DNA of 64,000 nucleotides, taken from a virus. Position 1 is the first letter of the stretch. Each line of letters begins with the position of its first letter. The DNA is taken from positions 1-64,000 of IMG/VR virus record IMGVR_UViG_3300049629_001293. One strand, given 5' to 3'. The position numbers and the translations under genes were made by a program. A model generated the notes under the pieces. The model searched no databases, was not told the DNA's origin, and worked only from the letters and a program-made list of their open reading frames with translations. Positions 1 through 64,000 of the stretch are shown here, one piece after another.

Positions 1-2
1 CT

Positions 3-341
3 GTTGAAAAGTATGTGACTGAACTGCGACAAAATCAGAAACAACCAACAGGAAAAGCTGGTCATACCGCAGGGAGTATGGCAGAGAGTGTAGATAATTT
101 AGCTACCAATTTAGCCAAACAAATGGCTCCAAAGGTTGTTGAGTTGACGGTAAAGAAACTTGAGGATGAGGTTATTAAAGAGCTATCAAAAGGTTTTGAA
201 ATGTTCATTATCAATGATTGTTTTAATCAACTCGGAATCATTATTGATGCTGAAATTCGAGAGGTTGAAAAAACTGATAACTTTCAAATCACTGGAGGTG
301 AAAACATTCTCGGTTACTTTGCGTTGCCGGAGGGCAAGTAA
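3..341 (+). CDS. hypothetical protein, 5'-truncated at window edge
   Basis: The frame is open to the first bases of the window, so the gene probably begins upstream; GTG at 15 is the first in-frame start inside it. The visible 113 residues are soluble and helical. An amphipathic stretch (LATNLAKQMAPKVVELTVKK) is followed by a short C-terminal domain. It is the first visible gene of the + strand membrane-protein operon. No family is recognised. Confidence 0.55.
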   Translation, partial: VEKYVTELRQNQKQPTGKAGHTAGSMAESVDNLATNLAKQMAPKVVELTVKKLEDEVIKELSKGFEMFIINDCFNQLGIIIDAEIREVEKTDNFQITGGENILGYFALPEGK

Positions 342-421
342 ACCAATCAAAAAACAATATCCCGATGTGGTTTTTCTTATGCACGGAGGGATTTGTTAAG
401 CAAAAAAACCAGGTACAAATT

Positions 422-616
422 ATGGTGTCATCTATCGCAAAAACAGCAAACAATATTAAGAAGTCAATGATTAACACAATCATACTCCTAATAATTGGAA
501 CGGGTATTGGAGGTGGTAGTGTCATCTGGATGCTACAAGCAAATGCAAACGGTATTTGCAGTCTACTCTCTGCAAAAAACCAATTCATTAACATAGTGCA
601 AAAGGACTCAAAATAA
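422..616 (+). CDS. small single-pass membrane protein
   Basis: 64 aa from ATG at 422, chosen over the in-frame ATG at 365 because the earlier part reads as spurious. Residues about 16-36 form one transmembrane helix containing a GTGIGGG small-residue motif. The stop codon overlaps the next start (TAATG at 614-618), implying translational coupling. Function unknown; probably a subunit of the membrane assembly encoded by this operon. Confidence 0.55.
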   Translation: MVSSIAKTANNIKKSMINTIILLIIGTGIGGGSVIWMLQANANGICSLLSAKNQFINIVQKDSK

Positions 617-1002
617 TGGATACAATTCTTCTCCCGTTGGTTCACGACAACCTGTCATGCGACACGGTGATTTCTCACAAAACCTTGGCACGACTTGGCA
701 CAAGCCTTGTCTTATGCCTTGTCTCGCCCTCTATGACAGGTCACGCCTTGGCACAACTCCCGCCAGGTTATGAGTTTCAACAGGCATATTTGCAAACAGA
801 AACTATGCCACAAAGACCGTGCCAAAACCGTCGAACCATCCAAGAATACGAATACACATTACCCCAAGAAAACCAAGAATATGAGCCACGTCAGTATCAA
901 CAGAATCCAGAGATTGCAGAACGCGGATACGGTGATTCAGGATTATCGGGGTACAGATTCAACATCGGAAGTCAAAACACAATCATCTTTAAGTTCTTCT
1001 GA
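616..1002 (+). CDS. putative secreted protein
   Basis: 128 aa. Residues about 20-47 look like a signal peptide: a basic region, a hydrophobic core (LGTSLVLCLV) and an Ala-x-Ala-like site in GHALAQ. The mature part is rich in Gln, Glu, Tyr and Pro, as in low-complexity exported proteins. It is coupled to the upstream gene by TAATG. A different-frame reading from 770 overlaps its 3' half; the signal peptide and coupling favour this frame. Confidence 0.5.
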   Translation: MDTILLPLVHDNLSCDTVISHKTLARLGTSLVLCLVSPSMTGHALAQLPPGYEFQQAYLQTETMPQRPCQNRRTIQEYEYTLPQENQEYEPRQYQQNPEIAERGYGDSGLSGYRFNIGSQNTIIFKFF

Positions 1003-1102
1003 GCTTAGACAAATGAAAAACAGAATCTTGTCACAGGACAAATGTTCTGATAAAGACCTCGAAAAACTTTCAATAATTAACGAATTACTAGGAGAAAAAA
1101 CG

Positions 1103-1294
1103 ATGAAGGTAGATAAATTTTTTGACAAGTTAAATGGGTGGCAGTGGTTAATAGTTGGAATTGTTGCAGGTTTGATTTATCAAAATATGGTAACAAGACC
1201 ACAGCCTCAAACATTACAGCCGCAAGTTTCACCCAACACTGTGATGACTCCTAATGGTGGTGCAGTGAATATGTACAAATTTGAAAACAATTAA
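1103..1294 (+). CDS. small single-pass membrane protein with Pro/Gln-rich tail
   Basis: 63 aa. ATG at 1103 was chosen because an AGGAGA ribosome-binding site lies 8 bases upstream; ATG at 1013 is an in-frame alternative that adds a charged helix. A transmembrane helix (WLIVGIVAGLIYQNMV) is followed by a Pro/Gln-rich tail. No recognised family. It has the same design as the other micro-proteins of this operon. Confidence 0.55.
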   Translation: MKVDKFFDKLNGWQWLIVGIVAGLIYQNMVTRPQPQTLQPQVSPNTVMTPNGGAVNMYKFENN

Positions 1295-1299
1295 AAACA

Positions 1300-1566
1300 A
1301 TGTCAAACAGAAAGAACGGAATCCATATCAATTACTATGAAGCTCCCTGTCAAAACTATCAACAACCAAGTGATGATTGCCAACAACAACCAAACCGGAA
1401 TGCTACATCATCAGGAATGTCTTCAAATATAATGCTTTTGCCAATAGGTTTTATATTCCTGATATTTATTTCACCTATTGTTGTAGGAGGAACAAGATAC
1501 ATTGAACGTCCTAGTCAACCATCGCCCGACATAATCATCAACAACAACAATAAAATGCAGCGATGA
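1300..1566 (+). CDS. small membrane protein
   Basis: 88 aa: a polar Gln/Asn-rich N-terminus, one hydrophobic segment at about residues 43-63 (IMLLPIGFIFLIFISPIVVG) and a short polar tail. It starts 5 bases after the previous stop and its stop overlaps the next start. No recognised family. Confidence 0.6.
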   Translation: MSNRKNGIHINYYEAPCQNYQQPSDDCQQQPNRNATSSGMSSNIMLLPIGFIFLIFISPIVVGGTRYIERPSQPSPDIIINNNNKMQR

Positions 1567-1724
1567 CAAATTTGTACACGAAAAAGGAAATGATGTTTTG
1601 GATAGTAGTTTGGTTCTTAACTTATCTCCTTTGCTTACAAAGAGGGGGTGCTGATATTGTTGATAATCGCACCCCAGACAATACCGGAGCTTTCTGTCAA
1701 GCCTACGCTCAAGGGGATTTATGA
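1563..1724 (+). CDS. micro-protein, single transmembrane segment
   Basis: 53 aa. The ATG at 1563 overlaps the preceding TGA (ATGA). One hydrophobic segment (FWIVVWFLTYLLCL) follows a short basic N-terminus; the C-terminus is polar and acidic. The next start overlaps its own stop. The tiling by ATGA overlaps and the shared topology are the evidence that it is real. Confidence 0.5.
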   Translation: MTNLYTKKEMMFWIVVWFLTYLLCLQRGGADIVDNRTPDNTGAFCQAYAQGDL

Positions 1725-1855
1725 TAACGATAAACCATAGATTCATTATCCAATGGATGATTTTTGGAATCATTCTTTACCTGACAATCCCCCCTTTAGT
1801 CGCAATTCACAACAACATTGTTTGTAACAGATATTATGGACTTCACAAAAAATAA
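1721..1855 (+). CDS. micro-protein, single transmembrane segment
   Basis: 44 aa starting at the ATGA overlap with the previous gene. A hydrophobic helix (WMIFGIILYLTIPPLVAI) is flanked by basic residues. Overlaps the next start at 1836. No recognised family; support is positional. Confidence 0.4.
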   Translation: MITINHRFIIQWMIFGIILYLTIPPLVAIHNNIVCNRYYGLHKK

Positions 1856-1988
1856 ACAGAATTTGATTTGGTTAGGAATTGCAGCCGTTGCAGCAGCATT
1901 TTTCCTTTATTCAGGAAAGATTAACCTACCTAACCAACAGCAATCACAGTCACCGCAACACCAGACACCAGGAGCTTTGAAATGGTAA
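1836..1988 (+). CDS. micro-protein, transmembrane segment with Gln/Pro-rich tail
   Basis: 50 aa. Residues 11-26 (LIWLGIAAVAAAFFLY) form a small-residue-rich transmembrane helix, followed by a Gln/Pro/Ser tail. In layout (short N-terminus, helix, polar tail) it is like the 63-aa protein at 1103. It overlaps the neighbours on both sides. The size and topology recall filamentous-phage coat proteins or small translocon subunits, but there is no sequence evidence for either. Confidence 0.5.
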   Translation: MDFTKNKQNLIWLGIAAVAAAFFLYSGKINLPNQQQSQSPQHQTPGALKW

Positions 1989-2278
1989 ATGATTATCCAG
2001 AGATAGTTTCGTTATTGATTGAACAAGCAAAATCAACTTTTAAACCCAAAGATGTAATGCTTGACCCTGATTGGGTGACTAACACACTTTTCACTTATCA
2101 ACAAATGCCAGAATATTCACCCATGTCTGAAACACATCAAGATTGTGTTTGGGGTGCTGAGAGTATCAAGCCTCGCTCTGAGTGGAATATCACCAAAGAG
2201 CAAAATGAGATTTCAGTTAAAAGATGGAAAGAAAAATGGATGGCTGAACGTAAACAAAAATATGCTCAAAGATTTTAA
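1982..2278 (+). CDS. hypothetical protein of a local three-member family (DYPEIV family)
   Basis: 98 aa. It is clearly paralogous to the product at 6734: shared DYPEIV near the N-terminus, WVT-x-TLF-x-YQ in the middle, DCV-x-x-G-x-E, then RP/RSEWNIT-type residues. A weaker relative is encoded at 6404. No function is recognised. The start overlaps the preceding stop, and the end overlaps the rhomboid gene by 17 bases. Confidence 0.75.
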   Translation: MVNDYPEIVSLLIEQAKSTFKPKDVMLDPDWVTNTLFTYQQMPEYSPMSETHQDCVWGAESIKPRSEWNITKEQNEISVKRWKEKWMAERKQKYAQRF

Positions 2279-2813
2279 ATGTGCAGCTACCTATCTGGGA
2301 ATAATGTGGGCTTTGGAAATGTTTTTCCCAGAATTTGATTATTTTGGAATCAGACCAGGAGTGGAAGGCATAGGAATGTTGGGAATTATATTCTCGCCAT
2401 TCCTACACGGAGACCCCCAACACTTGATAGGGAACACAGTCGGATATTTGCCATTGGCAACCCTGACAATTTTCAAAGCCCCTGGAAAATTTAATTACAA
2501 CTTTTGGGTGATTTCAATAATTGAAGGCTTTGGTGTTTGGTTCTTTGGTCAACCTGGTTCAAATCATATAGGAGCAAGCGGGGTGATATATGGTTTTTTT
2601 GGATTTTGTCTTCTTAGTGCTGTCTTTCGTCTTGATTTTCCTAATCTGGTATGCGCTGTCATTACCTGGATAATATTCCAAAATTTAATCGGCGGAATGC
2701 TGCCATCGGTTGCCCAAGGGATTAGTTGGGAAGGTCATCTGGCAGGGTTTATTGGTGGTGCGATAGCGGGGTATTTAGATGCAAATTCTCAAAGAAAATT
2801 GGAGGCAAATTAA
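2262..2813 (+). CDS. rhomboid-family intramembrane serine protease
   Basis: 183 aa, start at ATG 2262 inside the end of the upstream gene. It shows the rhomboid signatures: an HGDPQHLIGN segment in the second membrane region, the catalytic serine in GASGVIYG and the catalytic histidine in WEGHLAGFIGG. About six transmembrane helices match the minimal bacterial rhomboid core. It would cleave substrate transmembrane helices within the membrane. The neighbouring single-pass micro-proteins are natural candidate substrates, but that is inference from position only. Confidence 0.88.
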   Translation: MLKDFKCAATYLGIMWALEMFFPEFDYFGIRPGVEGIGMLGIIFSPFLHGDPQHLIGNTVGYLPLATLTIFKAPGKFNYNFWVISIIEGFGVWFFGQPGSNHIGASGVIYGFFGFCLLSAVFRLDFPNLVCAVITWIIFQNLIGGMLPSVAQGISWEGHLAGFIGGAIAGYLDANSQRKLEAN

Positions 2814-3080
2814 ATGTATTTGCAACAATCTGAAACCCAGACCTCCCCCCAGATAACAGGATTGATGGTATTTAATTGGTCAATGGGTTTGCTGAGTTTA
2901 TTGTTAGTTGGTTTGATAACTTCTGAAGTTGTCAGGCTAATCAATAAACCAACAGAGGAGTTTCAAAAGTTTGTAGCCGTAGCCAACCTTTCAGGTTATG
3001 AAAAATGCCTGAAAAACAAAGGTGGCGAAGGGTGCAAAGAACAGCTAATTATTGAATGGAGAAAAAGAAATGGCAACTAA
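2814..3080 (+). CDS. single-pass membrane protein
   Basis: 88 aa, beginning directly after the rhomboid stop. One transmembrane helix at about residues 17-40 (VFNWSMGLLSLLLVGLITSE), then a soluble charged C-terminus containing two cysteines (KCLKNKGGEGCKEQ). Overlaps the start of the next gene. No recognised family; possible rhomboid substrate or partner. Confidence 0.65.
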   Translation: MYLQQSETQTSPQITGLMVFNWSMGLLSLLLVGLITSEVVRLINKPTEEFQKFVAVANLSGYEKCLKNKGGEGCKEQLIIEWRKRNGN

Positions 3081-3585
3081 ATTAGACGGTTTACGCAATC
3101 GTTTTTCAACTGGAAACATTATCAAAGAAGCTGGCACGGGCGCTAATTTCTCTAAAGTGATGAGTCCAACAGGAAAAGGTGATATCACCCCCTATACCCG
3201 TGAACGCTCCTATGCAGGAACCGATGAATTTGACCAACAGTTTAATATTTCTGACCGAGTTAACCCATCTGAAAATGAAGCTAAGGGAGCTAAGATTATT
3301 GCCGAAAATGCAATCAAAGCAGCATCAAATAAAAAGGTAATTGTCGAAGCTCAATTGAAAGTTGACAAAGCACGGACTGAGTGGTACGAAGCTGACCAAC
3401 AATATGTTAAAGGTGTGGCAGAAGGTTCATTGAAACGTTTTGAGGAAAAGATTCAAACTCAAAAAATGTTAGATGGTCAAGCTCCTAAATATATGCAAAT
3501 CGTTGGTAATTACGCTAACGAAAATGTAGGGGCTGTTAACGTGATGCGCCAGTTGGACAAAATTGAAAACTCGATGAAACTGTAA
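3070..3585 (+). CDS. hypothetical soluble helical protein
   Basis: 171 aa. ATG at 3070 was chosen because GGAG lies upstream at good spacing and the extension from 3052 overlaps the previous gene. Flexible, Gly/Thr-rich first 70 residues, then long amphipathic helices (about 75-140) of coiled-coil character. There is no membrane segment, unlike its neighbours, so it could be a soluble adaptor or the moved or assembled component. No recognised family. Confidence 0.65.
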   Translation: MATKLDGLRNRFSTGNIIKEAGTGANFSKVMSPTGKGDITPYTRERSYAGTDEFDQQFNISDRVNPSENEAKGAKIIAENAIKAASNKKVIVEAQLKVDKARTEWYEADQQYVKGVAEGSLKRFEEKIQTQKMLDGQAPKYMQIVGNYANENVGAVNVMRQLDKIENSMKL

Positions 3586-3592
3586 ATTTATT

Positions 3593-3613
3593 TGGGGGTG
3601 AAACATTCCCCCA
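3593..3613 (+). promoter_or_regulatory. intergenic GGGGGTGAAA hairpin
   Basis: Inverted repeat with stem GGGGG/CCCCC around TGAAACATT, in the short gap before the ATG at 3622. Near-identical hairpins lie at 38250-38266 and 39181-39197. There is no T-run, so it is more likely an mRNA processing, stability or translation element than a terminator. Confidence 0.45.
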
Positions 3614-3621
3614 ATCAAAAC

Positions 3622-3975
3622 ATGAAACTATGGAAAGTCAAAAAGTTTTCAATCTTTGGAACAGGTTTATCTTGTTCCTTTTTGTTATCACATTTTGCTT
3701 TGCTTTATCCTGAAGCTAGAGTATTGCTAATTTGTCTTTATCTGGGTTTGATTGTTGGTAGTGTTATTTTATATTTAATTTCTGATAATCAAGATACTGT
3801 AAACTCTGATGAATTAGTTTTTGGTGCTATAGCTTTATTGATTGGTGTTTTTTATGCTTTAGGAATAGGTCAATCTTGGATAGTTTTAAGATTATTATTA
3901 TGGATTTTATTGTTGATTGTCACTGTTTCAATTTGGATATATTTCACATTACCTCAACCTGAAAACAATGAATAA
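3622..3975 (+). CDS. polytopic membrane protein
   Basis: 117 aa from ATG 3622; the earlier in-frame start at 3592 would run through the upstream hairpin. Four strongly hydrophobic segments: about 12-30, 36-52, 63-82 and 88-108. The stop overlaps the start of the ATPase gene at 3968, so the two are probably coupled and may interact in the membrane. No recognised family. Confidence 0.7.
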   Translation: MKLWKVKKFSIFGTGLSCSFLLSHFALLYPEARVLLICLYLGLIVGSVILYLISDNQDTVNSDELVFGAIALLIGVFYALGIGQSWIVLRLLLWILLLIVTVSIWIYFTLPQPENNE

Positions 3976-5860
3976 CACCCCTGAACATTTAAAAAATCCT
4001 CACCTGTCAGCATGGGCATTGGGATTAACAATTGCTGGTTGTAGTTTAGCGATGTTTTCACCTTTGGCAATCAACAAAAACCCACAATTAGGGATTGTTG
4101 GCACGTCTGCGGGTGCAGTGCTATCCATTGCGGGGTGGGTGATGGGGAGTCAATCAGAGAAATCAATCAAGCTACAAGCCAAGGTAGAGGAGCAAACCGA
4201 GGCTATATTCCTGCGGCGGTTGGGGATGGAATATGAGTTAGAAAAATTTAGGGATATTAGATATTTGAACGAAAGTCAGCAAGCGATCGCGCAGCCTAAA
4301 AGCCATGATCAAACATTACCACCATCGCAACAAAGAAGGTCGGATGACAATGAAGGGAATCTTCACCGGAGTCAATTGATGGTTTTAGACCGAGAGAGTC
4401 CTGTGGAATATAATCAAGAGAATCATGATATCTATTCAGATGAACTATCATTTATTCCTTGCGATATTCCCTCCAATCATATCTTAAACTTCTATAACTG
4501 GGATAAGTTAGCCGATGAGTCTTCAGGAATATTAATCGGGGGAAATTCTGGGAGCGCAAAAACATCTCTAGGTGCTGGTTTCGTGATTGGCAAACTAACT
4601 GAGCATAAACCCGCCGAGGTGATTGTTTTGGATATCCACGCTTCAAAAAACCCTATCTGGCAACAAATGGGTTTCCCTAGGGTTGAATCAGATGTTGAAA
4701 TAATTTATCAGATTTTGTGCTGGCTAATTGAAGAAGTCGAAAACCGAAAAGAAAAAGACGGGCATTCTATCATTGTCTGCTTGGATGAAATCAATGATAC
4801 GATGTCCGAGTTAGCACAATTAGACACTATCAAACCATTGCAAAACAAGGAAAAAAGAGTTAAGACTTTTACTTATGCGATTCGGAAACTTTCTAATGCT
4901 AGAAAGTTTGATATTTGTTTAATCGGTTTCATGCAAAGTCATAACACCGAAGCCATAGGAATTGATGGGAAGTTTAGAAATAATTTCCTTTTAATTCTTT
5001 GTGGTGCTAGTGCTAGGAGTGAGATTCAAAACTTGTGGAAACATGACACCCCTGAATTTCAGTACATCCAAAGTGCTGCCTATCCTGTTGTTGTTTGTGG
5101 TTCTAATCAGCATCAAATCGCAGAACACCCAACGCATAAACATCATCTTGAGTATAGAAAAAAAGGCAATGCTCCTGATGGTTTATTAAATCCTATTTTT
5201 TTAAATAAACCAATAGATGTTAAAATAGTTCCATCACCTAATATCAATCTAAAAAAAGATGATGTTCCTAAAGTGCTACAATCAATAAATCCCTTAGATT
5301 GTAATACCTGGCAATCAATAGATTATCCCAGTGGCTTGCAATGGCTACCACAACACGAGGCGGGAGTATATTGTGTATTTGTTAGCGGTTATCAAAACCC
5401 TCTTTATGTAGGTCAATCTAAAGACCTTTGGAGACGTTGGAACAATAAAGGTGACTGGGAACATCATGTTAAAAAACATCTTGAATCAATTGGTGATGTA
5501 TCGGTGAAAATAGCTTTTTACATCACAAAAAATTGGGATGAGCAAAAACGTTTAACTCTTGAGTCAGAATTACAAGCTAAATATAAACCTTCGTGGAATG
5601 GAACAGCTAACAAAACATTACCCGATAAAACACTTTCTGAATCGGCTCAAGCGGTGTTTAATTTCATCAAGGAAATATTTAAGGGTGAACCTATACCAGC
5701 CCGTGACTGTTACCGCAAATCATCACTCAGAACTCAGTTTGGATTAAATGCTGAAACTACTGAGTTGATATTTGATGAATTGCAAAATTTTGGTTTAGGT
5801 CAAAAACTAATCAAGGAAATTAATGGTTTCAGAAGTGTTAACTTTTTACCTGATATGTAG
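3968..5860 (+). CDS. membrane-anchored FtsK/HerA-like ATPase fused to a GIY-YIG nuclease domain
   Basis: 630 aa. Two N-terminal transmembrane segments (about 13-32 and 38-55) and a helical linker lead to a P-loop NTPase domain with Walker A GGNSGSAKTS (about 190-199) and Walker B IIVCLDEIND (about 266-275). The P-loop has Ala where Gly normally precedes the Lys. From about 465 to 555 lies a GIY-YIG domain (GVYCVF...LYVGQSKDLWRRW...ELQAKYKPSWN), then a winged-helix-like tail. FtsK/HerA ATPases pump DNA, and GIY-YIG domains cut it, so the fusion suggests coupled DNA translocation and cleavage at the membrane. The NTPase assignment is confident; the exact subfamily (conjugation, packaging or segregation) is not. 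Confidence 0.8.
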   Translation: MNNTPEHLKNPHLSAWALGLTIAGCSLAMFSPLAINKNPQLGIVGTSAGAVLSIAGWVMGSQSEKSIKLQAKVEEQTEAIFLRRLGMEYELEKFRDIRYLNESQQAIAQPKSHDQTLPPSQQRRSDDNEGNLHRSQLMVLDRESPVEYNQENHDIYSDELSFIPCDIPSNHILNFYNWDKLADESSGILIGGNSGSAKTSLGAGFVIGKLTEHKPAEVIVLDIHASKNPIWQQMGFPRVESDVEIIYQILCWLIEEVENRKEKDGHSIIVCLDEINDTMSELAQLDTIKPLQNKEKRVKTFTYAIRKLSNARKFDICLIGFMQSHNTEAIGIDGKFRNNFLLILCGASARSEIQNLWKHDTPEFQYIQSAAYPVVVCGSNQHQIAEHPTHKHHLEYRKKGNAPDGLLNPIFLNKPIDVKIVPSPNINLKKDDVPKVLQSINPLDCNTWQSIDYPSGLQWLPQHEAGVYCVFVSGYQNPLYVGQSKDLWRRWNNKGDWEHHVKKHLESIGDVSVKIAFYITKNWDEQKRLTLESELQAKYKPSWNGTANKTLPDKTLSESAQAVFNFIKEIFKGEPIPARDCYRKSSLRTQFGLNAETTELIFDELQNFGLGQKLIKEINGFRSVNFLPDM

Positions 5861-5865
5861 TAGAA
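5841..5865 (+). repeat. 25-bp direct repeat, left copy (second copy 6340-6364)
   Basis: The sequence beginning ACTTTTTACCTGATATGTAG occurs identically at 5841-5865, covering the last codons and stop of the ATPase gene, and at 6340-6364, 499 bases later. The copies bracket the secreted-protein gene at 5906. This is what insertion of a cargo segment with duplication of its target, or a short-homology recombination, would leave. Confidence 0.8.
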
Positions 5866-5905
5866 TAATGGTAAAATTATCATAAAACAAAAACAAGAAA
5901 AAATA

Positions 5906-6319
5906 ATGAAAAAACTGTTTTTATCACTATTGACTGTTACATTATTGAGCGTATCTTTTGCTAATTCATGTTTAGCTAATGCAAATAGAACGATATTTAA
6001 TCGTTCAGGAAATAGTTTGGCTAATGCAAATAGAACGATATTTAATCGTTCAGGAAATTATTTAGTTTTTATATCAAAAAACAAAAAAACACAACACATA
6101 ATAAAAAATCCTTTAGATATACCTCAACAATTAAACATCACTTCAGATATCCCTTTTCGTGTTATTTGTGAAAAAGATTACGGTGCAGACTATTGTTCAG
6201 GATATTTTGATAGAAGTTATCGAGTGATGAAACCAAATGAATCAATAATTGTCGAATTTTATGATTTATATGGTGGGATAAAAAATACATTAGCTATTTC
6301 TTTTTCCAATCTAAAATAA
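5906..6319 (+). CDS. small secreted protein with internal tandem duplication
   Basis: 137 aa with a clear signal peptide (MKKLFLSLLTVTLLSVSFA, cleavage near SCLA). A 39-base segment at 5975-6013 is repeated exactly at 6020-6058 (45-base period), giving two copies of LANANRTIFNRSGN. The rest is beta-rich with two cysteines. Its AT-rich composition and flanking 25-bp direct repeats suggest separate acquisition. No recognised family. Confidence 0.65.
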   Translation: MKKLFLSLLTVTLLSVSFANSCLANANRTIFNRSGNSLANANRTIFNRSGNYLVFISKNKKTQHIIKNPLDIPQQLNITSDIPFRVICEKDYGADYCSGYFDRSYRVMKPNESIIVEFYDLYGGIKNTLAISFSNLK

Positions 6320-6403
6320 TAAAAAATTAAAACTATTTTACTTTTTACCTGATATGTAGTAGAACCTTTGATTTATCCTATAAGCAAAGCAAAACACAAG
6401 CCC

Positions 6404-6733
6404 ATGAATTATCCCGAAGTAGTCGAATCAGTCTACAGTCAAATCCTGTTAATCCCAGAACCCAATCCCATCCCCAAAAACAAAGACTTTATTTTGATGG
6501 CACTCTATCACCGGACGACAAACCCTAAAGCCAAATACCCCCGTGAAGGGGCTGTCAAAACCATTCTTGATCTTGGTTTAGAGTTTGCTCCTGTTGAGGA
6601 TTGGAACATCAGCTTAGAGGATTACAACGCCGCCAAACTAAACCAACAAACCCGATGGTTGGCGTGGCGAGAGGGGCTAACACCTGTTAACTCAGGGATG
6701 AAGAAAACTATAGATAATGAACAGGAGTTTTAA
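6404..6733 (+). CDS. hypothetical protein, distant member of the local DYPEIV family
   Basis: 109 aa, start at ATG 6404 rather than the in-frame TTG at 6368, which lies just after the direct repeat. The N-terminus NYPEVVESVY and the C-terminal EDWNIS-x-E-x-Y-N-A segment resemble the proteins at 1982 and 6734. The stop abuts the next start. Function unknown. Confidence 0.6.
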   Translation: MNYPEVVESVYSQILLIPEPNPIPKNKDFILMALYHRTTNPKAKYPREGAVKTILDLGLEFAPVEDWNISLEDYNAAKLNQQTRWLAWREGLTPVNSGMKKTIDNEQEF

Positions 6734-7006
6734 ATGAAAAAGTCCAAACCAAAATCAGACTATCCAGAGATTGTCGAGTTAGTTGTTGATACTGCCAGAA
6801 AGCGCGGCGGGAATCAATTATTAACAGATGTCAATTGGGTAACTAAGACCTTGTTCAAATATCAGAATGGTGTGATTCCCTTGACTGATACCGACTCCGA
6901 TTGCGTCAGGATTGGAGAGGAGTTAAGACCCCGTTATGAGTGGCAGATCACCAGAGATCATGTAGCTTTTGCTAATCAGAATAGTATTAAGAAGGGATGG
7001 AAATAA
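6734..7006 (+). CDS. hypothetical protein, DYPEIV family
   Basis: 90 aa. Conserved with the product at 1982 over most of its length (DYPEIVELV, WVTKTLFKYQ, DCVRIGEELRPRYEWQIT). It begins immediately after the preceding stop and overlaps the RuvC-like gene by one base (TAATG). The conserved Trp, Asp-Cys-Val and Arg-Pro positions suggest a small folded domain. Function unknown. Confidence 0.75.
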   Translation: MKKSKPKSDYPEIVELVVDTARKRGGNQLLTDVNWVTKTLFKYQNGVIPLTDTDSDCVRIGEELRPRYEWQITRDHVAFANQNSIKKGWK

Positions 7007-7578
7007 TGATCAATACTTTCATCGGAATTGACCCAGGCAAAACCGGAGCGATCGCTATCATTTCTCCATCGGGAATCAAACTCATTGATTGTCCAGTTAT
7101 TGAGATTAAAACTAAGGTTAAAAGCAAAAAGCCAAACCTCACGCTATTTGATCAGGTTGCGGACAAGGGAACAGTCAAGTCCAAGGCCAAGGCCAAACCC
7201 AAAACTAAAATCACAACGAAGTCAAGCCCTGCATTAATGGCATCGGAGTTAGCACAGTTGGCTACCTCAAACTCAATAATCGCCATAGAGAGCGTTCATT
7301 CAATGCCAGGACAGGGAGTTAGATCAACCTTTGATTTTGGGACGAATTTTGGCATTTGGTTGGGAGTGATCGCAGCGTTAAATATTCCTATGGAGTTGGT
7401 GACCCCTCAAGAATGGAAAAAACACTATGGCTTGATAGGGAAAGACAAGGACGCATCAAGGATTATTGCGGTGCAATTATTCCCCCAGATGGCCATGGAA
7501 TTAAAGCTCAAGAAATACAACGGGCGGGCCGAGGCACTTCTCCTTGCTGAATATCTGCGACGCAAAGCAGGAGGCTAG
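7006..7578 (+). CDS. RuvC-like Holliday-junction resolvase
   Basis: 190 aa; ATG at 7006 overlaps the previous stop and has AAGAAGGG upstream (6997 is an alternative start). RNase H-fold signatures: GIDPGKTGAIAI with catalytic Asp9, then IIAIESV with Glu95, then GRAEALLLAEYL at the end where RuvC carries its last acidic residues (here Glu). A Lys-rich insertion of about 35 residues (about 32-68) follows the second strand. Such enzymes resolve recombination or replication branches before packaging. Confidence 0.8.
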   Translation: MINTFIGIDPGKTGAIAIISPSGIKLIDCPVIEIKTKVKSKKPNLTLFDQVADKGTVKSKAKAKPKTKITTKSSPALMASELAQLATSNSIIAIESVHSMPGQGVRSTFDFGTNFGIWLGVIAALNIPMELVTPQEWKKHYGLIGKDKDASRIIAVQLFPQMAMELKLKKYNGRAEALLLAEYLRRKAGG

Positions 7579-7588
7579 GACAAAGCAA

Positions 7589-7801
7589 ATGGGAGATATT
7601 AAAATCTTTAACAAAGATGGTTTTCTAAATTTCGTGGAAGGTAATCTAGCGTCTGCCGAGGATTATAAAAAAGCAGATCGGTGTCAAGGATCTGTTTTTG
7701 AAGCACTGAAACCAGGCTATTTAGTAGAACTCCAAGATGGAATATTTGTTTTAAATAAAGACATGGATATTCGGCGCGAGGTCAGTTGTGGCGATATATG
7801 A
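7589..7801 (+). CDS. hypothetical protein
   Basis: 70 aa, start at ATG 7589 preceded by a very strong AGGAGG at 7570. Small acidic globular protein (DIKIFNKDGFLNFVEGNL...). Last gene of the left operon, 19 bases before the terminator. No recognised family. Confidence 0.65.
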   Translation: MGDIKIFNKDGFLNFVEGNLASAEDYKKADRCQGSVFEALKPGYLVELQDGIFVLNKDMDIRREVSCGDI

Positions 7802-7819
7802 TTAATAGCTAAATATAAA

Positions 7820-7856
7820 CCCCGTCCAAAATACTGATGGACGGGGTTTTGTTTTT
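7820..7856 (+). terminator. rho-independent terminator
   Basis: Perfect 8-bp GC-rich stem CCCCGTCC (7820-7827) / GGACGGGG (7839-7846) followed by TTTTGTTTTT. Ends the left + strand operon. Confidence 0.9.
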
Positions 7857-7911
7857 ATGGATTAACTACCGACTGCGCTAGAACTGAGTACGGAATTGAT
7901 TTATCCTTTCG

Positions 7912-8217
7912 TCAAACTAATTCTAATTCGTGAATTCTTGCCGACAAATCTTTAGTCCATTTTTCCCAGTCGTGGGTTTGACCATATTTGGATCGAAAAT
8001 AATCATGCTCTGACTGAATCAGAGAAATTAGATTATTAGGGAAGCACCCATCAACCCCAAATGCTGACACGGGGAACCCTTCGGGATTGTATTCGGGGCT
8101 GTATTGATAAGTTGTCGCCATTAACGAGATGGCATCCCCAGATACTTTAAACACGGGAGTATTCCAGTTTTCTTTGAATTTTGCTCTCATTAAGTCAATT
8201 GCTGTGTAACTATCCAT
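7912..8217 (-). CDS. hypothetical protein
   Basis: 101 aa, reading leftwards, with GGAGA 8 bases before the start. Aromatic-rich sequence with YQYSPEYNPEGFPVSAFGVDG in the middle and an amphipathic C-terminus. Convergent with the left operon. No recognised family. Confidence 0.6.
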   Translation of the reverse strand: MDSYTAIDLMRAKFKENWNTPVFKVSGDAISLMATTYQYSPEYNPEGFPVSAFGVDGCFPNNLISLIQSEHDYFRSKYGQTHDWEKWTKDLSARIHELELV

Positions 8218-8283
8218 GATTTTGTCTCCGAGTGTTTAACCTTGACCTGTTACTAATATCCCATAGGTCTTAAAGAATGAATG

Positions 8284-8523
8284 TCAAGCCTTTTCCAGAA
8301 ATTTTTTATAGATTTCCTGAAACTCGGACGGTGACAGCATCCCACGCCCTAACCTCTCTATGAGTTCGGCACGAGACAAGCCAAAGGACGCTGACAGGAC
8401 TTTAAGACCGTCCCACGCGACATCGGTGATGTTTATGCCCTTAGAAGTTTTGATTGTGGCGTAGTCACGGGGTTTCCCTCTGCCTCTTTTTGTGTCCATA
8501 ATTATTTTAATTTGGGTTGACAT
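8284..8523 (-). CDS. small ribbon-helix-helix-like regulator
   Basis: 79 aa. A basic N-terminus (KRGRGKPRDYATIK) is followed by a strand-helix-helix pattern (WDGLKVLSASFGLSRAELIERLGRG), as in small cyanobacterial ribbon-helix-helix-like DNA-binding proteins. Divergently placed from the gene at 8572, so it may control the shared 49-base promoter region. The fold call is by pattern only. Confidence 0.55.
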   Translation of the reverse strand: MSTQIKIIMDTKRGRGKPRDYATIKTSKGINITDVAWDGLKVLSASFGLSRAELIERLGRGMLSPSEFQEIYKKFLEKA

Positions 8524-8571
8524 ATTTATTATAACCTGTGCTATGATTATATTATATCACGGGAGGATTAT

Positions 8572-8883
8572 ATGACCGAGCGTAAACAGTGGGCAGGGTT
8601 TTGGGAATACTCTGGAGTTGGAGGCGGTGGAGCCGACAAGGGAAACCCAAACAAATATGGATATCCGATGGAGTTAATCCGTTGGTTGTCAAATCATTAT
8701 CAACAATTCCGATCTTGGAATGTTGAAATTAAAATCGGGGCTCCCCATCATCTTGATGGAAAATTTGGGAAAAATCTCAAGGTTGGAGCCATCAAAGAAG
8801 TTTGGGAACAAGCCAAGCAGGAATTTGAATTAGCAAAAAACAAAGGAGAATCATGGGTGAAGCAAAGCGACGGAAACAGTTAA
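8572..8883 (+). CDS. hypothetical protein
   Basis: 103 aa with a strong GGGAGG ribosome-binding site. Gly-rich start (GVGGGGADKG), then Trp-rich segments and a charged C-terminal helix. Overlaps the next gene by 31 bases. No recognised family. Confidence 0.6.
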   Translation: MTERKQWAGFWEYSGVGGGGADKGNPNKYGYPMELIRWLSNHYQQFRSWNVEIKIGAPHHLDGKFGKNLKVGAIKEVWEQAKQEFELAKNKGESWVKQSDGNS

Positions 8884-9278
8884 ATCCTGAAGGGTTTAGG
8901 AAAGTCTCAGCAACTATCGACGGCAAAAAGTTATTAGTTGACCATTTGAAAATTGAAAGTTATTTTACCGACCCCGATCTAATTGATTGGGTTGAAAACT
9001 TGCTGCCAGACACTTGTAAGAAAAAATTAAGGATTAGAGTACCGAATACATTGACAGGGCTTGGATCTGCCATAGTAAAAGGGAAAGATCCCAAGAAACT
9101 TTATGCAGGGTGGGAACCCAAAATATCAAGGGTTCCATACATGGGATTCCGGCTCTCAAGTGGAAGATTATGGGTCAATCCTAGTTACCCAGGACTACCC
9201 CCTGATTGTAATATTTTGGAATCATGGGTTGATCTCGAAAACCATGTCCCGATCTGGCACAAGTCCATCTGGGATTAG
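8853..9278 (+). CDS. hypothetical protein with MGEAKRRK N-terminus
   Basis: 141 aa. The basic start MGEAKRRK is common to many small phage and plasmid proteins, and AAAGGAGAATC precedes the start. The globular part contains Trp/Pro-rich motifs (LWVNPSYPGLPPDCN). Coupled to the upstream gene by overlap. Function unknown. Confidence 0.65.
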   Translation: MGEAKRRKQLNPEGFRKVSATIDGKKLLVDHLKIESYFTDPDLIDWVENLLPDTCKKKLRIRVPNTLTGLGSAIVKGKDPKKLYAGWEPKISRVPYMGFRLSSGRLWVNPSYPGLPPDCNILESWVDLENHVPIWHKSIWD

Positions 9279-9395
9279 GTTACAAAATTTTATAAGCAAA
9301 TCCGTCCGATTGTGCTTATAATAGAAAAACGGTCGGGGTGAAAACTTTCTTCTGTTTTCGCCTTGTCGTGTCCCACCAGTTATAGGAAGATTGAT

Positions 9396-9515
9396 ATGAA
9401 AATTCCCAAAGAAAAACCCCGTCCTGAGAAGACGGGGGATTCAAAAACACCAAGAGAACGAGTCGAAATCTTTTTTAAAAACAGCAAGGACAAAAGCCAA
9501 TTCATTAAAGTATAA
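9396..9515 (+). CDS. putative basic 39-aa peptide
   Basis: ATG at 9396 with AGGAAGA upstream, stop at 9513-9515. Basic peptide ending in a helical segment (RERVEIFFKNSKDKSQFIKV). A hairpin with stem CCCCGTC/GACGGGG (9417-9439) lies within the frame and would also act as a leftward terminator. The 352-base gap 9279-9630 holds nothing else I can support. Confidence 0.35.
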   Translation: MKIPKEKPRPEKTGDSKTPRERVEIFFKNSKDKSQFIKV

Positions 9516-9630
9516 CAAAGATATCTTGAAAAAACAAGAGTCTTTGCAAAATATTTTATGAATTGGCGATCGCACGGTCAACTAACTCCTTTTCAAACTT
9601 AAACCCCACGATACTAGAGGGATCAACACT

Positions 9631-12600
9631 ATGATTATTCAAAGACATCGAGACGAGTTCCTGGCTTCAGCTATTCATCCCCATATTATCGACTTAAACT
9701 TTGAGTCACTCAAGGGACAGGATGCTCTTGAAGCCGTATTATACGGGGAGATGGAAGCTCTAGGGAAAAAATCACCCCACTCGCTTCAGTACACCACAAC
9801 CCCCCTCAAGAGGCTTTTTGAACGCTTCAAGCACCTAGAGGACGGGGGGTGGAGTTTTAGGGGCATTGATCCTCTCAACTGTTCCCAATATATGAAATGG
9901 GGATGTTTTAAAGCCGATAGACCTCGCTATAGTTTCAGCGACCTATTGAAGATGATTAAATACGAGCATCCGGGGAAAGTGCCTACACGAGCATTTTTCG
10001 TGGTGCCATCCTGGGAGATTGGGGTAAAAATAGCCATCAAAGCGGGTGAGCAGTATATTGAAAGCTACAAGTCCCGATGTCCGCAAGGGGACTTTGATTG
10101 GAGTGAGGGCGATCGCTACTTTTGGGAGTGGGCAATTGAGATCAACTTGCCAATCACGATCACCGAGGGGGCTAAGAAAGCAGCGTGCTTGATATCGGCG
10201 GGATACGCTTGCATCGGATTACCTGGGATTACTGGGGGAGTGCGGACTAGCCGAGAGGACGGTAACGGATTTAAGGAGAAGTGCGCTCCTTACCTGATTC
10301 CTGAGTTAGAGATTTTTGTGACGACAGGGCGACGGGTGAATATTGTTTTTGACCATGAAACAAAAATCAAAACCATTCGCAACGTCCAAAGGGAGATAAA
10401 TAAATTAGGTGAGCTTTTTCAGAAGGACAAACGGGATGTCCGTGTGATCAGTTTTCCTGGGCCAGAGAAGGGAGTTGATGATTTTATCATGGCGCATGGA
10501 GAAGAAGAATTTGATCTTCTATATAACAAGGCTCCTGATTATCGGATTTATCAATTCAACAGAGGGTGGCAACTAACCAAGACTCCGACATTGACCCTAA
10601 ACGTTCGATATTTGGGAGATTTACCCACTCCTACTACTGGGCCTGTTTTTATCTACTCAGGCATGGGAACAGGGAAAACTAAACGGCTAGAACCTATCGC
10701 CCAGGATGCTATTGCTAGTGGGCGGAGGGTTTTGGTGATTACCCACAGGGTTGAACTTGGGCGGGCAATCTGCAATGCGGTGGGTGTGCCTTGGGTTGAG
10801 GAGTGCAAGGGAAGCATTGAGGGGAAAAACCTGGGGTACGGGTTGTGTGTAGATAGTTTACACCCACTGAGCCAAGCCAATTTTAACCCAGAGGATTGGG
10901 AGGGTGCGGTGGTGATCATAGATGAAGTTGAGCAAGTCCTTTGGCATTTGTTCAATTCAACAACCTGTGCCGAAAAACGGACAGCAATCCTTTCAAGTCT
11001 GGAAACGTTACTGAAAAGCGTTCTAACAACGGGAGGATTATTAATTGCCCAAGATGCCGACCTTTCAAATTACTCAATTGACTACCTTACGGAATTGTCG
11101 GGGATTGAAAATCTGGAACCCTACATTGTCGTCAATAAATACAAAGGAAACGGGCGCAAGGTTCGTTTCTATAGCCATAAAGTCGAAGCACTCTATAAAG
11201 AGATAGACAAGCAAATTCGTGAAGGCAAGCGAATGATAATCGTGGAGGATAGCCAAAAAGTTAAAGGCAAGTTCTCGGCAATCAATATGGAATCACACAT
11301 CCGCAAGAATCATCCCCACGTCCGTGTTATTCGGATTGACTCGGAGACTGTATCAAATCCAAATCACCCGGCTTTTTGCTGTGCAAAAAACATTGACACG
11401 GTGATTGAATCGGGTCAATATGACGTTGTGATTGCTTCCCCCACAATCGGGACAGGTGTATCTATTGACCTCAAAGGCTATTTTCACAGCGTGTTTGGGC
11501 TTTTCAAGGGAGCGATCGCCACAAACGATGTCCTCCAGATGATGTCGCGGCTTCGGGACTTGGCGGCTGAATGGCATTTATGGTGCGCTCAATACGGGTG
11601 CAGCAAGGTTGGGAATGGGTCATCTGGCGCGCACGTCCTCCTTGAATCTCAAGATCGGGTGACTCGCAAGCATATCGAAATCTTAGAGAAATACGACAGG
11701 GCAGGATTTGATATCGACACCCAAACCGACACACGGCACACAAGTGCATGGGCTAAGTATGCGGCACGAATCAACGCAGGGCAGTGGAAATACCGAGAAA
11801 CGGTTCTTTACCTATTGAAACAGGAAGGGCATGATGTTTCCAATTCGGATGATTCTCAAATGCGGTTTGACGAGGATAGATTAGCTTCTGAAGAAGCGAT
11901 CGCCCGACAAATGGGGGATTTAGAGAAAGCCGACGATATTCAATACGAACGGGGACGGATTGAAGTCATCACGGACGAGCTTGACAGTAAGATTCAGGTA
12001 ATCAAAGCCGAGGCGGAGGAGATTCGCACCCAGAATCGGGTGGCGAACGCCGAGGTAATCACGAACGCGGAGGATATTTCGTTCTCTAAATACGAGAAAC
12101 TGCAAGACAAGAAAGCCAAAACCCCAGAAGAACTGGCGGAGCAGCAAAAATACTACCTGAAGGACACATATAAAATAGATGTCACGCCAGAGCTTGTCTT
12201 AAAGGACGAGGACGGTTGGCTAAAACAGCTACGATTGCACTATTTCTATATGAATCCTGAGCAAGTTCATGATCGGGATGCCAATCACATCAAAAATGCG
12301 GTACAAAACGGGGATGGGCAAGTCCACCTGCCGGACATCAAACTTTATAGTGCCTGTGTTGAAATTCTCAAGTTGATGGAACTGGATCGATTCCTGAACG
12401 GAGAGGAATTTACTAATGAATCCGAATTGATCCAAAAACTAGGCAAAATCTTCAAGGAACAGGGGCGAGAGATTCGGGAATATTTTAAGGTAGGGCCGAC
12501 AGGCTTGACCCCGATTGCTCAGATCAACCGATTTTTCAAAGATACTATTGGACTAAGAATGTCTGGGCGGCAAATCCGTGACGAGGAAGGGAATAGAACA

Positions 12601-13203
12601 AGAGCTTATTCCTTCAAAGGCTTTGAGGATGGACGTTCTGTGGTTTTTGAAGCCTGGGATAAAAATGTAGCCCAATATACCAATAACGAGATAATGGCTG
12701 TCACACCAAAACATAATAGAAGATTAATAAAAAACACTGACACCACTAATAAAATTCAGTGTGATCAAATTCAGTGTGATCATGGAGAAGAAGGAACACC
12801 CTTTCCAGTAGATATAAAGCGGGGGGAAGAAGCCCAGCAAGTAGCGATTTCATTGACCGAGCCAGAAGAAGCTCAAAACACTCCCAAAGATTGGCAAAAT
12901 CAGGGGAGTGCGGTGGGTTCCGGTACTTTGGTAGAGGCGGTGTCGAATAGTTGGAAGGGTGTTGTGCGGCTGGTTAAGTCGGTCTTCCCTGAATGTTGGG
13001 TAGCTAAGTATGAAGTCAGCTTCCTAAAACGAAACCTCTTGCTAGAGACAGCAGGGAAGGCATTTACAATCGACTCACCCACCGCACAATGGGTTCATAA
13101 CGCATTAGACCCCGATGGTGGTGCATGGGCTTTCCAGGGCTACATAGAGGGCAGTACGCAGATGTACACAATCCCTCTGGGATGCCTGGATTTCAATCCA
13201 TAA
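9631..13203 (+). CDS. CyRepA1-family replication protein (primase-like plus helicase)
   Basis: 1190 aa. The N-terminal third carries the DUF3854-type region typical of cyanobacterial plasmid replication proteins (PITITEGAKKAACLISAGYA, then GLPGITGG, at about 175-205). A helicase core follows with P-loop GMGTGKT (about 345), Walker B VVIIDEVE (about 428) and later motifs SPTIGTGVSID (about 602) and MMSRLRD (about 635). The C-terminal 500 residues are charged and helical. The protein would recognise the origin, unwind and prime. Ten iterons start 10 bases after its stop, matching a rep-ori unit. Codons near 12690-12780 contain a segment duplicated at 30.73-30.84 kb. Confidence 0.88.
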   Translation: MIIQRHRDEFLASAIHPHIIDLNFESLKGQDALEAVLYGEMEALGKKSPHSLQYTTTPLKRLFERFKHLEDGGWSFRGIDPLNCSQYMKWGCFKADRPRYSFSDLLKMIKYEHPGKVPTRAFFVVPSWEIGVKIAIKAGEQYIESYKSRCPQGDFDWSEGDRYFWEWAIEINLPITITEGAKKAACLISAGYACIGLPGITGGVRTSREDGNGFKEKCAPYLIPELEIFVTTGRRVNIVFDHETKIKTIRNVQREINKLGELFQKDKRDVRVISFPGPEKGVDDFIMAHGEEEFDLLYNKAPDYRIYQFNRGWQLTKTPTLTLNVRYLGDLPTPTTGPVFIYSGMGTGKTKRLEPIAQDAIASGRRVLVITHRVELGRAICNAVGVPWVEECKGSIEGKNLGYGLCVDSLHPLSQANFNPEDWEGAVVIIDEVEQVLWHLFNSTTCAEKRTAILSSLETLLKSVLTTGGLLIAQDADLSNYSIDYLTELSGIENLEPYIVVNKYKGNGRKVRFYSHKVEALYKEIDKQIREGKRMIIVEDSQKVKGKFSAINMESHIRKNHPHVRVIRIDSETVSNPNHPAFCCAKNIDTVIESGQYDVVIASPTIGTGVSIDLKGYFHSVFGLFKGAIATNDVLQMMSRLRDLAAEWHLWCAQYGCSKVGNGSSGAHVLLESQDRVTRKHIEILEKYDRAGFDIDTQTDTRHTSAWAKYAARINAGQWKYRETVLYLLKQEGHDVSNSDDSQMRFDEDRLASEEAIARQMGDLEKADDIQYERGRIEVITDELDSKIQVIKAEAEEIRTQNRVANAEVITNAEDISFSKYEKLQDKKAKTPEELAEQQKYYLKDTYKIDVTPELVLKDEDGWLKQLRLHYFYMNPEQVHDRDANHIKNAVQNGDGQVHLPDIKLYSACVEILKLMELDRFLNGEEFTNESELIQKLGKIFKEQGREIREYFKVGPTGLTPIAQINRFFKDTIGLRMSGRQIRDEEGNRTRAYSFKGFEDGRSVVFEAWDKNVAQYTNNEIMAVTPKHNRRLIKNTDTTNKIQCDQIQCDHGEEGTPFPVDIKRGEEAQQVAISLTEPEEAQNTPKDWQNQGSAVGSGTLVEAVSNSWKGVVRLVKSVFPECWVAKYEVSFLKRNLLLETAGKAFTIDSPTAQWVHNALDPDGGAWAFQGYIEGSTQMYTIPLGCLDFNP
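12755..12781 (+). repeat. two ATTCAGTGTGATC repeats inside the rep gene
   Basis: Two direct copies of AATTCAGTGTGATCA at a 14-base period inside the coding sequence (KIQCDQIQCD). The same motif (as TGTCACACTGAATT) recurs in the intergenic region at 30.7-31.1 kb, so these are probably protein-binding sites as well as codons. Confidence 0.6.
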
Positions 13204-13212
13204 AATAGGCAA

Positions 13213-13322
13213 TATTGTCCTGATATTGTCCTGATATTGTCCTGATATTGTCCTGATATTGTCCTGATATTGTCCTGATATTGTCCTGATATTGTCCTGA
13301 TATTGTCCTGATATTGTCCTGC
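13213..13322 (+). repeat. ten 11-bp iterons, putative replication origin
   Basis: Ten head-to-tail copies of TATTGTCCTGA (nine perfect, the last 10 of 11) start just after the rep stop. The 11-base period puts each copy on the same face of the helix, as in iteron origins. The following sequence (13355-13390) is AT-rich, suitable for opening. Open frames read through the repeats are artefacts of the periodicity. Confidence 0.85.
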
Positions 13323-13540
13323 CCACAAAATCAGAATCAAAAAGGACATCGCAACACCTCAAAAAATATTTTCAGAAAACGCTTGACATATTCTGGATAT
13401 CTGTATTCGTGTGTTCCATTCTAACCTTTTTTGATTTTAACTATTGATCCACCACCCGATTTGACGATATTTGGCTATAGGATCGTTTTTGTTGAGCGGT
13501 GGCTTGCCAACTAAAAGCCTTACAAAAGCGAAGATAAAGA
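13323..13540. other. AT-rich region beside the iterons
   Basis: No gene. It contains an A/T block (CAAAAAATATTTTCAG) and a TTGACA box at 13383 in the same arrangement as the promoter family at 14593, but without a convincing -10. Candidate unwinding element of the origin. Confidence 0.4.
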
Positions 13541-13544
13541 ATAA

Positions 13545-13590
13545 AATAACACCAGAAGAGAATGTTTTTCCTGGTGTTATTCTTTATATT
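13545..13590. terminator. bidirectional terminator-like hairpin
   Basis: Long stem AATAACACCAG (13545-13555) / CTGGTGTTATT (13571-13581) flanked by A-rich and T-rich tracts. Lies 19 bases downstream of the methyltransferase stop on the - strand and probably ends that transcript. Confidence 0.65.
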
Positions 13591-13599
13591 TTGTTGGTT

Positions 13600-14334
13600 C
13601 TATTTAGAAAGAATGATTATTTTCCCCCCGACGTTAGTTCCGCTTTCTTTGAATGCTCCCTGCTCAATATCTAAGACTTCCGCATCATTCTCGTCTAGGA
13701 ATTGAATAAACTGGATCTGTTTCCGTTGACTCCCGTTAAACCAGGACGTAGAACAAATCGAAACCAACCGACCACCATCATTTAAACAGTCCCACATCTT
13801 TAGGATATGGTCAATATCCTGATTTTTGGTAAATGGAGGATTGGCAATAATCCGGTCATACTTCCCCTCGCTATGATTCAGAAAATCGTCTCCTAGTAAA
13901 TTGAATTTGAGCTTGGTTTTTTTTAGGATAATGCGATTAACCTCCATCAACTCGTAGCAGTCCACCCTTACATTACAAATGGCGTTTATCGCCCGAATGA
14001 TGGCTCCTTGTCCGGCGCTCGGCTCTAATATTGAATGGTTATTATCAACCTTCGCTAGTTCAACCAAGTAGTTAGCGAGTGGGGCAGGGGTTCCAAAAAA
14101 CTGAAATTCTTTCTTGAGATTGCGATCGCCACCATTGGCAATTTCGCTTAATAATTCAGTTGGATCAGTTAAGAAAACAAATCCTTGAACTTTCCCTCCT
14201 TTCCACTTGCCACCGATTAAATTAAGGGATTTGGCAACTTCCAGATAAAGTTTTCTTTCTAACTGGTCTTCTGGGAGTTTGACGATATTCCCGTCAACGG
14301 TACATTTAGACAAAATATCTTCTTTCGTGGTCAT
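13600..14334 (-). CDS. N6-adenine DNA methyltransferase (class I SAM-dependent)
   Basis: 244 aa. SAM-binding motif I EPSAGQG (104-110) and catalytic motif IV IIANPPF (162-168) identify an adenine-N6 methyltransferase. The first 80 residues form a small accessory domain that could read the target. No restriction partner is adjacent, so an orphan role in shielding phage or plasmid DNA or in regulation is likely. AAGGAATT precedes the start. Confidence 0.82.
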   Translation of the reverse strand: MTTKEDILSKCTVDGNIVKLPEDQLERKLYLEVAKSLNLIGGKWKGGKVQGFVFLTDPTELLSEIANGGDRNLKKEFQFFGTPAPLANYLVELAKVDNNHSILEPSAGQGAIIRAINAICNVRVDCYELMEVNRIILKKTKLKFNLLGDDFLNHSEGKYDRIIANPPFTKNQDIDHILKMWDCLNDGGRLVSICSTSWFNGSQRKQIQFIQFLDENDAEVLDIEQGAFKESGTNVGGKIIILSK

Positions 14335-14592
14335 AATTCCTTATGGTTCCTACTCTTTGTTGTTGGATTAGGGGTTATTCCCTATTGCTCCAATTATAAC
14401 TTAAACCCGATGAATTATCAATGACAACACCACAAGAACAAAAAGAGTGACTAGCAGGGGTTGGGTTTCGCGTGTTACGGGGTGATTAGGCTTTTTGGAT
14501 GGCAGTCCCACAAAAATCCCTTACAAGAATAAGCCCAGACACCGGACACACAGGGACTTTCAGGGATTTCTAAAAATTCTTTTAGAAATCGC
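14335..14592. other. intergenic region with a GTGTAACAC-type motif
   Basis: No convincing gene. It contains GGTTTCGCGTGTTAC at 14464-14478, the exact reverse complement of 28976-28990, and an A/T block (TTCTAAAAATTCTTTTAG) just upstream of the promoter at 14593 that could be an UP element. Confidence 0.45.
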
Positions 14593-14621
14593 TTGACAAT
14601 TCCTATGGTTCGAGCTATAGT
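14593..14621 (+). promoter_or_regulatory. sigma70 promoter, CCTAGGG-type family
   Basis: TTGACA (14593-14598), 17-base spacer with TTCCTATGG, TATAGT (14616-14621), then a leader containing AAAGTAGAAAACAAA. Spacer and leader match promoters at 25438, 29866 and 31413. Serves the gene at 14712. Confidence 0.75.
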
Positions 14622-14711
14622 TAAAAAAGTAGAAAACAAAAGGCGAAACGGCTGGCTACCCTGCAAAAGTCACCAACCGAATCCCTCCACCTAACACAAG
14701 GCTTAAATACC

Positions 14712-15332
14712 ATGTTACACCAAACGAACCACTTAGTCAAACCCGAATACAGAAACAGAATAATTGTAGCCCAGGTTTTGACTTGGGACAATTACGGACA
14801 ACAAGAGGTGAGACCGGAAGATATCACACAGATGGCGATCAGCGATGGGATCTTAACCTACCGACTGGGGGCGAAAGCCCACCCCATAGGGGTTGATCAG
14901 TTCGACCGCTTCTGGAAAGCGATACAAGAAGCTAAAAAAGCCGAAGCCCAGAAACAAGCCCAAAAACAAGCCCAAAAACAAGCCCAGGAAGCAGCAACCG
15001 AACCCGAATGGAAAATTGAACACTCCTTTATAGACTTCGATGATACGGAAGTAGATGTAGTAAGCCGAACAATCAACGGGGTCAAAGAAACCCGGATGAT
15101 GTGGAAGGAAGACACACTTTACGACCTGGACTTTGCGATCCGCACAAGCTCAGGTGTGGTGGTCAAAGCCTCCTGGAAGTATGGACACCGCAATTCATGG
15201 TTAAACGCCTACCGAGGCCTCTGGACGGCCCGTAACCGCCAACGGAACGCGGAACGGGACGCTATTGAACAGATGGAAGCCGAACACGACGATGCCCGAT
15301 CCTACTGGGAAATGGCAGACGCAGCATATTAA
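14712..15332 (+). CDS. hypothetical protein with QKQA repeats
   Basis: 206 aa. The N-terminal domain (about 1-75) is followed by a helical linker with near-perfect four-residue repeats (EAQKQAQKQAQKQAQEA), then a second domain rich in Asp, Arg and Trp (YGHRNSWLNAYRGLWTARNR). Transcribed from the promoter at 14593. No recognised family; the repeat makes a long charged spacer helix likely. Confidence 0.65.
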   Translation: MLHQTNHLVKPEYRNRIIVAQVLTWDNYGQQEVRPEDITQMAISDGILTYRLGAKAHPIGVDQFDRFWKAIQEAKKAEAQKQAQKQAQKQAQEAATEPEWKIEHSFIDFDDTEVDVVSRTINGVKETRMMWKEDTLYDLDFAIRTSSGVVVKASWKYGHRNSWLNAYRGLWTARNRQRNAERDAIEQMEAEHDDARSYWEMADAAY

Positions 15333-15340
15333 AATCCGAG

Positions 15341-15359
15341 GGGGGATTTTTGCCCCCCA
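15341..15359 (+). terminator. G/C hairpin after the 14712 gene
   Basis: Stem GGGGGG (15341-15346) / CCCCCC (15354-15359) around ATTTTTG, 8 bases after the stop. There is no T-run, so it may be a stability or processing element like the other intergenic G-tract hairpins. Confidence 0.35.
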
Positions 15360-15392
15360 AGATAGCTAACTTAGAATCTTGAAAGGAGAAAC

Positions 15393-15641
15393 ATGAACGC
15401 ATCGGAAATTAGACACGCCTTTAATAATTATGACAAAGATTATTTAACCCTCCCTGATGGCGTGGAGCTATGGGGAACAAGAGATGGTGATTGGTGGGCT
15501 ACGGGGACTAAGTGGTTCCTTCTAAAAGGCAACTCAGTTATTTCAAGCCTTTACCAACCGCCTAATGACGATATGAAAGAGGCAAAACGCCTCCGCACTA
15601 AGTGGCTTAATGAACTAATGCGGAGTGGGGAAGGACTGTAA
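15393..15641 (+). CDS. hypothetical protein
   Basis: 82 aa with a strong AAAGGAGAAAC ribosome-binding site. Short, acidic-aromatic (WGTRDGDWWATGTKWF) with a basic C-terminal helix. No recognised family; part of a run of small + strand genes. Confidence 0.6.
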   Translation: MNASEIRHAFNNYDKDYLTLPDGVELWGTRDGDWWATGTKWFLLKGNSVISSLYQPPNDDMKEAKRLRTKWLNELMRSGEGL

Positions 15642-15691
15642 ACTCCCCTAGCCTTTCAAAAACAACACTACAAACGCAAGGAACTAAAACT

Positions 15692-16078
15692 ATGTCAGTA
15701 TTTATCGTTTCCGATAACCATATCAATACAATTCTGAGTTACGTTAACAACAGTCAAGGGCAAAAAAATTCATTGTTTAGTAGTTATAACTACAATGATT
15801 TGCTGAAAATTGGGAAAATGTTTATCGAAGCTAATATCGAGAGCTATGAAACTCGATACCCTAAAGAGAAAGTTGAAAGGTTTGAATATGAGCTAAAATT
15901 GTTCCCCGTCAATATCTCGGTGATGCAATTCATAAAATACATGAACTGCCTTGAATATCAATGCAATGAAGTTGAAAACTGGGAATCTACAGAAGCATCA
16001 AAACTGATAAATTGTTGGGTAAACTCGGCATACCAACATTTACCAGAATGGCAAGCCGCCAAATGGGAAATTGCTTAA
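15692..16078 (+). CDS. hypothetical protein
   Basis: 128 aa, mostly helical and soluble (FPVNISVMQFIKYMNCLEYQ). The last codons and stop (GGGAAATTGCTTAAT, 16064-16078) are duplicated in tandem immediately downstream (16080-16094), suggesting replication slippage at the gene end. No recognised family. Confidence 0.6.
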   Translation: MSVFIVSDNHINTILSYVNNSQGQKNSLFSSYNYNDLLKIGKMFIEANIESYETRYPKEKVERFEYELKLFPVNISVMQFIKYMNCLEYQCNEVENWESTEASKLINCWVNSAYQHLPEWQAAKWEIA

Positions 16079-16144
16079 TTGGGAAATTGCTTAATCATCA
16101 GTCATCGGTTATCAGTTAAAAACAATATAATCAACAGAGGAATC

Positions 16145-17029
16145 ATGTCATCTCAAATTGAATCAACTGAATTTTCCCCCGTTAAGTACCCCAACGGGTT
16201 AACCGTAACCAAGTCGATGACAACCCCATCAAAACCAGGCAAGAAACCCCGCGAGGTTTGGACTGTGACGGGGTTAACGCTTAACGAATACCGTGACGCA
16301 TTATATGACCTTGGTGGTCGCCCCTATCCCCGTAGCTCAAAGCATAATTTCAACTTCTGGGATGACCCCAATAGTGATATCGCAGCGTTAAACGATAGCG
16401 ATAAAACATCCTTTGCCGAACAGCAAGAGGGAATGAAAAAACGGGCGGTAGCTCGTTCAGAGCGATATAAGGAGTTAGCTCAAAAGAACTCCGATAAATC
16501 AAACGCTTATTATCAGACTTCTAGTGACGCTGTAGCAGGCATCCCCCTGGGGCAACCCATCCTAATCGGTCATCATAGCGAAGGGCGACATCGGCGCGAT
16601 ATAGCCCGTTGTCATAGTGCTATGGACAAGAGTGTAGAGCATCAAAAGAAATCGGAACACTACGAATATAAAGCAGCCGTTGCAGCCAGTAATGCCGAAA
16701 GCCACGGCATTGAGTTTATTGGCAACCGAATTGCCGACTGTGAGGCTAAAATTCGGGCTTGCGAAAAATACCCAGACACGCAGTTTTATATTCAACAAAA
16801 GAAAGAGGAAGAAGAAAAATTAGAATACTGGAAACAGAAGTTCGATGAAGCTGGCGGGTTACGGGTTGAGATTAGCAAGATAAAGAAGGGTGACTATATT
16901 AAGGTGCGGGGTCAGTGGTACACGGTAATCAGGGTTAACAAAAAGACCGTAACCCATTCATGGTTTTATGAAGGCGGAGAATGGAAAAGCCCACACCATG
17001 AAATTCAAGAGCATAAAACGGTAGTATAG
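16145..17029 (+). CDS. DUF3560 domain protein
   Basis: 294 aa from ATG 16145; the upstream frame to 16079 runs through the tandem duplication and lacks a good start. The central region (about 105-190) matches the DUF3560 pattern found in plasmid and phage proteins (YYQTSSDAVAGIPLGQPIL, then GHHSEGRHRRDIAR). A coiled coil follows, and the C-terminal 60 residues form a small beta domain. Function unknown; the family is common on mobile elements. Confidence 0.75.
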   Translation: MSSQIESTEFSPVKYPNGLTVTKSMTTPSKPGKKPREVWTVTGLTLNEYRDALYDLGGRPYPRSSKHNFNFWDDPNSDIAALNDSDKTSFAEQQEGMKKRAVARSERYKELAQKNSDKSNAYYQTSSDAVAGIPLGQPILIGHHSEGRHRRDIARCHSAMDKSVEHQKKSEHYEYKAAVAASNAESHGIEFIGNRIADCEAKIRACEKYPDTQFYIQQKKEEEEKLEYWKQKFDEAGGLRVEISKIKKGDYIKVRGQWYTVIRVNKKTVTHSWFYEGGEWKSPHHEIQEHKTVV

Positions 17030-17040
17030 GGCAAAAATAA

Positions 17041-17349
17041 ATGCAACACAGACTGTACGGATTAAGAGGAGAGGCATACACCCAGGAATATAAACGGTTG
17101 TACACCGAGCTTGCTCCAGAGATCAAAACAGAAATTTTGAAACTCAAGACTTCATCGGGGAGTTTCACGATCTACGACTTTGGCAGTTTATGTATGAAGT
17201 TTGAAATCCCTGCAATAGTGATGGACGACTACCTAAACTCAATTTTCCCTCCTCCTTCTGATAGCTTCTTTTGGGGTGCAGGGACGTGGGAGAGACTTCA
17301 TAGCAATGGGGTCAAAGCCGAAGACATCGGGATAGCGTGGGGTGATTAG
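17041..17349 (+). CDS. hypothetical protein
   Basis: 102 aa, starting 11 bases after the DUF3560 gene and so probably co-transcribed. Tyr-rich N-terminus, then an acidic C-terminal part. No recognised family. Followed by a terminator. Confidence 0.6.
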   Translation: MQHRLYGLRGEAYTQEYKRLYTELAPEIKTEILKLKTSSGSFTIYDFGSLCMKFEIPAIVMDDYLNSIFPPPSDSFFWGAGTWERLHSNGVKAEDIGIAWGD

Positions 17350-17369
17350 AAAGGAGATGATCATTTAGT

Positions 17370-17407
17370 GCCGCCCTTTTTTCGTGGAGGGCGGTGTTTC
17401 TATTTTT
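17370..17407 (+). terminator. rho-independent terminator
   Basis: Stem CCGCCCT (17371-17377) / AGGGCGG (17388-17394) followed by a T-rich tail. Ends the 14712-17349 gene run. Confidence 0.75.
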
Positions 17408-17449
17408 TGATACAATACAATTAATTAAACAAAAAGCAAGGAGAAGGCT

Positions 17450-17755
17450 GTGGAAAACAAATGTCCCAGATGTGGAAGCAAATCTTTCTATTACAATGGA
17501 ATAAGAAAGCGAAAAACAGGCGACGCACAGCAATATCGCTGCAAAAACTGCAATAAACAATGGATTGATGAACCTCTGCCAGGAGGAAGACCTCCTCTAT
17601 TGACCTCCTACGACGACGAATATTGGTGCCGGAACCATTTAGGCGTTAGAGCCAAAGCCAAGGGCTTGTGCGCGAACTGTTACGCCACTCACCGAAGAAA
17701 GGAGAGGGGAAAAGGAAAACCAGATCCCCTTGAGTCTCTATTAGTTTTAAGTTGA
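17450..17755 (+). CDS. small double zinc-finger protein
   Basis: 101 aa from GTG 17450 (AAGGAGAAG upstream). First zinc ribbon CPRCGSKSFYYNG...YRCKNCNKQW resembles the N-terminal finger of IS1-type and related transposases. The linker PGGRPPL leads to a second finger CRNH...CANCYATH. A paralogue at 32334 shares the ribbon and the GGRP linker. Probably DNA-binding; there is no transposase catalytic domain, so it is not a transposon fragment by itself. Confidence 0.7.
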   Translation: MENKCPRCGSKSFYYNGIRKRKTGDAQQYRCKNCNKQWIDEPLPGGRPPLLTSYDDEYWCRNHLGVRAKAKGLCANCYATHRRKERGKGKPDPLESLLVLS

Positions 17756-17816
17756 GGATTAGCCAATAGAAAACCCTGGTCATGCCAGGGTTAAGGTGTC
17801 TATTTTAGGCGATCGC

Positions 17817-18077
17817 TTATTTCCCGTCACCTAAAACCGCATCCTCTAATTGCTTTAGCCGCGACTCTATTGCCATGAACCTCTTGCTGTCTGGACTGGG
17901 ATTGGCAGAATTGATCGCTTCTATCCCTGCTTTTATTAAAAGTTTTAGGGTTCGCCCTTGATTGAACTCCAGCATTTTCCCAGGCGTGGGATAACTCTCT
18001 AACCCGATTTTCTCCATCTCCTCGTAGATTTCGGGAGGGCATCGGAAATTGATTGCTATAGAAGATTGTCTGTTCAT
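17817..18077 (-). CDS. ribbon-helix-helix-like DNA-binding protein
   Basis: 86 aa. INFRCPPEIYEEMEKIG at the N-terminus fits strand plus first helix, and a second helix follows (GRTLKLLIKAGIEAI). The C-terminus is a short coiled coil. Paralogous to the product at 35775 (INFRCP...). AGTAAAC boxes cluster in its upstream region, so autoregulation is likely. Confidence 0.7.
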   Translation of the reverse strand: MNRQSSIAINFRCPPEIYEEMEKIGLESYPTPGKMLEFNQGRTLKLLIKAGIEAINSANPSPDSKRFMAIESRLKQLEDAVLGDGK

Positions 18078-18087
18078 GATGGAATAT

Positions 18088-18209
18088 GGTTTACATTATT
18101 TCCCTTATTATAGCCTATTGTTGACATTTTGCAATACATAAGTAAACCAGTAGAGTAAACTGTAATTATGTAAGAAATACTAAATGTGAATGGTTGCAAA
18201 AAAGTAAAC
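18088..18209. promoter_or_regulatory. operator/promoter region with four AGTAAAC-type boxes
   Basis: GTAAACC on the - strand (18088-18094), AAGTAAACC (18140-18148), GAGTAAAC (18153-18160) and AAAGTAAAC (18201-18209). A leftward promoter with -10 TATAAT (complement of 18107-18112) and -35-like TTGCAA serves the ribbon-helix-helix gene. TTGACA at 18121 may belong to a rightward one. Confidence 0.5.
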
Positions 18210-18265
18210 GGATTAGGTACTATGCAAGACAGTTTTCTGAATTTTAAAAAATTAGGAGCGATCGC

Positions 18266-18445
18266 ATGAATTATTTTATCATTAAAGCTAAAGGTGCATC
18301 TGTCTTTTGGACAGGTACTCAATGGCATCATCCAGCTAAAAGATATAAGTCAAGAAAGATAGCTGAGAATGCTATCAGAAAAACAACCAATCACTATGAG
18401 TTTAAAAGACGAGAAAAAGAAGTAATAGAAATCAATCTTCCATAA
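18266..18445 (+). CDS. small basic protein
   Basis: 59 aa, ATG at 18266 with TTAGGAG upstream, followed directly by a terminator. Compact basic-aromatic sequence (FWTGTQWHHPAKRYKSRK). Expressed divergently from the ribbon-helix-helix gene across the operator boxes. No recognised family. Confidence 0.65.
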   Translation: MNYFIIKAKGASVFWTGTQWHHPAKRYKSRKIAENAIRKTTNHYEFKRREKEVIEINLP

Positions 18446-18452
18446 AATTCAA

Positions 18453-18489
18453 CCCCGTAAAGTTAATTTACGGGGTCTGTTATTATTTC
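18453..18489 (+). terminator. rho-independent terminator
   Basis: Perfect 9-bp stem CCCCGTAAA (18453-18461) / TTTACGGGG (18467-18475) then a T-rich tract. Ends the 59-aa gene; convergent with the - strand gene ending at 18483. Confidence 0.85.
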
Positions 18490-18788
18490 TTTTTCTTCCA
18501 ACTTTTTCCGACTTTATTTAACAAGCCAGGAAACATTCTAGTCCAAAATATTCCCCCTATAGCAAAAGCAATCATTGTGGCTTTAGTCGGTGGATCACAA
18601 TTAAAAGGAAACCCACCAGCCCTATTGTCGAAAGTTTTATAACCAACAATATTGTCATCGTCAATATCGGCAGTTTTAGTAACTAGCCTTAACCAATTAA
18701 TAAATAATTGAGGATCGGATTCAAAAACCATTTCAACAATCCGATCCTCAATCAATCCCAACTTTTTCGCATCCATCATTTTTACCAT
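18483..18788 (-). CDS. hypothetical protein with C-terminal membrane segment
   Basis: 101 aa. Acidic N-terminal helical part, then a hydrophobic segment (TMIAFAIGGIFWTRMF, about 70-85) and a Lys-rich tail (KVGKSWKKKK). The layout is compatible with a small holin or membrane effector, but there is no family match. Overlaps the upstream methyltransferase by 7 bases. Confidence 0.55.
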   Translation of the reverse strand: MVKMMDAKKLGLIEDRIVEMVFESDPQLFINWLRLVTKTADIDDDNIVGYKTFDNRAGGFPFNCDPPTKATMIAFAIGGIFWTRMFPGLLNKVGKSWKKKK

Positions 18789-19333
18789 TTAGAAGTTTGA
18801 CAAACAGTTCCCCAACCCTCAAAAATTTCCTCAAATCTTTGAGGTTGTAATCCAAAATAAAACAGAGTTTGGGAGAACCTGTTTTGATTCTGTTTCTTCC
18901 CTTCCTCAGCCCGTTTAGGGGAGTAGAATGTGAGGCGAGTATGCGGGAGTATGAAGCGATCGCACTGATTCAAAGCCTTTTTATACCAGGCTGTACTGTT
19001 GTCAGTATTGGTTAACAAGAATGCTTCCGCTTCCGTCTCGTTCAGGGTTTGAATTAATTTGTCAACAACCTTCTCAACAAATCCCGCGCTGTAGGGAGGG
19101 TTTAACCAGAGTGTCTTAGCCCGTCTCCAGTTCTGTTTAAATCCATCATCTTGAATTGTGAATATCTTTTGAGCTTTTACCGTTCGGTTGGCAAGTTCAC
19201 AGCTAAAAGGGTCTAATTCAGGAAATCCATAAAACTCATGGACTAAATCAATCAAATCAGACGGGGTATAATTTTCGTTTGAATCAAGAATTACGGGTTG
19301 TGTTTCAAACAGACAAAGTTGTTGTATAATCAT
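18782..19333 (-). CDS. dam: phage-type Dam-like adenine methyltransferase
   Basis: 183 aa, the usual size of phage-type DNA N6-adenine methyltransferases. DPFSCELANR (41-50) near the N-terminus and catalytic LWLNPPYS (75-82) are visible, then FLLTNTDNSTAWY and a late FYSPKR motif typical of the family. It transfers methyl from SAM to adenine in DNA, protecting against host restriction. Orphan, without an endonuclease. Confidence 0.85.
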   Translation of the reverse strand: MIIQQLCLFETQPVILDSNENYTPSDLIDLVHEFYGFPELDPFSCELANRTVKAQKIFTIQDDGFKQNWRRAKTLWLNPPYSAGFVEKVVDKLIQTLNETEAEAFLLTNTDNSTAWYKKALNQCDRFILPHTRLTFYSPKRAEEGKKQNQNRFSQTLFYFGLQPQRFEEIFEGWGTVCQTSKW

Positions 19334-19358
19334 TGTTGTTTACTCCTTTTGTGTTTAA

Positions 19359-19397
19359 AAGTATCTGAGATGCTCTACAAACTCAGATACTTTTTCT
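19359..19397. terminator. hairpin in the Dam leader
   Basis: AAGTATCTGAG (19359-19369) / CTCAGATACTT (19382-19392), followed by T-rich sequence on the + strand. It can insulate against rightward transcription, or fold in the 5' leader of the - strand Dam mRNA as an attenuator. Confidence 0.55.
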
Positions 19398-19491
19398 TTA
19401 TTATAAAGTATTAGAGATTTTTTGGTGGTTTTGCTATGTTTATTTTATCATTATTAGTGATAAAATAGTTTTTAAAATTGAGGAAATAAAA

Positions 19492-19659
19492 GTGACAACA
19501 GAAACAGCACCAACGGAAATAGCTACGCCGTCGATTGTAGGGTATTTACTCGACAATCAAGGGAAGACAATTAAGTGCAAAGCAACGATAAACTCAAAGG
19601 GATATATAGTTTTTTATCCCGTGGACGAGGAGTGCGATCGCAATACCAACAACGACTGA
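19492..19659 (+). CDS. putative 55-aa protein
   Basis: GTG at 19492 preceded by GAGGAAAT. Small beta-rich sequence (IVGYLLDNQGKTIKCKATIN). Its last codons lie in a 26-base segment repeated at the start of the next gene. Support: ribosome-binding site and coding-like sequence only. Confidence 0.45.
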   Translation: MTTETAPTEIATPSIVGYLLDNQGKTIKCKATINSKGYIVFYPVDEECDRNTNND

Positions 19660-19817
19660 TTATGTTAATGTTTTCGTGTTATAATAATATTGGTGGAAAG
19701 ATTCTCTCTTAAAGTTACCCGGCATCCGCTTGGTGGCTTTTTGTTTTATGGGTTTAGGTGTTAGAATATTATTGGAGAGATCAGAGGGAGAAATGCCAAC
19801 GACGACTGATTATGTTA
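19642..19817 (+). repeat. 26-bp near-identical direct repeat (19642-19667 and 19792-19817)
   Basis: The two copies differ at two positions (CCAACAACGACTGATTATG versus CCAACGACGACTGATTATG in the core). The first spans the stop of the 55-aa gene; the second encodes the first residues of the gene at 19793. A duplicated gene start 150 bases upstream indicates recombination at this locus. Confidence 0.7.
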
Positions 19818-20638
19818 GTTCGGTTTCGTTACTGCCAACACTGGAATTTCTGGAGCTAGTAGGCAAGAAACAATGGGACTCAACCGTTAGTTATGGCTTA
19901 GGAATATCAACTATTGTCCCGATGTTTCACTCCACAACCAACTCGGAATGGCTATGCCTAAACTCTGAAGCCGAGTTTTTGAACTCACCCATAGGGACAG
20001 TATCAATCAAGAATCCTTTTGCCTACACCCGACCGGAATCGTCCCCAGTTTATATTGGCTATAAGGATATTTCCATCCCATCTACTAAGGTAAATAAAGC
20101 CAAATCACTCTATTTGTTCAGGATAGATGAAGATGGGATAAACGAAGTTATTATGGTTTCTAATTATGACAAGAAACCTGACAATGTTACCACCGCACCG
20201 CCATTGGATTGCTTCTCTAGGGAGTGTCTGACGTGGTTTAGTAGCGATGTTGATTGGTTTACGGGGTTCGGCGTTACCTCTCAGTCTCTGGCTTCGTTTG
20301 TGGTAGATGACAATGGGATTATATTAACTAAGTCTAGCGATATTTTAGCGGGGGTAATTCCTGAATCGGTGACAACGGTTGACTATACTAATATTCAAGT
20401 TTTAAATACAGTCTCAGAGTTGACCCCGTGGGTTTCTATTCAGTTATCAACAGGGGTTCAGTACATGGGTTCGGAAGATGATAAAGCTAATATCTTATTT
20501 TTGTTTTCGGTAGACAAAGACGATGATTCATTAGTGGCTTTTGCTCACGGATATACAGCACCAGGAAAACAAGGTTTTCTTTATGATATTATTGAAACAC
20601 AAATCTATTTTGATACTAGCGAGATTATAATTATATGA
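19793..20638 (+). CDS. hypothetical, possible tail-fibre or receptor-locus protein
   Basis: 281 aa from ATG 19793 with GAGGGAGAA upstream; the longer frame from 19730 has no site. Beta-rich, Ser/Thr/aromatic composition without charged helices, as in fibre or adhesin domains. Coupled to the next gene by ATGA (20635-20638). It is more AT-rich than the surrounding genes. No family recognised. Confidence 0.5.
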   Translation: MPTTTDYVSSVSLLPTLEFLELVGKKQWDSTVSYGLGISTIVPMFHSTTNSEWLCLNSEAEFLNSPIGTVSIKNPFAYTRPESSPVYIGYKDISIPSTKVNKAKSLYLFRIDEDGINEVIMVSNYDKKPDNVTTAPPLDCFSRECLTWFSSDVDWFTGFGVTSQSLASFVVDDNGIILTKSSDILAGVIPESVTTVDYTNIQVLNTVSELTPWVSIQLSTGVQYMGSEDDKANILFLFSVDKDDDSLVAFAHGYTAPGKQGFLYDIIETQIYFDTSEIIII

Positions 20639-22089
20639 AAGTTAATGGTGCTTACAAGTTTAGAACTAAAGCAATACAAGATAATTTTGTTTCTTTATAT
20701 ATCAAAGTGGAGTTTGGAGGAGAGAATAAAATATCTCATGATGATTTTGCATCCATCGTTTCAAGGGGACTTGTATCAGATTTTTTTAGTCTTCCTCAGT
20801 ACATTGAGGGAGAGGAACTAAACCCAGATTTGAGCACAGATGTCAAGGTGACGCTGTTTGCAAGTAACGGAAAAGGAAGGGTTTTTTATAAACGAGAATT
20901 TCCTAATTATCTTCAATATTCAGGTATATCATCAGGTAGACTTAGTGTTTTTTCTACAGCCTTCGGTCGCCCTAGAGGGACTGATTGGTGGGGTGTTCAT
21001 TGGGGAAATGACTATCACTATTGTTTGGCAGGATTGAAAGCGTATATTGAAATAAACGAAGATGGACTGTATTCTGTCTATGGGGTTATTAATCCAAATT
21101 CCTCTCTTGATGTTTTTACGGGTCTTTATGAACTTGGGGAATATGAATTTTGGGAAAGTGGTATACATAAAAGTTGGGTCAATCCATTCTACTATCACAC
21201 TAGGCGTGGGCATACTTGCCATAATTTGTTTTGGATTAATAGTCAAAAACTTTACTATCCGATCCTGTCATTTAAGGATAATGAACCCTTGGTTGAAATT
21301 GGGAGTTTATCGCATACTGTAGCCCCTGAAAACCCAGCGTACAATCCAATAACAGTATATAACGGAAATTCATTTATAGCGGACTTTTTCTATGTCGGGG
21401 CTGGGGTGTGGACTTCGCCTATAAACGAAGCCGCTTCTTTTGTTCATAAATATCCAAATACGAGTATATTCCCTTTCTCGTCTCCTCGTTTACCTGGTCA
21501 AACAATGGTCTGGAGTTATTATACAGATATGGATGTTAGTTATTCTACTACTCTTAGTGGTGCCGGGTATTCATATCCTCTTTACGCATCAATCATTAAA
21601 GATTCAAAAACAGGGGTTTTATTAGAGTCTAGACAGTCTTCTTCTGGTCTCATAGAGACATTGAGAGATGGGATATTACTGCCTTTTGATTATAGCAGCT
21701 ATTCAAACAGAGAATCATTTGGATTAGGCGGAGTCGCTTATTGGGAGAGACCTGCTTTCTTTCTCTACGATGATAATATTTATAGTTGCAAAAATGCTGT
21801 TTATGATAGCGAAAAAGGCAAGTGGAATATAACAATAGAAAAAAATGTTAGCGTTTCATACAACAATTACCTAGGTGCTATTGACCCTTTTCTGGTTGAT
21901 AAAACGCCTCAAGAATTTACACTTGAACATTCAGGACTTGACCCTGAGTTTACGAAAGCACTCCTTGAAAACGGAAATCCTTTCGTTGCTTCTGGAACTA
22001 GGTGTTTTTCTTCAGAGACTAAAACCTTATGGAGATATTGCAATTCGGCTTTTATTCCTGAATTTGTTGCGTGGGAAGATAAAGTTTAA
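20635..22089 (+). CDS. hypothetical, possible tail-fibre or receptor-locus protein
   Basis: 484 aa, beta-rich and aromatic-rich throughout (many Tyr, Trp, Gly-Asn turns), with WWGVHWGNDYHYCLAGL near residue 120. It is coupled to the previous gene, and its 3' end overlaps the convergent GH10-like gene by 38 bases. AT-rich composition suggests separate ancestry. Function inferred only from composition and from the hydrolase and fibre-like neighbours. Confidence 0.5.
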   Translation: MKVNGAYKFRTKAIQDNFVSLYIKVEFGGENKISHDDFASIVSRGLVSDFFSLPQYIEGEELNPDLSTDVKVTLFASNGKGRVFYKREFPNYLQYSGISSGRLSVFSTAFGRPRGTDWWGVHWGNDYHYCLAGLKAYIEINEDGLYSVYGVINPNSSLDVFTGLYELGEYEFWESGIHKSWVNPFYYHTRRGHTCHNLFWINSQKLYYPILSFKDNEPLVEIGSLSHTVAPENPAYNPITVYNGNSFIADFFYVGAGVWTSPINEAASFVHKYPNTSIFPFSSPRLPGQTMVWSYYTDMDVSYSTTLSGAGYSYPLYASIIKDSKTGVLLESRQSSSGLIETLRDGILLPFDYSSYSNRESFGLGGVAYWERPAFFLYDDNIYSCKNAVYDSEKGKWNITIEKNVSVSYNNYLGAIDPFLVDKTPQEFTLEHSGLDPEFTKALLENGNPFVASGTRCFSSETKTLWRYCNSAFIPEFVAWEDKV

Positions 22090-22813
22090 GATTTTCAAAG
22101 GTGGGCATCCGTCGCCCGACTTCTGTATCCTCAGAGTATAACCACCAATTGCAAAACGATTGGACTTGATGCTGTTCGGCTATTGATATCAACTCCGACC
22201 ATAGCCCATTACAAATCGCTTTATCGGCAACGGATTTATACCAAAGACTCGCCTCAATAAAATGCACGGGAACATCAAACATCTCAATAATTTTAGGTAA
22301 TCTGGTTAGGATCACCGGAGCATTGTAGGTTTTCAAATGAGTTTGAATCCCTACCTCTACCGGAAAATCCTTAGCTAATTCGTGGCAGATGTTGGCGATC
22401 GCATCCCATTTATTGAATAGGTGGGGTTTGAAATCTCCCAAAATTAATCGGGCTTTGGGGTTGGCAATATGCGCGGCTTCACAATATCGCTTTAAGTCAT
22501 CGAGCTTGTAATTAGGATATGGAACCCCAATGTCATCGGTGAACTCATTTGTTAATACCCATTCATTAATCTTAGGGAATTTTGCAACTCGTTTTTTAAT
22601 CCATTGTTCTATCGTTTCACAACCGGAAAATGGACAGGGCTTATGATGTTTATGCCCATAAAGGAATTGCGCTCGGATAATTTTATCTGGGAAGTCCAGA
22701 GGGTTTTTAGTCCCGTTCCGGTCAACAAATAACTGCCAATGGTAGCCAATCACAACCCCGTCAAATAGCGTTAAGTCCAAAGGTTGTGAACTTCCACAGG
22801 TAAATTGAATCAT
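22052..22813 (-). CDS. GH10-like glycoside hydrolase
   Basis: 253 aa; start at 22813 (TAATG overlap with the upstream stop, AGGAGAGG upstream). Signatures of the GH10 TIM barrel in order: RAQFLYGHKHHKPCP (47-61, like the family's RGH-x-LxWH-x-Q-x-P), WVLTNEF with acid/base Glu90, VGIQTHL (154-160) and HFIEASLW with nucleophile Glu187, then CNWWLYSED. Compared with secreted GH10 enzymes it is short and has no signal peptide. It probably degrades a cell-surface polysaccharide, as a tail-borne depolymerase or lysis aid. Confidence 0.72.
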   Translation of the reverse strand: MIQFTCGSSQPLDLTLFDGVVIGYHWQLFVDRNGTKNPLDFPDKIIRAQFLYGHKHHKPCPFSGCETIEQWIKKRVAKFPKINEWVLTNEFTDDIGVPYPNYKLDDLKRYCEAAHIANPKARLILGDFKPHLFNKWDAIANICHELAKDFPVEVGIQTHLKTYNAPVILTRLPKIIEMFDVPVHFIEASLWYKSVADKAICNGLWSELISIAEQHQVQSFCNWWLYSEDTEVGRRMPTFENLKLYLPTQQIQE

Positions 22814-23295
22814 TAAGTAGCTCCCTCTCCTGCTACCCACCCCCCGTTAAAGGGACGATATAAAATCCCTGTCGAGGTATCTCGCCAGGTCTCTCTCGCA
22901 CTATTGGGGGTCTTAGAAACACTTGCCGGGGTGTTAGTGTGTACGCGCATTCTGGCATCTGTCTCAACCCACGCCGTGCCGTTGTAGACATAGGTTAGGA
23001 CTGAATCATAGTTATTGACCGCCCCATTCTCTTGATATATCCAACGGGTTCCAATCGCAGCCGCCCCCGTTGGCGTGGTAGTGGCGACAACCGTAGAATC
23101 TCTGGATATAAACCATCTACCTCCGCCCGTGGCAGTGTAGCAACTTTTACTATTTGCTGTTGAGGTAGTGTCTGTTTTAACCAATGCTAACCAGGTTTTT
23201 TCTGTAATAGCCCAGAAAGTTATACCATCCTGCAAAGTTGTCACATCTAAAGCCACAATCGCGGCTATATTGGCTTTACTTCCCATCCAAGGCAT
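22813..23295 (-). CDS. putative tail-fibre-like structural protein
   Basis: 160 aa of Thr/Ala/Gly/Trp-rich beta sequence (TDTTSTANSKSCYTATGGGRW; GTRWIYQENG; YNGTAWVETD), typical of phage fibre or appendage tips. Ends at the start of the GH10-like gene. Function inferred from composition and from the hydrolase downstream. Confidence 0.6.
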   Translation of the reverse strand: MPWMGSKANIAAIVALDVTTLQDGITFWAITEKTWLALVKTDTTSTANSKSCYTATGGGRWFISRDSTVVATTTPTGAAAIGTRWIYQENGAVNNYDSVLTYVYNGTAWVETDARMRVHTNTPASVSKTPNSARETWRDTSTGILYRPFNGGWVAGEGAT

Positions 23296-23299
23296 TATC

Positions 23300-23656
23300 T
23301 TAAATCTCCGCTATAGTTATATTCGATAATACAGGAATAAAGTTAGGGATTGCCCCGTTCCAATCTTCTAAAACTTCAGAGTTCCAACCATCGCTAGAAT
23401 CCCAAAATAAATTAACAGGGGTATCGGTAGCAAAAGCCTTAACCTCTGTTAATGCAGGAGCGAGTAACTTGGTTTGAAGTTGGAATGGAAAACCCCGATC
23501 TATCTTAGCATTAACCATAAAAGGTTTTAAGCTAAAGTAGGCATCCGTTACAGAAAGATTGCTAACCATTCCCCCGATAATCATAGTATCAGTGGCAGCC
23601 GTGAATAGAAGTTTTTGCCCTTCTATTCTTTGGTTTAGGTTTGTTGCGATCGCCAT
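23300..23656 (-). CDS. putative virion-associated protein
   Basis: 118 aa, beta-rich with a conserved-looking start MAIATNLNQRI. In the same - strand cluster as the fibre-like gene, with four bases between them. No family recognised; a small baseplate or fibre-attachment role would fit the position. Confidence 0.5.
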   Translation of the reverse strand: MAIATNLNQRIEGQKLLFTAATDTMIIGGMVSNLSVTDAYFSLKPFMVNAKIDRGFPFQLQTKLLAPALTEVKAFATDTPVNLFWDSSDGWNSEVLEDWNGAIPNFIPVLSNITIAEI

Positions 23657-23875
23657 TTAGTCTCCTGTTGTGAGCTTACCTAAAGTTATTCCATCAATTG
23701 TCCAACCTTCTCTATCAACTATCGCCACAATCTTTGACATGATCTCCAATTTTTCAGTCAAGGAAATATCATCTAAGTCCATTGTTGTTAACAATTTCTG
23801 GATCTCCTTGTAAGCATAGCTCGGCATATCTGAATCTTTGTGAAGTTCTATCTTTACAGTCGTTGCAATTGCCAT
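23657..23875 (-). CDS. hypothetical protein
   Basis: 72 aa from ATG 23875 (AGGGGAGAAG upstream). It begins MAIATTVKIEL, close to the downstream neighbour's MAIATNL. Helical C-terminal half. Its first 107 bases overlap the gene at 23769-24071 in another frame. Confidence 0.5.
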   Translation of the reverse strand: MAIATTVKIELHKDSDMPSYAYKEIQKLLTTMDLDDISLTEKLEIMSKIVAIVDREGWTIDGITLGKLTTGD

Positions 23876-24071
23876 TGTCTTCTCCCCTAGCTTTTCTGAT
23901 TGCCACACCCGTCAATCGGTAGATTTCTTTACTACACATTCTCACTATGTCATTAAGGATACCTTTCTTTTCGTCATCGTTTACACCCCACCCTTTAAGC
24001 TCAACAACTAATCTTTCTAGTTGTTCAATATTTAAAGGGGGATTTTCTTGATATTGTCCTCTATTTTCCAC
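23769..24071 (-). CDS. hypothetical protein, overlapping its downstream neighbour
   Basis: 100 aa. Residues 1-65 look coding (PPLNIEQLERLVVELKGWGV...CSKEIYRLTGVAIRKARG), and the start overlaps the HU gene end. The last 35 residues lie in the frame overlapping the gene that begins at 23875, so the original gene may have ended near there and been extended by a lost stop or frameshift. Confidence 0.45.
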   Translation of the reverse strand: MENRGQYQENPPLNIEQLERLVVELKGWGVNDDEKKGILNDIVRMCSKEIYRLTGVAIRKARGEDNGNCNDCKDRTSQRFRYAELCLQGDPEIVNNNGLR

Positions 24072-24342
24072 TCCCCACTACCTCCTTGAAGTTTTTCCCT
24101 GCCGAAAACACGGGGACAGTAACCGCAGGGATAATCATTGTTTCACCTGTTTTTGGGTTTCTTCCTTCTCTTTCCTTTCGTTCCCGTGACTGAAAAGAAC
24201 CAAAACCAACCAATGTTACCTTATCTTGATTAGAAACCGCTTCCATAATCGTATCTAAAGCCGCTGTCAACACAGTGCCAGCTTGTTTTTTAGATACGCC
24301 AGCGCGTTCTGCCACGGCATCCACTAATTCACATTTATTCAT
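24061..24342 (-). CDS. hup: HU-family DNA-binding protein
   Basis: 93 aa, full length. Typical HU start MNKCELVDAVAERAGVSKKQ, the core VTLVGFGSF, the beta-arm region GRNPKTGE with its intercalating-Pro neighbourhood, and the ending PVFSAGKNFKEVV. Binds and bends DNA, and could assist replication initiation or packaging. AAGGTGG precedes the start. Confidence 0.95.
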   Translation of the reverse strand: MNKCELVDAVAERAGVSKKQAGTVLTAALDTIMEAVSNQDKVTLVGFGSFQSRERKEREGRNPKTGETMIIPAVTVPVFSAGKNFKEVVGSGK

Positions 24343-24387
24343 TGATCCACCTTCAGCTTAGTAATTAAGTTAATAATATCACAAAAC

Positions 24388-24606
24388 CTAAAGGACATGG
24401 GAGTTTTCTGTGATTCCAATTATTTTTATTCTTTCCCGCAAAACTTCTTTATATTTTTTCATCGCACTTAATTGGCAAAGTTGCCTCTGTCTTTCCCCAT
24501 TTGAGACGCGATTCAGTGCAGGGTTGGAACCGATAAAACTTGCTAGTTTTTGAATCCTAGAATCAAGTTCCTCTTGCTCTAGGTATATATCACTCGACTT
24601 ATTCAT
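24388..24606 (-). CDS. small helical phage-type protein
   Basis: 72 aa, two long amphipathic helices with a conserved-looking turn (NPALNRVSNGERQRQLCQLS). Short helical proteins of this pattern are frequent in phage accessory regions. Function unknown. Confidence 0.55.
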   Translation of the reverse strand: MNKSSDIYLEQEELDSRIQKLASFIGSNPALNRVSNGERQRQLCQLSAMKKYKEVLRERIKIIGITENSHVL

Positions 24607-24928
24607 TGTAAACTAATAATTTGAACGAGACAATGGTGGGCTAGGTCAAGGATTACCCAGGTCAGGGATTACCCAGACACACAGCATGAAGCAGACGTTC
24701 ACCCACCACTATTATTTTAACATTTTACTTGATTTTTGACCGATTGAGAGAGGCGGAGGATCTGGATCTCGGCGATCGCCCTGGGCAATACAAAACTTCA
24801 AACACACCCCACGCCCCTATCTTACCGATGAAGAATTAAAACAGGGATTGTTTGGAGTATTAGAGGAGGGTTGACGAGATAAACAGATAGAATCCAAATC
24901 AGGAGGGTGGTCTATTCAACCATCAGCA
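24607..24928. other. intergenic region with a 16-bp tandem repeat
   Basis: No gene with a credible start. GGTCAAGGATTACCCA and GGTCAGGGATTACCCA stand in tandem at about 24654-24686. An open stretch around 24730-24875 (ending LTDEELKQGLFGVLEEG) has no start codon and may be a decayed gene end. Confidence 0.45.
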
Positions 24929-25144
24929 TTAAAAGCAATGCGGCTTCATTGCTCTTAATAAATTTGTCCGTATCATATCATTTTGGGTTACTTGCAGGAT
25001 AAAATCTCGCATCTCATCAAACCCTTCCCGTATTCTCCCTGAATCTATTGCGAATTGGATTTTCATATCGACTTCGGCCTTGATTGAGGCTAACTGAAAT
25101 TGCTGTTCTAAAGACAATGCTCCGGGTTCTTGCTTTGCTTGCAT
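24929..25144 (-). CDS. nblA: NblA-like phycobilisome degradation protein
   Basis: 71 aa, close to the usual 55-65. The start of the first helix (GALSLEQQFQLASIKAEV) matches the NblA pattern, and the second helix (FILQVTQNDMIRTNLLRAM) matches the conserved end with Asn-Leu before the C-terminus. About 10 extra residues (KIQFAIDSGR) sit between the helices. NblA marks phycobiliproteins for Clp proteolysis, and some cyanophages carry it. GAAAGGG precedes the start. Family call by pattern, not alignment. Confidence 0.72.
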   Translation of the reverse strand: MQAKQEPGALSLEQQFQLASIKAEVDMKIQFAIDSGRIREGFDEMRDFILQVTQNDMIRTNLLRAMKPHCF

Positions 25145-25437
25145 GGTTTATCCCTTTCAATAGATAGTGAATTTACCCTATCTTATCCTGTGGATCGCTA
25201 AGAGAAAGATGTTATTGATACATTTAGGTGTTGCCCTAACGAATACCGTGTAACACGCTAACCTTTGTCGGGAGGGTAGGGGGGTCTTTTGGGGATTATG
25301 TGTTATAGTGAATATGGCTTAGGCTAGAACTGCTCTCGCACCACACGCAGTTTAGTTCAGTCCTTGGCTCCTTAACTCTTTGTTTTTCGATTTATTGTCC
25401 CAGGAGAAATCTTGGGACACTTTTTTGTTTATAGGGG
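25145..25437. other. intergenic region, candidate small RNA
   Basis: Contains CGTGTAACACG (25247-25257), part of a dispersed motif family. TATAGT-like sequence at about 25305 precedes a GC-mixed, non-coding stretch that ends in the strong terminator at 25399. A short transcript from about 25315 to 25425 is possible. Confidence 0.35.
25399..25430 (+). terminator. rho-independent terminator
   Basis: TGTCCCA / TGGGACA stem around GGAGAAATCT followed by CTTTTTTG. No + strand gene ends just upstream, hence the small-RNA suggestion. Confidence 0.7.
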
Positions 25438-25467
25438 TTGAGTTTTCCCTGGTGTTTGAGTTATAGT
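25438..25467 (+). promoter_or_regulatory. promoter of the CCTAGGG-type family (divergent member)
   Basis: TTGAGT, 18-base spacer containing TTCCCTGG, TATAGT (25462-25467), then TTAAAGCAGGAAACAAGGAG. Leader resembles those at 29889 and 31436. Serves the gene at 25503. Confidence 0.6.
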
Positions 25468-25502
25468 TAAAGCAGGAAACAAGGAGTAAAGAGCAAGGAC
25501 AC

Positions 25503-25853
25503 ATGAATTGTTTAGACTGGATTAATTGGCGGAGCAATGGCTTCCGCGACTACACCGTTAATTTCCGGCTATGGCGTAACATTATCAGTCGCACTCGCCC
25601 CTGTGATTACCAGATCATTGCTTTTTGGTATTGGTTGAATTATCCTAGCTCAGATGGGGGCGGTTTCGGAATCAGGGAACATTCCCCCTACAAGATATGG
25701 CTTGAGGAACTGCGATTAATTGAGAAATTCGTGGGATTTGGTTTTCCTTTTAGAAATTACCCTCACTGGCGAAATTGTGTAAACTCTAGGGGGGAGTCGT
25801 GGAACAATCCCAAAAGTAAAACGGTTAGTGAAGGTCAATTAAGTTTGTTTTAG
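25503..25853 (+). CDS. hypothetical protein
   Basis: 116 aa, very rich in Trp, Tyr, Phe and Arg (FWYWLNYPSSDGGGFGIREH). The last residues are duplicated: the sequence TTTGTTTTAGC occurs twice at the stop (about 25846-25869). No recognised family. Confidence 0.6.
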   Translation: MNCLDWINWRSNGFRDYTVNFRLWRNIISRTRPCDYQIIAFWYWLNYPSSDGGGFGIREHSPYKIWLEELRLIEKFVGFGFPFRNYPHWRNCVNSRGESWNNPKSKTVSEGQLSLF

Positions 25854-25894
25854 CTAAGTTTGTTTTAGCAATCACCAAGGGAGACAAGTCAAAA

Positions 25895-26203
25895 ATGGAA
25901 TTATTAACTTTCAAATCATTCAAAGAACAAATCAAGAAACTGTTTCCCCATTTCCACGAAGAAGTGGAGATTCACGCCGCAAACTTAACGGAATCAGCAT
26001 GGGAATCCATAACGATATTGTATATTGCGAAGTTTGGCTACGATGATCCGAATGAGCATATTGTTGAATACGAAACAAGCGGGTGTTTTTATTACCACTC
26101 CCAGAAAATTATTGGGGTTGGCAAAACACTCTCGGATGCCATAGAAGATCATCGGGTAAAAGCTAAATCTAATCTTTCTTTCCTTTCAATGTCCAAAAGT
26201 TAA
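25895..26203 (+). CDS. hypothetical protein
   Basis: 102 aa with GGGAGACAAG upstream. Alpha/beta pattern with His-containing segments (FPHFHEEVEIHA; YETSGCFYYHSQ). Followed 10 bases later by a CGTGTAACAC motif. No recognised family. Confidence 0.6.
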   Translation: MELLTFKSFKEQIKKLFPHFHEEVEIHAANLTESAWESITILYIAKFGYDDPNEHIVEYETSGCFYYHSQKIIGVGKTLSDAIEDHRVKAKSNLSFLSMSKS

Positions 26204-26324
26204 GCCAGATTACCGTGTAACACAGCAATTATGGCTTGACGAATCCAAGAAAGTGAGTTATGTTTAAAGATAGGAAGTCGCAAAACCAACAACAGCGAGT
26301 CCTATCTTTTTTATATCAAAAACA

Positions 26325-28601
26325 ATGGCAAATCCAACCCCAAGGCAACTAGATCATTTTTTTAAAGGGAAGTGGAATAACCTCCCCACTAAAGTAATTC
26401 GACTCCCTGAAGTCTTCCATAATAAAGCATACGAGATATGCAAACTTCTTGACAATGGAGTAGATCCACTCGCAAGAGTAGATCCACTCGCAAGAGTAGA
26501 TCCACTCGCAAGAGTAGAATCCGTGCCACAAACCTCTCCCTGGACAATGGAGGCGGTTCGGGACTGGATGGTTCACGAAGATCGGGAACTGCCTGAACTC
26601 CTGCCGTTAGAGCAAATATTAACAAAAGCGATCGCCGATGCCAGGGAACGGAAGATTGACCGCAGACTGGAACGAGCCGTTTGTTTTTTGGCTGACCGAT
26701 GCGACGGAGCCAGGGAACATGATGGGTGCGGTTTTAATACCTGCGATTCCCAGTTTGGGAAATGGATTGCGGAACGAGTGCGGAGTGGTAAGCATCTATC
26801 GGGAAATATGGCAAAAGCCACACTCAAGATGCTGCAAAAGTATGTCCGGCAGTTAGAGAATAGCGGGTTAGTTCTACCGGAGTGGGAAGCGATCGCCCAC
26901 CAATATCAAGCTACACCCGAACCCTCACAAGAGGAAAAGCCACCAAAACGGATTGAGGTTATCGGACATCGGCTCTGTGTTTTCCATCCCTTTGACGGGA
27001 CGGGAGCATTCCAACAGAAAGCTAAAACCGTCCGAGGCTATAAATTTAACGAGTTGAATAACAAAGGATGGTGTTATCCCCACAGCGTATTAGAGGACTT
27101 AATTAAGGTGTTTCCCCAATCAGACTTTTACTATGACGACGAGATTCAGACCATGATCCATTTAATTGAAATCAAGAAAGCCGAAGCCGAGGCGGAACTC
27201 CATGCCGAAGCATTAGGAAAAGCAACCCGAATTATGGGGTTAGTCGAGAAGGCAAAAATAGACCAACCTCTCTCAAATGGTTGGATATTGCGAGACTATC
27301 AACAGAAAGGGGTTGAGTGGCTCCTGGCTCACAGCGAGGGCGGGATTTATAAAGGAGGCATCCTAGCCGACGATATGGGACTAGGGAAAACCTTAGAATC
27401 CCTAGTGGCAGCAAAAGCCCTGCAACGGACTCACAACTGCCCTGTGTTTGTGGTTTGCCCTGTATCTTTGATGGAGGGTTGGCGACGGGCAGCTACAATG
27501 GTAGAGGTTGAGGTAGAGTTGTTCTCTAATCACTTTAGTCAAATCCCTGCACCCTTAGAAAGCGGGGGTTTTGTGGTAATCTTTGACGAGGCACATAGCT
27601 TTCAAGATCCCACATCAAAGCGGACAAAAAAATTCTTGAATTTATGCCTTGCCGAGAATTGCATCGCCGCATGGCTTCTGACCGGAACGCCAATGAAAAA
27701 CGGACGACCAATTAACCTGATGCCCCTTTTGATGGCGGTTGAACATCCCCTCGTGCAGAACAAACATAAATTTCAGGAGCGATACTGCAACGGGCATCGG
27801 AAGGTCATTAACTCCTACGGAAAGACTGTCTGGGACGTGACCGGAGCCGCATTCTTGGACGAACTTAGCCAGAAAACCCATGACGTTATCCTGCGGCGGA
27901 CTAAAAAAGAATGCCTCCCTGAACTGCCACCAAAGACCCGAATCTTTAAGCAAGCGGAATTAGAGAAAACTCGTGCATCTGAATACCATGCCGAGATTAA
28001 AGCCTTAGTTCAAAACTACAAAGACCGTGCCGATGCAGGGGAGGTTGACCCCTCTGCCGAGGCCCTTGTTACCCTGAATATACTGCGAGGAGTGGGGAGT
28101 CGTTACAAGGCTGACAGCGCCATCACACTCGCCCAAGAACTGCTAGAACAAGGGCAGCAGGTGGTGATTTTCACCGAATTTATTGAGAGTGCCAAGGCTA
28201 TCAATGCGGCGCTTGGGGGTGAGCTACTTATTGGGGGAGTAGATCCATTACTCCGACAGGATATGGTAGATCGGTTCCAAGCTGGGAAAAGTAAGGTGTT
28301 TGTCGGGACAATTAAATCCGGTGGGGTAGGTTTGACACTGACCGCGGCATCAAACGTAATCCTAGTGGATCGGGCATGGACTCCAGGTGACTGTGAACAA
28401 GCCGAGGATCGGTGTTATCGCCTCGGACAACTAAATGCAGTCTTCTGCCACTGGCTGAAATTTGGGACGGTTGACGAGGCGATTGACTCGTTGGTTGGCG
28501 AGAAGCAAGAGCGAATTGAGATTGTCTTAAAGGGCAAAACCCACACTATCAAAGCATCCTCCCCGATGGAATTAGCTAAGCAATTACTACGGATTTTATA
28601 G
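26325..28601 (+). CDS. SNF2-family DNA helicase/translocase
   Basis: 758 aa. C-terminal two thirds is a complete SWI2/SNF2 motor: ILADDMGLGKT (about 347-357), FDEAHSF (about 418), LTGTPMKN, and the second lobe ending in GVGLTLTAASNVILVDRAW and AEDRCYRLGQ. The N-terminal third has three tandem copies of DPLARV from 18-base repeats, then a Cys-containing region. Likely remodels forks or displaces proteins during phage replication; similar solo SNF2 proteins occur in phages. Confidence 0.92.
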   Translation: MANPTPRQLDHFFKGKWNNLPTKVIRLPEVFHNKAYEICKLLDNGVDPLARVDPLARVDPLARVESVPQTSPWTMEAVRDWMVHEDRELPELLPLEQILTKAIADARERKIDRRLERAVCFLADRCDGAREHDGCGFNTCDSQFGKWIAERVRSGKHLSGNMAKATLKMLQKYVRQLENSGLVLPEWEAIAHQYQATPEPSQEEKPPKRIEVIGHRLCVFHPFDGTGAFQQKAKTVRGYKFNELNNKGWCYPHSVLEDLIKVFPQSDFYYDDEIQTMIHLIEIKKAEAEAELHAEALGKATRIMGLVEKAKIDQPLSNGWILRDYQQKGVEWLLAHSEGGIYKGGILADDMGLGKTLESLVAAKALQRTHNCPVFVVCPVSLMEGWRRAATMVEVEVELFSNHFSQIPAPLESGGFVVIFDEAHSFQDPTSKRTKKFLNLCLAENCIAAWLLTGTPMKNGRPINLMPLLMAVEHPLVQNKHKFQERYCNGHRKVINSYGKTVWDVTGAAFLDELSQKTHDVILRRTKKECLPELPPKTRIFKQAELEKTRASEYHAEIKALVQNYKDRADAGEVDPSAEALVTLNILRGVGSRYKADSAITLAQELLEQGQQVVIFTEFIESAKAINAALGGELLIGGVDPLLRQDMVDRFQAGKSKVFVGTIKSGGVGLTLTAASNVILVDRAWTPGDCEQAEDRCYRLGQLNAVFCHWLKFGTVDEAIDSLVGEKQERIEIVLKGKTHTIKASSPMELAKQLLRIL
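26460..26513 (+). repeat. three 18-bp tandem repeats in the SNF2 gene
   Basis: GTAGATCCACTCGCAAGA three times in tandem, in frame (VDPLAR repeated). The identical copies imply recent slippage and likely length variation between relatives. Confidence 0.9.
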
Positions 28602-28648
28602 GAAAAGATTAAACCCGCCATCCTAGTTAGGGAACGGCAGGTTAATTT

Positions 28649-28957
28649 TCAGTTCTTTTTGCTTTTAGCTGTTCTCTTTTCTTTAACTTTTGCAACCCTT
28701 TCTGGTATTTTTCGAGGGATAATCTCAACGTTTCCCCATAACCACTGGGAATCGTTAATCTCCTTGAAAACCAAGTAATAGCGCGGAGGTTTTCCTTCTT
28801 GTAAAACGTGCAGTGTCGTTTCCTCACGATCTGCTTCTGGGTTGTACCGAGTAGGAGAAATCTTACAATAGTATGAAGGACATCCAATCCCCTCCTCTAC
28901 TCCCTCTCCAAACTCTACCGTGGGGTTGGCAAAAACATAAGAAACTTGTTTATACAT
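28649..28957 (-). CDS. hypothetical protein
   Basis: 102 aa from ATG 28957; the longer frame to 29020 overlaps a conserved intergenic motif and lacks a site. Beta-rich core with Tyr/Cys (CPSYYCKISPTRYNPEADRE) and a Lys-rich C-terminal tail. Downstream of thyX and probably co-transcribed. No recognised family. Confidence 0.55.
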   Translation of the reverse strand: MYKQVSYVFANPTVEFGEGVEEGIGCPSYYCKISPTRYNPEADREETTLHVLQEGKPPRYYLVFKEINDSQWLWGNVEIIPRKIPERVAKVKEKRTAKSKKN

Positions 28958-29023
28958 AACTTGCAACTTATACTTGTAACACGCGAAACCTAGGCATTTA
29001 ACTCCCTGTCCAGAAAGCAAAAA

Positions 29024-29743
29024 TTAGGGAGCAAGCCGAGCTTTCCCTAATCTATTTTTTTCATACCAAGCTGAAATCTCAGGAACCCATTCTTGAGTAT
29101 GGGCCCACATCATTTCAGAGAGTTTTTGAATCTCTAATTGAGCATCTTTTTTGAATCTTAAATCGAGAAAATGTAACAGTGAACGCAGGTTACAAGACAT
29201 AACAAAATGCTGTCTGAAATCGAACGGGATTAAACCCCTGGCGTGTTCTTCACTCATCCCAGACTCAATGTTTTGTTTATACAAACCACAAGCATCTACA
29301 CAGTGTTGTAAATGGATTTCTCTTAATTCAGGTGAATAATAATATTTTTTCCCTTGGCGATCGCTGTAATTCCCCACCGGACGGAGGTAAAAAACATCTT
29401 CTAAACTTCTCTTGAAGTTGATTACATCAACAATCCTCTGCCCTGAGTAGCGCCCAGACTGAACATCGAAACTAGCTATTCTATGCCGGGTTGCCTGTTG
29501 CATCACACTATGGGGGAAATATCCTACACTAAAAACGATGTGGCAGTGCTCTAACACTCCAAAGTGTCCTCTATTTCCCTCTAGTAATCGTTTAACGGCT
29601 ATCTCCCCACACTTAATTTCAGAAGGGGTTTTATCAAGGCTTTCATATATATAATCCTCACTATAATCCTGATGGAGAGCCAGATACATTATTGTCTGGG
29701 GATTAGCTGTTTTCGATAAAACATCAACCTTGAATCTGTCCAT
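29024..29743 (-). CDS. thyX: FAD-dependent thymidylate synthase ThyX
   Basis: 239 aa, full length. Contains the diagnostic ThyX motif RHRIASFDVQSGRYS (86-100), plus GHFGVLEH upstream and the late NLRSLLHFLDLR segment that holds catalytic-site residues. Makes dTMP from dUMP using methylene-tetrahydrofolate, FAD and NADPH, raising thymidine supply for phage replication. AGGAGA precedes the start. Confidence 0.95.
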   Translation of the reverse strand: MDRFKVDVLSKTANPQTIMYLALHQDYSEDYIYESLDKTPSEIKCGEIAVKRLLEGNRGHFGVLEHCHIVFSVGYFPHSVMQQATRHRIASFDVQSGRYSGQRIVDVINFKRSLEDVFYLRPVGNYSDRQGKKYYYSPELREIHLQHCVDACGLYKQNIESGMSEEHARGLIPFDFRQHFVMSCNLRSLLHFLDLRFKKDAQLEIQKLSEMMWAHTQEWVPEISAWYEKNRLGKARLAP

Positions 29744-29865
29744 TAATCTCCTGCTCTTTTGTGCATCGTAATCATACCATTATATCATTTAATCACCCAT
29801 CCCAAAATGGCCCACTTCCTAAAATGGCCATAATTTGTCCCCAAAAAAAAAGTTTTAAAAACCCC

Positions 29866-29894
29866 TTGACATTTCCTAGGGTATCAGTTATAGT
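29866..29894 (+). promoter_or_regulatory. sigma70 promoter, CCTAGGG-type family
   Basis: TTGACA (29866-29871), 17-base spacer with TTTCCTAGGGTATC, TATAGT (29889-29894), then TAGGAAAGTAGAGAACAAAG. The leader matches the promoter at 31413 almost base for base. Serves the 56-aa gene at 29928. Confidence 0.85.
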
Positions 29895-29927
29895 TAGGAA
29901 AGTAGAGAACAAAGAGCTAAAACGACC

Positions 29928-30098
29928 ATGAACTATAGAGAACTTCAACAATCCTTAAAAGTTTACCGTGCATTGGGTTTGACCATAGTCAAGCTCAATC
30001 AAAAAACGGCCGTTCTTCAGGCCGAATATAACCGGATTCAAGCCCAACAACAAGCCAGGATGCGATCGCACAAGCCCTACAAGTTGAAAACCAGATGA
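29928..30098 (+). CDS. small coiled-coil protein
   Basis: 56 aa, ATG at 29928, 33 bases after the -10 of a strong promoter. One long amphipathic helix (KLNQKTAVLQAEYNRIQAQQ) and a basic tail. No Shine-Dalgarno sequence stands out. Small regulatory or structural protein; function unknown. Confidence 0.6.
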   Translation: MNYRELQQSLKVYRALGLTIVKLNQKTAVLQAEYNRIQAQQQARMRSHKPYKLKTR

Positions 30099-30178
30099 AT
30101 GACGCTATAGGGATCGCGTTGACGAAAATCTAGTAAGCACACCCTATAGCACACCTAAAATAGTATGAGGACGATAAA

Positions 30179-30415
30179 ATGATGTCATCAACAAAGTTTC
30201 AAATTGATTATTTCTTAACAACATCAAACTATATTCCTATTACCGAAGCAGGGTATCCCAACGGCTGTCAACTAGGACTAGGGGAGACCATTGCCTTCTT
30301 TTCAGGGATAGACTCCCGTGGATACACCATCCAAGCTGTCTACCGAGTCTCTGGGGTCGCAGATGACCCCGAACGGGGAGTGGTTGCCCAATTGCACTAT
30401 ATCGGGCAAAGTTGA
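30179..30415 (+). CDS. hypothetical protein
   Basis: 78 aa (tandem ATG codons at 30179 and 30182; GAGGACG upstream). Beta-rich with a Gly-containing loop (GYPNGCQLGLGETIAFFSG). Followed by the triple terminator array. No recognised family. Confidence 0.55.
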   Translation: MMSSTKFQIDYFLTTSNYIPITEAGYPNGCQLGLGETIAFFSGIDSRGYTIQAVYRVSGVADDPERGVVAQLHYIGQS

Positions 30416-30440
30416 CCCCATACCCTATAAACCCTCTACA

Positions 30441-30531
30441 GCCTCCTTAAACCTAGGGAGGTTTTGTTTTGCCAAAAACCTAGGGAGGTTTTGTTTTGCC
30501 AAAAACCTAGGGAGGTTTTGTTTTGCCAAAG
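30441..30531 (+). terminator. triplicated 27-bp terminator unit
   Basis: The unit ACCTAGGGAGGTTTTGTTTT plus GCCAAAA is repeated three times with a 27-base period (from 30451, 30478 and 30505). The first copy pairs CCTCC (30442-30446) with GGGAGG before TTTTGTTTT; later copies form shorter AACCT/AGGTT stems before T-runs. Gives a redundant stop after the gene at 30179. Confidence 0.65.
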
Positions 30532-30550
30532 TAAAGGATAACCCCATTCG

Positions 30551-30856
30551 TCAGTTTAGAGGCCAATAATAGGGAATTTGAGGAGGGTTGACACTGGTTT
30601 TAGTAGATTCCCATTGTGACCATCCCCTCAAGCCCTCAAACCCCGTCATCCCCGTGTGGTTTTCAGCCCTCCCATTAGATCTAATGGAGGGGGGATCTTT
30701 ATCCTTCTGTGTCACACCAAAAAATTTGTCACAGTGAATTCTGTCACACTGAATTCTGTCACACTGAATTTTTATCACAGTGTTTTTTATTAATCTTCTA
30801 TTATGTTTTAGTGTGACAGCGATTATCTCGTTGTTTGTATCATAACCTGATACCAT
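30551..30856 (-). pseudogene. fragment related to the rep gene C-terminus
   Basis: On the - strand the stretch NNEIIAVTLKHNRRLIKNT followed by KIQCDRIQCD parallels NNEIMAVTPKHNRRLIKNT...KIQCDQIQCD in the replication protein (12690-12780), in the same frame. About 50 bases are almost identical at DNA level (30786-30834). The rest of the frame is not rep-like. Best read as a partial duplicate carrying binding repeats. Confidence 0.55.
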
Positions 30857-31093
30857 TTTAAGGATTTCTTAACTATCTCCAGAAGCCACACCCCATAAAG
30901 GTTAGAGCCATTTTACTGCTGTTGAAGAAAAAATCATATTATTTAAGAGTCCAACACCTTCTCCTCTGTCACACTGAATGCCATTGGGTTAAGGTTACGG
31001 GAAATAATAGCTTTTCCCCCACTTTACCCCCATGACACACTGAATAACTTAAACCCTATGAAACATGACACACTGAATAACTTAAACCCTATG
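30709..31093. repeat. TGTCACACTGAAT repeat cluster (possible second origin or control locus)
   Basis: CTGTCACACTGAATT-type 15-base units at about 30726, 30741 and 30756, partial copies at 30709 and 30774, an inverted copy at 30811 and another at 30966. ATGACACACTGAATAAC within a 30-base direct repeat occurs at 31031-31060 and 31064-31093. The same core is inside the rep gene at 12755-12781. The 720-base gap 30416-31135 otherwise holds no gene I can support. Confidence 0.7.
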
Positions 31094-31135
31094 GCACTCG
31101 TTCAATTTCTTAGATTTTGATCTATGTGGACATCC

Positions 31136-31381
31136 TTAGAAAAAAATGTCCATCTTGTCTTCTTTATTATTAGGGAAAAACACAAAAAGGGTGTTATCCC
31201 CGCACTGTATAGCCTGTAGCCCGCTTGATGTCACGGTCTGGTATTGTCCCCGTCGATTTAGGGCGATCGCCTCCGGTGTTGACGCGAAAATAGCGGGAGA
31301 CATCCTATAAAACCCATTTAACAATTCCCGAAAAACGGAAGGTGATAAGGTTAAAATAAGGGCAATTAGTAGCACACCCAA
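31136..31381 (-). CDS. hypothetical protein with N-terminal hydrophobic segment
   Basis: 81 aa. Short hydrophobic start (VLLIALILTLS) that may be a membrane anchor, then a polar domain (ALNRRGQYQTVTSSGLQAIQ). No recognised family; confidence limited by size. Confidence 0.45.
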   Translation of the reverse strand: MGVLLIALILTLSPSVFRELLNGFYRMSPAIFASTPEAIALNRRGQYQTVTSSGLQAIQCGDNTLFVFFPNNKEDKMDIFF

Positions 31382-31412
31382 CTCCCGAAAAAAAAATTCT
31401 TTTCAAAACCCA

Positions 31413-31441
31413 TTGACAATTCCTAGGGAATCGGTTACAGT
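31413..31441 (+). promoter_or_regulatory. sigma70 promoter, CCTAGGG-type family
   Basis: TTGACA (31413-31418), 17-base spacer with ATTCCTAGGGAATC, which is palindromic about CCTAGG, TACAGT (31436-31441), leader TAGGAAAGTAGAGAACAAAG. Preceded by an A/T block like the other members. Serves the gene at 31486. Confidence 0.85.
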
Positions 31442-31485
31442 TAGGAAAGTAGAGAACAAAGAGCAAAAAAAGGAGCCAAACAACA

Positions 31486-31737
31486 ATGAATCAAGAATCA
31501 TACTTTGTGATCATGGGACTATTGCAAGATGGAGTCCCTGTCTATAAGACAGCCCGACCCCGCCCGAACGCATGGAGTTCGGAGTCTATAGATGCAAAAA
31601 AATACAATCACAGAAAAACCGCCGAGAATTCTCTAAACTCCAAGGGAGTAACGCTCTATTCTATTGGGATTAAGGATATTAAAGTTGAAGAAATCCCACC
31701 AAACGATCCTCGGCACATTCGAGCAGGTTATTCATAA
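31486..31737 (+). CDS. hypothetical protein
   Basis: 83 aa with AAGGAGCC upstream. Small basic protein (YKTARPRPNAWSSESIDAKK). Controlled by the CCTAGGG-type promoter. No recognised family. Confidence 0.6.
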   Translation: MNQESYFVIMGLLQDGVPVYKTARPRPNAWSSESIDAKKYNHRKTAENSLNSKGVTLYSIGIKDIKVEEIPPNDPRHIRAGYS

Positions 31738-31920
31738 CAATCTATAGGGACAACCAAGCCAGACTCCGGTGCGATCGCCACAAGAAAAATCACCCTACCA
31801 CTCCCGACTCGTTTGATGATTGACTAACGGCGATCGCAATCGCAAATCAATTTAAGGCATGACTTTGGTTGGTATTGTGGTAAAATCAATGGGTTAAATA
31901 AAATCTCGTTATGTCTTTCA

Positions 31921-32127
31921 ATGAAAAACAATAACACCTACCTGATCGCGTTTATTATAGCCATTTCGGTCTTGACCCTCTGGATTAATGCCATAAATCT
32001 CGCCCATCACTTCTCTTTTCAAGGGAAGAAGGTTCAGGCTCTTGAATTGGTGGCAAATGGCGAAACTGGCGAAACCCCTAAAACAGAAACGAGTCCGAAG
32101 CGTGGCGATGGGAGACGTGAAGCATAA
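31921..32127 (+). CDS. small membrane protein
   Basis: 68 aa. One transmembrane helix (YLIAFIIAISVLTLWINAI, about 7-25) followed by a charged Thr/Glu/Lys tail. The stop abuts the next start. No recognised family. Confidence 0.55.
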   Translation: MKNNNTYLIAFIIAISVLTLWINAINLAHHFSFQGKKVQALELVANGETGETPKTETSPKRGDGRREA

Positions 32128-32337
32128 ATGGAAAAGTTAAAAGCCTTTCTCAAAGCCCGAATCATGGGGAAAAGGCTGTTAACCATAAACCCTAGATCGG
32201 TGCAGTCCGAGTTACAGCTTACCCCGTTAGAATTTTGGGAGTCTATGGATCAATTAAAAGCCGATCAACAGATTAATTTCTACCAAACTAAAGGTAGTAG
32301 CGTAACCATCTATCCCGCAGCTATTCTCCTCGAATGA
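32128..32337 (+). CDS. small winged-helix-like protein
   Basis: 69 aa. The pattern of helices followed by a beta hairpin (TPLEFWESMDQLKADQQINF, then SSVTIYP) resembles a minimal winged helix. It directly follows the membrane protein and overlaps the zinc-ribbon gene by 4 bases (ATGA). Function unknown. Confidence 0.55.
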   Translation: MEKLKAFLKARIMGKRLLTINPRSVQSELQLTPLEFWESMDQLKADQQINFYQTKGSSVTIYPAAILLE

Positions 32338-32600
32338 ATAACTGCCTAAAATGCCAGATCCCTCTCAAAAAGAATGGGATGGCTTCTGGGAATAGACAAA
32401 AATGGAGATGCCGAGACTGTGGGTTTAGTTTTACCGAGAATCCACAGCTAGGGGGAAGACCTCGGATATTTGAAGATCACGTCTTGACCACTGCCGAACA
32501 AACAGCCCGACACCGGAAAAAGAAAAAGCTCAAGTTAACGGGATTATTGGTGGAGACATTAAAAGACAAGGGAACTATGTCAATAATGCAGATAAAGTAA
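32334..32600 (+). CDS. small zinc-ribbon protein
   Basis: 88 aa. Zinc ribbon CLKCQIPLKKNG...WRCRDCGFSFTENP followed by LGGRPRIF, the same ribbon-plus-GGRP layout as the product at 17450, then a His/Lys-rich basic helix (ARHRKKKKLKL). Resembles the N-terminal DNA-binding part of IS1-type transposase proteins, with no catalytic domain. Confidence 0.65.
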   Translation: MNNCLKCQIPLKKNGMASGNRQKWRCRDCGFSFTENPQLGGRPRIFEDHVLTTAEQTARHRKKKKLKLTGLLVETLKDKGTMSIMQIK

Positions 32601-32603
32601 TTT

Positions 32604-32638
32604 GACATCCGCCCCGCCGTAAAACGGGCGGGGATTGA
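32604..32638 (+). other. hairpin resembling an IS200/IS605-TnpB right end
   Basis: GACATCCGCCCCGCC, GTAAAA loop, CGGGCGGGGATTG. The layout GACATCC + C-rich stem + G-rich stem + ATT(C/G) is what I recall from IS200/IS605-type element ends and TnpB guide-RNA scaffolds in cyanobacteria. No tnpA or tnpB is adjacent, so it would be a solo end. Assignment by memory of the pattern. Confidence 0.35.
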
Positions 32639-32768
32639 TAAGTTTAAATAGTGAATTAATGCAAACTATCCCATTAACAAAGTTTAGAAATGAGCTACCC
32701 AAGTTTAAAAGGCAAGCTCAATAGGGGTTTAATCCTAGGCTTTTTAATATTCAGATTATTTTAAATGT

Positions 32769-32811
32769 TATAATTAATTAGTCCCCAAGATGTTCTCTCA
32801 TCTGGGGACTA
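32769..32811 (+). promoter_or_regulatory. -10 box and leader hairpin before the KilA-N gene
   Basis: TATAAT at 32769-32774, then AGTCCCCAAGATG / CATCTGGGGACT (32780-32810), 20 bases before the ATG at 32831. A strong stem at this place could act as attenuator, protein-binding leader or translation control. No -35 is obvious. Confidence 0.5.
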
Positions 32812-32830
32812 TTCAAATTTAAGGAATTAT

Positions 32831-33334
32831 ATGAATTATAACATCATTCCGTTCGACTACAACGGGGTCAAGATTCAAGTTCGGGAATCTGACGGATGGA
32901 TAAACCTGACCGAGATGTGCAAAGCCTATGATGTGAGGCTCGACAACTGGATGCGGTTGAAAAGCTCAAAAGCTGAACTAGAAAGCCTCGTAAACTCCCC
33001 CAATCTTAACTACCTCAGATGTGAGGGAGTTAGCTCAAACCCTTACGGTGCAATCCTTGAAACAAAAGAAGGGAAGAAAGGTGGAACATGGGGTCATCCG
33101 TTACTCGCAGTCAAAGTTGCCCGATGGATTAATTCTGATTTTGCCAACTGGCTCGATGCTCATAGTCTCGTTCTACTAAGAGACGGTAAAACTTCCTTAG
33201 ACACCGACCCGTTTGCTCGGATGCTGGAAATCAGGGGAGAAAACTATGGCGATCTTGATAATCAGATTTTAATTGATGACCGCTTCTATGATGTGGACAC
33301 TTATTCTACTTGGACTCTTGACTCAGGGGAGTAG
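32831..33334 (+). CDS. KilA-N domain protein
   Basis: 167 aa. KilA-N pattern: DGWINLTEMCKAYDVRLDNW (20-39) near the start and GGTWGHPLLAVKVARWINSD (about 84-103) as the core motif. These phage and nucleocytoplasmic-virus domains bind DNA and are often fused to antirepressor or nuclease domains; the short C-terminus here (about 125-167) is unrecognised. Possibly a regulator of lytic genes. Confidence 0.85.
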   Translation: MNYNIIPFDYNGVKIQVRESDGWINLTEMCKAYDVRLDNWMRLKSSKAELESLVNSPNLNYLRCEGVSSNPYGAILETKEGKKGGTWGHPLLAVKVARWINSDFANWLDAHSLVLLRDGKTSLDTDPFARMLEIRGENYGDLDNQILIDDRFYDVDTYSTWTLDSGE

Positions 33335-33343
33335 ATAGCGATC

Positions 33344-33377
33344 GCACCCTCTGGCATTCAATCCAGAGGGTGCTATT
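33344..33377 (+). terminator. hairpin terminator after the KilA-N gene
   Basis: 11-bp stem GCACCCTCTGG (33344-33354) / CCAGAGGGTGC (33363-33373), followed by a weak TATT tail, ten bases after the stop. Confidence 0.6.
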
Positions 33378-33491
33378 AACCATTAAGACTCCCGTTGGCT
33401 TTAAGTAGGCGATCAGCAACCCATCTATATATTCAGTTAATCAAATACTCAACACCCCTTTATCCGCAAGATGATAAAAGGGTTTATCTTG

Positions 33492-34757
33492 TCAATCAAG
33501 CCGACCGATAAGTTTTGGTTCTATACCAGAGAATGCTTTGAACCGATCTAAAATTACAGTGCAGTATTGTGGCGATAACTCAAATCCGTAAACTGTGCGA
33601 TCGCCTTCCATCTTTTGCGCTGCTATTATTGACGGTGCAGAGCCAAGGAACGGATCAAAGATTAGGTCATCGGAATCACCGTATTTTTCAAAAGCCCATT
33701 CACATAACGCTACGGGCTTCTGTGTGGGGTGAACTCTTTTTTCTCCATGTTCTGATGCTTTAATCATCCCGTTCCAGGTATGAGTAAAAACGCGAACGGC
33801 ACTTTTATCATTACACCATGCCAATTCAGCATCAGCGAGGTTTCCGTTTGTCTCTTTATTCCACACAACCCAGCAGGTAGAAGGTGGTAGCACGTCTGTG
33901 TAATTATTCGCTCCCCACCATATTTGAATAGCATCAAAATTGGAAGCAACAGTAAAAGATTTTTTAGCGGTTTCTCCTGATGAATCGCCAATTATAGGTG
34001 CATATTTATTTTTAGCGATAGGCTTACCTTTTCCGTTTACCCCACCAAATGCGTAAGGTTTTAGACTCGTTGCACTTCCACCGTCCTTGCTTACTGCATT
34101 TATCCCATAAGGCGGATCAGCCCAAACCATCCCCACATCGTCAAATCTATCACCCAACAATGCCCGAACATTCCCCTCAATAGTAGAATCACCCGCGCAT
34201 ATTTTATGTCGTCCTAAGCTCCAAATTTCACCAGGTTTAACACGGCTTTCAATTTCATCAACCTTATCTAAAAGCTCGGCAATTTCTTCCTCATCTTCCT
34301 CTTTCGGTTCAGTATCGCCAAACCCTTCACCCTTGCCAAACGATTCCAATAATTCATTTAATTTATAATCAGGGAAGAACTCACTAAAATCTACCTCTTG
34401 AGCTAAATCATTCAATAGATCAAAATCCCATGTTGAGAAATCAGAAGCCGTATTATCAGCGATCGCATATTGTTTCCAATCCGACTCTGACAACCCTTTA
34501 CGCTTAACAGCAACAATCGTATTACCATCGGCTTCTACAACCAAAACCTTCTCAATCCCTAATTGACCCGCTTCCTCAAAGGTTCCATTCCCCGCACGGA
34601 TAACGTCATTTTCATCAATAACAATGGAACGGCAAGCCCCAAACTGTTCTAAGGATTTGGAAATCACCTTAGCTGATAACGGCGTTCTTTTCCGTGCGTT
34701 ATTAGGATCGGGTGTCAGACTTGAGATATTTGTTTCAGTAATTTTAGGTTTAGTCAT
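33492..34757 (-). CDS. ParB-like domain fused to a DNA methyltransferase
   Basis: 421 aa. Residues 1-120 form a ParB/sulfiredoxin-like domain (SLTPDPNNARKRT...VIRAGNGTFEEAGQLG). From about 175 to 421 lies a beta-class DNA methyltransferase with catalytic VWADPPYG (211-218) and SAM motif DPFLGSAPSI (368-377), in which Ala replaces the usual last Gly of the FxGxG signature. Such fusions are frequent in phages and integrative elements as orphan methylases. A truncated duplicate of its N-terminus lies just upstream at 34801. Confidence 0.88.
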   Translation of the reverse strand: MTKPKITETNISSLTPDPNNARKRTPLSAKVISKSLEQFGACRSIVIDENDVIRAGNGTFEEAGQLGIEKVLVVEADGNTIVAVKRKGLSESDWKQYAIADNTASDFSTWDFDLLNDLAQEVDFSEFFPDYKLNELLESFGKGEGFGDTEPKEEDEEEIAELLDKVDEIESRVKPGEIWSLGRHKICAGDSTIEGNVRALLGDRFDDVGMVWADPPYGINAVSKDGGSATSLKPYAFGGVNGKGKPIAKNKYAPIIGDSSGETAKKSFTVASNFDAIQIWWGANNYTDVLPPSTCWVVWNKETNGNLADAELAWCNDKSAVRVFTHTWNGMIKASEHGEKRVHPTQKPVALCEWAFEKYGDSDDLIFDPFLGSAPSIIAAQKMEGDRTVYGFELSPQYCTVILDRFKAFSGIEPKLIGRLD

Positions 34758-34800
34758 GAGTTTTTGTGATGATGTTTAATTTGTTAATTCTAATCTGGAA

Positions 34801-34914
34801 TTATACTTGGATCAAGTTAATAACAGAAGCGGATTCAGGGGTTCGCTTCCGAGGATTCCGAGGTGTCAATTTTAGGTCGGCAATATCAACTTGTTCGATT
34901 TTGGGTTTCGTCAT
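34801..34914 (-). pseudogene. duplicate fragment of the ParB-methyltransferase N-terminus
   Basis: 37 codons, MTKPKI...LTPRNPRKRTPESASVI, matching MTKPKI...LTPDPNNARKRTPLSAKVI at the start of the adjacent methyltransferase, and then a stop. It lies 43 bases upstream of that gene on the same strand. Likely a relic of a tandem duplication or of replacement of one ParB-methylase by another. Confidence 0.7.
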
Positions 34915-34930
34915 AAATCAATAATATCTT

Positions 34931-35677
34931 ATGGTTGATTATGGTGTTCTGTCTATGTTAGCATCTAATTGTCCATTTCGGCACGACTCGGAAGGAGTTC
35001 GGAATACTTTGAACAAACCTGATAATACAAGACTAGACCTTTTGATCAAAGCTGTCGAAATTTTAGTCGAGAATCCATACTTGTCCAACGTAAAAGTTGC
35101 CAAGTTAGTGGGGTGTGACGAAGGCTCTATTCGGCGATGGAAGAAGTTGGATATATGGAAAGAAGAAGAGCAAAAAATATTAAAAATAAGAATGGAGGTA
35201 GCAGGAAATATATTATCAAATATCGTAAAAGGTAATCAGAGTGAGCAAAGAAACCAAAGTCATCAGGATACTCAAAGTCATCAAAATACTCAAAGATATC
35301 AGAATACTCAAGGTGTTCGGGAGCAAAACGAGGATGTTAAAGATTTTGATCGGACTGACGTATTTGAAACAAAGAGACGGATTCAGTATCAAGCCAACCT
35401 AGAGAAACAGCAAGACGACTTAAAGTTATTCCTAGAGGCAATCAAGGCAACGGGTGTCCAATCGCTAAAGTTAGCAAATAAAACTTATACCGAGTTAGGG
35501 AAAATGGATAACCCTGTCAAGGCTTGCCAGCAGGGGACAAAGGCAGGGGTTCATTTTCACGTCCGTACGGGGATGGACGCAGTAAAGGAAGTAGACCGAC
35601 TCATTGAACGAATCTATCAAATAGATCGGGTTCTTGAGTATATGGAACAACAAATTGGGACAGATGATTATGATTAA
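34931..35677 (+). CDS. helix-turn-helix protein, possible terminase small subunit
   Basis: 248 aa. An N-terminal helix-turn-helix (NVKVAKLVGCDEGSIRRWKK, about 55-74) is followed by a Gln/Asn/His-rich linker with QNTQ-type repeats and a long C-terminal coiled coil. DNA binding plus oligomerising helix is the layout of many small terminases, but no large subunit is next to it, so a regulator is equally possible. Divergent from the methyltransferase. Confidence 0.6.
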   Translation: MVDYGVLSMLASNCPFRHDSEGVRNTLNKPDNTRLDLLIKAVEILVENPYLSNVKVAKLVGCDEGSIRRWKKLDIWKEEEQKILKIRMEVAGNILSNIVKGNQSEQRNQSHQDTQSHQNTQRYQNTQGVREQNEDVKDFDRTDVFETKRRIQYQANLEKQQDDLKLFLEAIKATGVQSLKLANKTYTELGKMDNPVKACQQGTKAGVHFHVRTGMDAVKEVDRLIERIYQIDRVLEYMEQQIGTDDYD

Positions 35678-35728
35678 CTTATATGGGACTACGTGTAACA
35701 GGCGAATCTACGGGAATGACAATACAAA

Positions 35729-35757
35729 AAAACACCCAATTAATACAGGGTGTTTTT
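35729..35757. terminator. bidirectional terminator
   Basis: AAACACCC (35729-35736) / GGGTGTTT (35747-35754), flanked by A-run on the left and T-run on the right. Lies between convergent genes ending at 35677 and 35775. Confidence 0.85.
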
Positions 35758-35774
35758 GATTGATAAGATAACTC

Positions 35775-36170
35775 TTAACTATCGGCGTTAAAACCATCTA
35801 CAATCCCCATCAAATCAGGAATCAAAGATTGAATCTTTAAATATTTTTCCGATAAAGCCGCCTCCATTGCCTCCAGCCGTGCCTCTATGTCAGGGTCAAT
35901 TGTCGGGGTTTGTCGTGCCTCTAGTTTGGCAATTCTGTCCAGCAGTTCAGCGTAGCTTGATTTGGGCTTTTCAACCTTCCTCTCTAGTTTTACCTCGCCA
36001 TCGGTTAAGGTTTCAATCCCACTAATCAGGATATCTCTGATCGTTTTTGATTGGTCATAGTTAACGCTCCCCCTGTTGTTAGGGGCTGTGGGGTAATGTT
36101 CCCGTCCGTAGGCTTCTATTGCAGTCAGAAGGTCGTCGGGACATCGGAAGTTAATCAGTCTGTTAGCCAT
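35775..36170 (-). CDS. ribbon-helix-helix-like DNA-binding protein, putative centromere-binding or master regulator
   Basis: 131 aa. The N-terminus (LINFRCPDDLLTAIEAYG) and following helix (SKTIRDILISGIETL) match its paralogue at 17817. The C-terminal half is a coiled coil, likely for higher-order assembly. Just upstream of its start lie AAAGTAAAAC and eight 12-bp repeats, and similar boxes occur at three promoters to the right. Ribbon-helix-helix plus short tandem repeats is the arrangement of partition centromere proteins and their autorepression. No ParA-type ATPase is seen. Confidence 0.7.
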   Translation of the reverse strand: MANRLINFRCPDDLLTAIEAYGREHYPTAPNNRGSVNYDQSKTIRDILISGIETLTDGEVKLERKVEKPKSSYAELLDRIAKLEARQTPTIDPDIEARLEAMEAALSEKYLKIQSLIPDLMGIVDGFNADS

Positions 36171-36222
36171 AGGTTCTCTGTTTTACTTTGTGGGTTAAGT
36201 ATAACACAACAATTGGGAATAT

Positions 36223-36318
36223 AGGACAAATAACAGGACACATAACAGGACACATAACAGGACATATAACAGGACATATAACAGGACATATAACAGGACA
36301 CATAACAGGACATATAAG
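36223..36318 (+). repeat. eight 12-bp tandem repeats, putative centromere or iteron array
   Basis: Eight copies of AGGACA(A/C/T)ATAAC, the last ending AAG, with no spacers. The array lies 53 bases from the start of the divergent ribbon-helix-helix gene. The core AGGACA is shared with the complement of the origin iteron (TCAGGACAATA). Confidence 0.85.
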
Positions 36319-36399
36319 TAAAACATTATGTTTTATATCTTACCTATAGAAAAGTCTGATGTAAAACACCTTGACAAAGTAAAACAAATCGGTTATAGT
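36316..36399 (+). promoter_or_regulatory. promoter with GTAAAAC operators
   Basis: TTGACA (36371-36376), 17-base spacer beginning AAGTAAAAC, TATAGT (36394-36399). Further boxes AAGTAAAAC at 36316-36324 and GTAAAAC at 36361-36367. An operator inside the spacer would block RNA polymerase when bound. Serves the gene at 36458. Confidence 0.85.
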
Positions 36400-36457
36400 G
36401 TTATACATAGGGTAAAAAAAACCCTTAAACCACTACGGAACACGGAACCTTGAAATT

Positions 36458-36724
36458 ATGAATAACCAAACAGAACGCTTCTTAACGTTTGCATCAGAAA
36501 AAATGGTGACAGTAGAAGGCTTCTACTACTGTTTCAACGATACCGGAATCGAGTTTATGCCCTCTGATAGTGAGTTATGGTTAACACTCACCTTTGAAGG
36601 GCAACTGGAAACCACCTATATCCAATACGAGGGGACTAAATCAATAGTCGAAGTCACTGAAAGATTCCCAGAAGATGTAAAGGTTACTGAAATCATCAAA
36701 TGGTTAAAATCGAAAATTAAATAA
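36458..36724 (+). CDS. hypothetical protein
   Basis: 88 aa. Compact alpha/beta sequence with a beta-rich middle (GFYYCFNDTGIEFMPSDSEL) and a C-terminal helix (VTEIIKWLKSKIK). First gene behind the GTAAAAC-controlled promoter. No recognised family. Confidence 0.6.
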   Translation: MNNQTERFLTFASEKMVTVEGFYYCFNDTGIEFMPSDSELWLTLTFEGQLETTYIQYEGTKSIVEVTERFPEDVKVTEIIKWLKSKIK

Positions 36725-36785
36725 ATCCTAAAACCCCTCCCTAGAGGGGAGTTTCACCCACCTATAACTCAACTGTCTTGCTTTT

Positions 36786-36850
36786 AAGTAAAACCTATAA
36801 GTAAGACTAATCTAAAACTACTTGACATCTGTAAAGCATAGCTGTAAGAT
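36786..36850 (+). promoter_or_regulatory. promoter with GTAAAAC/GTAAGAC operators
   Basis: TTGACA (36822-36827), 17-base spacer, TAAGAT (36845-36850). Boxes: AAGTAAAAC (36786-36794), AAGTAAGAC (36799-36807), TGTAAGAC and AGTAAAAC just downstream of the -10. Serves the gene at 36939. Confidence 0.8.
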
Positions 36851-36938
36851 GTAAGACATCAGAGTAAAACAACCAATACAGTTTAACTCTGATAACGCAA
36901 CACAACACAACACAGTCACTACATATAAGGACAACACA

Positions 36939-37592
<654 letters not shown>

Positions 37593-37608
37593 GGACTTCT
37601 AACCTATC

Positions 37609-37704
37609 TGTAAGACTTATAAGTAAAACATATAGTAAAGTGTTTTGCTTATAAGTAAGACAAATGTAAAACTACTTGACAAAGTAAAACAAATTAGTTA
37701 TACT
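37609..37704 (+). promoter_or_regulatory. promoter with multiple GTAAAAC/GTAAGAC operators
   Basis: TTGACA (37676-37681), 17-base spacer beginning AAGTAAAAC, TATACT (37699-37704). Upstream boxes: TGTAAGAC (37610), AAGTAAAAC (37621), AAGTAAGAC (37653) and TGTAAAAC (37665). Nearly the same core as the promoter at 36371. Serves 37816 and probably the annealing protein. Confidence 0.85.
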
Positions 37705-37815
37705 GTTTTACATAGGGGTCAAGAAAACACCTCTTAAACACAACAGAGTCAGAAGGGCTACTTTCTCAGGGACGCCCAACCGACTCACCAAACCCTAGTT
37801 AAAGGATTCAATATC

Positions 37816-38241
37816 ATGGTAGCTCAAATTCAAGTCACAACGACAACCGAGATCATCTCAAGCTATTACTCCGATTTTGACGGAATCACAATCGACACAA
37901 TTTTAATGGCCCACCCAGACGGGTCAACAGAAATCCGATACGGTTGGACTGAATTAATGGAAAACGGTGGCACAGTCCACTTTATCCGTACCGAGAAGGG
38001 GAGCGTCCTTAACGGGAATTGGGCAACGGTTCGCTCCAACAAATGGATGACAGCTTACAAAACTTTAAAACCCAAAACAACCCAAGCCCGACCCCAACCC
38101 GTGCAAATCCCCGTTATTCGTAGCTACGCAGGAAAAGCCTTTAGCTCAGGGCGAATCAAACCAAACACGCCCGATTTTGATATTACAGAAGCACAAATGA
38201 ATAAAATTTTGAGTGATGCCCGTCAATCACTCGGCTGGTAA
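37816..38241 (+). CDS. hypothetical protein
   Basis: 141 aa. Beta-rich first 90 residues (SYYSDFDGITIDTILMAH), a Pro/Gln linker, then a C-terminal helical piece. Leads the operon that carries the Rad52-like gene, so a recombination or replication role is possible but not shown by sequence. Confidence 0.6.
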   Translation: MVAQIQVTTTTEIISSYYSDFDGITIDTILMAHPDGSTEIRYGWTELMENGGTVHFIRTEKGSVLNGNWATVRSNKWMTAYKTLKPKTTQARPQPVQIPVIRSYAGKAFSSGRIKPNTPDFDITEAQMNKILSDARQSLGW

Positions 38242-38249
38242 AAAACAAT

Positions 38250-38266
38250 GGGGGTGAAATTCCCCC
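38250..38266 (+). promoter_or_regulatory. intergenic GGGGGTGAAA hairpin
   Basis: GGGGG (38250-38254) TGAAATT CCCCC (38262-38266), between 37816 and the Rad52-like gene. Matches the elements at 3594 and 39181. Confidence 0.45.
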
Positions 38267-38309
38267 GACTTCCACAACTTAACCTTTATTCCCCTAGAAC
38301 AAACAAACA

Positions 38310-38864
38310 ATGGACACTTTAGAGAAAATATTGAAATCTTTCGGCCAAACCTTTGATCAATACATTGAACAGAAGCCTGTGTTCTCCAAAGGTTCAAAAT
38401 CGGGAACCGTTGAGTATATTCCTTGGTTTAGCTTGTGCGATATTCTCGACACCTACGCCCCCGGCTGGGAATGGGAACTAAGCTGTGATTATCACGGGGA
38501 TAGAACCGTTGTTATAGGAAAGCTCACAATTCATGGAAGCGATCGCAGTATCTCACGATCAGCAACTGGAAACGAAGACAGCAATTGCGGGAGTTTTGGC
38601 GACCCATGCTCCAATGCTGAAGCCATGGCACTTCGCCGAGCTTGCGCTAAGTTTGGGATTGCTCGATATTTATGGGCAAAAGATGAAAAGCCTAAATCTA
38701 ATCAGCAACCATCTAGCACTTTTAAGACCACACCACCACGCGAAAAAGGAACTATCAGCCGAGAGGAATGGTTAGCACGGCAGAAAAGATCGGAAGGGAT
38801 TGATACGATGATTCATCAAACAATGCTAGATGAGCAACCGCGCTCAGATATGTTTGGCGATTAA
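38310..38864 (+). CDS. Rad52-like single-strand annealing protein
   Basis: 184 aa. The segment CSNAEAMALRRACAKFGIAR (about 101-120) is the signature of Rad52/Sak-type annealing proteins, and YIPWFSLCDILDTYAPGWEW precedes it. The C-terminal 50 residues are a disordered tail, as in phage recombinases. It would anneal complementary single strands in phage recombination, upstream of the RuvC-like resolvase. Confidence 0.78.
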   Translation: MDTLEKILKSFGQTFDQYIEQKPVFSKGSKSGTVEYIPWFSLCDILDTYAPGWEWELSCDYHGDRTVVIGKLTIHGSDRSISRSATGNEDSNCGSFGDPCSNAEAMALRRACAKFGIARYLWAKDEKPKSNQQPSSTFKTTPPREKGTISREEWLARQKRSEGIDTMIHQTMLDEQPRSDMFGD

Positions 38865-38940
38865 TTCCCCTAGAACAACCGAGACCTGAGCAAGTCTTTA
38901 AAAGGCTCAACAAACCATTATTTATTTAAGGTAAAAAAAA

Positions 38941-39171
38941 ATGAACAATAACTACATCGCCAGCGTCGAACCCTTAATCTTTGACACCTACGAAGAATTT
39001 AAAACCTGGATAGGGGAAGAGAGCAAAAGCCCTAGTTTTATTGCCCCAGCTATGATCGGATTTCCTTCTAAAAAGGAGAGCGATAAATTTATCTTAAATT
39101 ACAAACCAGTCATAAGTTATGACTGTGGATCAGTCAAATACAACAAAATCTGGGGGAATCAATTCCTCTAG
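38941..39171 (+). CDS. hypothetical protein
   Basis: 76 aa with AAGG-containing leader. Small alpha/beta protein (FDTYEEFKTWIGEE). Between the annealing protein and the LPD29-like gene. No recognised family. Confidence 0.55.
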   Translation: MNNNYIASVEPLIFDTYEEFKTWIGEESKSPSFIAPAMIGFPSKKESDKFILNYKPVISYDCGSVKYNKIWGNQFL

Positions 39172-39180
39172 CCAATATCT

Positions 39181-39197
39181 GGGGGTGAAATTCCCCC
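39181..39197 (+). promoter_or_regulatory. intergenic GGGGGTGAAA hairpin
   Basis: GGGGG (39181-39185) TGAAATT CCCCC (39193-39197), nine bases after the preceding stop. Identical core to 38250-38266. Confidence 0.45.
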
Positions 39198-39236
39198 AAT
39201 TCAAACAATCAACCAAATCAACTAAAAGATTAAATC

Positions 39237-39593
39237 ATGGCAACAAATTCTCCCGCATCAAAAATTAAATCTAAACTAAAAAAAATATTTCCTAATACTA
39301 AGTTTAGTGTAACAACACCAGATTATCGCTATACCAAAGTTCGTGTTAAATGGGATATGGAAATCGGTAGCAGTCTAACTTGGAATGCAATCAAAGCTGT
39401 TACAGATAAATACAACACTCATCCAACAATTAATAATTCTGGTGTTGAGTTATTACCTAATTTCAGTAAAGAACGAAAAGATTGGACGTTAGAGTGTATC
39501 AAAAATCTTCCCGTTGAAGGTGAAGAAAAATATGATGAAATAAAAAGATACAACCACTACATCAAAAATGGTGTATGTAACAATTTAGATTAA
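39237..39593 (+). CDS. LPD29-like domain protein
   Basis: 118 aa. KIKSKLKKIFPNTKFSVTTP followed by a V-R-V-K-W strand and a TWNAIKAVTDKY helix resembles the LPD29 domain found in large polyvalent proteins of conjugative elements and phages. Here it stands alone. Function of the domain is not established. Confidence 0.55.
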   Translation: MATNSPASKIKSKLKKIFPNTKFSVTTPDYRYTKVRVKWDMEIGSSLTWNAIKAVTDKYNTHPTINNSGVELLPNFSKERKDWTLECIKNLPVEGEEKYDEIKRYNHYIKNGVCNNLD

Positions 39594-39623
39594 TAAACAA
39601 ATCAACCAAAGGAAAAAAATATC

Positions 39624-39959
39624 ATGTTAGATAATTTAATTGTCGGTGGCAAATACACAATTCATTTCATTTATGAACAGTTTTATAAAAAAACTGAAAC
39701 GTTAGTTTTAAACTCGTTTCATTATGAAATATTTGAGATTAAAAAAACCGATTCAGGATTGCTAATCAAATGCAAACGTAAAGGTCAATTTTACGAAACA
39801 GAGCTTAGTACCATCGGTCATTTCATAATTACAGAAAATTGGGTTAAGAATCCAAAGATTAATTGTGAAAAGCTCAGAGGTTTACCACTCAACGAGATTC
39901 TAAAAATCAAAATGAAAGAGATAGGTATTGAAGAATCTGATTTCTTGTACCAACAATAA
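39624..39959 (+). CDS. hypothetical protein
   Basis: 111 aa. Beta-rich first two thirds (IFEIKKTDSGLLIKCKRKGQ), then a helical end. Clear AAAGGAAAAAAAT leader. Followed by a 161-base gap with an AAGTAAGAC box at 40051. No recognised family. Confidence 0.6.
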   Translation: MLDNLIVGGKYTIHFIYEQFYKKTETLVLNSFHYEIFEIKKTDSGLLIKCKRKGQFYETELSTIGHFIITENWVKNPKINCEKLRGLPLNEILKIKMKEIGIEESDFLYQQ

Positions 39960-40050
39960 ACCTTTATGGGAATTGGCGATCGCATAACTTCAACTCAACA
40001 GAAAGGAGGTGATGTTTAGACGAGGATCATCGGTCATCTGGTGTTTGTGT

Positions 40051-40059
40051 AAGTAAGAC
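40051..40059 (+). promoter_or_regulatory. isolated AAGTAAGAC operator box
   Basis: Same 9-base box as upstream of 36939 and 37816, 62 bases before the gene at 40121. No good promoter beside it. Confidence 0.4.
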
Positions 40060-40120
40060 GAATCCGGGGTAGGAAAGACCCTTGAACTACCCTTTTTTTT
40101 AACAAATTAACAGGAGGATA

Positions 40121-40306
40121 ATGAGCGAATTTAAAGGATTTGTAGTCAAGAATAGTTTAGGTCAAGTTGTATTTTCAAGTTCAAGACACAGCGAAGCACG
40201 GAAGGAATGTGAAAGGTTAAACCTTCTAGGCAATGACAAGTTTTTTATTGAGGAAAACTGGAAAGGTACACCAGTTTCGGTTATTACAAGGACAAGGAGA
40301 ACATGA
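40121..40306 (+). CDS. small hypothetical protein
   Basis: 61 aa, strong AGGAGGAT ribosome-binding site. Beta-strand start (FKGFVVKNSLGQVVFSS) and a basic helix. Overlaps the next start by four bases. No recognised family. Confidence 0.6.
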   Translation: MSEFKGFVVKNSLGQVVFSSSRHSEARKECERLNLLGNDKFFIEENWKGTPVSVITRTRRT

Positions 40307-40593
40307 GAAAAACAATTACAACACAGACAATTTATGGACTAGGAAAAGCTCAAGCCACGGCTAGAAAATGGTTGGCAGTTAACCGACTTGATGATGATTA
40401 TTGGGGGATAACTTATATTCCGTTTGGGGTACGTTTTCCTGGTTGGTTTGCTACAAAAAGAGATGCGATCGCAGCGTCAAAAATAGCAAGGAGAATATTC
40501 CCTTATCCATTCAAAAATAACGAACACCTGATGCCAACAGAAGCGCAGTGGTTTGAATCCCTAGAAGACAATCAAATCAATTTTTATAGATAG
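40303..40593 (+). CDS. hypothetical protein
   Basis: 96 aa, ATGA-coupled to the previous gene, AAGGAGA upstream. Basic protein with Trp-rich central part (YWGITYIPFGVRFPGWFATK). No recognised family. Confidence 0.6.
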   Translation: MRKTITTQTIYGLGKAQATARKWLAVNRLDDDYWGITYIPFGVRFPGWFATKRDAIAASKIARRIFPYPFKNNEHLMPTEAQWFESLEDNQINFYR

Positions 40594-40655
40594 GAGAAAT
40601 CAATTGAGAGGGTTTAAACTCCCTCTCCTAAACTTCACCAATAGGACTAAAAACA

Positions 40656-41027
40656 ATGCAAAAATCTACTTTTAAGATTGCCACAAAATTTTCGGATGCT
40701 ACTCGCACCGAACCCAGAAAACCTATCGAATACACAGAAGTAAGTGGGTACGTCATCGGGAATTGGGGAATTACTAATCATGGGGCCGGGGATGGTTGGG
40801 TCGTCTACCATATTGTTAAGGGTTTGCGATTGTCCTATCTATGTTTTGAGTGGGATAACGCCGTCGTTGTTTTGCAGATGACCGTTAAATTATTTGGGGA
40901 AAACAACGACGGCGAACCGACCTCCGATAATTATAAAAAATCCTGTGATTGGGAGCGCGAAGCACGCCTAATAGCGGCCCGCGATTGTCTTTATTTTGAT
41001 GATGATTGCGATAGTGACGATGATTAA
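40656..41027 (+). CDS. hypothetical protein
   Basis: 123 aa. Beta-rich core (GYVIGNWGITNHGAGDGWVV) and a very acidic C-terminus (YFDDDCDSDDD). Last gene before the terminator that separates the early and virion regions. No recognised family. Confidence 0.6.
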   Translation: MQKSTFKIATKFSDATRTEPRKPIEYTEVSGYVIGNWGITNHGAGDGWVVYHIVKGLRLSYLCFEWDNAVVVLQMTVKLFGENNDGEPTSDNYKKSCDWEREARLIAARDCLYFDDDCDSDDD

Positions 41028-41054
41028 TTGATTTGATTGTCAAGAATAACCAAT

Positions 41055-41098
41055 AATCCCTAGGGGTCAAGCTAACCTCTAGGGATTAGTTTTATTTT
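41055..41098 (+). terminator. rho-independent terminator
   Basis: 13-bp stem AATCCCTAGGGGT / ACCTCTAGGGATT (one mismatch) followed by AGTTTTATTTT. Ends the + strand operon; convergent with the tape-measure gene. Confidence 0.88.
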
Positions 41099-41146
41099 AC
41101 GCTTGTAGCGATCGCATTCCCTACACTTCCCAGTAAGATAGCTCCA

Positions 41147-44100
41147 CTAATTACGGGAGAGATTAACCATTTGCTGAATAACATTTTCTAATCTTGGCTC
41201 CACTTGTTTCTTAATTGATTCCCCCACTTTTTGATCGCCGTTTACGGTAATTGGGATATTTATTGTTGGAGAGATTGTCGTCTGCCCTTTCTCTGTGGCT
41301 TGTTGCAACGCCCGTAAGAAGTCTGGGGGAATACTAGGGGATAAAACGGGAGACAGGGCAGAGGGAAGTTTGAGAGGATCTGTTAATTGAGGAGAAGGTG
41401 CTGATCCCCCTCCAAGTCCGCCAGTGAGTTTGTAGATTTCAGAAGATGCGCTACCTGTTGCACCAGAGAACTCCCCATCCCCTCTTATGCTCCGCATTGT
41501 TCCCTCTGCGGACATCCCTCCTGGCAATCTTCTGCTCCCTTTTAATCCACTTTCTCTGAGGGCTTGCTCTCCCGTCGCTGCGGCTCGACCCGTTAGATCG
41601 CTTACACTGTCCACTCCAAAACCATCAAGCACGCTGGCAGTAATATCTGTAAAACGCTGCCGTTTTAATGATCTGTTACTGGTGTTGTTGGCCAAGTCTA
41701 CCTGTGCCGAGCGAATAGCCCCTTGACTACGGAATTCCAACGCTTCTCTCTGGAGTTTGAAAACTTTTGACTGGTTAATGTCTTGTCTCCGTAATAAATC
41801 CAAGTTTTGCTCTTGGTAGCCAACGTTCTCTCCTGCTATATCTGCCGCTGTTTGCAGGTCGTCTAACTCTTCTGGGGTTGTTCTAGGATCTTTCTTGGCT
41901 GATTTAAGAGCATTATCAGCTTTTCTTTTTTCAACTTTCGCATCATTCAACGCCCTTCTAGCAGCTAGTTTGTCCCGTTCTATTTCAATATCTTTCATTA
42001 ATTGTTGGGATATCAGGCTTTGTCTATCAAATTCAGCTTGTTGCATAGCTGATTTTAATTTAATAGCCGAGATTAATTCAGCGAGTTGTTTTTTCTTCCG
42101 TTCAGAGCGTTCTCCTTGGACTAAAGCATCTAATTCCCCTGAGTAAAAGCTACTAGCCGCGTCAAACACCCCTTTTTGTGCGTCCTGTAATTCCGAACGC
42201 ATTTGAAGGGCTTTATTGAGAATATCGAATTTCCGACTCTGATTATCTAGTTCGTTATTCTGGCGTTTAATAGTGTTCTCATAGGCCTGTGCTTCCTTGT
42301 TTAACCCTGCTTCGTATTTCCTTACGATTGCATCAATCAACTGCCCCTGAGCCTCAACCAACTGCAACTGGAGCTTAATTTTCTCGCTAGCATCCGTCTC
42401 TAAACTAATTTTGGTTTGTAATGTTCTAATGGCTTGCTGTGCTATTGTTAGATCATATTCTTCCCCGAAAATCTTCCCTTGGTTTAGCAGGGTTTTTAAG
42501 GCAATTATTTCCTTAGTATTCTTAATCTCGGTTTCGGCAATCTCTAATGCTGCCCAGGCTTCTCGTTCTTCCCTGGTAGCTTCCTCTAGGGACAGCCTTA
42601 ATTTGGCTTGCTTATTGACATCTTTTTCTCGGCTAAGTTGAAATTCCAACTCCTGAACTTTATCGGTAGCACTTGAAGCCCCTTCTAGCTCCCTGAGTGC
42701 GTTACCACTACTAATCTGCTTTTCTATGCTTAATAATTGAGCATCATTCTCTTTGGCGATGTTCCCTAAAACGGTTTGAGTGTGGGCATCCCAGGCTTCC
42801 TTCTCGGTTTTCAACATCCCCAGGGATTGTTGGAGTTGTTCTTGTCTTAGCTTTCTGATTTCAGTTTGTCTATTAGCCTCTAGTCGTGGGTCTGAGAGTG
42901 CGGGTTGAGCTTTTTTTGCCTCTAGTTTTTTAAATGTGTTATTGTATTCAGACTCAAGAGTTTTGAGGTTGTTTTTAATATTTTCCTCGTCAACTAAGTT
43001 CCGATCACCTCCAAATTCATTAAACGACCTCTGAACTTCATTTTGTCTAATTAATTCAGCTTCTTTAACTAAATCAACAGTTTTTTTAAGTTGTTTTTCT
43101 AGTGTAGAAAGTTCTTGGTCGTAGCCATCCTTGATTGTTTTTTGACGCTGAACCTGGAGTTTTCCGATTTCGGCGTTGACAGCTTCTCGACCTTCTTTGT
43201 CAGTATCCGCTAACTTCTTTAATTTGTTCTGTTGTTGCCTGATTTGTTCATCTAACCCCTTGATTTGTAATTGTGATTTTTGGCTATTGTAGTTTTCCTC
43301 CGTGGATAGTCCTTGAGCAAGATATCCCTCGATGATTGACTGTTGCTCCTGAAAGTTTTTAACCAGTTCCTCGTTTCGTTTAGATCGTTCCTCTGCAATG
43401 GCTTTAGTGATATCCGATTCTATTTTCTTAATTTCTTCCCCTGCTTTTCGGACTGCTTCAAGATTTCCAAAGGATTGTTGTTCAGACTGAATCCGTTGTT
43501 GTGCTGCCTTGCGTTCCTCTAATTCCTTAATTGTTAGTTCGGTGGTTAATCTCTCTGATTCTCTAATTCCTATCTCCCCATTCTTTTGTTGAGACTCTAT
43601 TTCGGCTTTTTGTTTTGCGATAGTATCGGATCGCTTTTTGCTTTCCTGCTCAATGACTTTAGTAATTGTTTCCTGTGCTTTGCGTTGAACCTCTTGATCT
43701 AACCTTGTATCATGGGCTAATTGACGGAGTTTGCTAGTAACATCCCTATCAATCGTTTGCCCCATTTCTAATAGAGCCATGTTAAACTCAATAACCTCGG
43801 ACGCTTTTTTCTTGAATACCTCCTGATCTCCAGATGGTTTTAGAATTGCATCCATAGCTTCATTTGCTTTTTTCTTTAACTGTTCTAACGCTGTTCCTAA
43901 TACCGTTAAATCTTTTGGGGCAATAACCACGTTAGAGGAGGCTTGGGCTAATGCCGTTTTTAACTTTTCTAACTCGCCTATTTGAGATTGAATATTAGAC
44001 TTGTTAGCATCCCCTTTAACCGTTCTTTCTTGTTCTTTTAATGCAGCTATCTGATCCTCGATAAGTCCAATTCTTAGCCGTGCCTGTGTTTGCAATTGCC

Positions 44101-46192
44101 GATTTTTCCTGTATTCTCCATCCGTTAATCTAATACCTAATTTATCAGCTTCCTGTTGCTTTTTCTGAGCCACAGACAGTTTCTCAAGGGATTCAATAGC
44201 CAAATCCCCGTATTCCTCTGTTCGGGTTGCTAGTTCGGTTGTTGCCTTCGTAGAATCGTTTAAGGATTGACTATAAAGAACGAGTCCAACCCCTCCCAAA
44301 ACCGCAGCCACAGCCAATAAAGGTGCTAATAGTGCTGCGGTTGATAGTACCAATCCTTTTATTGCAACACCCAATCCTCCGACCGTCAAAGTCCCCGCAG
44401 CCGCAGCCGATGACAATCCCAACAATGAACTCGCGGCACTCCCAGCACTTGCAGCCATCCCAGCCAAACCAAGGGAACTTAATACCCCCGACAAAACAAA
44501 AAATGCCGTGGTGGCACTACTTACAACACCAGCCAATTGAATTTTAATGAAGGACAATATCGCAGGGATTAATTGGGCGCGGAAGGCGATCGCTAAACCA
44601 GTAACAACAACTGTTGAGGTAATTAAAGCGGACTGCCACGATCCAACCAGAATGTTGATAACCTCACCCAAACCCCCTGCAACCCCTCCGAGAACCTCCA
44701 TCAAGGCTTTATTCTGAAGAATAAATGTGTCAATTGCCTTAAACGCAGCAAAGGCGACAACCGCAACCCCGACACTCTTGAGGACATTCCCCAGTGCGGC
44801 GGTTGCAGCCGTGATTAGGGTCACAGATCCGGGTATCAGTCGGAGATTGGCGAATAATCGCGCCGCTCCTGTTGCACTAAAAACAGAAGCTCCCCCTAAA
44901 CTTGTGAATGCTGCTGCCAATCCCCACGCGTTCCTTGCTAATAACAGCAGTAGCTGTCCCACGCCCGGAAGGAGAATATTCCCCAAAACCCCGAAAGCGG
45001 AGGTAAGTAACTTGACCCCAAAAACGAGAGATTTAACCTGTAGAGCAACTACTAAAAACCCACCAGCTAGAGGTGCTATAGCCCCTGACAAAGCCGAAAA
45101 TAGATTCAGTGCTGGACGCAATACCGCCATTGTGAATCCCAGCCCTTGATTCAGTGCCTCCAATGCGTTCGCCAGAGAGGTAAACAAGAATAGGGGGACA
45201 TCTTTAAAAACCGTCACTACATCCCCCAAGACGGTTTTAAAAATAGATTGAAAAGCTAGACCCGCGCGAAGGATCTGATCTGTAACCTTCCCTGATTCAC
45301 CCACCAACATCTCAAGGTTCGTTTGTAAAAACTTATAGACTTCGTTTAGGGATTGAGTCAAAGGTGCTAATAGTTTTTCCCCCGATCTTTGTCCTATTAA
45401 TTCAAACATTTCTTGAATGTTTGACGTTACTCCAGAAAAACTCTGTGCGGCTAATTTATTTCCAGCCCTAAACGCAGACAATCGTGTGGTTAATTCCTGA
45501 ACTAAAGTCCCTTGAGCCTTCCACTTGGCAACCATCGTGTTAGTTATTCCTAACGATTTAGCCAAGATAGAATTCATGTCAATTGTTCCTAGGAAAATTG
45601 ATTGAATCTCTTGTCTACTTTGATATAAAGGAACCTGTAATGTCCCCAAAGCAGCTGCAAAGTCAATGGTTAGACTCCGTGCATCGCTTAGGGTAGCCCC
45701 GATAGGTGTAGCTCCTTGTGCGACCTGTTGAAATATTGGGATTAATTCCTTTGACGTGACCCCAACTAGATCAATAGAATCAATCCTTAACTGTCTAATC
45801 TGATCATTTATAGGTTGATTGAGAGCTAAGATAGCCTGGGTGGGATCTTTAATCTCAAACCCATTACTAATAATTTTTGAAGTTGCTGCCATCGTTGATG
45901 CGACCGATAGCAACTGCCCTTGTAGTTCGACAGTTTGTCCAATCAACAATTTAAACGGGCCGTTAGAAACCAACCCTCGAAGCGTTGACATCCCCTGCCC
46001 AAAGAATCCAATAACTGAGGTCGTCTGAACAATTGAGCTTGTCACTCCCCCAAAAGATTCACGGAATAAATCAAAAACCTGCAAAGGCTGACGCAGACCG
46101 AGGAGGCTTTCCCCTAGATCCCTGATTACATCGACAGCCTGGCTGGCGTTTGCTGTAATCGTAATAGTAGTCCCGCCAAATCCTGCCACCAT
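41147..46192 (-). CDS. tail tape measure protein
   Basis: 1681 aa, the longest protein in the window. N-terminal helical region, then several long hydrophobic stretches (about 330-640), then about 700 residues of coiled coil rich in Gln, Glu and Lys, and a Gly/Pro C-terminal part. Size, hydrophobic patches and coiled coils fit a tape measure, whose length sets tail length and which is ejected into the cell. By the usual ratio of about 1.5 angstrom per residue the tail would be near 250 nm, implying a siphovirus-type (or contractile) long tail. Confidence 0.88.
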   Translation of the reverse strand: MVAGFGGTTITITANASQAVDVIRDLGESLLGLRQPLQVFDLFRESFGGVTSSIVQTTSVIGFFGQGMSTLRGLVSNGPFKLLIGQTVELQGQLLSVASTMAATSKIISNGFEIKDPTQAILALNQPINDQIRQLRIDSIDLVGVTSKELIPIFQQVAQGATPIGATLSDARSLTIDFAAALGTLQVPLYQSRQEIQSIFLGTIDMNSILAKSLGITNTMVAKWKAQGTLVQELTTRLSAFRAGNKLAAQSFSGVTSNIQEMFELIGQRSGEKLLAPLTQSLNEVYKFLQTNLEMLVGESGKVTDQILRAGLAFQSIFKTVLGDVVTVFKDVPLFLFTSLANALEALNQGLGFTMAVLRPALNLFSALSGAIAPLAGGFLVVALQVKSLVFGVKLLTSAFGVLGNILLPGVGQLLLLLARNAWGLAAAFTSLGGASVFSATGAARLFANLRLIPGSVTLITAATAALGNVLKSVGVAVVAFAAFKAIDTFILQNKALMEVLGGVAGGLGEVINILVGSWQSALITSTVVVTGLAIAFRAQLIPAILSFIKIQLAGVVSSATTAFFVLSGVLSSLGLAGMAASAGSAASSLLGLSSAAAAGTLTVGGLGVAIKGLVLSTAALLAPLLAVAAVLGGVGLVLYSQSLNDSTKATTELATRTEEYGDLAIESLEKLSVAQKKQQEADKLGIRLTDGEYRKNRQLQTQARLRIGLIEDQIAALKEQERTVKGDANKSNIQSQIGELEKLKTALAQASSNVVIAPKDLTVLGTALEQLKKKANEAMDAILKPSGDQEVFKKKASEVIEFNMALLEMGQTIDRDVTSKLRQLAHDTRLDQEVQRKAQETITKVIEQESKKRSDTIAKQKAEIESQQKNGEIGIRESERLTTELTIKELEERKAAQQRIQSEQQSFGNLEAVRKAGEEIKKIESDITKAIAEERSKRNEELVKNFQEQQSIIEGYLAQGLSTEENYNSQKSQLQIKGLDEQIRQQQNKLKKLADTDKEGREAVNAEIGKLQVQRQKTIKDGYDQELSTLEKQLKKTVDLVKEAELIRQNEVQRSFNEFGGDRNLVDEENIKNNLKTLESEYNNTFKKLEAKKAQPALSDPRLEANRQTEIRKLRQEQLQQSLGMLKTEKEAWDAHTQTVLGNIAKENDAQLLSIEKQISSGNALRELEGASSATDKVQELEFQLSREKDVNKQAKLRLSLEEATREEREAWAALEIAETEIKNTKEIIALKTLLNQGKIFGEEYDLTIAQQAIRTLQTKISLETDASEKIKLQLQLVEAQGQLIDAIVRKYEAGLNKEAQAYENTIKRQNNELDNQSRKFDILNKALQMRSELQDAQKGVFDAASSFYSGELDALVQGERSERKKKQLAELISAIKLKSAMQQAEFDRQSLISQQLMKDIEIERDKLAARRALNDAKVEKRKADNALKSAKKDPRTTPEELDDLQTAADIAGENVGYQEQNLDLLRRQDINQSKVFKLQREALEFRSQGAIRSAQVDLANNTSNRSLKRQRFTDITASVLDGFGVDSVSDLTGRAAATGEQALRESGLKGSRRLPGGMSAEGTMRSIRGDGEFSGATGSASSEIYKLTGGLGGGSAPSPQLTDPLKLPSALSPVLSPSIPPDFLRALQQATEKGQTTISPTINIPITVNGDQKVGESIKKQVEPRLENVIQQMVNLSRN

Positions 46193-46282
46193 CTAAAAAT
46201 CCCCCTTTTCCTTGCTATGATTAAGAGACAGTTTTAATTAAATACTACGCATTGGTTTAATTGCATTGGTTTAATTGAATTG

Positions 46283-46322
46283 TAACAATAAAACCCCAAG
46301 AATACCTGGGGCTTTATTGTTC
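46283..46322. terminator. hairpin between tail-assembly and tape-measure genes
   Basis: AACAATAAAACCCCA / TGGGGCTTTATTGTT stem with A/T-rich flanks. On the - strand it could partly terminate before the tape measure. A GCATTGGTTTAATT pair stands in tandem beside it (about 46250-46276). Confidence 0.6.
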
Positions 46323-46341
46323 TCCCTACTTGTTAGGGAAA

Positions 46342-46866
46342 TTAATTGATTGGAAACGAAGACATCTCAGCGTTTAATTGCTCTATCTGCTGTTTGATTT
46401 CCCGAAACCGTGATTCATTCAAGGACGAGGCGTTATGGACATTCCCCTTAACAGACACTTGAATCCCCCCTAATAGTAAAGCAATCTTCTGATCTCCAAA
46501 TTGCTTCCCAATCTGGTCTGCGGCTTGTTTCAATAGGGCAATCTTTTCTAGGATTTCAGTGGAGGATCTTTCTTCTGAAGGGAGAGCTTCAACTGCGGCA
46601 ATCCGTTTGTCAATAACCGCCACTACTAATTTTGCCACAAAATCGACAATTTGATAGGTGTCAATCAATGGGTAAACATATCCCTCTGAGGAGTAGAAGA
46701 AATGTTCGGGGATTGAGGGACAGACAGCTTTTAAGGTGTTGCTAATTTTATTAAGCGACTCCGCGCTAGTGAATCCATCTTTTGTGCCTTCTATAGCCCA
46801 ATTCAACATAAAATCCACAGGTTTTTCCAGGGGATACTCAACACCGTCCAATACAATAGAAGCCAT
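46342..46866 (-). CDS. putative tail assembly chaperone
   Basis: 174 aa immediately upstream of the tape measure, the standard place for tail chaperones. Short beta start (ASIVLDGVEYPLEKPVDFML), then a helical body. No frameshift site was identified that would give the usual longer product. Call rests on position and size. Confidence 0.5.
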   Translation of the reverse strand: MASIVLDGVEYPLEKPVDFMLNWAIEGTKDGFTSAESLNKISNTLKAVCPSIPEHFFYSSEGYVYPLIDTYQIVDFVAKLVVAVIDKRIAAVEALPSEERSSTEILEKIALLKQAADQIGKQFGDQKIALLLGGIQVSVKGNVHNASSLNESRFREIKQQIEQLNAEMSSFPIN

Positions 46867-46989
46867 ACATTTTAATCCTATAATTTCTTAACTATTCTAT
46901 CAAAAAATTAGTATTATTGGAAAATTCAAACAATTCACCAGAGAGGATGTGAAATTAGTGGGGCGTTTATTCTGATTGACCTATTAATT

Positions 46990-48549
46990 TCAGTTCCCTT
47001 GCCTAACTACAGAATAGATAAAATCAAACATTTCTGGATCGTTCTTAGCTAGGTAAATAGGGTTCCTGTGCATTAATTCTAATCCCATTGATAAAACCTC
47101 TGTATTATACATATTACTCCCGTACACTTTCCCCATGTAAGGATGTATCCATTTATCAACCTTGGTAACTTCGTAATCTTCGTAATTAAGTGGATGTACA
47201 TCTTTTAATTTTACTATCTCCTCTCCGGCAGTTCTTCTATTATAAAAATTAAGCACCTCTTTGTGTATTAAAGGGGAACGATCCTCTATCCAATGCCCAG
47301 CTTCATGTATTAATGTTGCTTTCTCCGTGGTTCCCATGTCAATAGTCCCCGTTGGCCAGCAACAGCTTCTTTGTCCTTGTTTTATTTCACGGATAGACAA
47401 TGTACTGGTTAACCCTGGAATTTCAATCATTCGAGAAAGTTCTTCTATCCCATCCTGATATTCTTTTTTTCTCTTTTTATCTAAAACTGTATTGTTAGTA
47501 TTGATTTTTGTGGGATTATCCACATAGATTAATTTTCTGGCTTCTTGAAGAATTGCCTTAATTCTTTCGTTCGTCTTGGCTCCAGTGTAGTATTCAATGT
47601 TTTCATTTGTTAAAAATTGAGCTATAACCTTTTTAGGTAAAAATCGGGGTACGGGAGGGGAATTGTTTAAGTCTTCCTGTAATTTTAATAACTGCGCTCT
47701 TTTCCCTTGTGCTTCGATCATCAATGCGTCTCGTCTTCCCTTCCGTTGTTCCAATAAAATATCTAATTCTGCATCTTTAGCCTCTTTCTCCTTTCTTTCT
47801 TTCTCCCATTTCGCTCTAATCTGATCTGCTTTTATTCTAAGTTGTTCTGATATTGTTCTGAACTTCTCATCTACCTCATTAGCTTTTTTGAGACGTTCTT
47901 GTTCCTCTAGCATTACCTGTTTCTGTTTTTCTGATTTCTTTACTTCATATTCTTTCCTTTTTCTTTGTACTTCCTCCCAGTCCTTTATTAACAAGGGTTC
48001 TGTTATTTTCTTGAGTTCATCAGCTTTTTTAAGAAATTCTTTTTCTTCTTCGGGTAAAATACCTGGTTTCGTTGATCGTCTTAAATATTTTGCTCGTAAT
48101 TCGTTTAATTTAAAAAGCCTTTCCTGAGAAAAATCGTCCTGAGCATTGGCTCTGCAACTTTTCTTGATATTGATACAAATACTTCCACAATTATAGGAAG
48201 TTGGCTTTACACACTGGGCTTTCTCCCTTTTCGCTCCCCCTGCATCAATTCGGTAAGAATAACCTGCTGAGAAGTCTTCCCAATTCTTTAAATCAACACC
48301 CCGACTATCAATTCTAGGGGTGAATGGTTTATAAACAACCGACTTCCTGTTTATCTCAAAGGAAAACACACGAGATCTGGTTAAGTCCTTAAACCGCCCT
48401 GTTATCTTTTCATTCTCCAGGGTTCCAGGATCGAAATCTAGCACAATGACCGGAGCATTATAGGCAAATGACATTGACAGAATTTGACCTATTGCCAATC
48501 TCATCTGAGCTTCGGAAGGTGCCATGTTAGGGGCAAAAGATTGAACCAT
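46990..48549 (-). CDS. modular virion effector: shared N-module, Cys module, HExxH metallopeptidase
   Basis: 519 aa. Residues 9-110 are the shared N-module (APSEAQM, SFAYNAPVIVLDF, GRFKDLTRSRVFSF, then IDS, WEDFSAGYSYRIDA). The Cys module follows (C-x7-C-x3-C-x6-C with YNCGSICIN), then a long coiled coil. The C-terminal zincin has LIHEAGHWIE (zinc-binding HEAGH, 415-419) and a downstream EVLSMGLE likely to give the third ligand. Its last 110 residues align with the products at 48859 and 50022. Probably an injected protease; target unknown. Confidence 0.8.
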   Translation of the reverse strand: MVQSFAPNMAPSEAQMRLAIGQILSMSFAYNAPVIVLDFDPGTLENEKITGRFKDLTRSRVFSFEINRKSVVYKPFTPRIDSRGVDLKNWEDFSAGYSYRIDAGGAKREKAQCVKPTSYNCGSICINIKKSCRANAQDDFSQERLFKLNELRAKYLRRSTKPGILPEEEKEFLKKADELKKITEPLLIKDWEEVQRKRKEYEVKKSEKQKQVMLEEQERLKKANEVDEKFRTISEQLRIKADQIRAKWEKERKEKEAKDAELDILLEQRKGRRDALMIEAQGKRAQLLKLQEDLNNSPPVPRFLPKKVIAQFLTNENIEYYTGAKTNERIKAILQEARKLIYVDNPTKINTNNTVLDKKRKKEYQDGIEELSRMIEIPGLTSTLSIREIKQGQRSCCWPTGTIDMGTTEKATLIHEAGHWIEDRSPLIHKEVLNFYNRRTAGEEIVKLKDVHPLNYEDYEVTKVDKWIHPYMGKVYGSNMYNTEVLSMGLELMHRNPIYLAKNDPEMFDFIYSVVRQGN

Positions 48550-48557
48550 GATTCTAC

Positions 48558-48857
48558 TTAATAAACAATTTCAGACTCATCAACCACTTTCCCGTTAATT
48601 ACCAAAGGAGGAGGAGCAATAGGTTGATCCATCACTGTCCCGTCAAAAGTCTTCGCCAGTTCTGTTGCAATCAACCAATCGGGGTCGGGAGTTGCAGGGG
48701 AATTAAGCCAGAAGAAAGGCGAGTCAGGGTCTATGGCTGCCAATTTCTCCATTGCTAATACATTGTTCAGGATCGAGGCATAATGGGGCGTTGAGGATGT
48801 CCAAACTCCATTCTCAATAACTGCCACTACACCGTTGATTTTGACGCGATAAGCCAT
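48558..48857 (-). CDS. small virion-region protein
   Basis: 99 aa between two metallopeptidase effectors, 1 base from one and 8 from the other. Beta start (YRVKINGVVAVIENGVWTSS), then a Pro-rich end. No Cys or N-module. Could be a chaperone, immunity-like partner or minor virion protein; the sequence does not say which. Confidence 0.5.
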   Translation of the reverse strand: MAYRVKINGVVAVIENGVWTSSTPHYASILNNVLAMEKLAAIDPDSPFFWLNSPATPDPDWLIATELAKTFDGTVMDQPIAPPPLVINGKVVDESEIVY

Positions 48858-48858
48858 G

Positions 48859-50025
48859 TTAACCTCTTCTAACTACCGAATAAATAAAATCAAACATATC
48901 GGGGTCTTGTTTAGCGAGTGCGACTGGATTCCTATACATTAATTCTAAACCCATTGAGAGAATTTCCGTTGACTCGTCAGGATAAACTTTTCCCATATAA
49001 GGACGCATCCATTTATCAACCTTTGTTATTTCAGTATCTCTATACGATTTGATTCCGGTTGCGTCTCGCATTTTGACCGCTTTTTCTCCCTTTGTCCTGC
49101 GATTGTAAAATTCTACAACTTCTTTCTTTATTTCTGGGACGGAGTATTCTATCCAGTGACTTAATTCGTGAATAACTGTACCAGGGTCATCATTCCCCAT
49201 TGACACGGTTTTATCTGCATTATTATAATAACTTCTCTTATCTCCCTCTGGCAAGCCTTTGACATTAACCTTACTCGTTAAACCAGGAATTGACACCATT
49301 AAAGACAGTGATTGAATCCCCTCATCCCATCGGGATTTATTCTTTTTATCTTTTACTTTAACATTAAGATTTGTAGGTAAGTTGACTTGAACTAATTTCC
49401 TGACTTCACTTGAAAACCTTTTGAAGTCTTCTGATGCAGCCTCTAATTCTCTTAATTTACCTTCACTTAAAATATCAGCCAATGGCGGATTCGTTTTTAA
49501 TAGTTTATCAATTTCTTTCTTTGTTCTTTTTATTAATTTAGCTAAGTATTTCTCTGGCTTTCCATCGTCAATAGCCTTTATAATAGCACTACCTTTGTGT
49601 TTAGAAGGATCAAATTTAGATATAAAATCCTCTGACATTTTATCTAATCGTCCCCTAACTTCTTTCGCTTCTTCTAATAACCTAACTTTTCTTTGTTCTG
49701 GGGTTTCTGGTTTATTTATTGGTTTCTCTTTAGCAAGCAAGGGAATGTCGGGGGTGAAATCATTGATTGACTTTAAGTTGTCGACACCAGGAGGAATAAT
49801 AGGATTGGATTTAATAGCCTTTTCTTTTGCAGACCTTCTACTAACGGCGGTAACGTAATCAATTCCTATCGCTTTTAGCTTCTCAAGCCTATCCTTTGAC
49901 CTAGAATCATTCGGAACTATCCTGCAATTTTTCTTAACATTAATGCAAGATAGACCACAATTATAGGAAGTAGTCTTTACACATTGAGCTTTCTTTTCCC
50001 TCTTGTCTTCTCTATATTTAATCAT
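48859..50025 (-). CDS. modular effector: Cys module plus HExxH metallopeptidase
   Basis: 388 aa. Begins directly with the Cys module (AQCVKTTSYNCGLSCINVKK), without the N-module. A Lys-rich helical middle and a zincin domain follow: VIHELSHWIE (286-290 as HELSH) and TEILSMGLELMYRNP. Start overlaps the stop of the paralogue at 50022 (ATGA), so the pair is a tandem duplication. Zinc-peptidase activity is expected from the motif. Confidence 0.78.
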   Translation of the reverse strand: MIKYREDKREKKAQCVKTTSYNCGLSCINVKKNCRIVPNDSRSKDRLEKLKAIGIDYVTAVSRRSAKEKAIKSNPIIPPGVDNLKSINDFTPDIPLLAKEKPINKPETPEQRKVRLLEEAKEVRGRLDKMSEDFISKFDPSKHKGSAIIKAIDDGKPEKYLAKLIKRTKKEIDKLLKTNPPLADILSEGKLRELEAASEDFKRFSSEVRKLVQVNLPTNLNVKVKDKKNKSRWDEGIQSLSLMVSIPGLTSKVNVKGLPEGDKRSYYNNADKTVSMGNDDPGTVIHELSHWIEYSVPEIKKEVVEFYNRRTKGEKAVKMRDATGIKSYRDTEITKVDKWMRPYMGKVYPDESTEILSMGLELMYRNPVALAKQDPDMFDFIYSVVRRG

Positions 50026-51122
50026 TTTCTCCTCACAACACTATAAATAAAATCAAACATTTCAGGATCATTCTTGGCTAGATATACCGGATTCCTATAC
50101 ATTAATTCCATCCCCATTGATAATATTTCAGAAGCATTTTTATATTCTTTGCCCATATAAGGATTTAACCATTTATCAACTTTTGTAACCTCATCATCTC
50201 TATAGTTCTTGTTTCCTGTAACTTCGCTCATCTTAACGGTTTTTTCCCCTGCCGTTCGCTTTTCGTAAAAAGATTCAACTTCTTCTCTAATCCCTGGCAC
50301 TTTCTCCTCTAGCCAATGACTCATCTCGTGAACTACAACAGCAGGGTCAGGATTCCCCATATAAACATTATTTGTTTTCGGTTTGTAATAGCTTCTCCCT
50401 TTTCTTTCTGGCGGAGCATTAACTATATTAACTGGAGCATCCAGCCCTGGAATTGAGATCATTTTTTGGAATACCTCAACACCTTTTTGATGGGATCTAG
50501 GATTTCCGGTTTTGACGGATGAATTCAACTTAGTTGGACTATCCACTTCTACCAATTTTCTAGCCTTCTCTAAAAAAGCCTGAGCTTCTTTGTTCGAGGT
50601 ATTAAACACTCTCTCCGCCCTTGCTGATAGCCTCTCAGCCTCTTGTGGGTCTTCTTGCGACAAACCCTTGATTTTCTTACTGTAAAGAAGTTTATTCTTT
50701 TTAAGTTGCCGAACGGGGTTCTCCGATTCAAGTAACGAGGCAGTCCCTTTCTTCGTAACAGATGTTTCGCTAACGCCCTCGTATAATTTCAGCAGTTCCT
50801 CTCGCTTGCTTGCAGCCTCCGCTTTTAGTCGTGCTTTCCTGCGAGCTTGATTGATAATCTTCCTGTCCACTGCCAACTCGGACGCTTCTGTTTTTCTGGC
50901 TTTTTCTACCACGCCAACCAATTCATCGGCCGCGGCTTTTTGCCTTAAAGACCTTGCTGACTTCGATTTTGATTGAGCATAGAATTGAGAGATTTGTTTT
51001 AACCTCTGAAGACGCGATCGCCCAAAAGATTCAGAAGGGACTTGCCGGCAATTTTTAGAGACGTTAATACAGGCGTTGCCACAGTTATAGGATGTTGGCT
51101 TTTCGCATTTGGGCTTCTTCAT
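50022..51122 (-). CDS. modular effector: Cys module plus HExxH metallopeptidase
   Basis: 366 aa. Starts with the Cys module (PKCEKPTSYNCGNACINVSK), a basic coiled coil, then the zincin: VVHEMSHWLEE (HEMSH, 265-269) and SEILSMGMELMYRNP. Ends FDFIYSVVRRK, as in the two paralogues. The missing N-module means it either rides with another protein or is a shortened copy. Confidence 0.78.
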   Translation of the reverse strand: MKKPKCEKPTSYNCGNACINVSKNCRQVPSESFGRSRLQRLKQISQFYAQSKSKSARSLRQKAAADELVGVVEKARKTEASELAVDRKIINQARRKARLKAEAASKREELLKLYEGVSETSVTKKGTASLLESENPVRQLKKNKLLYSKKIKGLSQEDPQEAERLSARAERVFNTSNKEAQAFLEKARKLVEVDSPTKLNSSVKTGNPRSHQKGVEVFQKMISIPGLDAPVNIVNAPPERKGRSYYKPKTNNVYMGNPDPAVVVHEMSHWLEEKVPGIREEVESFYEKRTAGEKTVKMSEVTGNKNYRDDEVTKVDKWLNPYMGKEYKNASEILSMGMELMYRNPVYLAKNDPEMFDFIYSVVRRK

Positions 51123-51237
51123 TTCAGAACATCACCATTAAGTTTATTGGGTTACTTTTTTGTATTGATTTTTCTTCGAGATAAAGCATAATTAATAGTA
51201 GGAATTAACTATGTTTTATTTGGGATTGAGTCGTCGC

Positions 51238-52653
51238 TTAAATTTCTTCTACTTCGACATATATTGTGCCATCTTTTTTTGTGACATTCTTAACCTTATG
51301 TTTTGCACTTTTTGGTACAACAACTTCGGACACCCACTCATAACCCTCTGGGGTAAGGTTTTGAATAGATGCACCCGTTTTATTTATCGCCTTAAGCACA
51401 ACACGTTGTCCAGCATCACCGGCTCCTCTAAAACCAGCAAATTTTTCGGCAGTCTTGGGATCGGTAGTCCATGAAGCATGGGCACCTTGATTGTCTAATA
51501 CCCCATCTTTGTCCCCTTTTAGCCAATTCATAGCTTCATCTTCTGAATCAAAATTCATCCCCCTCTGTATCTCTCCCTTGTATGGGGTCGAATTTGCAAG
51601 ATATTTAGAAATTAAATTTGCTCCTACGTTTGGTCTATTTTCTTTTTGTGATCTTCTAATTGCTTCGGAATTATAAACCCACGATCTGACATATTTAACA
51701 GTCGCCTTAGCCTCGCCTTCTGTTATTTCAATTCCTTTCTTCCTGGCCATCTCATAGTATTCTTGTGGGTTTTTAGGTGTACTTTCATGAGTCCCATCAC
51801 CAATCAAATTTGTTGGCTCAGGCTTCTTGGTCTCTGGTTCAGGTTTTTTAGTTTCTTCCTTTGGTTTAGATGCTTCTTTCTTTGGTTTAGATGCTTCTTT
51901 CTCTGGAGATTGAGTGGAACTTGGCGCTGTCGTTTTTTGGGATTTTATGTAGTTAGCAACACCATCTTTTATTTTTGATAATTGAGTGCCACTAACCCCG
52001 GCTTTCGTTGCAGCTTCTTCTAGTTTAAGAACACTAACTCCTGCTTTCTTTGCCAAACCTTCTATCTGAGCAATGGAAAGAGTTTTTGCTTTTTCTTTCG
52101 TCTGTTTTTCTGCTGGTTTTTTCGTTTCAGCATTAGGATCTGTTTTAGCTGTTTTAGTTACTTCTGATGCCTTGGGTTTTTCTGTTACTTTGGTTGTTTT
52201 TGCATAATCCTTCCCTACTTCCTTTAATTTACTAAGCCTCTCCTGTGAATTACTATCTTCCGTGCTGGATTTGCAGTTATTCTTAATATTGATACAGGCT
52301 TTCCCACAATTATACGCTGTCGGTTTAACACACTGTGGCTTCTTATTACCTCCTATCCCCGCATCTACCCGATAGGAGTAGCCACTAGAGAATTCCTCCC
52401 AGTCATCTACGCTATCCATCCGTCCTGGGGTGTAAGGTTTAAAAGTGACTGATTGCCCTTTGATATTAAATGAAAAAATACGGGGACGGGTTGCATCCTT
52501 GAATTTGCCTTCAAACTCCCCTTGATCATTTACCGAAAAATCCAATATCACCACCGGAGCATTATAGGCAAATGGTTGAGACAGAGTTTGGGCGATCGCC
52601 AACTTCATCTGTGGCTCGGTTGGCGTGGCATCTTTTCTAGTCGTTGAACTCAT
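51238..52653 (-). CDS. modular virion effector: N-module, Cys module, ADP-ribosyltransferase
   Basis: 471 aa. N-module (9-98, with PFAYNAPVVILDF, ATRPRIFSF, GRMDS and GYSYRVDA), Cys module (108-127), a helical region at 190-237, a Lys/Pro linker, and an ADP-ribosyltransferase domain from about 290. The R-S-E residues are Arg364 (EIQRG), Ser394 (ASWTT) and Glu443 (SEVVV). The position two before the catalytic Glu is Val, not the Glu/Gln of arginine- or Rho-type enzymes, so the target may differ from the paralogue at 52665 or activity may be lost. Confidence 0.82.
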   Translation of the reverse strand: MSSTTRKDATPTEPQMKLAIAQTLSQPFAYNAPVVILDFSVNDQGEFEGKFKDATRPRIFSFNIKGQSVTFKPYTPGRMDSVDDWEEFSSGYSYRVDAGIGGNKKPQCVKPTAYNCGKACINIKNNCKSSTEDSNSQERLSKLKEVGKDYAKTTKVTEKPKASEVTKTAKTDPNAETKKPAEKQTKEKAKTLSIAQIEGLAKKAGVSVLKLEEAATKAGVSGTQLSKIKDGVANYIKSQKTTAPSSTQSPEKEASKPKKEASKPKEETKKPEPETKKPEPTNLIGDGTHESTPKNPQEYYEMARKKGIEITEGEAKATVKYVRSWVYNSEAIRRSQKENRPNVGANLISKYLANSTPYKGEIQRGMNFDSEDEAMNWLKGDKDGVLDNQGAHASWTTDPKTAEKFAGFRGAGDAGQRVVLKAINKTGASIQNLTPEGYEWVSEVVVPKSAKHKVKNVTKKDGTIYVEVEEI

Positions 52654-52664
52654 GGTTAAATCTC

Positions 52665-54614
52665 CTATACTTCCTCAGCTTCAACAATAATCCGTCCGTT
52701 TTCTTCCTTGACACTTTTAACTCGATGGCGAGTGTCTTTTAGCACCATAACTTCGTCTTCTTCTTTGATCCTGCTCAAATTCCTAATAGACACACCTGAT
52801 TTATTAATGGTTTTAATGACGACGGGATACCTTTTTTCCTCAATAAAGAAATCGTCCGAAAAATTCTTTGCTGTTTTAAGGCTAGATGACCAAGAGGCGT
52901 GAGCACCTTGATTATCTAGCACCCCATCCTTGTCGCCTTTAGTCCAGTTTAAAGCCTCCTCTTTGGTTGCAAAATGAATCCCTCGGTAAACTTCGCCTTC
53001 GTATGGGGTTGAGTTCCTGACATAATTAGAAATCCGATTGGCATCCTCGTTTTCTTCCCCTGCTTTTTGATCGACTCGGATGTCAGTGGCATCCCTTGTC
53101 CATTTATAGATGGCTGTAGTGGTGGCTGCTGCCTCCTTCTTAGAAATATTTACTCCTGCTTTTTCCAGTGCTTCACGATACTCATCGGGGGTTGAGGGCA
53201 TGGATTCGTGGTCGCCCTTCCCTACTAAATTAAGGTTTTTAGGTTTTTCTTCGGGTTGTTTAACCGCCTTTTCCTCGGATTCTTTTTGGGTTTTAGTTAT
53301 TTCTGGTGATGGTTCAGGCATTTTCTTTTCCTTGTTAGGAGAAACTTCTTCTGTCTCAACGATCAAAACACCATCTTCGTACACAACCTTTTTAACCCGA
53401 TGGCGAGTGTCTTTGATGACCACTACCTCATCTTCCGTATCAAAGGTGCTTAAATTTTTGATAGAGGCACCTGACTTATTAATTGTTTTGATAATGATAG
53501 GTTGTGATGTCTCATCGAACGCATTGTCAACAGCAAATTCTCTCGCTTTATCCCAATTAGAAGTCCAAGATGCGTGGGCATTTTGATTGTCCAATATTCC
53601 GTCTTTGTCTCCTTTTGCCCACTCCAGTGCTTCTTCTGTTGATTCAAGGGAGATACCTCGGTAGATTTCACCTTTGAATGGCGTTGAACTCTTGACGTAA
53701 TCAGTGATCCGGTCGGCAACGAGGCTGTATTTCCCTGCTTTTTGAGATTCTCTAATATAAGAGGCATCTTCTGTCCACTCTTTAACGGCTCCGGTAATCT
53801 TTATAGCATCGTCATAAGAGATGGGATTACCCGATGCTTTCATTGCTTCAAAGTACCCGTATGCGTCGCCAGGAACGGACTCATGATCCCCCTTCCCTAC
53901 TAAATTAAGAGGCTTGGGTTCGTTTTCAGGTTCTTTAAGGGTTTCTGTTTGATCTTCACTCTTTACAGCTATTTTAGCAGCTTTCTTCCCTTCTTCAAAG
54001 TCAGATTCTTTCCCTTTTTTGCTAGGGGGAATTTCCTTTATTGTTTCTGGGATTTTATCTATTTCTGGTGGTTTTTCTACCTCTTTCTTGGTTTTTGTAG
54101 TTGATTTAGGATTGGATTTCTTGGCTTCTTTAGCGTAATCAATACCAGCAGCTTTCAATTTCTCTAAACGATCCTTTGACTGAGCGTCATCGGGGTTTGA
54201 TTTACAATTATTATTAATATTTATACAGGCTTTCCCGCAATTATATGCGGTGGGTTTAACGCATTGGGGTTTCTTTTTGTCTCCTGCCTTGCCTTTTGCT
54301 TTAGCCGTTTTAGCCTTGGCATCAAAACGGAAGGAATAGCCTAATGAGAACTCCTCCCATTGTTCTACTGCATCGCCCGAATCCATCCGTCCTGGGGTAT
54401 AAGGTTTGAAGTTAACGGTATTTCCATCTAACTCAAAATCAAACACCCTCGGACGGGCAGAATCCTTAAATCTCCCAGATATTTTACCCGTGTCATCTAC
54501 CTTAAAGTCCAGCACGTCCACTGGGGCGTTATAGGCAAAAGGAAGAGCAAGAGTCTGGGCGATCGCTGCTTGCATTTGTACTTTTGTTGGGGCTGTTTTA
54601 GTCTCTATGCTCAT
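52665..54614 (-). CDS. modular virion effector: N-module, Cys module, tandem ADP-ribosyltransferases
   Basis: 649 aa. N-module (8-99), Cys module (Cys118, 126, 130, 137), a charged linker, then two homologous ADP-ribosyltransferase domains. The first has Arg319 (IYRG), Ser349 (SWTS) and Glu394-Asp-Glu396; the second has Arg544, Ser574 (SWSS) and Glu619-Asp-Glu621. Both keep the ExE pattern of arginine-specific toxins. Each domain is preceded by the same GKGDHES segment, showing a duplication of linker plus domain. Expected to modify host proteins on entry. Confidence 0.85.
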   Translation of the reverse strand: MSIETKTAPTKVQMQAAIAQTLALPFAYNAPVDVLDFKVDDTGKISGRFKDSARPRVFDFELDGNTVNFKPYTPGRMDSGDAVEQWEEFSLGYSFRFDAKAKTAKAKGKAGDKKKPQCVKPTAYNCGKACININNNCKSNPDDAQSKDRLEKLKAAGIDYAKEAKKSNPKSTTKTKKEVEKPPEIDKIPETIKEIPPSKKGKESDFEEGKKAAKIAVKSEDQTETLKEPENEPKPLNLVGKGDHESVPGDAYGYFEAMKASGNPISYDDAIKITGAVKEWTEDASYIRESQKAGKYSLVADRITDYVKSSTPFKGEIYRGISLESTEEALEWAKGDKDGILDNQNAHASWTSNWDKAREFAVDNAFDETSQPIIIKTINKSGASIKNLSTFDTEDEVVVIKDTRHRVKKVVYEDGVLIVETEEVSPNKEKKMPEPSPEITKTQKESEEKAVKQPEEKPKNLNLVGKGDHESMPSTPDEYREALEKAGVNISKKEAAATTTAIYKWTRDATDIRVDQKAGEENEDANRISNYVRNSTPYEGEVYRGIHFATKEEALNWTKGDKDGVLDNQGAHASWSSSLKTAKNFSDDFFIEEKRYPVVIKTINKSGVSIRNLSRIKEEDEVMVLKDTRHRVKSVKEENGRIIVEAEEV

Positions 54615-54715
54615 GTTTTTGCTCTTCCTTTTGCTTTAGAAGTATTTATACAAGAATTGCCGCAATCGCAAGAAGTGGGTTTAACACATTTAGGTTTTTC
54701 GCTTTTGACCCACAT
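54611..54715 (-). CDS. 34-aa stand-alone Cys module
   Basis: Encodes little except the Cys module (PKCVKPTSCDCGNSCIN). It fits exactly between the stop of the gene at 54717 and an ATGA overlap with the next gene. Relative to the consensus it lacks the last Cys and has an extra one before the second. It could be a live mini-protein or the remains of an effector deleted down to this module. Confidence 0.6.
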   Translation of the reverse strand: MWVKSEKPKCVKPTSCDCGNSCINTSKAKGRAKT

Positions 54716-54716
54716 A

Positions 54717-56075
54717 CTATTTAGTTACTTGAGCAAAAGACCTCATTTTGCCCGCCGCGTTTTGGATTCCGTCGCCATATCTTTTATTGATATCAGAACC
54801 AGGAGGATATTCCCCTCTGCCTACGCCATTAAGAGTAAACAAATCATTCTCGTGTAAGTCAAGCATGGCTCTATTAAAATCACCCCGACCAACCTTATCC
54901 CCCATTGCGTCACGGATCTTGTATATAGGGACAAGACCTCCATGATTCCCTTCTTTGTCTATGTCTTTCAATAGTGTAGATATCTCTTTCTGTATTTCTT
55001 TTTGATCAGACATCTGCCCTGGTTTGCGCTTAAATTCTTGTTTTGCTTTTTCAATAGCTTTTGTGTCTTTTATAACAAAAGATTGACGATTCCTGTTGAA
55101 CATATCGGTAATTCCGTCCGAAGGATCAAATTGTCCGTCTGGATTCATATCCTCTTTTTTTAACGTTCCAGTTTCTAGTTCGATTCCCTCGTCATCTGTA
55201 CCTGCCTTTAGTGTCCATTTATCAAAGTCTTCTTTACTCACCCTGTCTTTTAATTCATGTCTCATTTGTGCTATGTTTACTCGATCTCCTTGTCCTAACT
55301 CAAACGCAACCCTAGCTGCTTCTTTGACAATCTCCTTTTTAAAGGTGTCATAATCCTTTATTGGTTCGTCACTATAAAAGGGATTTGCCTTGGATTTAGG
55401 ACTAGATTTAGCTTTGGGTTTAACTTCGGGCTTTGGCTCGATCTTGGCTTCTGGTTCTGCCGTTTTCTTTGTTGCCAATTTTTGACCAGTAGGCTTTTTA
55501 CTCTCTGCTTTAGGCTTGGTTTGGGGCTTTTCTACAGTCGTTTTTGCTGTTTTCGCGTAATCTTTCCCAATTCCTTCTAACTTTTTAAGCCTGTCTTTTA
55601 TTGTGGGATCATTGGTTTTGATTTTGCAGGTTTTCATGATGTTGATGCAAGCTGCACCACAATTGTAAGCTGTCGGCTTAACGCATTGAGGCTTTTTTTT
55701 GCCACCTACTCCCGCATCAACACGGAAGCCATACCCTGCTGAAAATGCCTCCCATTCTTGGACATCTTCCTCTGATTCTAAGCTGTCCATTTTGCCAGGT
55801 TTATAAGGCTTATAGGCTACGGACTCCCCATCTAGGGTAAAGGAAAACACCCGTGGACGTGCCGCATCTTTAAATACTCCGGTAATATTGCCATTCTCGG
55901 CAACATCAAATTTAAGCACAACAACTGGGGCGTTATAAACAAAATCCATTGACAAGGTTTGGGCAATAAGTAACCTCATTTGAGCTTCGGTTGGTGCAGT
56001 ACCTCCGCCACCATCCCCAACTAATACTTCATCTTCGTCAACACGGAACAAAGAACTTGGTTTTGTTTTTAACAT
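54717..56075 (-). CDS. modular virion effector: N-module, Cys module, tandem winged helices
   Basis: 452 aa. N-module (26-125, with SMDFVYNAPVVVLKF, AARPRVFSF, GKMDS and GYGFRVDA), Cys module (YNCGAACIN), a Lys/Pro/Ala linker, and a C-terminal half with two winged-helix-like segments: NIAQMRHELKDRVSKEDFDK and PIYKIRDAMGDKVGRGDFNR, each followed by a beta hairpin. A DNA-binding cargo would bind incoming or host DNA. Domain call by pattern. Confidence 0.7.
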   Translation of the reverse strand: MLKTKPSSLFRVDEDEVLVGDGGGGTAPTEAQMRLLIAQTLSMDFVYNAPVVVLKFDVAENGNITGVFKDAARPRVFSFTLDGESVAYKPYKPGKMDSLESEEDVQEWEAFSAGYGFRVDAGVGGKKKPQCVKPTAYNCGAACINIMKTCKIKTNDPTIKDRLKKLEGIGKDYAKTAKTTVEKPQTKPKAESKKPTGQKLATKKTAEPEAKIEPKPEVKPKAKSSPKSKANPFYSDEPIKDYDTFKKEIVKEAARVAFELGQGDRVNIAQMRHELKDRVSKEDFDKWTLKAGTDDEGIELETGTLKKEDMNPDGQFDPSDGITDMFNRNRQSFVIKDTKAIEKAKQEFKRKPGQMSDQKEIQKEISTLLKDIDKEGNHGGLVPIYKIRDAMGDKVGRGDFNRAMLDLHENDLFTLNGVGRGEYPPGSDINKRYGDGIQNAAGKMRSFAQVTK

Positions 56076-56096
56076 GATTTTACCTTTTATAAATAG

Positions 56097-56157
56097 AAAC
56101 CTTGTGAGTTAATCACAAGTAAAAACCTTGTGAGTCAATCACAAGTAAAAACCTTGT
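56097..56157 (-). terminator. tandem palindromic hairpins at the head/effector boundary
   Basis: CTTGTGA-GTTAA-TCACAAG (56101-56119) and CTTGTGA-GTCAA-TCACAAG (56127-56145), with half of a third copy (26-base period). On the - strand each stem is followed by GTTTTTAC or similar, a weak terminator. The last codons of the gene ending at 56139 are part of the repeat. Confidence 0.6.
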
Positions 56158-56558
56158 GAGCTAATCTTCTCAACTAACTCCATGTCCCACGTTACGATAT
56201 TTTTAGTTAGTGAGACTAAGTTACAAACAACTCCATCGGGAGGGTAAAATGTGGTGTCTGCTCCGACAATATAGTCAACCCCCTCACCCTTCAATTGTTC
56301 TTCTAAATAACGCCGTGAAATCCCTTTGACGGAATAGGATTTAGTTATTCCCTCCACTGAGCTTAGATTTTCAATCCCTTCCTTACTTGGGAATTGATCT
56401 TGAATAACCGGAGATGGGGTAATCTCCAGATACTCGTAATCATTGCCCAATCTTGTGCGAACGACAAGGCTTCGAATATTGGGATTGCCAAATCCCCCCG
56501 CGAGAGGGGAGATCCGGTCTCTTAGGGCTATCATTTGCTCAACAAAGGATTGACTCAT
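56139..56558 (-). CDS. putative head-tail joining or tail terminator protein
   Basis: 139 aa, following the connector genes. Alpha/beta pattern with N-terminal helix (FVEQMIALRDRISPL) and a strand-rich centre. Position after DUF4054 suits a neck or tail-terminator protein. Overlaps the upstream stop (ATGA). No family signature. Confidence 0.5.
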   Translation of the reverse strand: MSQSFVEQMIALRDRISPLAGGFGNPNIRSLVVRTRLGNDYEYLEITPSPVIQDQFPSKEGIENLSSVEGITKSYSVKGISRRYLEEQLKGEGVDYIVGADTTFYPPDGVVCNLVSLTKNIVTWDMELVEKISSQGFYL

Positions 56559-56740
56559 TTCTTCTCTTTGGGAGTATAAGCAGCCTGTGGGTGGTCTGGC
56601 TTGTCTAACTTCTTATTGATTTCCTGTAACTCAACATAAATTGCTGCCATTGCTTGCAGTTCTGGCGAGGCGGGAGCCGCTATTCCAGCAGAAGTAACTC
56701 GACCATTATCAACGGTGAAATCAGGGAACTGTACTTTCAT
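56555..56740 (-). CDS. small virion-region protein
   Basis: 61 aa from ATG 56740, ATGA-coupled to the DUF4054 gene; the longer frame lies inside that gene. Short hydrophobic-aromatic start, then a helix (ELQAMAAIYVELQEINKKLD) and a basic tail. Function unknown. Confidence 0.55.
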   Translation of the reverse strand: MKVQFPDFTVDNGRVTSAGIAAPASPELQAMAAIYVELQEINKKLDKPDHPQAAYTPKEKK

Positions 56741-57072
56741 AAAACTAAAATAGGGGGAGTGAAGATAGTATTGCGGAGGTGGATATATTGCCTCCCGTAA
56801 GTTGTCAAAGACCAATCGTTCTCGGAGCCAGAAGGGGTAGAACTTCCTGGCCCGGATGCGATTCCCGTGACACTAGAGGCAATATCCGCCTGTTGAAACC
56901 AATCAATGCTGATTCGATGGGCAGCAATCAACATAATTCCATCCGTTCTCTTGGGATCAGCCCAACCAGCACAGTAATTATTCTCGGCAAAGTTTAAACT
57001 GTATTGAATCACAGAAGATTCGACTACAGCGAACTGAGGATAAACCGCTAAAAAATCGGAAGGGAGAACCAT
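56737..57072 (-). CDS. DUF4054 head-tail connector protein
   Basis: 111 aa. Begins DFLAVYPQFAVVESSVIQYS, then YCAGWADPKRTDGIMLIAAH, the layout of DUF4054 and similar adaptor proteins: YPxF motif, helix, W, then L-x-x-AH. These form the ring under the portal. Position right after the capsid genes agrees. Confidence 0.72.
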   Translation of the reverse strand: MVLPSDFLAVYPQFAVVESSVIQYSLNFAENNYCAGWADPKRTDGIMLIAAHRISIDWFQQADIASSVTGIASGPGSSTPSGSENDWSLTTYGRQYIHLRNTIFTPPILVL

Positions 57073-57075
57073 TTA

Positions 57076-57555
57076 TTACCCACGGATGTTCATAGTATTA
57101 ACCGATTTGATATTCTTGACTTGCTCCGCTATTGCCTTAGAAATAGCGGGACGATCTTCTCTTTTCTCGGATCGTTCTAGCCAATCAATATCACTAGAAT
57201 TGCGAATTAGATCTAGGGCATCTTTTTCAATATAATCAAGGGTTGTTTCAGTAGGAAACTTCCCTTCCTCTAGGGTGGGAGAGATTACTCTGAATGCTCC
57301 GCAATTAACAAGTTGCAATCCGAGGGGATGCCGAACAATATAGTCATAGTCCTCGTCGGGAAGCTCCAAATTAGTCCCAGGCAGAATCCAACTCCCCCGT
57401 GTTTCCACCGCATCCAACGAGGTTTTTTTGGTTCCCCCACGAGTAATAGGACGGGAGAAACGGATCGGCGAAGTGATAGCCTCCACTGATATTCCATAGG
57501 GAATGCGTGGATTATGAGGATTTAGCTTTGGGTCAAAGATGATAGTTTTAGACAT
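57076..57555 (-). CDS. virion-region protein
   Basis: 159 aa between major capsid and connector. Beta-rich N-terminal two thirds (SWILPGTNLELPDEDYDYIV) and a charged helical end. Likely minor head protein by position. No recognised family. Confidence 0.55.
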   Translation of the reverse strand: MSKTIIFDPKLNPHNPRIPYGISVEAITSPIRFSRPITRGGTKKTSLDAVETRGSWILPGTNLELPDEDYDYIVRHPLGLQLVNCGAFRVISPTLEEGKFPTETTLDYIEKDALDLIRNSSDIDWLERSEKREDRPAISKAIAEQVKNIKSVNTMNIRG

Positions 57556-57557
57556 TT

Positions 57558-58511
57558 TTATTCGGGTAATACTACAATGTGCATGGAGAATGGGCGTTTG
57601 AGGTCAATTCCCCCAAACTTAAACTTGGCACCACGCCAGAAAGAATCAACACCAATGGGACGAGTATCAGTCCACTTTAATGGTTGATAAATCTTAGCAG
57701 AGACTTTTTTGGGATCTCGACGGAAAGCCTGAATAAAGCGGGTAGGAGCCAAACCAATCGACTCTAAATATTCGGGAGCCATCTCGGACACCACACCGAC
57801 TTCTTTGATGTTGGAGTTGACTTTTAAGAAGTGTTCTAACACCGTGCGATCTAAGGCAGATGTACCAATTTGAATGATATCCGAGGAGAGGTGTTCGTAA
57901 GTTTCCGAATCCATCAGCAAAGTGTCAGGCTTCTCTCGGTTATTGGTCAACCGAGTCGGGGCATTCACACAATCATTCAACACACTCAGCTTTTGTTGAG
58001 ATGTTGCAGACCCGTTTAAAGGGAAGGGAGCATAAGACCGCAGGGCTTGGGGGTGATTCAAAAAACCTGGCATCCCTGTTTCTAAATCTCCGTTTGCCAC
58101 CAACTGATTGATTTTTTGTTGTGCGGCTTCTTGAATTGTCCAGATTTTGTCCTCCTCAATGCTCTCGCCCATTCGACTGACAGCCGCGATATCATCCTCG
58201 GAAACGCTATAACCTTGTCCCCATTTATGGATCGGCATCTTCATCTCGCCATAGACCAGTTCCACTTCGGGAAGGTCTGTGGTGTAGTTTCGGATTAATT
58301 TGAACTGCCCGACGTGACGGAGCCACCGATATCCCCAGGTTTTTGCCCAGGGCTTGTTTTGGATGTTGAGAGGGCAAATGACTCCAGCAGCGAAAGGATA
58401 GTCCGCAAGATCGAACTCCTTATCTACTTGAGCTTCTAAGTCCATCAGGGTGCCAAAGAACGTCCCGATTTCATCAGCATCCAACCTTGTAGTCCCGGAA
58501 AAGTTCATCAT
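57558..58511 (-). CDS. major capsid protein (DUF2184 type)
   Basis: 317 aa. Features of the HK97-fold DUF2184 capsid family: N-terminal helix, the segment WGQGYSVSEDDIAAVSRMGE, a long helix with QQKINQLVANGD, then PDTLLMDSETYEHL and the beta-rich C-terminus. Lies between the cement gene and the connectors as expected. The extreme N-terminus contains TTRLDA, an R-x-D motif also abundant in the scaffold. Confidence 0.85.
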   Translation of the reverse strand: MMNFSGTTRLDADEIGTFFGTLMDLEAQVDKEFDLADYPFAAGVICPLNIQNKPWAKTWGYRWLRHVGQFKLIRNYTTDLPEVELVYGEMKMPIHKWGQGYSVSEDDIAAVSRMGESIEEDKIWTIQEAAQQKINQLVANGDLETGMPGFLNHPQALRSYAPFPLNGSATSQQKLSVLNDCVNAPTRLTNNREKPDTLLMDSETYEHLSSDIIQIGTSALDRTVLEHFLKVNSNIKEVGVVSEMAPEYLESIGLAPTRFIQAFRRDPKKVSAKIYQPLKWTDTRPIGVDSFWRGAKFKFGGIDLKRPFSMHIVVLPE

Positions 58512-58530
58512 AGTTTAAGTTCTTTCTATA

Positions 58531-59361
58531 TTAAGGAACATTGAAGCCGATTAAAACGCACACCGCGCCAGTGCTAGTGACCACAGGGGAACATTTGAAC
58601 TCAGCCTTCGCGGAGATATTAATTGTACCACTTGTCACTTTTGTTGCTTTCCCCTCGTGTCCCGCAGCAACAGAGACGTAGACGGCATCATTGATTGTGA
58701 TATCCGTCTCAACACATTCAACCCAGATCCCTGACGATTCCCCTGTCCGGTCAACCACGTCCATCACATCCTGATAGGGGTAAGTTGTCCCACTATAGTT
58801 TGCACCTTGATAAATCAAAGGTTGCATTTCGATGTCTTTGACGATTCGAGTAATCCCTAAGATTACGTCAGTGGTAGCAGTAGGAAGTCCTGCAACTTTG
58901 GGGTCGGTTTCGGTGTTTGCTCTGGCAACAAACCGACCGAATGGTACGGGGAGAGGAATAATCATCGCCGTGGTTACAGTTGCCGTTAAACTAGCACCAG
59001 TAACTACCAGGATGTTCTCGATACCATATTCCAGTGCCGTGAATAGCACGTTATTCCCACTAACACTTGCAATCCCCCGTCGCCCAAAAGCAGGGTTTAC
59101 TCGGATTGCATTCAATAAACCAGCTTGCAGTTCCGCTTGAGTGGCACTAGCATCGGTTGTAAAACGTGCCGTGCCTAGTCCGTTGTTTAACCTGACGGTA
59201 TATACAGTGCTAGAAGCAGGGGAGGCAGGAATCGCCAGAGTCCAGACCTCTTTAACAGCATTCTTTATAGAAACAAGGGCTTTGACTCTCGGAAAATTAA
59301 TAGATCCCTCGCCCATGCCAGGAGTCGCCCGATCAAATTGAAGATTGTAGTTGTACCGCAT
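58531..59361 (-). CDS. capsid cement/decoration protein
   Basis: 276 aa, beta- and Thr/Val-rich (TVYTVRLNNGLGTARFTTD), with a C-terminal part (WVECVETDITINDAVYVSVA) that matches the pattern of gp24-like structural cement proteins. Lies directly between protease/scaffold and major capsid. Shares one base with the scaffold stop region. Confidence 0.75.
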   Translation of the reverse strand: MRYNYNLQFDRATPGMGEGSINFPRVKALVSIKNAVKEVWTLAIPASPASSTVYTVRLNNGLGTARFTTDASATQAELQAGLLNAIRVNPAFGRRGIASVSGNNVLFTALEYGIENILVVTGASLTATVTTAMIIPLPVPFGRFVARANTETDPKVAGLPTATTDVILGITRIVKDIEMQPLIYQGANYSGTTYPYQDVMDVVDRTGESSGIWVECVETDITINDAVYVSVAAGHEGKATKVTSGTINISAKAEFKCSPVVTSTGAVCVLIGFNVP

Positions 59362-60896
59362 TATCTAGTAACCCCCATGCGTGTTTTTCCTATCGTTAAA
59401 GGCTGCTTATAGGCGTGCACCCGTCGTCTTTCCCCTTCGGTGAGTTCATCTCCGTAGGTAGATTGAGCAGGTCTTTTGAGCATCGAATCAAGGCGATGGG
59501 AGAACTCCTCTGAGTCTCCATCGTCTCCATCGTCTCTATCTTCTTCCTCCTCGTCATCCCCTTCTTCTTTATCACCTGGATCGGTGGGGGAAGAATCGTA
59601 ATTCTCCTGAACGTAGGCAAAAACCCCGTCTACATAAGAATCGGATCGGAACGTCAAGTCCATATTGGGTTCGATTTCAGCTAACAAAGTGCGTTTGATG
59701 TCGCTAGTAGAGAAGCTACTATCAAACCGAGCGTCAGAGAACCCTGGCAACAAACTGTCGGCTTCCTTCCATATCGCCAAAAGATCCCCGACCGAATCAC
59801 CCCGACAAGCACTCTCATCTTCGTCGTTGCTATCAACACGAGGCTTGGACTTTTTTTTCTTTTTGGAAGTCGTAGTTTCTTCTTCCTCTGCAACATCCCA
59901 TTCTTCCATCATTTCTTCTTCTTCATTGTCCTCCTCTTCCATCATTTCTTCATCTTCGGGAACGGGAGGCATCATTTTCTTTTTGCCTCCATCAACGCGG
60001 ACGTACTGCCCCATGTCATTCCGGTAATAACCTAATTCACCAAGGACATTATCGGCATTGTCTACGATGATCTCTAGGTTATCTAACCGGAACTGGTAAT
60101 TTTCCCGTGCGGCTTCTAGCTTCCGGTTCTCCCGACTCGTAGTATCAAACCGTGTAACAAGCGAATCGTGGCGTTCCTTTAATTCTTTCAATTCACGGAA
60201 TCGAGTACCGCTAATGGAAGCGAAAGATTCAGGGATTCCTGAATACTCAACTCCATCGCATCTAACTATTGCCATACGCTGTTCATTATCTCCATTATCA
60301 TTGGTTTTGTTAGGGTTACTAGGGTTTTCGATGACTTGCCCTGCGACAGCTTGTCCAATCCCCGCAGCACTATCTAATCGGAGGCGAACATCTCCCCCTG
60401 CCCTTCCTCGGCTCGTCAAAGCCAAATGGTTGGCACGGACATTAATCTGTTCCCTGTCATAGTGTTGCCCATTCCACACCCCTTCCCCTTGCTTGATGTC
60501 GCAGGTATATCCAGCAGATAGTTGTTCCTTTTCCCTTGCATCAATTAGGGCGATCGCCTTAGCATCAAAAAACGACACCAAGCCTTTGATCACCCCTTCA
60601 GTCTTGTCATAATAAGCAGAAGAATCAGTCATCCCTACCGTGTAATCCTTGTAGCTTTCGCTATTAAGAAGTCCAACATAGGGATGTTCTATCACCAGGG
60701 GGAGGAGTTTGAAACTCTCTACTGTGGCCAGTTCTGCATTGGTTTCCGGTCTCCTGAGTTCGTGGACTATGGAGCCATCAGGCTGACGATACTCCAACAC
60801 CCCGTCACAACAAAAAGACCCCTCACAATGGAGACGACCATCCTCAGTTCTTATTACCCTAAATTTAGTTGGAGCATCGAGCCTGATTTCAACCAT
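59361..60896 (-). CDS. DUF2213 prohead protease/scaffold
   Basis: 511 aa. Residues 1-180 carry the DUF2213 domain: LPLVIEHPYVGLL, EQLSAGYTCDI and NVRANHLALTSRGRAG, with candidate Ser and His of the head-maturation protease. From about 220 a coiled coil is followed by strongly acidic runs and a C-terminal helix, typical of a fused scaffold. R-x-D motifs (RLDS, RVDS, RFDS, RLDS) recur about nine times, suggesting self-cleavage sites. Confidence 0.82.
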   Translation of the reverse strand: MVEIRLDAPTKFRVIRTEDGRLHCEGSFCCDGVLEYRQPDGSIVHELRRPETNAELATVESFKLLPLVIEHPYVGLLNSESYKDYTVGMTDSSAYYDKTEGVIKGLVSFFDAKAIALIDAREKEQLSAGYTCDIKQGEGVWNGQHYDREQINVRANHLALTSRGRAGGDVRLRLDSAAGIGQAVAGQVIENPSNPNKTNDNGDNEQRMAIVRCDGVEYSGIPESFASISGTRFRELKELKERHDSLVTRFDTTSRENRKLEAARENYQFRLDNLEIIVDNADNVLGELGYYRNDMGQYVRVDGGKKKMMPPVPEDEEMMEEEDNEEEEMMEEWDVAEEEETTTSKKKKKSKPRVDSNDEDESACRGDSVGDLLAIWKEADSLLPGFSDARFDSSFSTSDIKRTLLAEIEPNMDLTFRSDSYVDGVFAYVQENYDSSPTDPGDKEEGDDEEEEDRDDGDDGDSEEFSHRLDSMLKRPAQSTYGDELTEGERRRVHAYKQPLTIGKTRMGVTR

Positions 60897-61028
60897 TTCT
60901 CAATACAAAAAACAAATAATTCTTTTTAAAGAATAACGCACCCTATCAGTCATTTAAAGAGGGTGCAAAAAAATAATTTCTATACAAGAAAATAGACTAA
61001 AATTAAATCAATGATTTAGATATAAATA

Positions 61029-61403
61029 ATGACTATTACAAAAAGAGAGTATCCTTCTAAGAAAACGTTAGGATCTGGTGCATTGGCTCCCTATCGCGCT
61101 CTCGGTCGGTCAATTCGACGAGATCTTATAAATGCAAATCTTGGAATGATGGAATTTAGCGAGAAAAGTGGGTGGGATTGGCAGACAATTCGACGGATTT
61201 TAATGGGGGAGCGGCGGACGGATTTTATAGAACTGTTGATTATCGCTTCGTTAATTTCTGAGGATCAATCGGAAACGGAAAGACTGATCCTCACCTGGAC
61301 GAAGGAAACTTTGAAAATCATCGAGGAAGGAATCCCCCAAGAAATTAACCCAGGTCTTGTTGATAATCTTGTCGAGATTAACGAAGAGATCCCTTTAGAA
61401 TAG
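61029..61403 (+). CDS. helix-turn-helix regulator inside the virion operon
   Basis: 124 aa, the only + strand gene in the virion region. Cro/CI-like helix-turn-helix (GRSIRRDLINANLGMMEFSE then WDWQTIRRILMGERRTDF). Divergent from the scaffold gene across a 132-base AT-rich gap, and its end overlaps the gpG-like gene. Could set the ratio between the two halves of the late operon. Confidence 0.7.
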   Translation: MTITKREYPSKKTLGSGALAPYRALGRSIRRDLINANLGMMEFSEKSGWDWQTIRRILMGERRTDFIELLIIASLISEDQSETERLILTWTKETLKIIEEGIPQEINPGLVDNLVEINEEIPLE

Positions 61404-61797
61404 CAATAATCTCCTGACGATTCCGTTGGCTTACTCCTAAAAATTGACGTTTAGGCATTTTCTTAGTGCCTTTTTGTAAATAGGAGCCATAGGGCAATGG
61501 AGTCCCTACCTCAACCCTTCCTTTTTCAATCCGATATCGAATAGAAGATCGCAACAATCCTTGGCGTTGTAGTATTTGCATAATAAAACCCCGACTAGCC
61601 TTGTATTTAAGGGTTGATGGGGCTAGGTGTTCCCATTTCTCCCCATAAGGACTCTGTTCCTTCTGGAAGTTCTCATCGGTTGATGCCACCATGAACTGCC
61701 CAACTTTATGCAGTTCAGGTGTGAGGTTCTGAAACTTTCTGATTAATTTATTGAGGTAATTTTGGACTTGGTTAGCAACGAATTTTAGGGATAGCAT
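61378..61797 (-). CDS. Mu gpG-like virion morphogenesis protein
   Basis: 139 aa. Matches the phage virion morphogenesis family pattern: STDENFQKEQSPYGEKWEHL, then QGLLRSSIRYRI, VEVGTPLPYGSYLQKGT and the ending RQFLGVS. Such proteins act in head or tail assembly. Overlaps the convergent regulator by 26 bases. Confidence 0.8.
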   Translation of the reverse strand: MLSLKFVANQVQNYLNKLIRKFQNLTPELHKVGQFMVASTDENFQKEQSPYGEKWEHLAPSTLKYKASRGFIMQILQRQGLLRSSIRYRIEKGRVEVGTPLPYGSYLQKGTKKMPKRQFLGVSQRNRQEIIAILKGSLR

Positions 61798-61903
61798 AGG
61801 GTTAAAAGTAAAATATATCCTAATTTTAATATAAAAAAGGAAGGCTTTAACACCTCCTCCATCTTACCGTTTCAGTTACCCTCTGCACCCTCAAAACCCT
61901 CTT

Positions 61904-62041
61904 TTAATATTGTTTTGACTTTTGACTGTTTTCTGTCTTTTGGGTAGCTAACCGATTCTTGTCTTCAAGTAGACGATTATACGCTACAACCTCATCAAGA
62001 ACTCGGTTTTTTTCCAAATCGGTAAGTTTTTTGTAGTTCAT
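61904..62041 (-). CDS. small coiled-coil protein
   Basis: 45 aa, ATG at 62041 overlapping the end of the upstream effector by 47 bases, with AGG seven bases before it. One amphipathic helix (DEVVAYNRLLEDKNRLATQK). Support is modest: coding-like helix and coupling. Confidence 0.4.
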   Translation of the reverse strand: MNYKKLTDLEKNRVLDEVVAYNRLLEDKNRLATQKTENSQKSKQY

Positions 62042-63632
62042 CTAGTACCTGTTCATATACTTCTTTTATTATTTTAGCAGAACCTTTTTGATTATTGGCT
62101 AATTTTTCTGCTGCTTGATTCAAAAGTGTCGAAACTTTTCCTGTTAGCATTTTTTCTTGATCAAATGCCCCTAGTGCTTTTTCTGCAATATCAGCAATTT
62201 CACTTGACTCCTCTACGTTGATTTTATTTCCTGCTTTGGCTAAATCTGAGGCAGCTTTTGACTTCCCAACAGTTGAGAATAAACGCTTTTCCCTTTGCAA
62301 CTGTCTTTTTATAGCAGATTGAATCTGGGCTTTTTCAATAGCCAAAGAGCGAGATTCAGGGGAAAATCCCAACAAATCAAATAAGCCACCCTGAGATTCG
62401 GTTATTGTTGGGGCATTTGTTACCATATCGGACAATTCCTCTATAGTGTCATTAGTGATCTTTTTACCTTTTTTCTCTTCTTTCTCCACTAACTCTAGTA
62501 AGTCTTGTTGTTGGCGGTGATCTTTTATTTTAGAACCAATTACAACAGCCCTTTGTTCGGGGATTTGACCCTGTACCACTCTATTAAATAGAGAGTCACT
62601 TAGACTAGCTAAAGCCAGCCCGTCCTCAGCTATTTTCTCCCTCATGGGTACGCCTTTTTTCTCTAGGTCTTGTTTTGTTAAACCAGAATCTCTAAAGAAT
62701 TTAGCTGCATCCTGAGCATTGCCTCGACCTTCTGCGATATTTGTTAATGCACCAATAGCACGGGCTTCTTCTGGAGATTTAGCATCAATTAATTTTACGG
62801 TGACGGATTCAGCATTTAGTTTTTTAGCTAATGCAAGTCGGTTGTGACCGTTCACGACATAAACACCGCCATCTTTGGGATCTTGCCAAACTTGAAGGAT
62901 GCCACCCAGGTTAGAATCCCACGTTTTAACTCCCGACAAACTCCCGACTTCTCCCGACTTGGTTTGCTCTCCAATGATCTTGTATTGAAATCTTTTAGGG
63001 TCAACCTGGATTTTACTGGGGTCGGCTTCTGCTATTCCTGAAGACAAGACTTGATCCGCCCCCAACCGAGAAGCAGCATCATCCCACTTTCCTGCTGGTT
63101 TCGGTGTCAGCTTGTTATTCTCCTGCCTCTTAGCCGGATCATCCTGAGCCTCCTTAAACCCTCCCGCCATAGCTTTAACTTTGTCCAGCTTTTCCTGGGA
63201 AGGTTTATCAGGGGGGTCTGACTTGCAGTTCTTATTTAAGCTAATACAAGCCTTCCCGCAGTTATAGGAAGTATTGCCACACTTAGGTTTTTCCTTCCTA
63301 ACGGTCTTAGCTACATCGAATCGGTAGCAATACCCCTTTGAGTAGTCTTCCCACGCCACGGGGTCAACGTCGAGGCTGTCGGTTCGTTTCCAGGTAAACG
63401 GTTTGAAGGCAATGGAATCCCCAATCTCAAACTCAAAAACACGGGATCTAATGGCGTCCTTAAACCGTCCTTTGATGATGTTTTTGTTGCCTACTTCAAA
63501 ATCCAGAACGATAACCGGAGAGTTGTAGGCAAATGGCATCGACAAGACTTGAGAAATACCAAGTTTCATCTGCACTTCTGTTGGGGCAGCATCAAAGCTA
63601 GGGGGATTTTGACGGTTTAAGGTAGTGACCAT
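61995..63632 (-). CDS. modular virion effector: N-module, Cys module, ParB-like domain
   Basis: 545 aa. N-module (16-108; SMPFAYNSPVIVLDF, GRFKDAIRSRVFEF, KRTDS and GYCYRFDV), Cys module (118-136, one residue shorter at the first spacing), then a ParB/sulfiredoxin-like domain with GGVYVVNGHNRLALAKKL (256-272). A DNA-binding-like helical region follows (DSLFNRVVQGQIPEQRAVVI), then a coiled coil. It precedes the capsid genes, where many phages encode MuF-type proteins fused to effectors. Likely acts on DNA or nucleotides. Confidence 0.8.
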   Translation of the reverse strand: MVTTLNRQNPPSFDAAPTEVQMKLGISQVLSMPFAYNSPVIVLDFEVGNKNIIKGRFKDAIRSRVFEFEIGDSIAFKPFTWKRTDSLDVDPVAWEDYSKGYCYRFDVAKTVRKEKPKCGNTSYNCGKACISLNKNCKSDPPDKPSQEKLDKVKAMAGGFKEAQDDPAKRQENNKLTPKPAGKWDDAASRLGADQVLSSGIAEADPSKIQVDPKRFQYKIIGEQTKSGEVGSLSGVKTWDSNLGGILQVWQDPKDGGVYVVNGHNRLALAKKLNAESVTVKLIDAKSPEEARAIGALTNIAEGRGNAQDAAKFFRDSGLTKQDLEKKGVPMREKIAEDGLALASLSDSLFNRVVQGQIPEQRAVVIGSKIKDHRQQQDLLELVEKEEKKGKKITNDTIEELSDMVTNAPTITESQGGLFDLLGFSPESRSLAIEKAQIQSAIKRQLQREKRLFSTVGKSKAASDLAKAGNKINVEESSEIADIAEKALGAFDQEKMLTGKVSTLLNQAAEKLANNQKGSAKIIKEVYEQVLDELQKTYRFGKKPSS

Positions 63633-63684
63633 TGTTTTTGAGAATAGATTTACCGAGTCTTTCTGTACGGGTGCAGGTCGGGGT

Positions 63685-63909
63685 TTACCAGTCTTCCGGC
63701 CCTTGAGCTACAAAACGTTTGGCACGTTCGCGTTTTTCATCTTCTGTCAAATCGTCATAGCTTTTTTTTGGATATTTCTTAGCCATTCTTTTATCAAATT
63801 CCTGCAATGTCTCCCCTTCCCCTAAAGCATCCTCATCTTCGGATACAACAGCAGGAGGAACGGTTTTAATTTTCTTTTGTCCTTCAACAGCAGTTTTTTT
63901 GGCTTTCAT
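63685..63909 (-). CDS. hypothetical protein at head of visible virion operon
   Basis: 74 aa, charged (Lys/Glu-rich) and probably largely disordered, with two helices (LQEFDKRMAKKY; LTEDEKRERAKRFV). First gene downstream of the promoter-like sequence at 63942. No recognised family. Confidence 0.55.
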   Translation of the reverse strand: MKAKKTAVEGQKKIKTVPPAVVSEDEDALGEGETLQEFDKRMAKKYPKKSYDDLTEDEKRERAKRFVAQGPEDW

Positions 63910-63941
63910 AATTGATTTTCGTTTTTAATGCTAATAGGTCT

Positions 63942-63947
63942 ATTATA
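63942..63947 (-). promoter_or_regulatory. -10 box upstream of the virion operon
   Basis: Complement reads TATAAT, 33 bases before the start at 63909, within an AT-rich region. No consensus -35; a phage activator or alternative sigma factor could be needed. Whether this starts the late transcript or the operon continues from beyond the window cannot be told. Confidence 0.4.
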
Positions 63948-64000
63948 CTTTGTTTTTGCTTAATTAAGTTTACTTCTACCAATATCAAAATGTGCTTGGG

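What the first reader, a model, noticed from the sequence alone, without database searches (positions are those of the whole stretch)
3..5860. Tightly overlapping operon of micro-membrane proteins, rhomboid and translocase
At least five single-pass proteins of 44-88 residues, tiled by ATGA/TAATG overlaps, precede a rhomboid protease, a four-helix membrane protein and a membrane-bound FtsK/HerA-like ATPase. Tail-encoding phages do not need such a set. It could be a DNA-transfer channel, a membrane compartment or remains of a filamentous or membrane-containing virus module carried by a phage-plasmid. I know of no described system with this composition.
Basis: partly seen in the sequence, partly recalled or inferred. 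Interest (0 to 1): 0.75.

Follow-up and report, generated by a model that had tools for sequence, protein, structure and literature searches.

The report
TraB-like DNA-pump operon in cyanophage
A tailed phage that probably infects filamentous cyanobacteria carries a row of tiny membrane-protein genes leading to a membrane-anchored DNA motor that, judging from relatives on cyanobacterial plasmids, most resembles the pump Streptomyces plasmids use to push double-stranded DNA from cell to cell; this would offer a spreading route for plasmids that lack the usual conjugation genes.

Summary
The operon is real. Six single-pass micro-proteins (44-88 aa), secreted and soluble ORFs, a rhomboid, a multi-helix membrane protein and a 630-aa membrane ATPase are conserved in order in related phage contigs, mostly at dN/dS 0.04-0.5. 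The record is a tailed phage (terminase, portal, capsid) with a plasmid-type CyRepA1 replication gene. The ATPase belongs to a family shared by cyanobacterial plasmids and at least three phage lineages. Its motor profile matches Streptomyces TraB (94.6%) and FtsK (90.8%), not F TraD/TraC, M13 pI, PRD1 P9 or the phage's own terminase. Its fold is closest to TcpA and FtsK. On Planktothrix and Pseudanabaena plasmids, short direct and inverted repeats lie at the motor gene's 3' end, like the Streptomyces clt. Two plasmids of one Planktothrix strain carry near-identical motors but a swapped ~390-bp cassette (C-terminal domain plus repeats). No VirB4 was found in 22 replicons; 19 lack the relaxases tested. 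I infer a relaxase-free dsDNA pump for cell-to-cell spread, probably along filaments. Not shown: repeats beside the window's own ATPase, homology of the C-terminal domain to wHTH, and transfer itself. Filamentous- and membrane-virus readings are not supported.

The parts
3..341 (+). ORF A, soluble; 3' part of a 181-aa protein, start missing from this record
   Evidence: full copy L016 5307-5852; conserved
422..616 (+). ORF B, single-pass micro-protein, 64 aa
   Evidence: dN/dS about 0.1 in four relatives
616..1002 (+). ORF C, 128 aa, signal-peptide-like N terminus, probably exported; overlaps D out of frame
   Evidence: sequence; dN/dS 0.22-0.48
881..1294 (+). ORF D, 137 aa, soluble part plus one C-terminal hydrophobic stretch; this start because conserved alignments begin there
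1300..1566 (+). ORF E, single-pass, 88 aa
1563..1724 (+). ORF F, hydrophobic N terminus, 53 aa, ATGA overlap with E
1721..1855 (+). ORF G, single-pass, 44 aa, ATGA overlap with F
1836..1988 (+). ORF H, single-pass, 50 aa
1982..2278 (+). ORF I, soluble 98 aa, paralogue of 6734-7006, inserted (absent here in more distant relatives); probably not part of the core
2262..2813 (+). Rhomboid protease, 183 aa, GASG...H motif; not seen near the ATPase in the plasmid or distant phage loci examined
   Evidence: PF01694 E 5.6e-17
2814..3080 (+). ORF J, single-pass, 88 aa
3070..3585 (+). ORF K, soluble, helix-rich by sequence, 171 aa; positional analogue of a 160-220-aa protein in relatives
   Evidence: dN/dS 0.04-0.17; position; homology across lineages not shown
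3622..3975 (+). ORF L, 3-4 TM protein overlapping the ATPase start
3968..5860 (+). Membrane-anchored FtsK/TraB-type ATPase, 630 aa: TM 4004-4144, motor about 4469-5206, GIY-YIG about 5363-5590, C-terminal domain about 5633-5857
5906..6319 (+). Exported protein with signal peptide, 137 aa, contains a 45-bp tandem duplication; downstream neighbour
9631..13203 (+). CyRepA1-type plasmid replication protein (DUF3854)
   Evidence: PF12965 E 2e-42
13212..13321 (.). 10 perfect copies of ATATTGTCCTG just after the rep gene; possible iteron or cis site, role unknown

Best explanation
The operon encodes a membrane-anchored dsDNA translocase of the FtsK/TraB type with a set of small membrane partners, carried by a tailed phage that also has a plasmid replication gene. 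Proposed mechanism: the ATPase sits in the cytoplasmic membrane by its two N-terminal helices, picks out its own replicon through its C-terminal domain bound to a cis site, and pumps double-stranded DNA through a channel or cell-cell junction formed with the small membrane proteins, without a relaxase or type IV secretion system. It thereby spreads the replicon between cells, most likely neighbours in a filament. Shown: the operon and its conservation, the motor type, and on plasmid relatives the repeats at the gene's 3' end and their exchange together with the C-terminal domain. Inferred: that the C-terminal domain binds the repeats, that transport is between cells, that the small proteins form the channel, and that the phage copy works like the plasmid copies. 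My estimates by step: FtsK/TraB-type DNA motor 0.85; cis recognition through C-terminal domain and repeats in the plasmid family 0.7; cell-to-cell transfer 0.5.
For: Motor profile versus known motors: TraB of pIJ101 94.6% over 151 columns, FtsK 90.8%; F TraD 9%, TraC 11%, M13 pI 2.4%, PRD1 P9 23% and RecA 30% (P-loop only), own terminase 0.5%, shuffles at most 0.2%. The motor model (pLDDT 80) hits TcpA first and FtsK among the next in the PDB. FtsK_SpoIIIE is the commonest weak Pfam match, in 16 of 19 members. Most members have two N-terminal TMs, as TraA of pWTY27 does (PMC3583192). Repeats straddle or follow the ATPase stop on plasmids: GTCGTAA, CATGACA, AAGACA; in four loci this is the densest 7-mer cluster of the locus. 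pWTY27 clt likewise covers 16 bp of the traA end plus 159 bp with direct and inverted repeats. Planktothrix No.365 p2 and p4: identical over nearly all of the motor, different C-terminal domain (35%) and repeats, similar again downstream. Repeat motif follows C-terminal type, not Rep type: GTCGTA occurs with a CyRepA1 (L100) and with DUF3987 Reps (L096, L097); CATGAC with CyRepA1 (L095) and DUF3987 (L003, L099). Small TM ORFs are enriched upstream of the ATPase: 31/65 versus 35/284, Fisher p 2e-9. VirB4 in 0 of 22 replicons, relaxases tested in 3 of 22. A 12.6-kb plasmid has only Rep, ParA/ParB-like genes and this module as recognisable functions. Named hosts are Planktothrix, Pseudanabaena, Nostoc, Tolypothrix, Phormidium, Symploca, Allocoleopsis, Annamia, filamentous genera from general knowledge.
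Against: No repeat array lies beside the window's ATPase or in its close relatives; repeats elsewhere in the genome are not generally shared by relatives. The C-terminal domains do not match the TraB or FtsK winged helix by profile (all below 3%), and their model is poor. C-terminal domain and repeats are physically adjacent, so co-exchange could reflect linkage alone. FtsK_SpoIIIE matches stay below Pfam's cut-off. Partner proteins K and L are not demonstrably homologous across lineages. The full-length window ATPase carries a GIY-YIG nuclease that TraB lacks. TcpA and EssC, which serve other secretion pathways, are as close in fold. The TM-ORF enrichment uses crude ORF calls on related loci. 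No transfer experiment exists.
Confidence: 0.45

Rival explanations
1. Intracellular segregation motor: the FtsK/SpoIIIE-like pump clears or positions plasmid or phage DNA at closing septa of the polyploid filament, with no transfer to other cells.
For: Same motor class. On Nostoc plasmids the module lies next to a ParM gene and on Pseudanabaena plasmids next to ParA/ParB-like genes.
Against: These replicons already carry a partition system. The array of small membrane proteins is larger than FtsK or SpoIIIE need. Sequence alone cannot separate this from transfer.
Confidence: 0.22
2. FtsK-like coupling protein (TcpA/ConQ-type) feeding a relaxase-bound strand into a secretion channel: ordinary conjugation or mobilisation.
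For: Best PDB fold hits are TcpA. PGAP names one distant homologue 'type IV secretory system conjugative DNA transfer family protein'. Three of 22 replicons have a relaxase.
Against: No VirB4 in 22 replicons. Nineteen of 22 lack the relaxase families tested; MOB-suite calls the close family non-mobilizable. TraD-type similarity is only 9%.
Confidence: 0.13
3. Phage and plasmid exclusion or defence module: membrane motor plus nuclease (GIY-YIG or HNH) cutting incoming DNA.
For: GIY-YIG is fused in the window and separate in L002; HNH-like ORFs follow the ATPase in L037, L038 and L040. HerA plus nuclease pairs are known in defence (general knowledge).
Against: No convincing PADLOC match for ATPase or partners. 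Several coresident plasmids of one strain each keep a copy, some with different C-terminal types and repeats, unlike a trans-acting defence. Many members have no nuclease.
Confidence: 0.1
4. Virion assembly or DNA packaging module of a filamentous or membrane-containing virus retained by a tailed phage.
For: Small membrane proteins and a P-loop ATPase occur together in such viruses; packaging ATPases appear among viral fold matches.
Against: pI 2.4%, P9 23% on the P-loop only. The record has its own terminase, portal and capsid. Nine plasmid records with the module show no Terminase_6N match. No filamentous or double-jelly-roll capsid gene was recognised.
Confidence: 0.04

Closest known systems
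Streptomyces TraB/TraA conjugation (pIJ101, pSVH1, pWTY27) with clt/TRS repeats and Spd proteins
   Same: FtsK-type motor (best profile match), N-terminal TM anchor, no relaxase or T4SS needed, direct and inverted repeats at the 3' end of the motor gene on plasmid relatives, several diverse small membrane proteins in one operon, filamentous multicellular hosts
   Different: Cyanobacterial, Gram-negative envelope; motor similarity only at profile level; C-terminal domain not matched to the TraB wHTH; GIY-YIG in the window copy; rhomboid; present in tailed phages; no repeats next to the window's own gene
TcpA (pCW3) FtsK-like conjugation coupling protein
   Same: Closest solved fold; membrane-anchored FtsK-like ATPase on conjugative plasmids (general knowledge)
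   Different: Works with a relaxase and dedicated transfer genes that were not found on nearly all replicons here
FtsK/SpoIIIE chromosome translocases
   Same: Motor fold and profile; TM anchor plus motor plus small C-terminal domain
   Different: Encoded on plasmids and phages, with differing C-terminal types; much shorter linker; not near FtsK at ordinary sequence level
VirD4/VirB4-type conjugation of cyanobacterial plasmids (e.g. pCC7120alpha, PMC8600333)
   Same: Proposed end result, plasmid transfer between cyanobacteria
   Different: Neither VirB4 nor a VirD4-like motor here; relaxase mostly absent

Membership tests
Streptomyces TraB-type dsDNA translocase | FtsK/SpoIIIE-type motor domain | tested here: met
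   Profile match 94.6% to pIJ101 TraB, 90.8% to FtsK with negative controls; fold search. Pfam FtsK_SpoIIIE stays under its cut-off.
Streptomyces TraB-type dsDNA translocase | N-terminal transmembrane anchor | tested here: met
   Two predicted TMs at residues 13-59 of the window protein and in most members.
Streptomyces TraB-type dsDNA translocase | C-terminal winged-helix domain that reads 8-bp repeats | tested here: inconclusive
   A 70-90-aa C-terminal domain exists, helical in a low-confidence model; no significant profile match to TraB or FtsK-gamma.
Streptomyces TraB-type dsDNA translocase | clt-like direct and inverted repeats at the motor gene's 3' end | tested here: inconclusive
   Met in Planktothrix and Pseudanabaena plasmids; not met beside the window's ATPase.
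Streptomyces TraB-type dsDNA translocase | Transfers dsDNA between cells without relaxase or T4SS | not testable with these tools
   Relaxase/VirB4 survey is consistent; transfer itself needs experiment.
Spd spread proteins | Several small membrane proteins in the transfer operon, variable in sequence | tested here: met
   variability. Homology to Spd proteins was not tested.
VirD4/T4SS conjugation | VirD4-type coupling protein, VirB4 and relaxase | tested here: not met
   TraD 9%, TraC 11%; VirB4 0 of 22; relaxase 3 of 22, none in G000.
Inovirus pI/Zot assembly ATPase | pI/Zot-type ATPase | tested here: not met
   M13 pI 2.4%; Pfam Zot only at E 0.14 in two members.
Tectivirus-type packaging ATPase | P9-like ATPase with double-jelly-roll capsid | tested here: not met
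   PRD1 P9 23%, P-loop only; the capsid is a tailed-phage major head protein.

The most novel reading that the evidence does not exclude
A tailed phage uses a conjugation-like dsDNA pump, acquired from or shared with cyanobacterial plasmids, to pass its genome from cell to cell along a filament without making virions; its plasmid relatives use the same relaxase-free system with exchangeable address cassettes (C-terminal domain plus repeats).
Probability: 0.25. Interest if true: 0.9.

Novelty: new variant of a known kind. Interest (0 to 1): 0.66.

Why it matters
Most cyanobacterial plasmids have been predicted to lack conjugation genes (Smillie et al. 2010, cited in PMC8600333), so how they spread is open. 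A relaxase-free dsDNA pump on these plasmids would be a route and would turn the question into a knockout experiment. It would also be a second bacterial lineage, besides Streptomyces and its relatives, in which filamentous multicellularity goes with FtsK-type plasmid transfer. In a tailed phage it would mean a virus that can spread both by particles and by direct cell-to-cell pumping.

Tried and rejected
Filamentous or membrane-virus remains: rejected by motor comparison and by the phage's own head genes. Defence: no convincing PADLOC match for ATPase or partners. T4CP/T4SS: little similarity, VirB4 absent. Repeats as Rep iterons: motif does not follow Rep type. TGTCACACTGAA repeats at 30.7-31.1 and 89.9 kb as the phage's cis site: found only in G000 and one relative, not adopted. 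Searching the genome for CATGAC clusters predicted from the related C-terminal domain: none. Homology of K and L across lineages by profile: not shown. Full-length structure of the ATPase: too poor, so the motor alone was folded. No phage record in INPHARED has the ATPase. DUF3854 Rep is not universal in the phages with the module, so phage-plasmid status is argued only for G000 and one relative.
Full report
What it is. The window is bases 1-64000 of a 98,464-base IMG/VR record. The record is a tailed phage: terminase large subunit (phrog_979, E 5e-35), portal (3e-80), major head protein (3e-53), plus processivity factor and ribonucleotide reductase. It also carries a CyRepA1/DUF3854 plasmid replication protein at 9631-13203. 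A contig that is 100% identical in the overlap (L016) runs from the right end of the record across about 1.4 kb of missing sequence into the left end, so the genome is circular or circularly permuted. The missing piece holds the operon start, an HTH-like ORF and the 5' end of ORF A.

Observation check. In relatives with 85-90% identical ATPases, ORFs A to L and the ATPase keep order and frame. dN/dS is 0.04-0.5 for nearly all comparisons; ATPase 0.08-0.09, K 0.04-0.17, L 0.14-0.17, B about 0.1, J 0.10-0.14, C 0.22-0.48 in five relatives. These values are counted by Nei-Gojobori on pairwise alignments; two comparisons of H had saturated dS, and B in the nearest relative (L020) is almost unchanged. 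ORF I is an inserted paralogue of 6734-7006 and is absent at this place from the more distant relatives.

The ATPase family. tblastn found the motor on 13 PLSDB plasmids (Planktothrix, Annamia, Pseudanabaena) and, with more distant queries, on Nostoc and Allocoleopsis plasmids. It was also found on at least 25 IMG/VR contigs, in nine genome loci and in 10 of 390 cyanobacterial genomes scanned. No INPHARED phage has it. Phage contigs of three lineages with the motor also have Terminase_6N genes, while nine plasmid records had no such match. G000's terminase was found through PHROGs instead, so the head genes and this module probably have separate histories.

What kind of motor. A profile of the family motor was compared with single known motors. 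TraB of pIJ101 scored 94.6% (E 6.6e-8, 151 columns) and E. coli FtsK 90.8%. RecA scored 30% and PRD1 P9 23%, both over the P-loop only; F TraC 11%, F TraD 9%, M13 pI 2.4%, the phage's own terminase 0.5%, and shuffled sequences at most 0.2%. These E-values are for single comparisons, not a database search. The motor model (246 aa, pLDDT 80) hits TcpA of pCW3 six times first, then FtsK and EssC among others. Most members have two TM helices before the motor.

Cis sites on plasmid relatives. In Planktothrix plasmids the last codons of the ATPase and the next 150 bp hold several direct copies of GTCGTAA followed by inverted copies, or copies of CATGACA. In L003, L004, L033 and L034 this is the densest 7-mer cluster of the whole 12-21-kb locus. 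Pseudanabaena plasmids have AAGACA/TGTCTT repeats there. The published clt of Streptomyces pWTY27 has the same layout: 16 bp inside the traA end plus 159 bp with short direct and inverted repeats, bound by a 688-aa FtsK-type TraA with two TMs (PMC3583192). TraB of pSVH1 is reported to read 8-bp repeats through its C-terminal wHTH (same paper, citing Vogelmann 2011).

A natural exchange. Plasmids p2 (L099) and p4 (L100) of P. agardhii No.365 are nearly 100% identical from before the ATPase start to about +880 and near-identical to +1180 apart from one short block. They then fall to about 40-54% identity over roughly 390 bp covering the C-terminal domain, the stop codon and the repeats, and return to about 89% in the next gene. 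L098 and L099 have 98% identical motors with 33% identical C-terminal domains and no shared repeat 6-mers; L003 and L099 have 79% identical C-terminal domains and share the CATGAC core. The repeat motif follows the C-terminal type and not the Rep type: a CyRepA1 plasmid (L100) and DUF3987 plasmids (L096, L097) both have GTCGTA, and a CyRepA1 plasmid (L095) and DUF3987 plasmids (L003, L099) both have CATGAC. Caveat: the domain and the repeats are adjacent, so linkage by a single recombination also explains the co-exchange.

Neighbours. Small ORFs with a TM segment are enriched in the 3 kb upstream of the ATPase: 31 of 65 against 35 of 284 elsewhere, odds ratio 6.5, p 2e-9 (crude ORF calls and related loci). 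The partners nearest the ATPase are positional analogues only; profile comparison across lineages finds no homology. The Streptomyces Spd proteins are likewise described as highly diverse between plasmids (PMC4170104). None of the 22 replicons tested has VirB4, and 3 have a relaxase of the families tested. The 12,574-bp plasmid ABRG53g has Rep, a ParA-like and a ParB-like gene, this module and small ORFs of unknown function, and no relaxase match.

What is missing. The window's ATPase and its close relatives lack the repeat array. The phage instead has arrays of CAGGACA at 13212-13321 and 36223-36317 whose function is unknown. Its C-terminal domain resembles the CATGAC type, but no CATGAC cluster exists in the genome. 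No C-terminal type matches a wHTH profile. So for the window itself the TraB analogy rests on the motor, the anatomy and kinship with the plasmids.

Hosts. All named hosts are filamentous genera, to general knowledge (Annamia was not verified). CyRepA plasmids of Synechococcus and Acaryochloris exist in the same collection, but those genera gave no ATPase match with any of four queries. This agrees with a filament-specific role but was not tested systematically.

Verdict. A real, conserved operon that builds a membrane-anchored FtsK/TraB-type DNA motor with small membrane partners, shared by cyanobacterial plasmids and tailed phages. The best reading is a relaxase-free dsDNA transfer system that works like Streptomyces TraB/Spd. 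Membership in the TraB family is not claimed, because the wHTH and, for the window, the repeats are unproven.

Noticed in passing
L018 18690-19170; window 13192-13214: A relative has a CRISPR-like array (repeat GTTTCAATCCATAAAATAGGCAATCGTCTATTGCGGG with spacers of roughly 35 nt) right after the rep gene; the window keeps a truncated repeat there followed by ten 11-bp repeats.
   Followed up: no
window 36223-36317 and 35775-36170 (-): About eight copies of AGGACATATAAC just upstream of an ORF that looks ribbon-helix-helix-like by eye; same CAGGACA core as the array at 13212-13321. Candidate centromere or operator.
   Followed up: partly
window 30727-31077; G000 89853-89975: Two clusters of TGTCACACTGAA repeats, shared with only one relative.
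   Followed up: partly
window 46990-56075 and 61995-63632: A run of paralogous proteins sharing a 'KPxCVKPTxYNCGxxCIN'-like segment with differing C-terminal domains that look enzyme-like by eye.
   Followed up: no
L016 4144-5512: An identical contig spans the ends of the G000 record, indicating a circular or permuted genome with about 1.4 kb missing from the record.
   Followed up: yes
L002 13008-13764, L095 5008-5763: On two Planktothrix plasmids a GIY-YIG gene follows an ATPase cut short inside its C-terminal domain; the GIY-YIG protein carries a C-terminal domain like the window's, so the window's fused protein may be a later stage of the same event.
   Followed up: partly
window 616-1002 / 881-1294: ORFs C and D overlap out of frame by 122 nt and both are conserved in relatives.
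   Followed up: partly
L037, L038 and L040 just after the ATPase: HNH-like ORFs by eye follow the ATPase where Planktothrix-type copies have GIY-YIG or nothing.
   Followed up: no

What the first reader, a model, noticed from the sequence alone, without database searches (positions are those of the whole stretch)
9631..13322. Plasmid-type replicon inside a tailed phage: a likely phage-plasmid
A CyRepA1-like initiator directly followed by ten in-phase 11-bp iterons is a textbook rep-ori unit, yet 20 kb of virion genes lie on the same molecule and no integrase is visible. This indicates a phage-plasmid lifestyle in cyanobacteria.
Basis: partly seen in the sequence, partly recalled or inferred. 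Interest (0 to 1): 0.7.

Follow-up and report, generated by a model that had tools for sequence, protein, structure and literature searches.

The report
Cyanophage carrying a plasmid replication gene
This virus of a bloom-forming cyanobacterium has taken up a plasmid's replication gene and probably lives inside its host as a circular plasmid, but the repeated DNA first read as its replication origin looks like the scar of a lost CRISPR cassette.

Summary
ORF 9631-13203 is a full CyRepA1 plasmid replication protein (NCBIfam NF042913, 436 bits, cut-off 200), followed by ten perfect 11-bp repeats (13212-13321), on a contig collinear with Planktothrix phage PaV-LD (capsid protein 98.4% identical). 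Two other IMG/VR contigs carry the same Rep at the same site in the same phage backbone and read across the window record's ends, so the map is circular (about 99.8 kb) with no chromosomal flank. PaV-LD and a circular relative without Rep carry a DnaB module that the Rep phages lack, and the PaV-LD integrase locus is empty in them: the replication module was swapped. The phage Reps sit inside plasmid CyRepA1s in the tree. Phage-plasmid is the best reading (0.6), but no partition gene was found, a Rep-less relative also lacks the integrase, and circularity can come from permuted virion DNA. The 'textbook rep-ori' part fails: both sisters have about two copies, 2.2-2.4 kb away, because a CRISPR array and a C2c8 (type V-U2) gene lie directly after Rep. 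The window keeps a truncated repeat; its ten copies lie at a deletion scar. Phage-borne C2c8 arrays aim at CyRepA1 loci of a host plasmid.

The parts
9631..13203 (+). CyRepA1-family replication protein, 1190 aa: DUF3854 (aa 164-292), helicase related to herpes origin-binding protein, Walker A GTGKT (aa 346-350), DExEQ (aa 431-435)
   Evidence: NF042913 2e-130, 436.5 bits vs cut-off 200; PF12965 2e-42, PF02399 3.8e-6; alignment with plasmid CyRepA1s; PDB 9hgj E 4.1e-5; motif names recalled
13212..13321 (.). ten perfect 11-bp direct repeats ATATTGTCCTG
   Evidence: about 2 copies in G001 (34284-34304) and G002 (38111-38131)
13191..13213 (+). truncated CRISPR repeat left at the 3' end of the Rep gene, abutting the 11-bp repeats
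   Evidence: 23/23 identical to array repeats of G001 and G002
7579..18515 (.). about 10.9-kb replicon island (Rep, repeats, methylase-like, DUF3560 and other genes) absent from PaV-LD, where the flanking genes are adjacent
6997..7578 (+). left flank: homologue of PaV-LD ORF119L (crossover junction endodeoxyribonuclease), 49% identical
18483..18788 (-). right flank: homologue of PaV-LD ORF118L, 88.5% identical
12677..12782 (+). dispersed repeat lying in frame inside Rep (aa 1013-1051); other copies at 30742-30914(-), record 65119-65289 and 89899-89975(-)
3917..5860 (+). 647-aa protein; aa 190-431 are 79% identical to a gene near CyRepA1 in P. agardhii plasmids
41147..46192 (-). tail tape measure protein (PaV-LD ORF088R homologue)
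   Evidence: PaV-LD annotation
57558..58511 (-). major capsid protein, 98.4% identical to PaV-LD ORF073R
59361..60896 (-). head maturation protease (phrog_530)
   Evidence: 87% to PaV-LD ORF071R
61995..63632 (-). portal-like protein (phrog_21); the homologue of the gene annotated portal in PaV-LD lies outside the window at record 66091-68085
37791..37833 (+). sequence matched by spacers of other phages' C2c8 arrays (16/16 and 34/38 matched nt)

Best explanation
A PaV-LD-type tailed phage of Planktothrix has taken up a cyanobacterial plasmid replication gene (CyRepA1) as an island between two phage genes. It now starts copying of its circular DNA with that protein (a Toprim-like DUF3854 domain fused to a helicase), in place of the DnaB-type module of its relatives, and most likely persists between lytic cycles as a CyRepA1 plasmid instead of integrating. 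Shown: the Rep family, its position, repeated linkage to the phage backbone, circular map, loss of the DnaB module, empty integrase locus, nesting of Rep among plasmid Reps. Inferred: that Rep is active, that it drives extrachromosomal prophage maintenance, and that the host is Planktothrix. The origin is unknown; the ten 11-bp repeats are probably not its essential core but an expanded element at the scar of a deleted CRISPR-C2c8 cassette.
For: NF042913 match 2e-130; also in G001 and G002, absent from G006 and G007. 46.7% identity over 86% to Rep of P. agardhii plasmids NZ_LR882937 and AP017993, while the listed phage matches are 21.6-27.7% (30 of 69 listed). Tree of 12 chosen rows: the phage Reps are a clade (100/100), sister to those two plasmid Reps (94/99), inside plasmid CyRepA1s. 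Backbone collinear with PaV-LD, TerL 96.9% and MCP 98.4% identical. Rep and MCP on one 87-kb contig, G001; Rep in the same backbone in G002. G002 covers the gap between the record's last and first bases, about 1.36 kb, giving a circular map. DnaB module (PaV-LD ORF007) only in PaV-LD and G006. No integrase at the PaV-LD integrase locus in G000, G001, G002, G005. A different phage contig (L094: portal, TerL) carries CyRepA1 beside ParA. Published: CyRepA1 (slr7037) is needed for autonomous replication of pSYSA and works in Synechococcus 7942 (passages of PMC9978351).
Against: No ParA in six frames of G000, G001, G002, G005; no partition or toxin-antitoxin family among 64 G000 ORFs by Pfam. G006, circular and PaV-LD-like, lacks both Rep and integrase, so lack of integrase need not mean plasmid life. 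A circular map also fits headful, permuted virion DNA. MCP matches in the plasmid collection are only 7, all distant, and only one distant hit came from 84,980 species genomes, so no host-borne copy was seen. The non-coding DNA before Rep is unlike that of the plasmids. Cumulative GC skew turns at 22.1 and 68.2 kb, not at Rep. A distant helicase of this kind sits in a phage that has an integrase.
Confidence: 0.6

Rival explanations
1. CyRepA1 is only the lytic replication protein: a strictly lytic phage swapped its DnaB module for a plasmid-type helicase-initiator and has no plasmid state.
For: The DnaB module is missing exactly in the Rep phages; no partition genes; distant helicases of this kind occur in phages such as Leptolyngbya phage Lbo402-yong5; a Rep-less relative without integrase exists.
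Against: The Rep is a full CyRepA1 nested in plasmid Reps, not close to the distant phage helicase; antirepressor-type genes are present (Rha PF09669; KilA-N); PaV-LD itself carries an integrase.
Confidence: 0.3
2. Integrated prophage: an unrecognised recombinase inserts it in the chromosome and the circular map is an assembly of excised copies.
For: PaV-LD and G007 have an integrase, so the lineage could integrate.
Against: No PF00589 or PF00239 match in G000, G001, G002, G005; three contigs overlap round the circle without host flanks.
Confidence: 0.06
3. Chimeric assembly of a Planktothrix plasmid with a phage.
For: Planktothrix plasmids carry related CyRepA1s and share the 4490-5175 segment.
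Against: Rep at the same site between the same phage genes in three contigs, two of them from other datasets, 94-99% identical; no plasmid record matches this Rep at 60% identity or more (447 of 447 below 60%).
Confidence: 0.02
4. The ten 11-bp repeats are the true iteron origin of this genome, the two copies in the sisters being a minimal version.
For: Perfect, in register, beside Rep, far above chance.
Against: About two copies and 2.2-2.4 kb away in sisters with nearly the same Rep; the array abuts a truncated CRISPR repeat, i.e. a deletion joint; in the published pSYSA model the control region lies upstream of CyRepA1 (passages of PMC10899382 and PMC9978351).
Confidence: 0.2

Closest known systems
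Planktothrix phage PaV-LD (HQ683709)
   Same: Collinear backbone; MCP 98.4%, TerL 96.9%, head maturation protease 87% amino-acid identity.
   Different: PaV-LD has an integrase (ORF018R) and a DnaB-type helicase module, and no CyRepA1 match.
CyRepA1 plasmids of P. agardhii (NZ_LR882937 p3, AP017993 plasmid2) and pSYSA slr7037
   Same: Same Rep family and domain order; 46.7% and 33.8% identity.
   Different: No virion genes annotated in NZ_LR882937; it has ParA/ParG, the phage has no ParA; upstream DNA unlike.
Phage-plasmids with RepA-type initiators (Vibrio phage VP882, Halomonas phiHAP-1); cyanophage Mic1 with ParABS
   Same: Plasmid-type replication or partition gene in a tailed phage (Mic1: passages of PMC7156551). 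That VP882 and phiHAP-1 are plasmid prophages is recalled.
   Different: Their RepA are below 28% identical to this Rep; Mic1 is reported with ParA and ParB, which this phage lacks.
Aphanizomenon phage vB_AphaS-CL131
   Same: PaV-LD relative with beta clamp, no integrase and a type V-U2 CRISPR-Cas locus (passages of PMC6293099).
   Different: DnaB helicase (same passages); MCP 34.5% identical. The window itself has lost the CRISPR locus.

Membership tests
CyRepA1 plasmid replication proteins | match above the curated NF042913 cut-off | tested here: met
   436.5 vs 200 bits
CyRepA1 plasmid replication proteins | N-terminal DUF3854 plus DEXD helicase | tested here: met
   PF12965 aa 164-292, helicase aa 407-646; architecture as in PMC10079941 (passages)
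CyRepA1 plasmid replication proteins | supports autonomous replication | not testable with these tools
   needs a cloning test
Phage-plasmid | virion genes and plasmid replicon on one molecule | tested here: met
   window record, G001, G002
Phage-plasmid | extrachromosomal circular prophage | tested here: inconclusive
   circular map through G002, also expected of permuted virion DNA
Phage-plasmid | partition system (frequent, not universal) | tested here: not met
   no PF13614 in G000, G001, G002, G005; none by Pfam in 64 ORFs
Phage-plasmid | stable inheritance in the host | not testable with these tools
   needs a lysogen
Iteron-type rep-ori unit | tandem direct repeats beside the rep gene | tested here: met
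Iteron-type rep-ori unit | array kept among close relatives with the same Rep | tested here: not met
   about 2 copies, 2.2-2.4 kb away in G001 and G002
Iteron-type rep-ori unit | Rep binds the repeats; DnaA boxes | not tested
   -
PaV-LD-like phages | MCP, TerL and gene order | tested here: met
PaV-LD-like phages | DnaB module and integrase as in PaV-LD | tested here: not met
Type V-U2 (C2c8) CRISPR locus, sister contigs | C2c8 effector beside a CRISPR array | tested here: met
   PADLOC Cas12u2 3.9e-107; array in 19 of 21 loci
Type V-U2 (C2c8) CRISPR locus, window | effector and array | tested here: not met
   0 repeats in G000 at up to 7 mismatches, only a 23-nt remnant at 13191-13213

The most novel reading that the evidence does not exclude
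PaV-LD-type cyanophages exist in alternative replication configurations, integrase plus DnaB or a captured CyRepA1 plasmid replicon. The CyRepA1 form lives as a plasmid in bloom-forming Planktothrix and can carry a small type V-U2 CRISPR array whose leader lies in the rep gene itself; phage-borne V-U2 arrays are used in a contest over CyRepA1 replicons, aiming at rival plasmids' rep control regions and at the Rep phages.
Probability: 0.3. Interest if true: 0.78.

Novelty: new variant of a known kind. Interest (0 to 1): 0.6.

Why it matters
If true, a common bloom-forming cyanobacterium hosts phages that move between chromosomal and plasmid prophage life by exchanging one module. That would help explain why PaV-LD-type phages are present with little lysis, and it gives a testable system for phage-plasmid evolution: near-identical capsids with different replicons. 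The V-U2 arrays would show phages attacking the same plasmid replicon that some of them have taken up.

Tried and rejected
Ten repeats as conserved origin: not accepted, because G001 and G002 have about two copies. Origin by homology: the non-coding DNA before Rep has no significant nucleotide match to plasmid upstream regions. GC skew does not point to Rep. Direct terminal repeat of the window record: none. Chimeric assembly: rejected. Homologues in plasmids of the 161-bp stretch around the dispersed repeat: none. Structure of Rep from 4 sequences: mean pLDDT 35.3, unusable, no fold search made. TerL of this phage in 20 contigs (18 with C2c8, plus those of L012 and L083): 0 of 20, without a positive control, so it shows little. 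The TnpB reading of the 558-aa sister protein is less likely: the best PADLOC model is Cas12u2, the three best plasmid relatives are annotated c2c8, and an array lies beside it in 19 of 21 loci, although it also shares sequence with TnpB. Nine Nodularia phage records with distant Rep matches were not looked at.

Spacer work: from 19 arrays, spacers of 25-60 nt were kept (86 unique; the recurring 16-nt ones were dropped) and hits near array repeats were dropped as self. The control used mononucleotide shuffles. Only plasmid NZ_LR882937 was compared whole against the shuffles; other plasmid records were compared without them.
Full report
What is in the window. The window is bases 1-64000 of a 98,464-base IMG/VR virus record. 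ORF 9631-13203 codes for 1190 aa and is followed by ten perfect copies of ATATTGTCCTG (13212-13321). The unit is far above chance: 13 matches with up to one mismatch against 1.25 expected. The protein is a CyRepA1-family plasmid replication protein by NCBIfam (436.5 bits, cut-off 200), with DUF3854 and a helicase region that resembles the herpes origin-binding protein. Its best matches in plasmids are P. agardhii NZ_LR882937 and AP017993 (46.7% identity over 86%; 447 plasmid records match, 65 over at least 80% of the query). In phage records 69 match, none over 80% of the query and none at 60% identity or more.

What carries it. The major capsid protein is 98.4% identical to that of Planktothrix phage PaV-LD. 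Nucleotide and protein comparison show the record collinear, inverted, with PaV-LD over nearly its whole length. Rep lies in a 10.9-kb stretch between the homologues of PaV-LD ORF119L and ORF118L, which are adjacent in PaV-LD. A Planktothrix host is inferred from this likeness.

Is the linkage real. A viral-contig scan with Rep found three loci: in G001 (87,370 b), G002 (57,491 b) and an 8.3-kb fragment. G001 carries both Rep (95%) and the MCP (100%). In G001 and G002 the Rep island sits between the same two phage genes. G002 aligns with the end of the window record (93051-98464) and, about 1.47 kb further on, with its start (107-7589), so about 1.36 kb is missing and the map closes as a circle of about 99.8 kb; G001 also crosses the junction. 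The window record itself has no terminal repeat. G006, a PaV-LD-like contig of 96,184 b with a 127-bp exact terminal repeat, has no Rep. Of the other PaV-LD-type contigs, G004, G005 and G007 do not cover the island site, so only PaV-LD and G006 test its absence.

Module swap. PaV-LD and G006 carry the DnaB-type helicase (ORF007) and neighbours; tblastn finds no ORF007 in G000, G001, G002 or G005. All four cover the corresponding end of the map, where G000 has a beta clamp and a ribonucleotide reductase instead. The PaV-LD integrase sits between ORF011 and ORF019; that interval is 3.7 kb in PaV-LD but 336-1484 b and without integrase in G006, G000, G001, G002 and G005, while G007 has the integrase. 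So the Rep phages lack both modules, but lack of integrase is not unique to them.

Origin of Rep. In a tree of 12 chosen rows the three phage Reps are one clade, sister to NZ_LR882937 rep1 and AP017993 (94/99), inside plasmid CyRepA1s; some branches are long and the program warns of possibly false joins. The conserved core is about aa 1-1010; the tail is phage-specific and contains, in frame, a dispersed repeat found at three other places in the record. A second plasmid-like stretch (ORF 3917-5860, aa 190-431, 79%) lies near CyRepA1 in the same plasmids. At the same end of the map G001 has homologues of the PaV-LD endopeptidase, holin and FtsK genes (ORF123, 124, 127); none was found in G000 or G002.

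The repeats are not a conserved origin. In G001 and G002 the DNA directly after Rep is a CRISPR array (4 and 7 repeats of 37 nt; 3 and 6 spacers). The two spacers far from Rep are shared and those next to Rep differ, so spacers seem to be added at the Rep end. Beside it in G001, on the other strand, is a 558-aa protein: Cas12u2/C2c8 (PADLOC 3.9e-107; Pfam Cas12f1-like TNB; plasmid relatives annotated c2c8); G002 has it too. The 11-bp unit occurs about twice beyond this cassette, 2.2-2.4 kb from Rep. In the window 23 nt matching the CRISPR repeat (13191-13213) run straight into the repeats, and the cassette is gone. The simplest history is deletion of the cassette and expansion of the unit from two to ten copies; this is inference. 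I therefore do not accept the repeats as the demonstrated origin (0.2). In the published work on pSYSA the control region lies upstream of CyRepA1 (passages).

CRISPR on the sisters. A scan with the C2c8 protein gave 21 loci; 19 have an array with this repeat or a variant, L079 and L082 none. Only G001 and G002 also have Rep. Of 86 unique spacers, 5 match plasmid NZ_LR882937 (E up to 0.002; shuffled sets: mean 0.5, maximum 2, of 50 sets), and all 5 lie in a CyRepA1 gene or within 1.6 kb upstream of one. One of the five is only a 17-nt match; over their full length the other four have 1, 5, 6 and 7 mismatches. Another 5 match PaV-LD-type contigs (shuffles: mean 0.48, maximum 2); one is identical over 35 nt to G001, and the matches to G000 and G001 fall at window 37.8 kb or at G001 62.2-63.0 kb, which is about its counterpart. 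None of the seven spacers of G001 and G002 had a convincing match. A phage-borne V-U2 system is already described in the PaV-LD relative CL131, where one of ten spacers partly matches a DNA primase pseudogene (passages of PMC6293099).

How it most likely works. Rep binds an origin near its gene (place unknown), opens it with its helicase and perhaps primes through the DUF3854 domain; host polymerase with the phage beta clamp copies the circle. As prophage it would be a plasmid; on induction the same or other initiation feeds packaging. Activity, origin and prophage state are inferred. A distinct phage contig, L094, with portal, terminase, CyRepA1 (490 bits) and ParA (PF13614) suggests that CyRepA1 in phages is not confined to this lineage and can sit beside a partition gene.

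Known or new. Cyanobacterial phage-plasmids have been suggested (Mic1, ParABS; passages of PMC7156551) and phage-like plasmids in Microcystis (passages of PMC12510456). In the listings of my searches for CyRepA1 (6 papers), PaV-LD (30 of 32 listed), phage-plasmid with cyanobacteria (20 of 33 listed) and with cyanophage (12 of 16 listed) I saw no report of CyRepA1 in a phage. I read only passages of nine papers.

Noticed in passing
G001 32100-34058; G002 35709 onwards (L040, L045): Type V-U2 CRISPR array and C2c8 gene directly downstream of Rep, with different spacers at the Rep end and shared spacers at the far end.
   Followed up: yes
L064-L081: The same C2c8 cassette at 78-100% identity in 18 further IMG/VR contigs; no CyRepA1 in these loci. 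Some of their spacers match CyRepA1 loci of a host plasmid.
   Followed up: partly
12677-12782, 30742-30914 (-), record 65119-65289, 89899-89975 (-): Dispersed repeat, one copy in frame inside the Rep gene.
   Followed up: partly
L094 4086-15180: Another CyRepA1 phage contig with portal, terminase and a ParA gene.
   Followed up: partly
record 65432-65842: Small protein 33% identical to the one coded directly upstream of CyRepA1 in P. agardhii plasmids.
   Followed up: no
window 1-6700: Homologues of the PaV-LD endopeptidase, holin and FtsK genes, present in G001, were not found in the window record.
   Followed up: partly
46990-56075 and 61995-63632: A set of paralogous proteins sharing phrog_33618 / phrog_16619 domains, one of them the portal-like protein.
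   Followed up: no
L008 3659-5398: PaV-LD DnaB helicase gene carries an insertion, probably an intein, that the G006 homologue lacks.
   Followed up: no

What the first reader, a model, noticed from the sequence alone, without database searches (positions are those of the whole stretch)
46990..63632. Polymorphic, domain-swapped effector family built into a phage virion operon
Seen: five proteins (genes at 46990, 51238, 52665, 54717, 61995) share a ~100-residue N-module with fixed landmarks (FAYNAPV-x-VLDF, FKD-x-x-RxRxFxF, [RK]xDS, W-E-x-[FY]S-x-GY). These five and two more (48859, 50022) share a C-x7-C-x3-C-x6-C module (YNCG-x-x-CI; the first spacing is x6 in the 61995 protein). After a low-complexity linker they end in unrelated domains: ParB-like, tandem winged helix, one or two ADP-ribosyltransferases, or HExxH peptidase. 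Established: phages inject cargo such as T4 Alt and MuF-fused toxins. Inference: the N-module targets the protein into the capsid, the Cys module is a docking or metal site, and the C-termini are interchangeable weapons, so the layout of polymorphic toxins is reused for injected phage proteins.
Basis: partly seen in the sequence, partly recalled or inferred. Interest (0 to 1): 0.95.

Follow-up and report, generated by a model that had tools for sequence, protein, structure and literature searches.

The report
Swappable phage head cargo proteins
A cyanobacterial virus carries, among its head-building genes, seven related proteins in which the same front end is joined to different enzymes; the front end appears to be a removable tag that loads the enzyme into the virus head, so the virus can exchange the proteins it probably delivers into its host.

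Summary
The window belongs to a 98-kb relative of Planktothrix phage PaV-LD. In 43 related viral loci the N-module is always followed by the Cys module, and then by ART, HExxH, ParB, winged-helix-like, GNAT or other domains. N-modules up to 100% identical carry unrelated C-termini. One protein (L041:4330) is a DNA-level chimera of two window genes; breakpoints lie in the Cys module.

Two corrections. R-x-D before the Cys module tracks DUF2213 across contigs (7/7 vs 2/25). So the N-module is probably a removable capsid-targeting propeptide. Second, the Cys module is not PaV-LD-specific: it follows portals of three families and occurs in small secreted bacterial proteins.

It works like T4 internal proteins/Alt; by content it resembles polyvalent proteins and MuF toxins, but no MuF domain was found. 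Packaging, cleavage and toxicity are inferred; no virion proteomics could be read.

The parts
61995..63632 (-). g61995: N-module (63306-63632), sites RTDS (63375-63386) and RFDV (63312-63323), Cys module (63225-63281), ParB-like domain (about 62100-63026, NGHNR at 62838-62852)
   Evidence: N half 80.7% identical to PaV-LD 061R with unrelated C-terminus
54717..56075 (-). g54717: N-module (55707-56075), sites KMDS (55782-55793) and RVDA (55713-55724), Cys module (55626-55685), tandem winged-helix-like C-terminus (54720-55385)
   Evidence: PaV-LD 078R orthologue
52665..54614 (-). g52665: N-module (54312-54614), sites RMDS (54378-54389) and RFDA (54318-54329), Cys module (54204-54263), two ART domains (53343-53909, 52668-53225)
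   Evidence: PF01129 26.1 bits over cut-off 22.3; phrog_16619 minor head protein
51238..52653 (-). g51238: N-module (52354-52653), sites RKDA (52627-52638), RMDS (52411-52422) and RVDA (52360-52371), Cys module (52273-52332), one ART domain (51241-51807)
50022..51122 (-). g50022: Cys module at N-terminus (51048-51107), HExxH peptidase-like C-terminus (motif 50316-50330), no N-module
   Evidence: same domain is C-terminal in head morphogenesis/minor head proteins of other phages
48859..50025 (-). g48859: Cys module (49924-49983) near N-terminus, HExxH (49156-49170), no N-module
   Evidence: PaV-LD orthologue 081R annotated 'virion structural protein'
46990..48549 (-). g46990: N-module (48235-48549), sites RIDS (48304-48315) and RIDA (48241-48252), Cys module (48154-48213), HExxH (47293-47307)
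59361..60896 (-). Head maturation protease plus acidic scaffold-like C-terminus (DUF2213), with eight R-x-D-[SA] motifs: predicted protease that cuts the cargo proteins
   Evidence: PF09979 E 6e-29, phrog_530 head maturation protease
57558..58511 (-). Major capsid protein, single R-x-D-A at residue 9 (58476-58487), predicted cleavage site
   Evidence: PF09950; same family as T1 and TLS capsid proteins

Best explanation
These are precursor proteins of head cargo. The N-module (a helix plus a four-stranded beta meander) directs the protein into the assembling head. The phage's DUF2213 head protease then cuts at two sites, [RK]-x-D|S and R-x-D|A, in flexible linkers on either side of the W-E-x-[FY]S segment, removing the N-module. 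The mature product, the Cys module plus an effector (ART, HExxH peptidase, ParB-like, winged helix, GNAT and others), stays in the head and is ejected with the DNA to act on the host. Paralogues recombine within the Cys module, so one carrier can be re-armed with another effector. Shown: the module order, the swaps and chimera, the motif pattern, and its association with DUF2213. Inferred: targeting, the cleavage itself in these proteins, packaging, ejection and the effect on the host.
For: Head operon with portal, protease, capsid and neck genes. N-module followed directly by Cys module in the complete cases in 43 loci. Swaps: 13 of 140 pairs with N-modules at least 95% identical have no detectable C-terminal similarity; L041:4330 is essentially DNA-identical to g54717 up to the Cys module, then 97-100% identical to g51238. 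AF2 pLDDT is below 50 exactly at residues 83-86 (RTDS) and 102-117 (second site and linker), about 90 in the N-module core. R-x-D-[SA]: 9 observed vs 0.63 expected in the PaV-LD protease, 9 vs 1.87 in its effectors, 1 vs 4.16 in 43 other proteins. TLS capsid protein, processed in a phage of the same protease family, starts at ASDMGIW by Edman sequencing (PMC11447400), which lies exactly after K-N-D, the only such motif in that protein. [RK]xDS in 55/59 and R-x-D in 59/59 N-module proteins. All 7 DUF2213-bearing contigs have R-x-D just before a Cys module, versus 2 of 25 without (Fisher p = 1e-5). Same effectors elsewhere sit on portal or head morphogenesis proteins.
Against: No virion proteomics could be read for these proteins: the PaV-LD mass-spectrometry paper is not held and the CL131 protein list is in a supplement. 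g48859 and g50022 lack the N-module; if the GenBank label 'virion structural protein' on the PaV-LD orthologue of g48859 rests on data, entry does not require the N-module. Two DUF2213 phages (Rhizobium RHph_Y17, Erwinia Faunus) show no motif enrichment, so the specificity is not universal in the family. P1' is V or T in 11 of 59 second sites and K, R or D in other phages. Several of the seven DUF2213 contigs are CL131-like and not independent. No effector was shown active.
Confidence: 0.6

Rival explanations
1. The proteins are minor structural or assembly components of the head; the C-terminal domains work during assembly (DNA binding, proteolysis) and are not delivered to the host.
For: Head-operon location and PHROG labels 'minor head protein'; PaV-LD annotations 'virion structural protein' and 'minor virion protein'; polyvalent-protein MPTases have been proposed to process proteins before packaging (PMC5512222).
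Against: Structural parts should not be exchanged between close relatives for ART, ParB, GNAT or winged-helix domains; ART and GNAT are host-modifying enzyme types.
Confidence: 0.2
2. The proteins are not virion cargo: they are late intracellular effectors (host take-over or exclusion of rival phages) merely co-transcribed with head genes.
For: No virion data could be read here; some paralogues lack the N-module.
Against: Same effectors and Cys module are covalently joined to portal proteins of three families; head-protease motifs at the module borders.
Confidence: 0.1
3. The R-x-D motifs are conserved for folding or binding (for example binding a scaffold or portal), not for cleavage, and the N-module stays attached in the virion.
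For: P1' residue is not strictly S or A; the motif also occurs inside the tape measure.
Against: Exact match with the Edman-mapped TLS cleavage, enrichment in the protease itself, low AF2 confidence at the sites, association with DUF2213.
Confidence: 0.2

Closest known systems
T4 internal proteins and Alt (capsid targeting sequence, head protease gp21)
   Same: Diverse injected proteins share one N-terminal head-targeting part; T4 internal proteins are described as a highly diverse set with only the capsid targeting sequence conserved, and are proteolysed (PMC3012670). That gp21 removes the targeting part is from my own knowledge.
   Different: Here the shared part is a folded ~100-residue domain plus a Cys module, the protease family is DUF2213 with [RK]xD|[SA], and up to seven paralogues with enzyme domains lie in one operon. 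No sequence comparison with T4 proteins was made.
Polyvalent proteins (Iyer et al. 2017, PMC5512222)
   Same: Phage proteins near packaging genes combining ART, ParB, metallopeptidase, InPase and GNAT-type domains, predicted to be packaged and injected.
   Different: A word search of that paper found no Planktothrix, cyanophage or cysteine. Here the layout is a fixed carrier plus mostly one effector per gene, with predicted sites for the head protease.
MuF polymorphic toxins (Jamet et al. 2017, PMC5576092)
   Same: Fixed head-associated N-part with variable C-terminal domains, encoded near portal genes; the HExxH domain of the window is C-terminal in head morphogenesis proteins of other phages.
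   Different: No MuF domain in the window proteins; the carrier has no PDB fold match and no Pfam family.
phrog_16619 (minor head protein) and phrog_33618
   Same: These PHROG families match the window proteins.
   Different: They are family labels without a described mechanism; they do not record the module swaps or cleavage sites.

Membership tests
MuF polymorphic toxins | N-terminal MuF domain | tested here: not met
   No MuF family among Pfam or PHROG hits of the seven proteins
MuF polymorphic toxins | Variable C-terminal domain on a conserved N-terminal part | tested here: met
MuF polymorphic toxins | Small immunity gene directly downstream | not tested
   One 99-aa ORF (48558-48857) lies between two HExxH genes; no systematic test was made
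Polyvalent proteins | Effector domains of the recorded set, encoded with portal-terminase packaging genes | tested here: met
   ART, InPase-portal, ParB-like near portal and terminase in this phage; GNAT in relatives
Polyvalent proteins | 2 to 15 domains in one polypeptide | tested here: inconclusive
   Usually one effector type per protein; g52665 has two ARTs, some relatives add coiled-coil/DUF plus ART
T4-type capsid-targeted internal proteins | N-terminal targeting part removed by the head protease | tested here: inconclusive
   Sites predicted from TLS Edman data and motif statistics; cleavage not observed
T4-type capsid-targeted internal proteins | Present in virion and injected | not testable with these tools
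   Needs virion proteomics and infection assays
DUF2213 head maturation protease (gene 59361) | PF09979 domain, gene near the capsid gene | tested here: met
   E 6e-29, 101.6 bits vs cut-off 22

The most novel reading that the evidence does not exclude
The Cys module is a general phage 'effector socket': across unrelated phages it joins head proteins (portals of three families, or a cleavable N-module) to interchangeable effectors, with the phage's own head protease cutting just before it, so that injected cargo can be recognised from sequence alone.
Probability: 0.35. Interest if true: 0.88.

Novelty: new variant of a known kind. Interest (0 to 1): 0.74.

Why it matters
It gives a sequence rule (carrier module, [RK]xD|[SA] site, Cys module, variable domain) for finding proteins that phages may carry in their heads, and a testable cleavage specificity for DUF2213 head proteases, including those of T1-like phages. 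It shows effector exchange between very close phages with breakpoints in one short module, which would explain how cyanophages vary their early host-directed proteins. If confirmed, the N-module could serve as a tag for loading proteins into phage heads.

Tried and rejected
A [DE]F[AS] motif before the Cys module in Portal_Mu-type phages was considered as a second protease signature; neighbouring head genes showed no enrichment, so it was dropped. A direct Cys-module alignment scan failed for lack of a conserved stretch and was replaced by a DNA pattern. PDB sequence and fold searches gave no relative of the N-module, and sequence search gave none for the HExxH proteins. Mic1 and Nodularia 2AV2 (one 50-kb stretch of each) held no Cys module. 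A PF10124 capsid search in the Cys contigs found nothing. A literature search for a DUF2213 cleavage site found none; the TLS paper supplied the decisive N-terminus. A MuF origin was considered and rejected for lack of the domain.

Full report
Setting. The window is bases 1-64000 of a 98,464-base viral record. Upstream of the finding lie a portal of family PF06381 with a C-terminal inorganic pyrophosphatase-like domain, and a gene that reads as the large terminase (PaV-LD counterparts named portal and terminase). Between them and the tape measure are the DUF2213 head protease, the major capsid protein, a neck gene and the seven genes in question. The closest isolated phage is Planktothrix phage PaV-LD; capsid proteins are 98% identical.

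Observation. Five proteins share the N-module and all seven the Cys module. The winged-helix call rests on a structure model (mean pLDDT 80) whose nearest PDB folds are mostly winged helices but not significant. The others have profile or motif support.

Swapping. PaV-LD has its own set. g61995 is 80.7% identical to 061R over the first 181 residues with no detected match beyond. A scan of IMG/VR with the N-module gave 43 loci; complete N-modules are followed within about 4-13 residues by a Cys module, stand-alone N-module ORFs such as PaV-LD 083R excepted. C-termini fall into ART, HExxH, coiled/DUF, ParB, two winged-helix-like types, GNAT and short ParB-like groups (GNAT). Among complete proteins, 13 of 140 pairs with N-modules at least 95% identical have no similar C-terminus. 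At DNA level L041:4330 equals g54717 up to the Cys module and g51238 after it; two further swaps (g61995/L011 and g51238/L039) also diverge within the Cys module. The short DNA around YNCG is mostly better conserved between window paralogues (up to 88%) than the stretch after it, which fits its use as a crossover point; that last step is inference.

Wider family. Phage CL131 (Aphanizomenon) carries Cys modules in gp044, gp045, gp047 and five (one degenerate) in gp048, with alpha/beta-hydrolase-like domains between them, between capsid block and tape measure. A domain homologous to the N-module precedes Cys modules in gp048 and other phages (profile-profile probability 97%, E 1.2e-10). It follows portals of families PF06074, PF05136 and PF06381, and precedes ParB, ART, HNH, HExxH, J-domain and other domains. 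In sequenced genomes it is mainly in short proteins, many with signal-peptide-like starts, and in long phage-like proteins of cyanobacteria. So the Cys module is not phage-specific; occurrence in exported proteins suggests a disulfide-stabilised fold, but a metal site is not excluded.

Mechanism. The landmark [RK]xDS and a second R-x-D-A lie in linkers where the structure model is disordered, on both sides of the W-E-x-[FY]S segment. The same R-x-D-[SA] occurs nine times in the PaV-LD protease-scaffold protein (0.63 expected), once near the capsid protein N-terminus, and once in 43 other proteins (4.16 expected). T1, TLS, CL131 and Yersinia phage vB_YenM_126 proteases are also enriched, while two other DUF2213 phages are not. 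For TLS, Edman sequencing of the mature capsid protein gave ASDMGIW (PMC11447400); the gene reads ...GAKND|ASDMGIW..., with a single [RK]xD[SA] at that point. The paper's authors infer removal of 45 residues from an alignment; the gene sequence places ASDMGIW at residue 33. That is experimental evidence for cutting after [RK]-x-D in a phage with this protease family. As a further test, contigs found only by the Cys pattern were searched for DUF2213: all seven positives have R-x-D within 18 residues before a Cys module, against two of 25 testable negatives (p = 1e-5, contigs not independent). The idea had been formed on PaV-LD, CL131 and TLS; some R-x-D occurrences in these contigs had already been seen when the association was tested.

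Conclusion. The best-supported reading is a cargo precursor: targeting N-module, head-protease sites, Cys module, variable effector. It works like the T4 internal protein/Alt scheme (PMC3012670) and carries effectors of the polyvalent and MuF-toxin repertoire (PMC5512222, PMC5576092), but it is not a MuF protein. Virion presence, cleavage of these proteins and activity in the host remain to be shown.

Noticed in passing
L001:4091-6085 (record bases about 66091-68085): Portal protein of the window's phage is fused to an inorganic pyrophosphatase-like domain (PF18823, E 3e-26), itself a known polyvalent-type cargo domain.
   Followed up: partly
L004:42705-48140 (CL131 gp048): 1811-residue polyprotein with five Cys modules (one degenerate), alternating with alpha/beta-hydrolase-like GHSAG domains, several modules directly preceded by R-x-D-A: looks like a string of cargo units to be cut apart.
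   Followed up: partly
L186:2856-4397: N-module-like domain plus Cys module joined to a DnaJ J-domain (PF00226, E 2.7e-9), an unexpected effector type.
   Followed up: no
L003:28160-28471; L186:4366-4794; G002:18633-19103: Stand-alone N-module or N-module-like ORFs without Cys module or effector in PaV-LD and two other viral contigs.
   Followed up: no
L040:4724-6292: In-frame tandem duplications exactly at the predicted cleavage sites (PFVARPFVARPFVARIDS and YSYRSGYSYRFDT).
   Followed up: no
L187-L266 (genome loci): The CKxGxxCGxxCIxxxxxC module lies in many short secreted or lipoprotein-like proteins of Proteobacteria and others; no described family was identified for it here.
   Followed up: partly
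window 48558-48857: 99-residue ORF between two HExxH genes, no match sought; could be an immunity or assembly partner.
   Followed up: no
L003:23657-25525 (PaV-LD 079R): Annotated start lies inside the N-module; the in-frame upstream stretch holds stop codons, so the record may hold a frameshift or a truncated gene.
   Followed up: no
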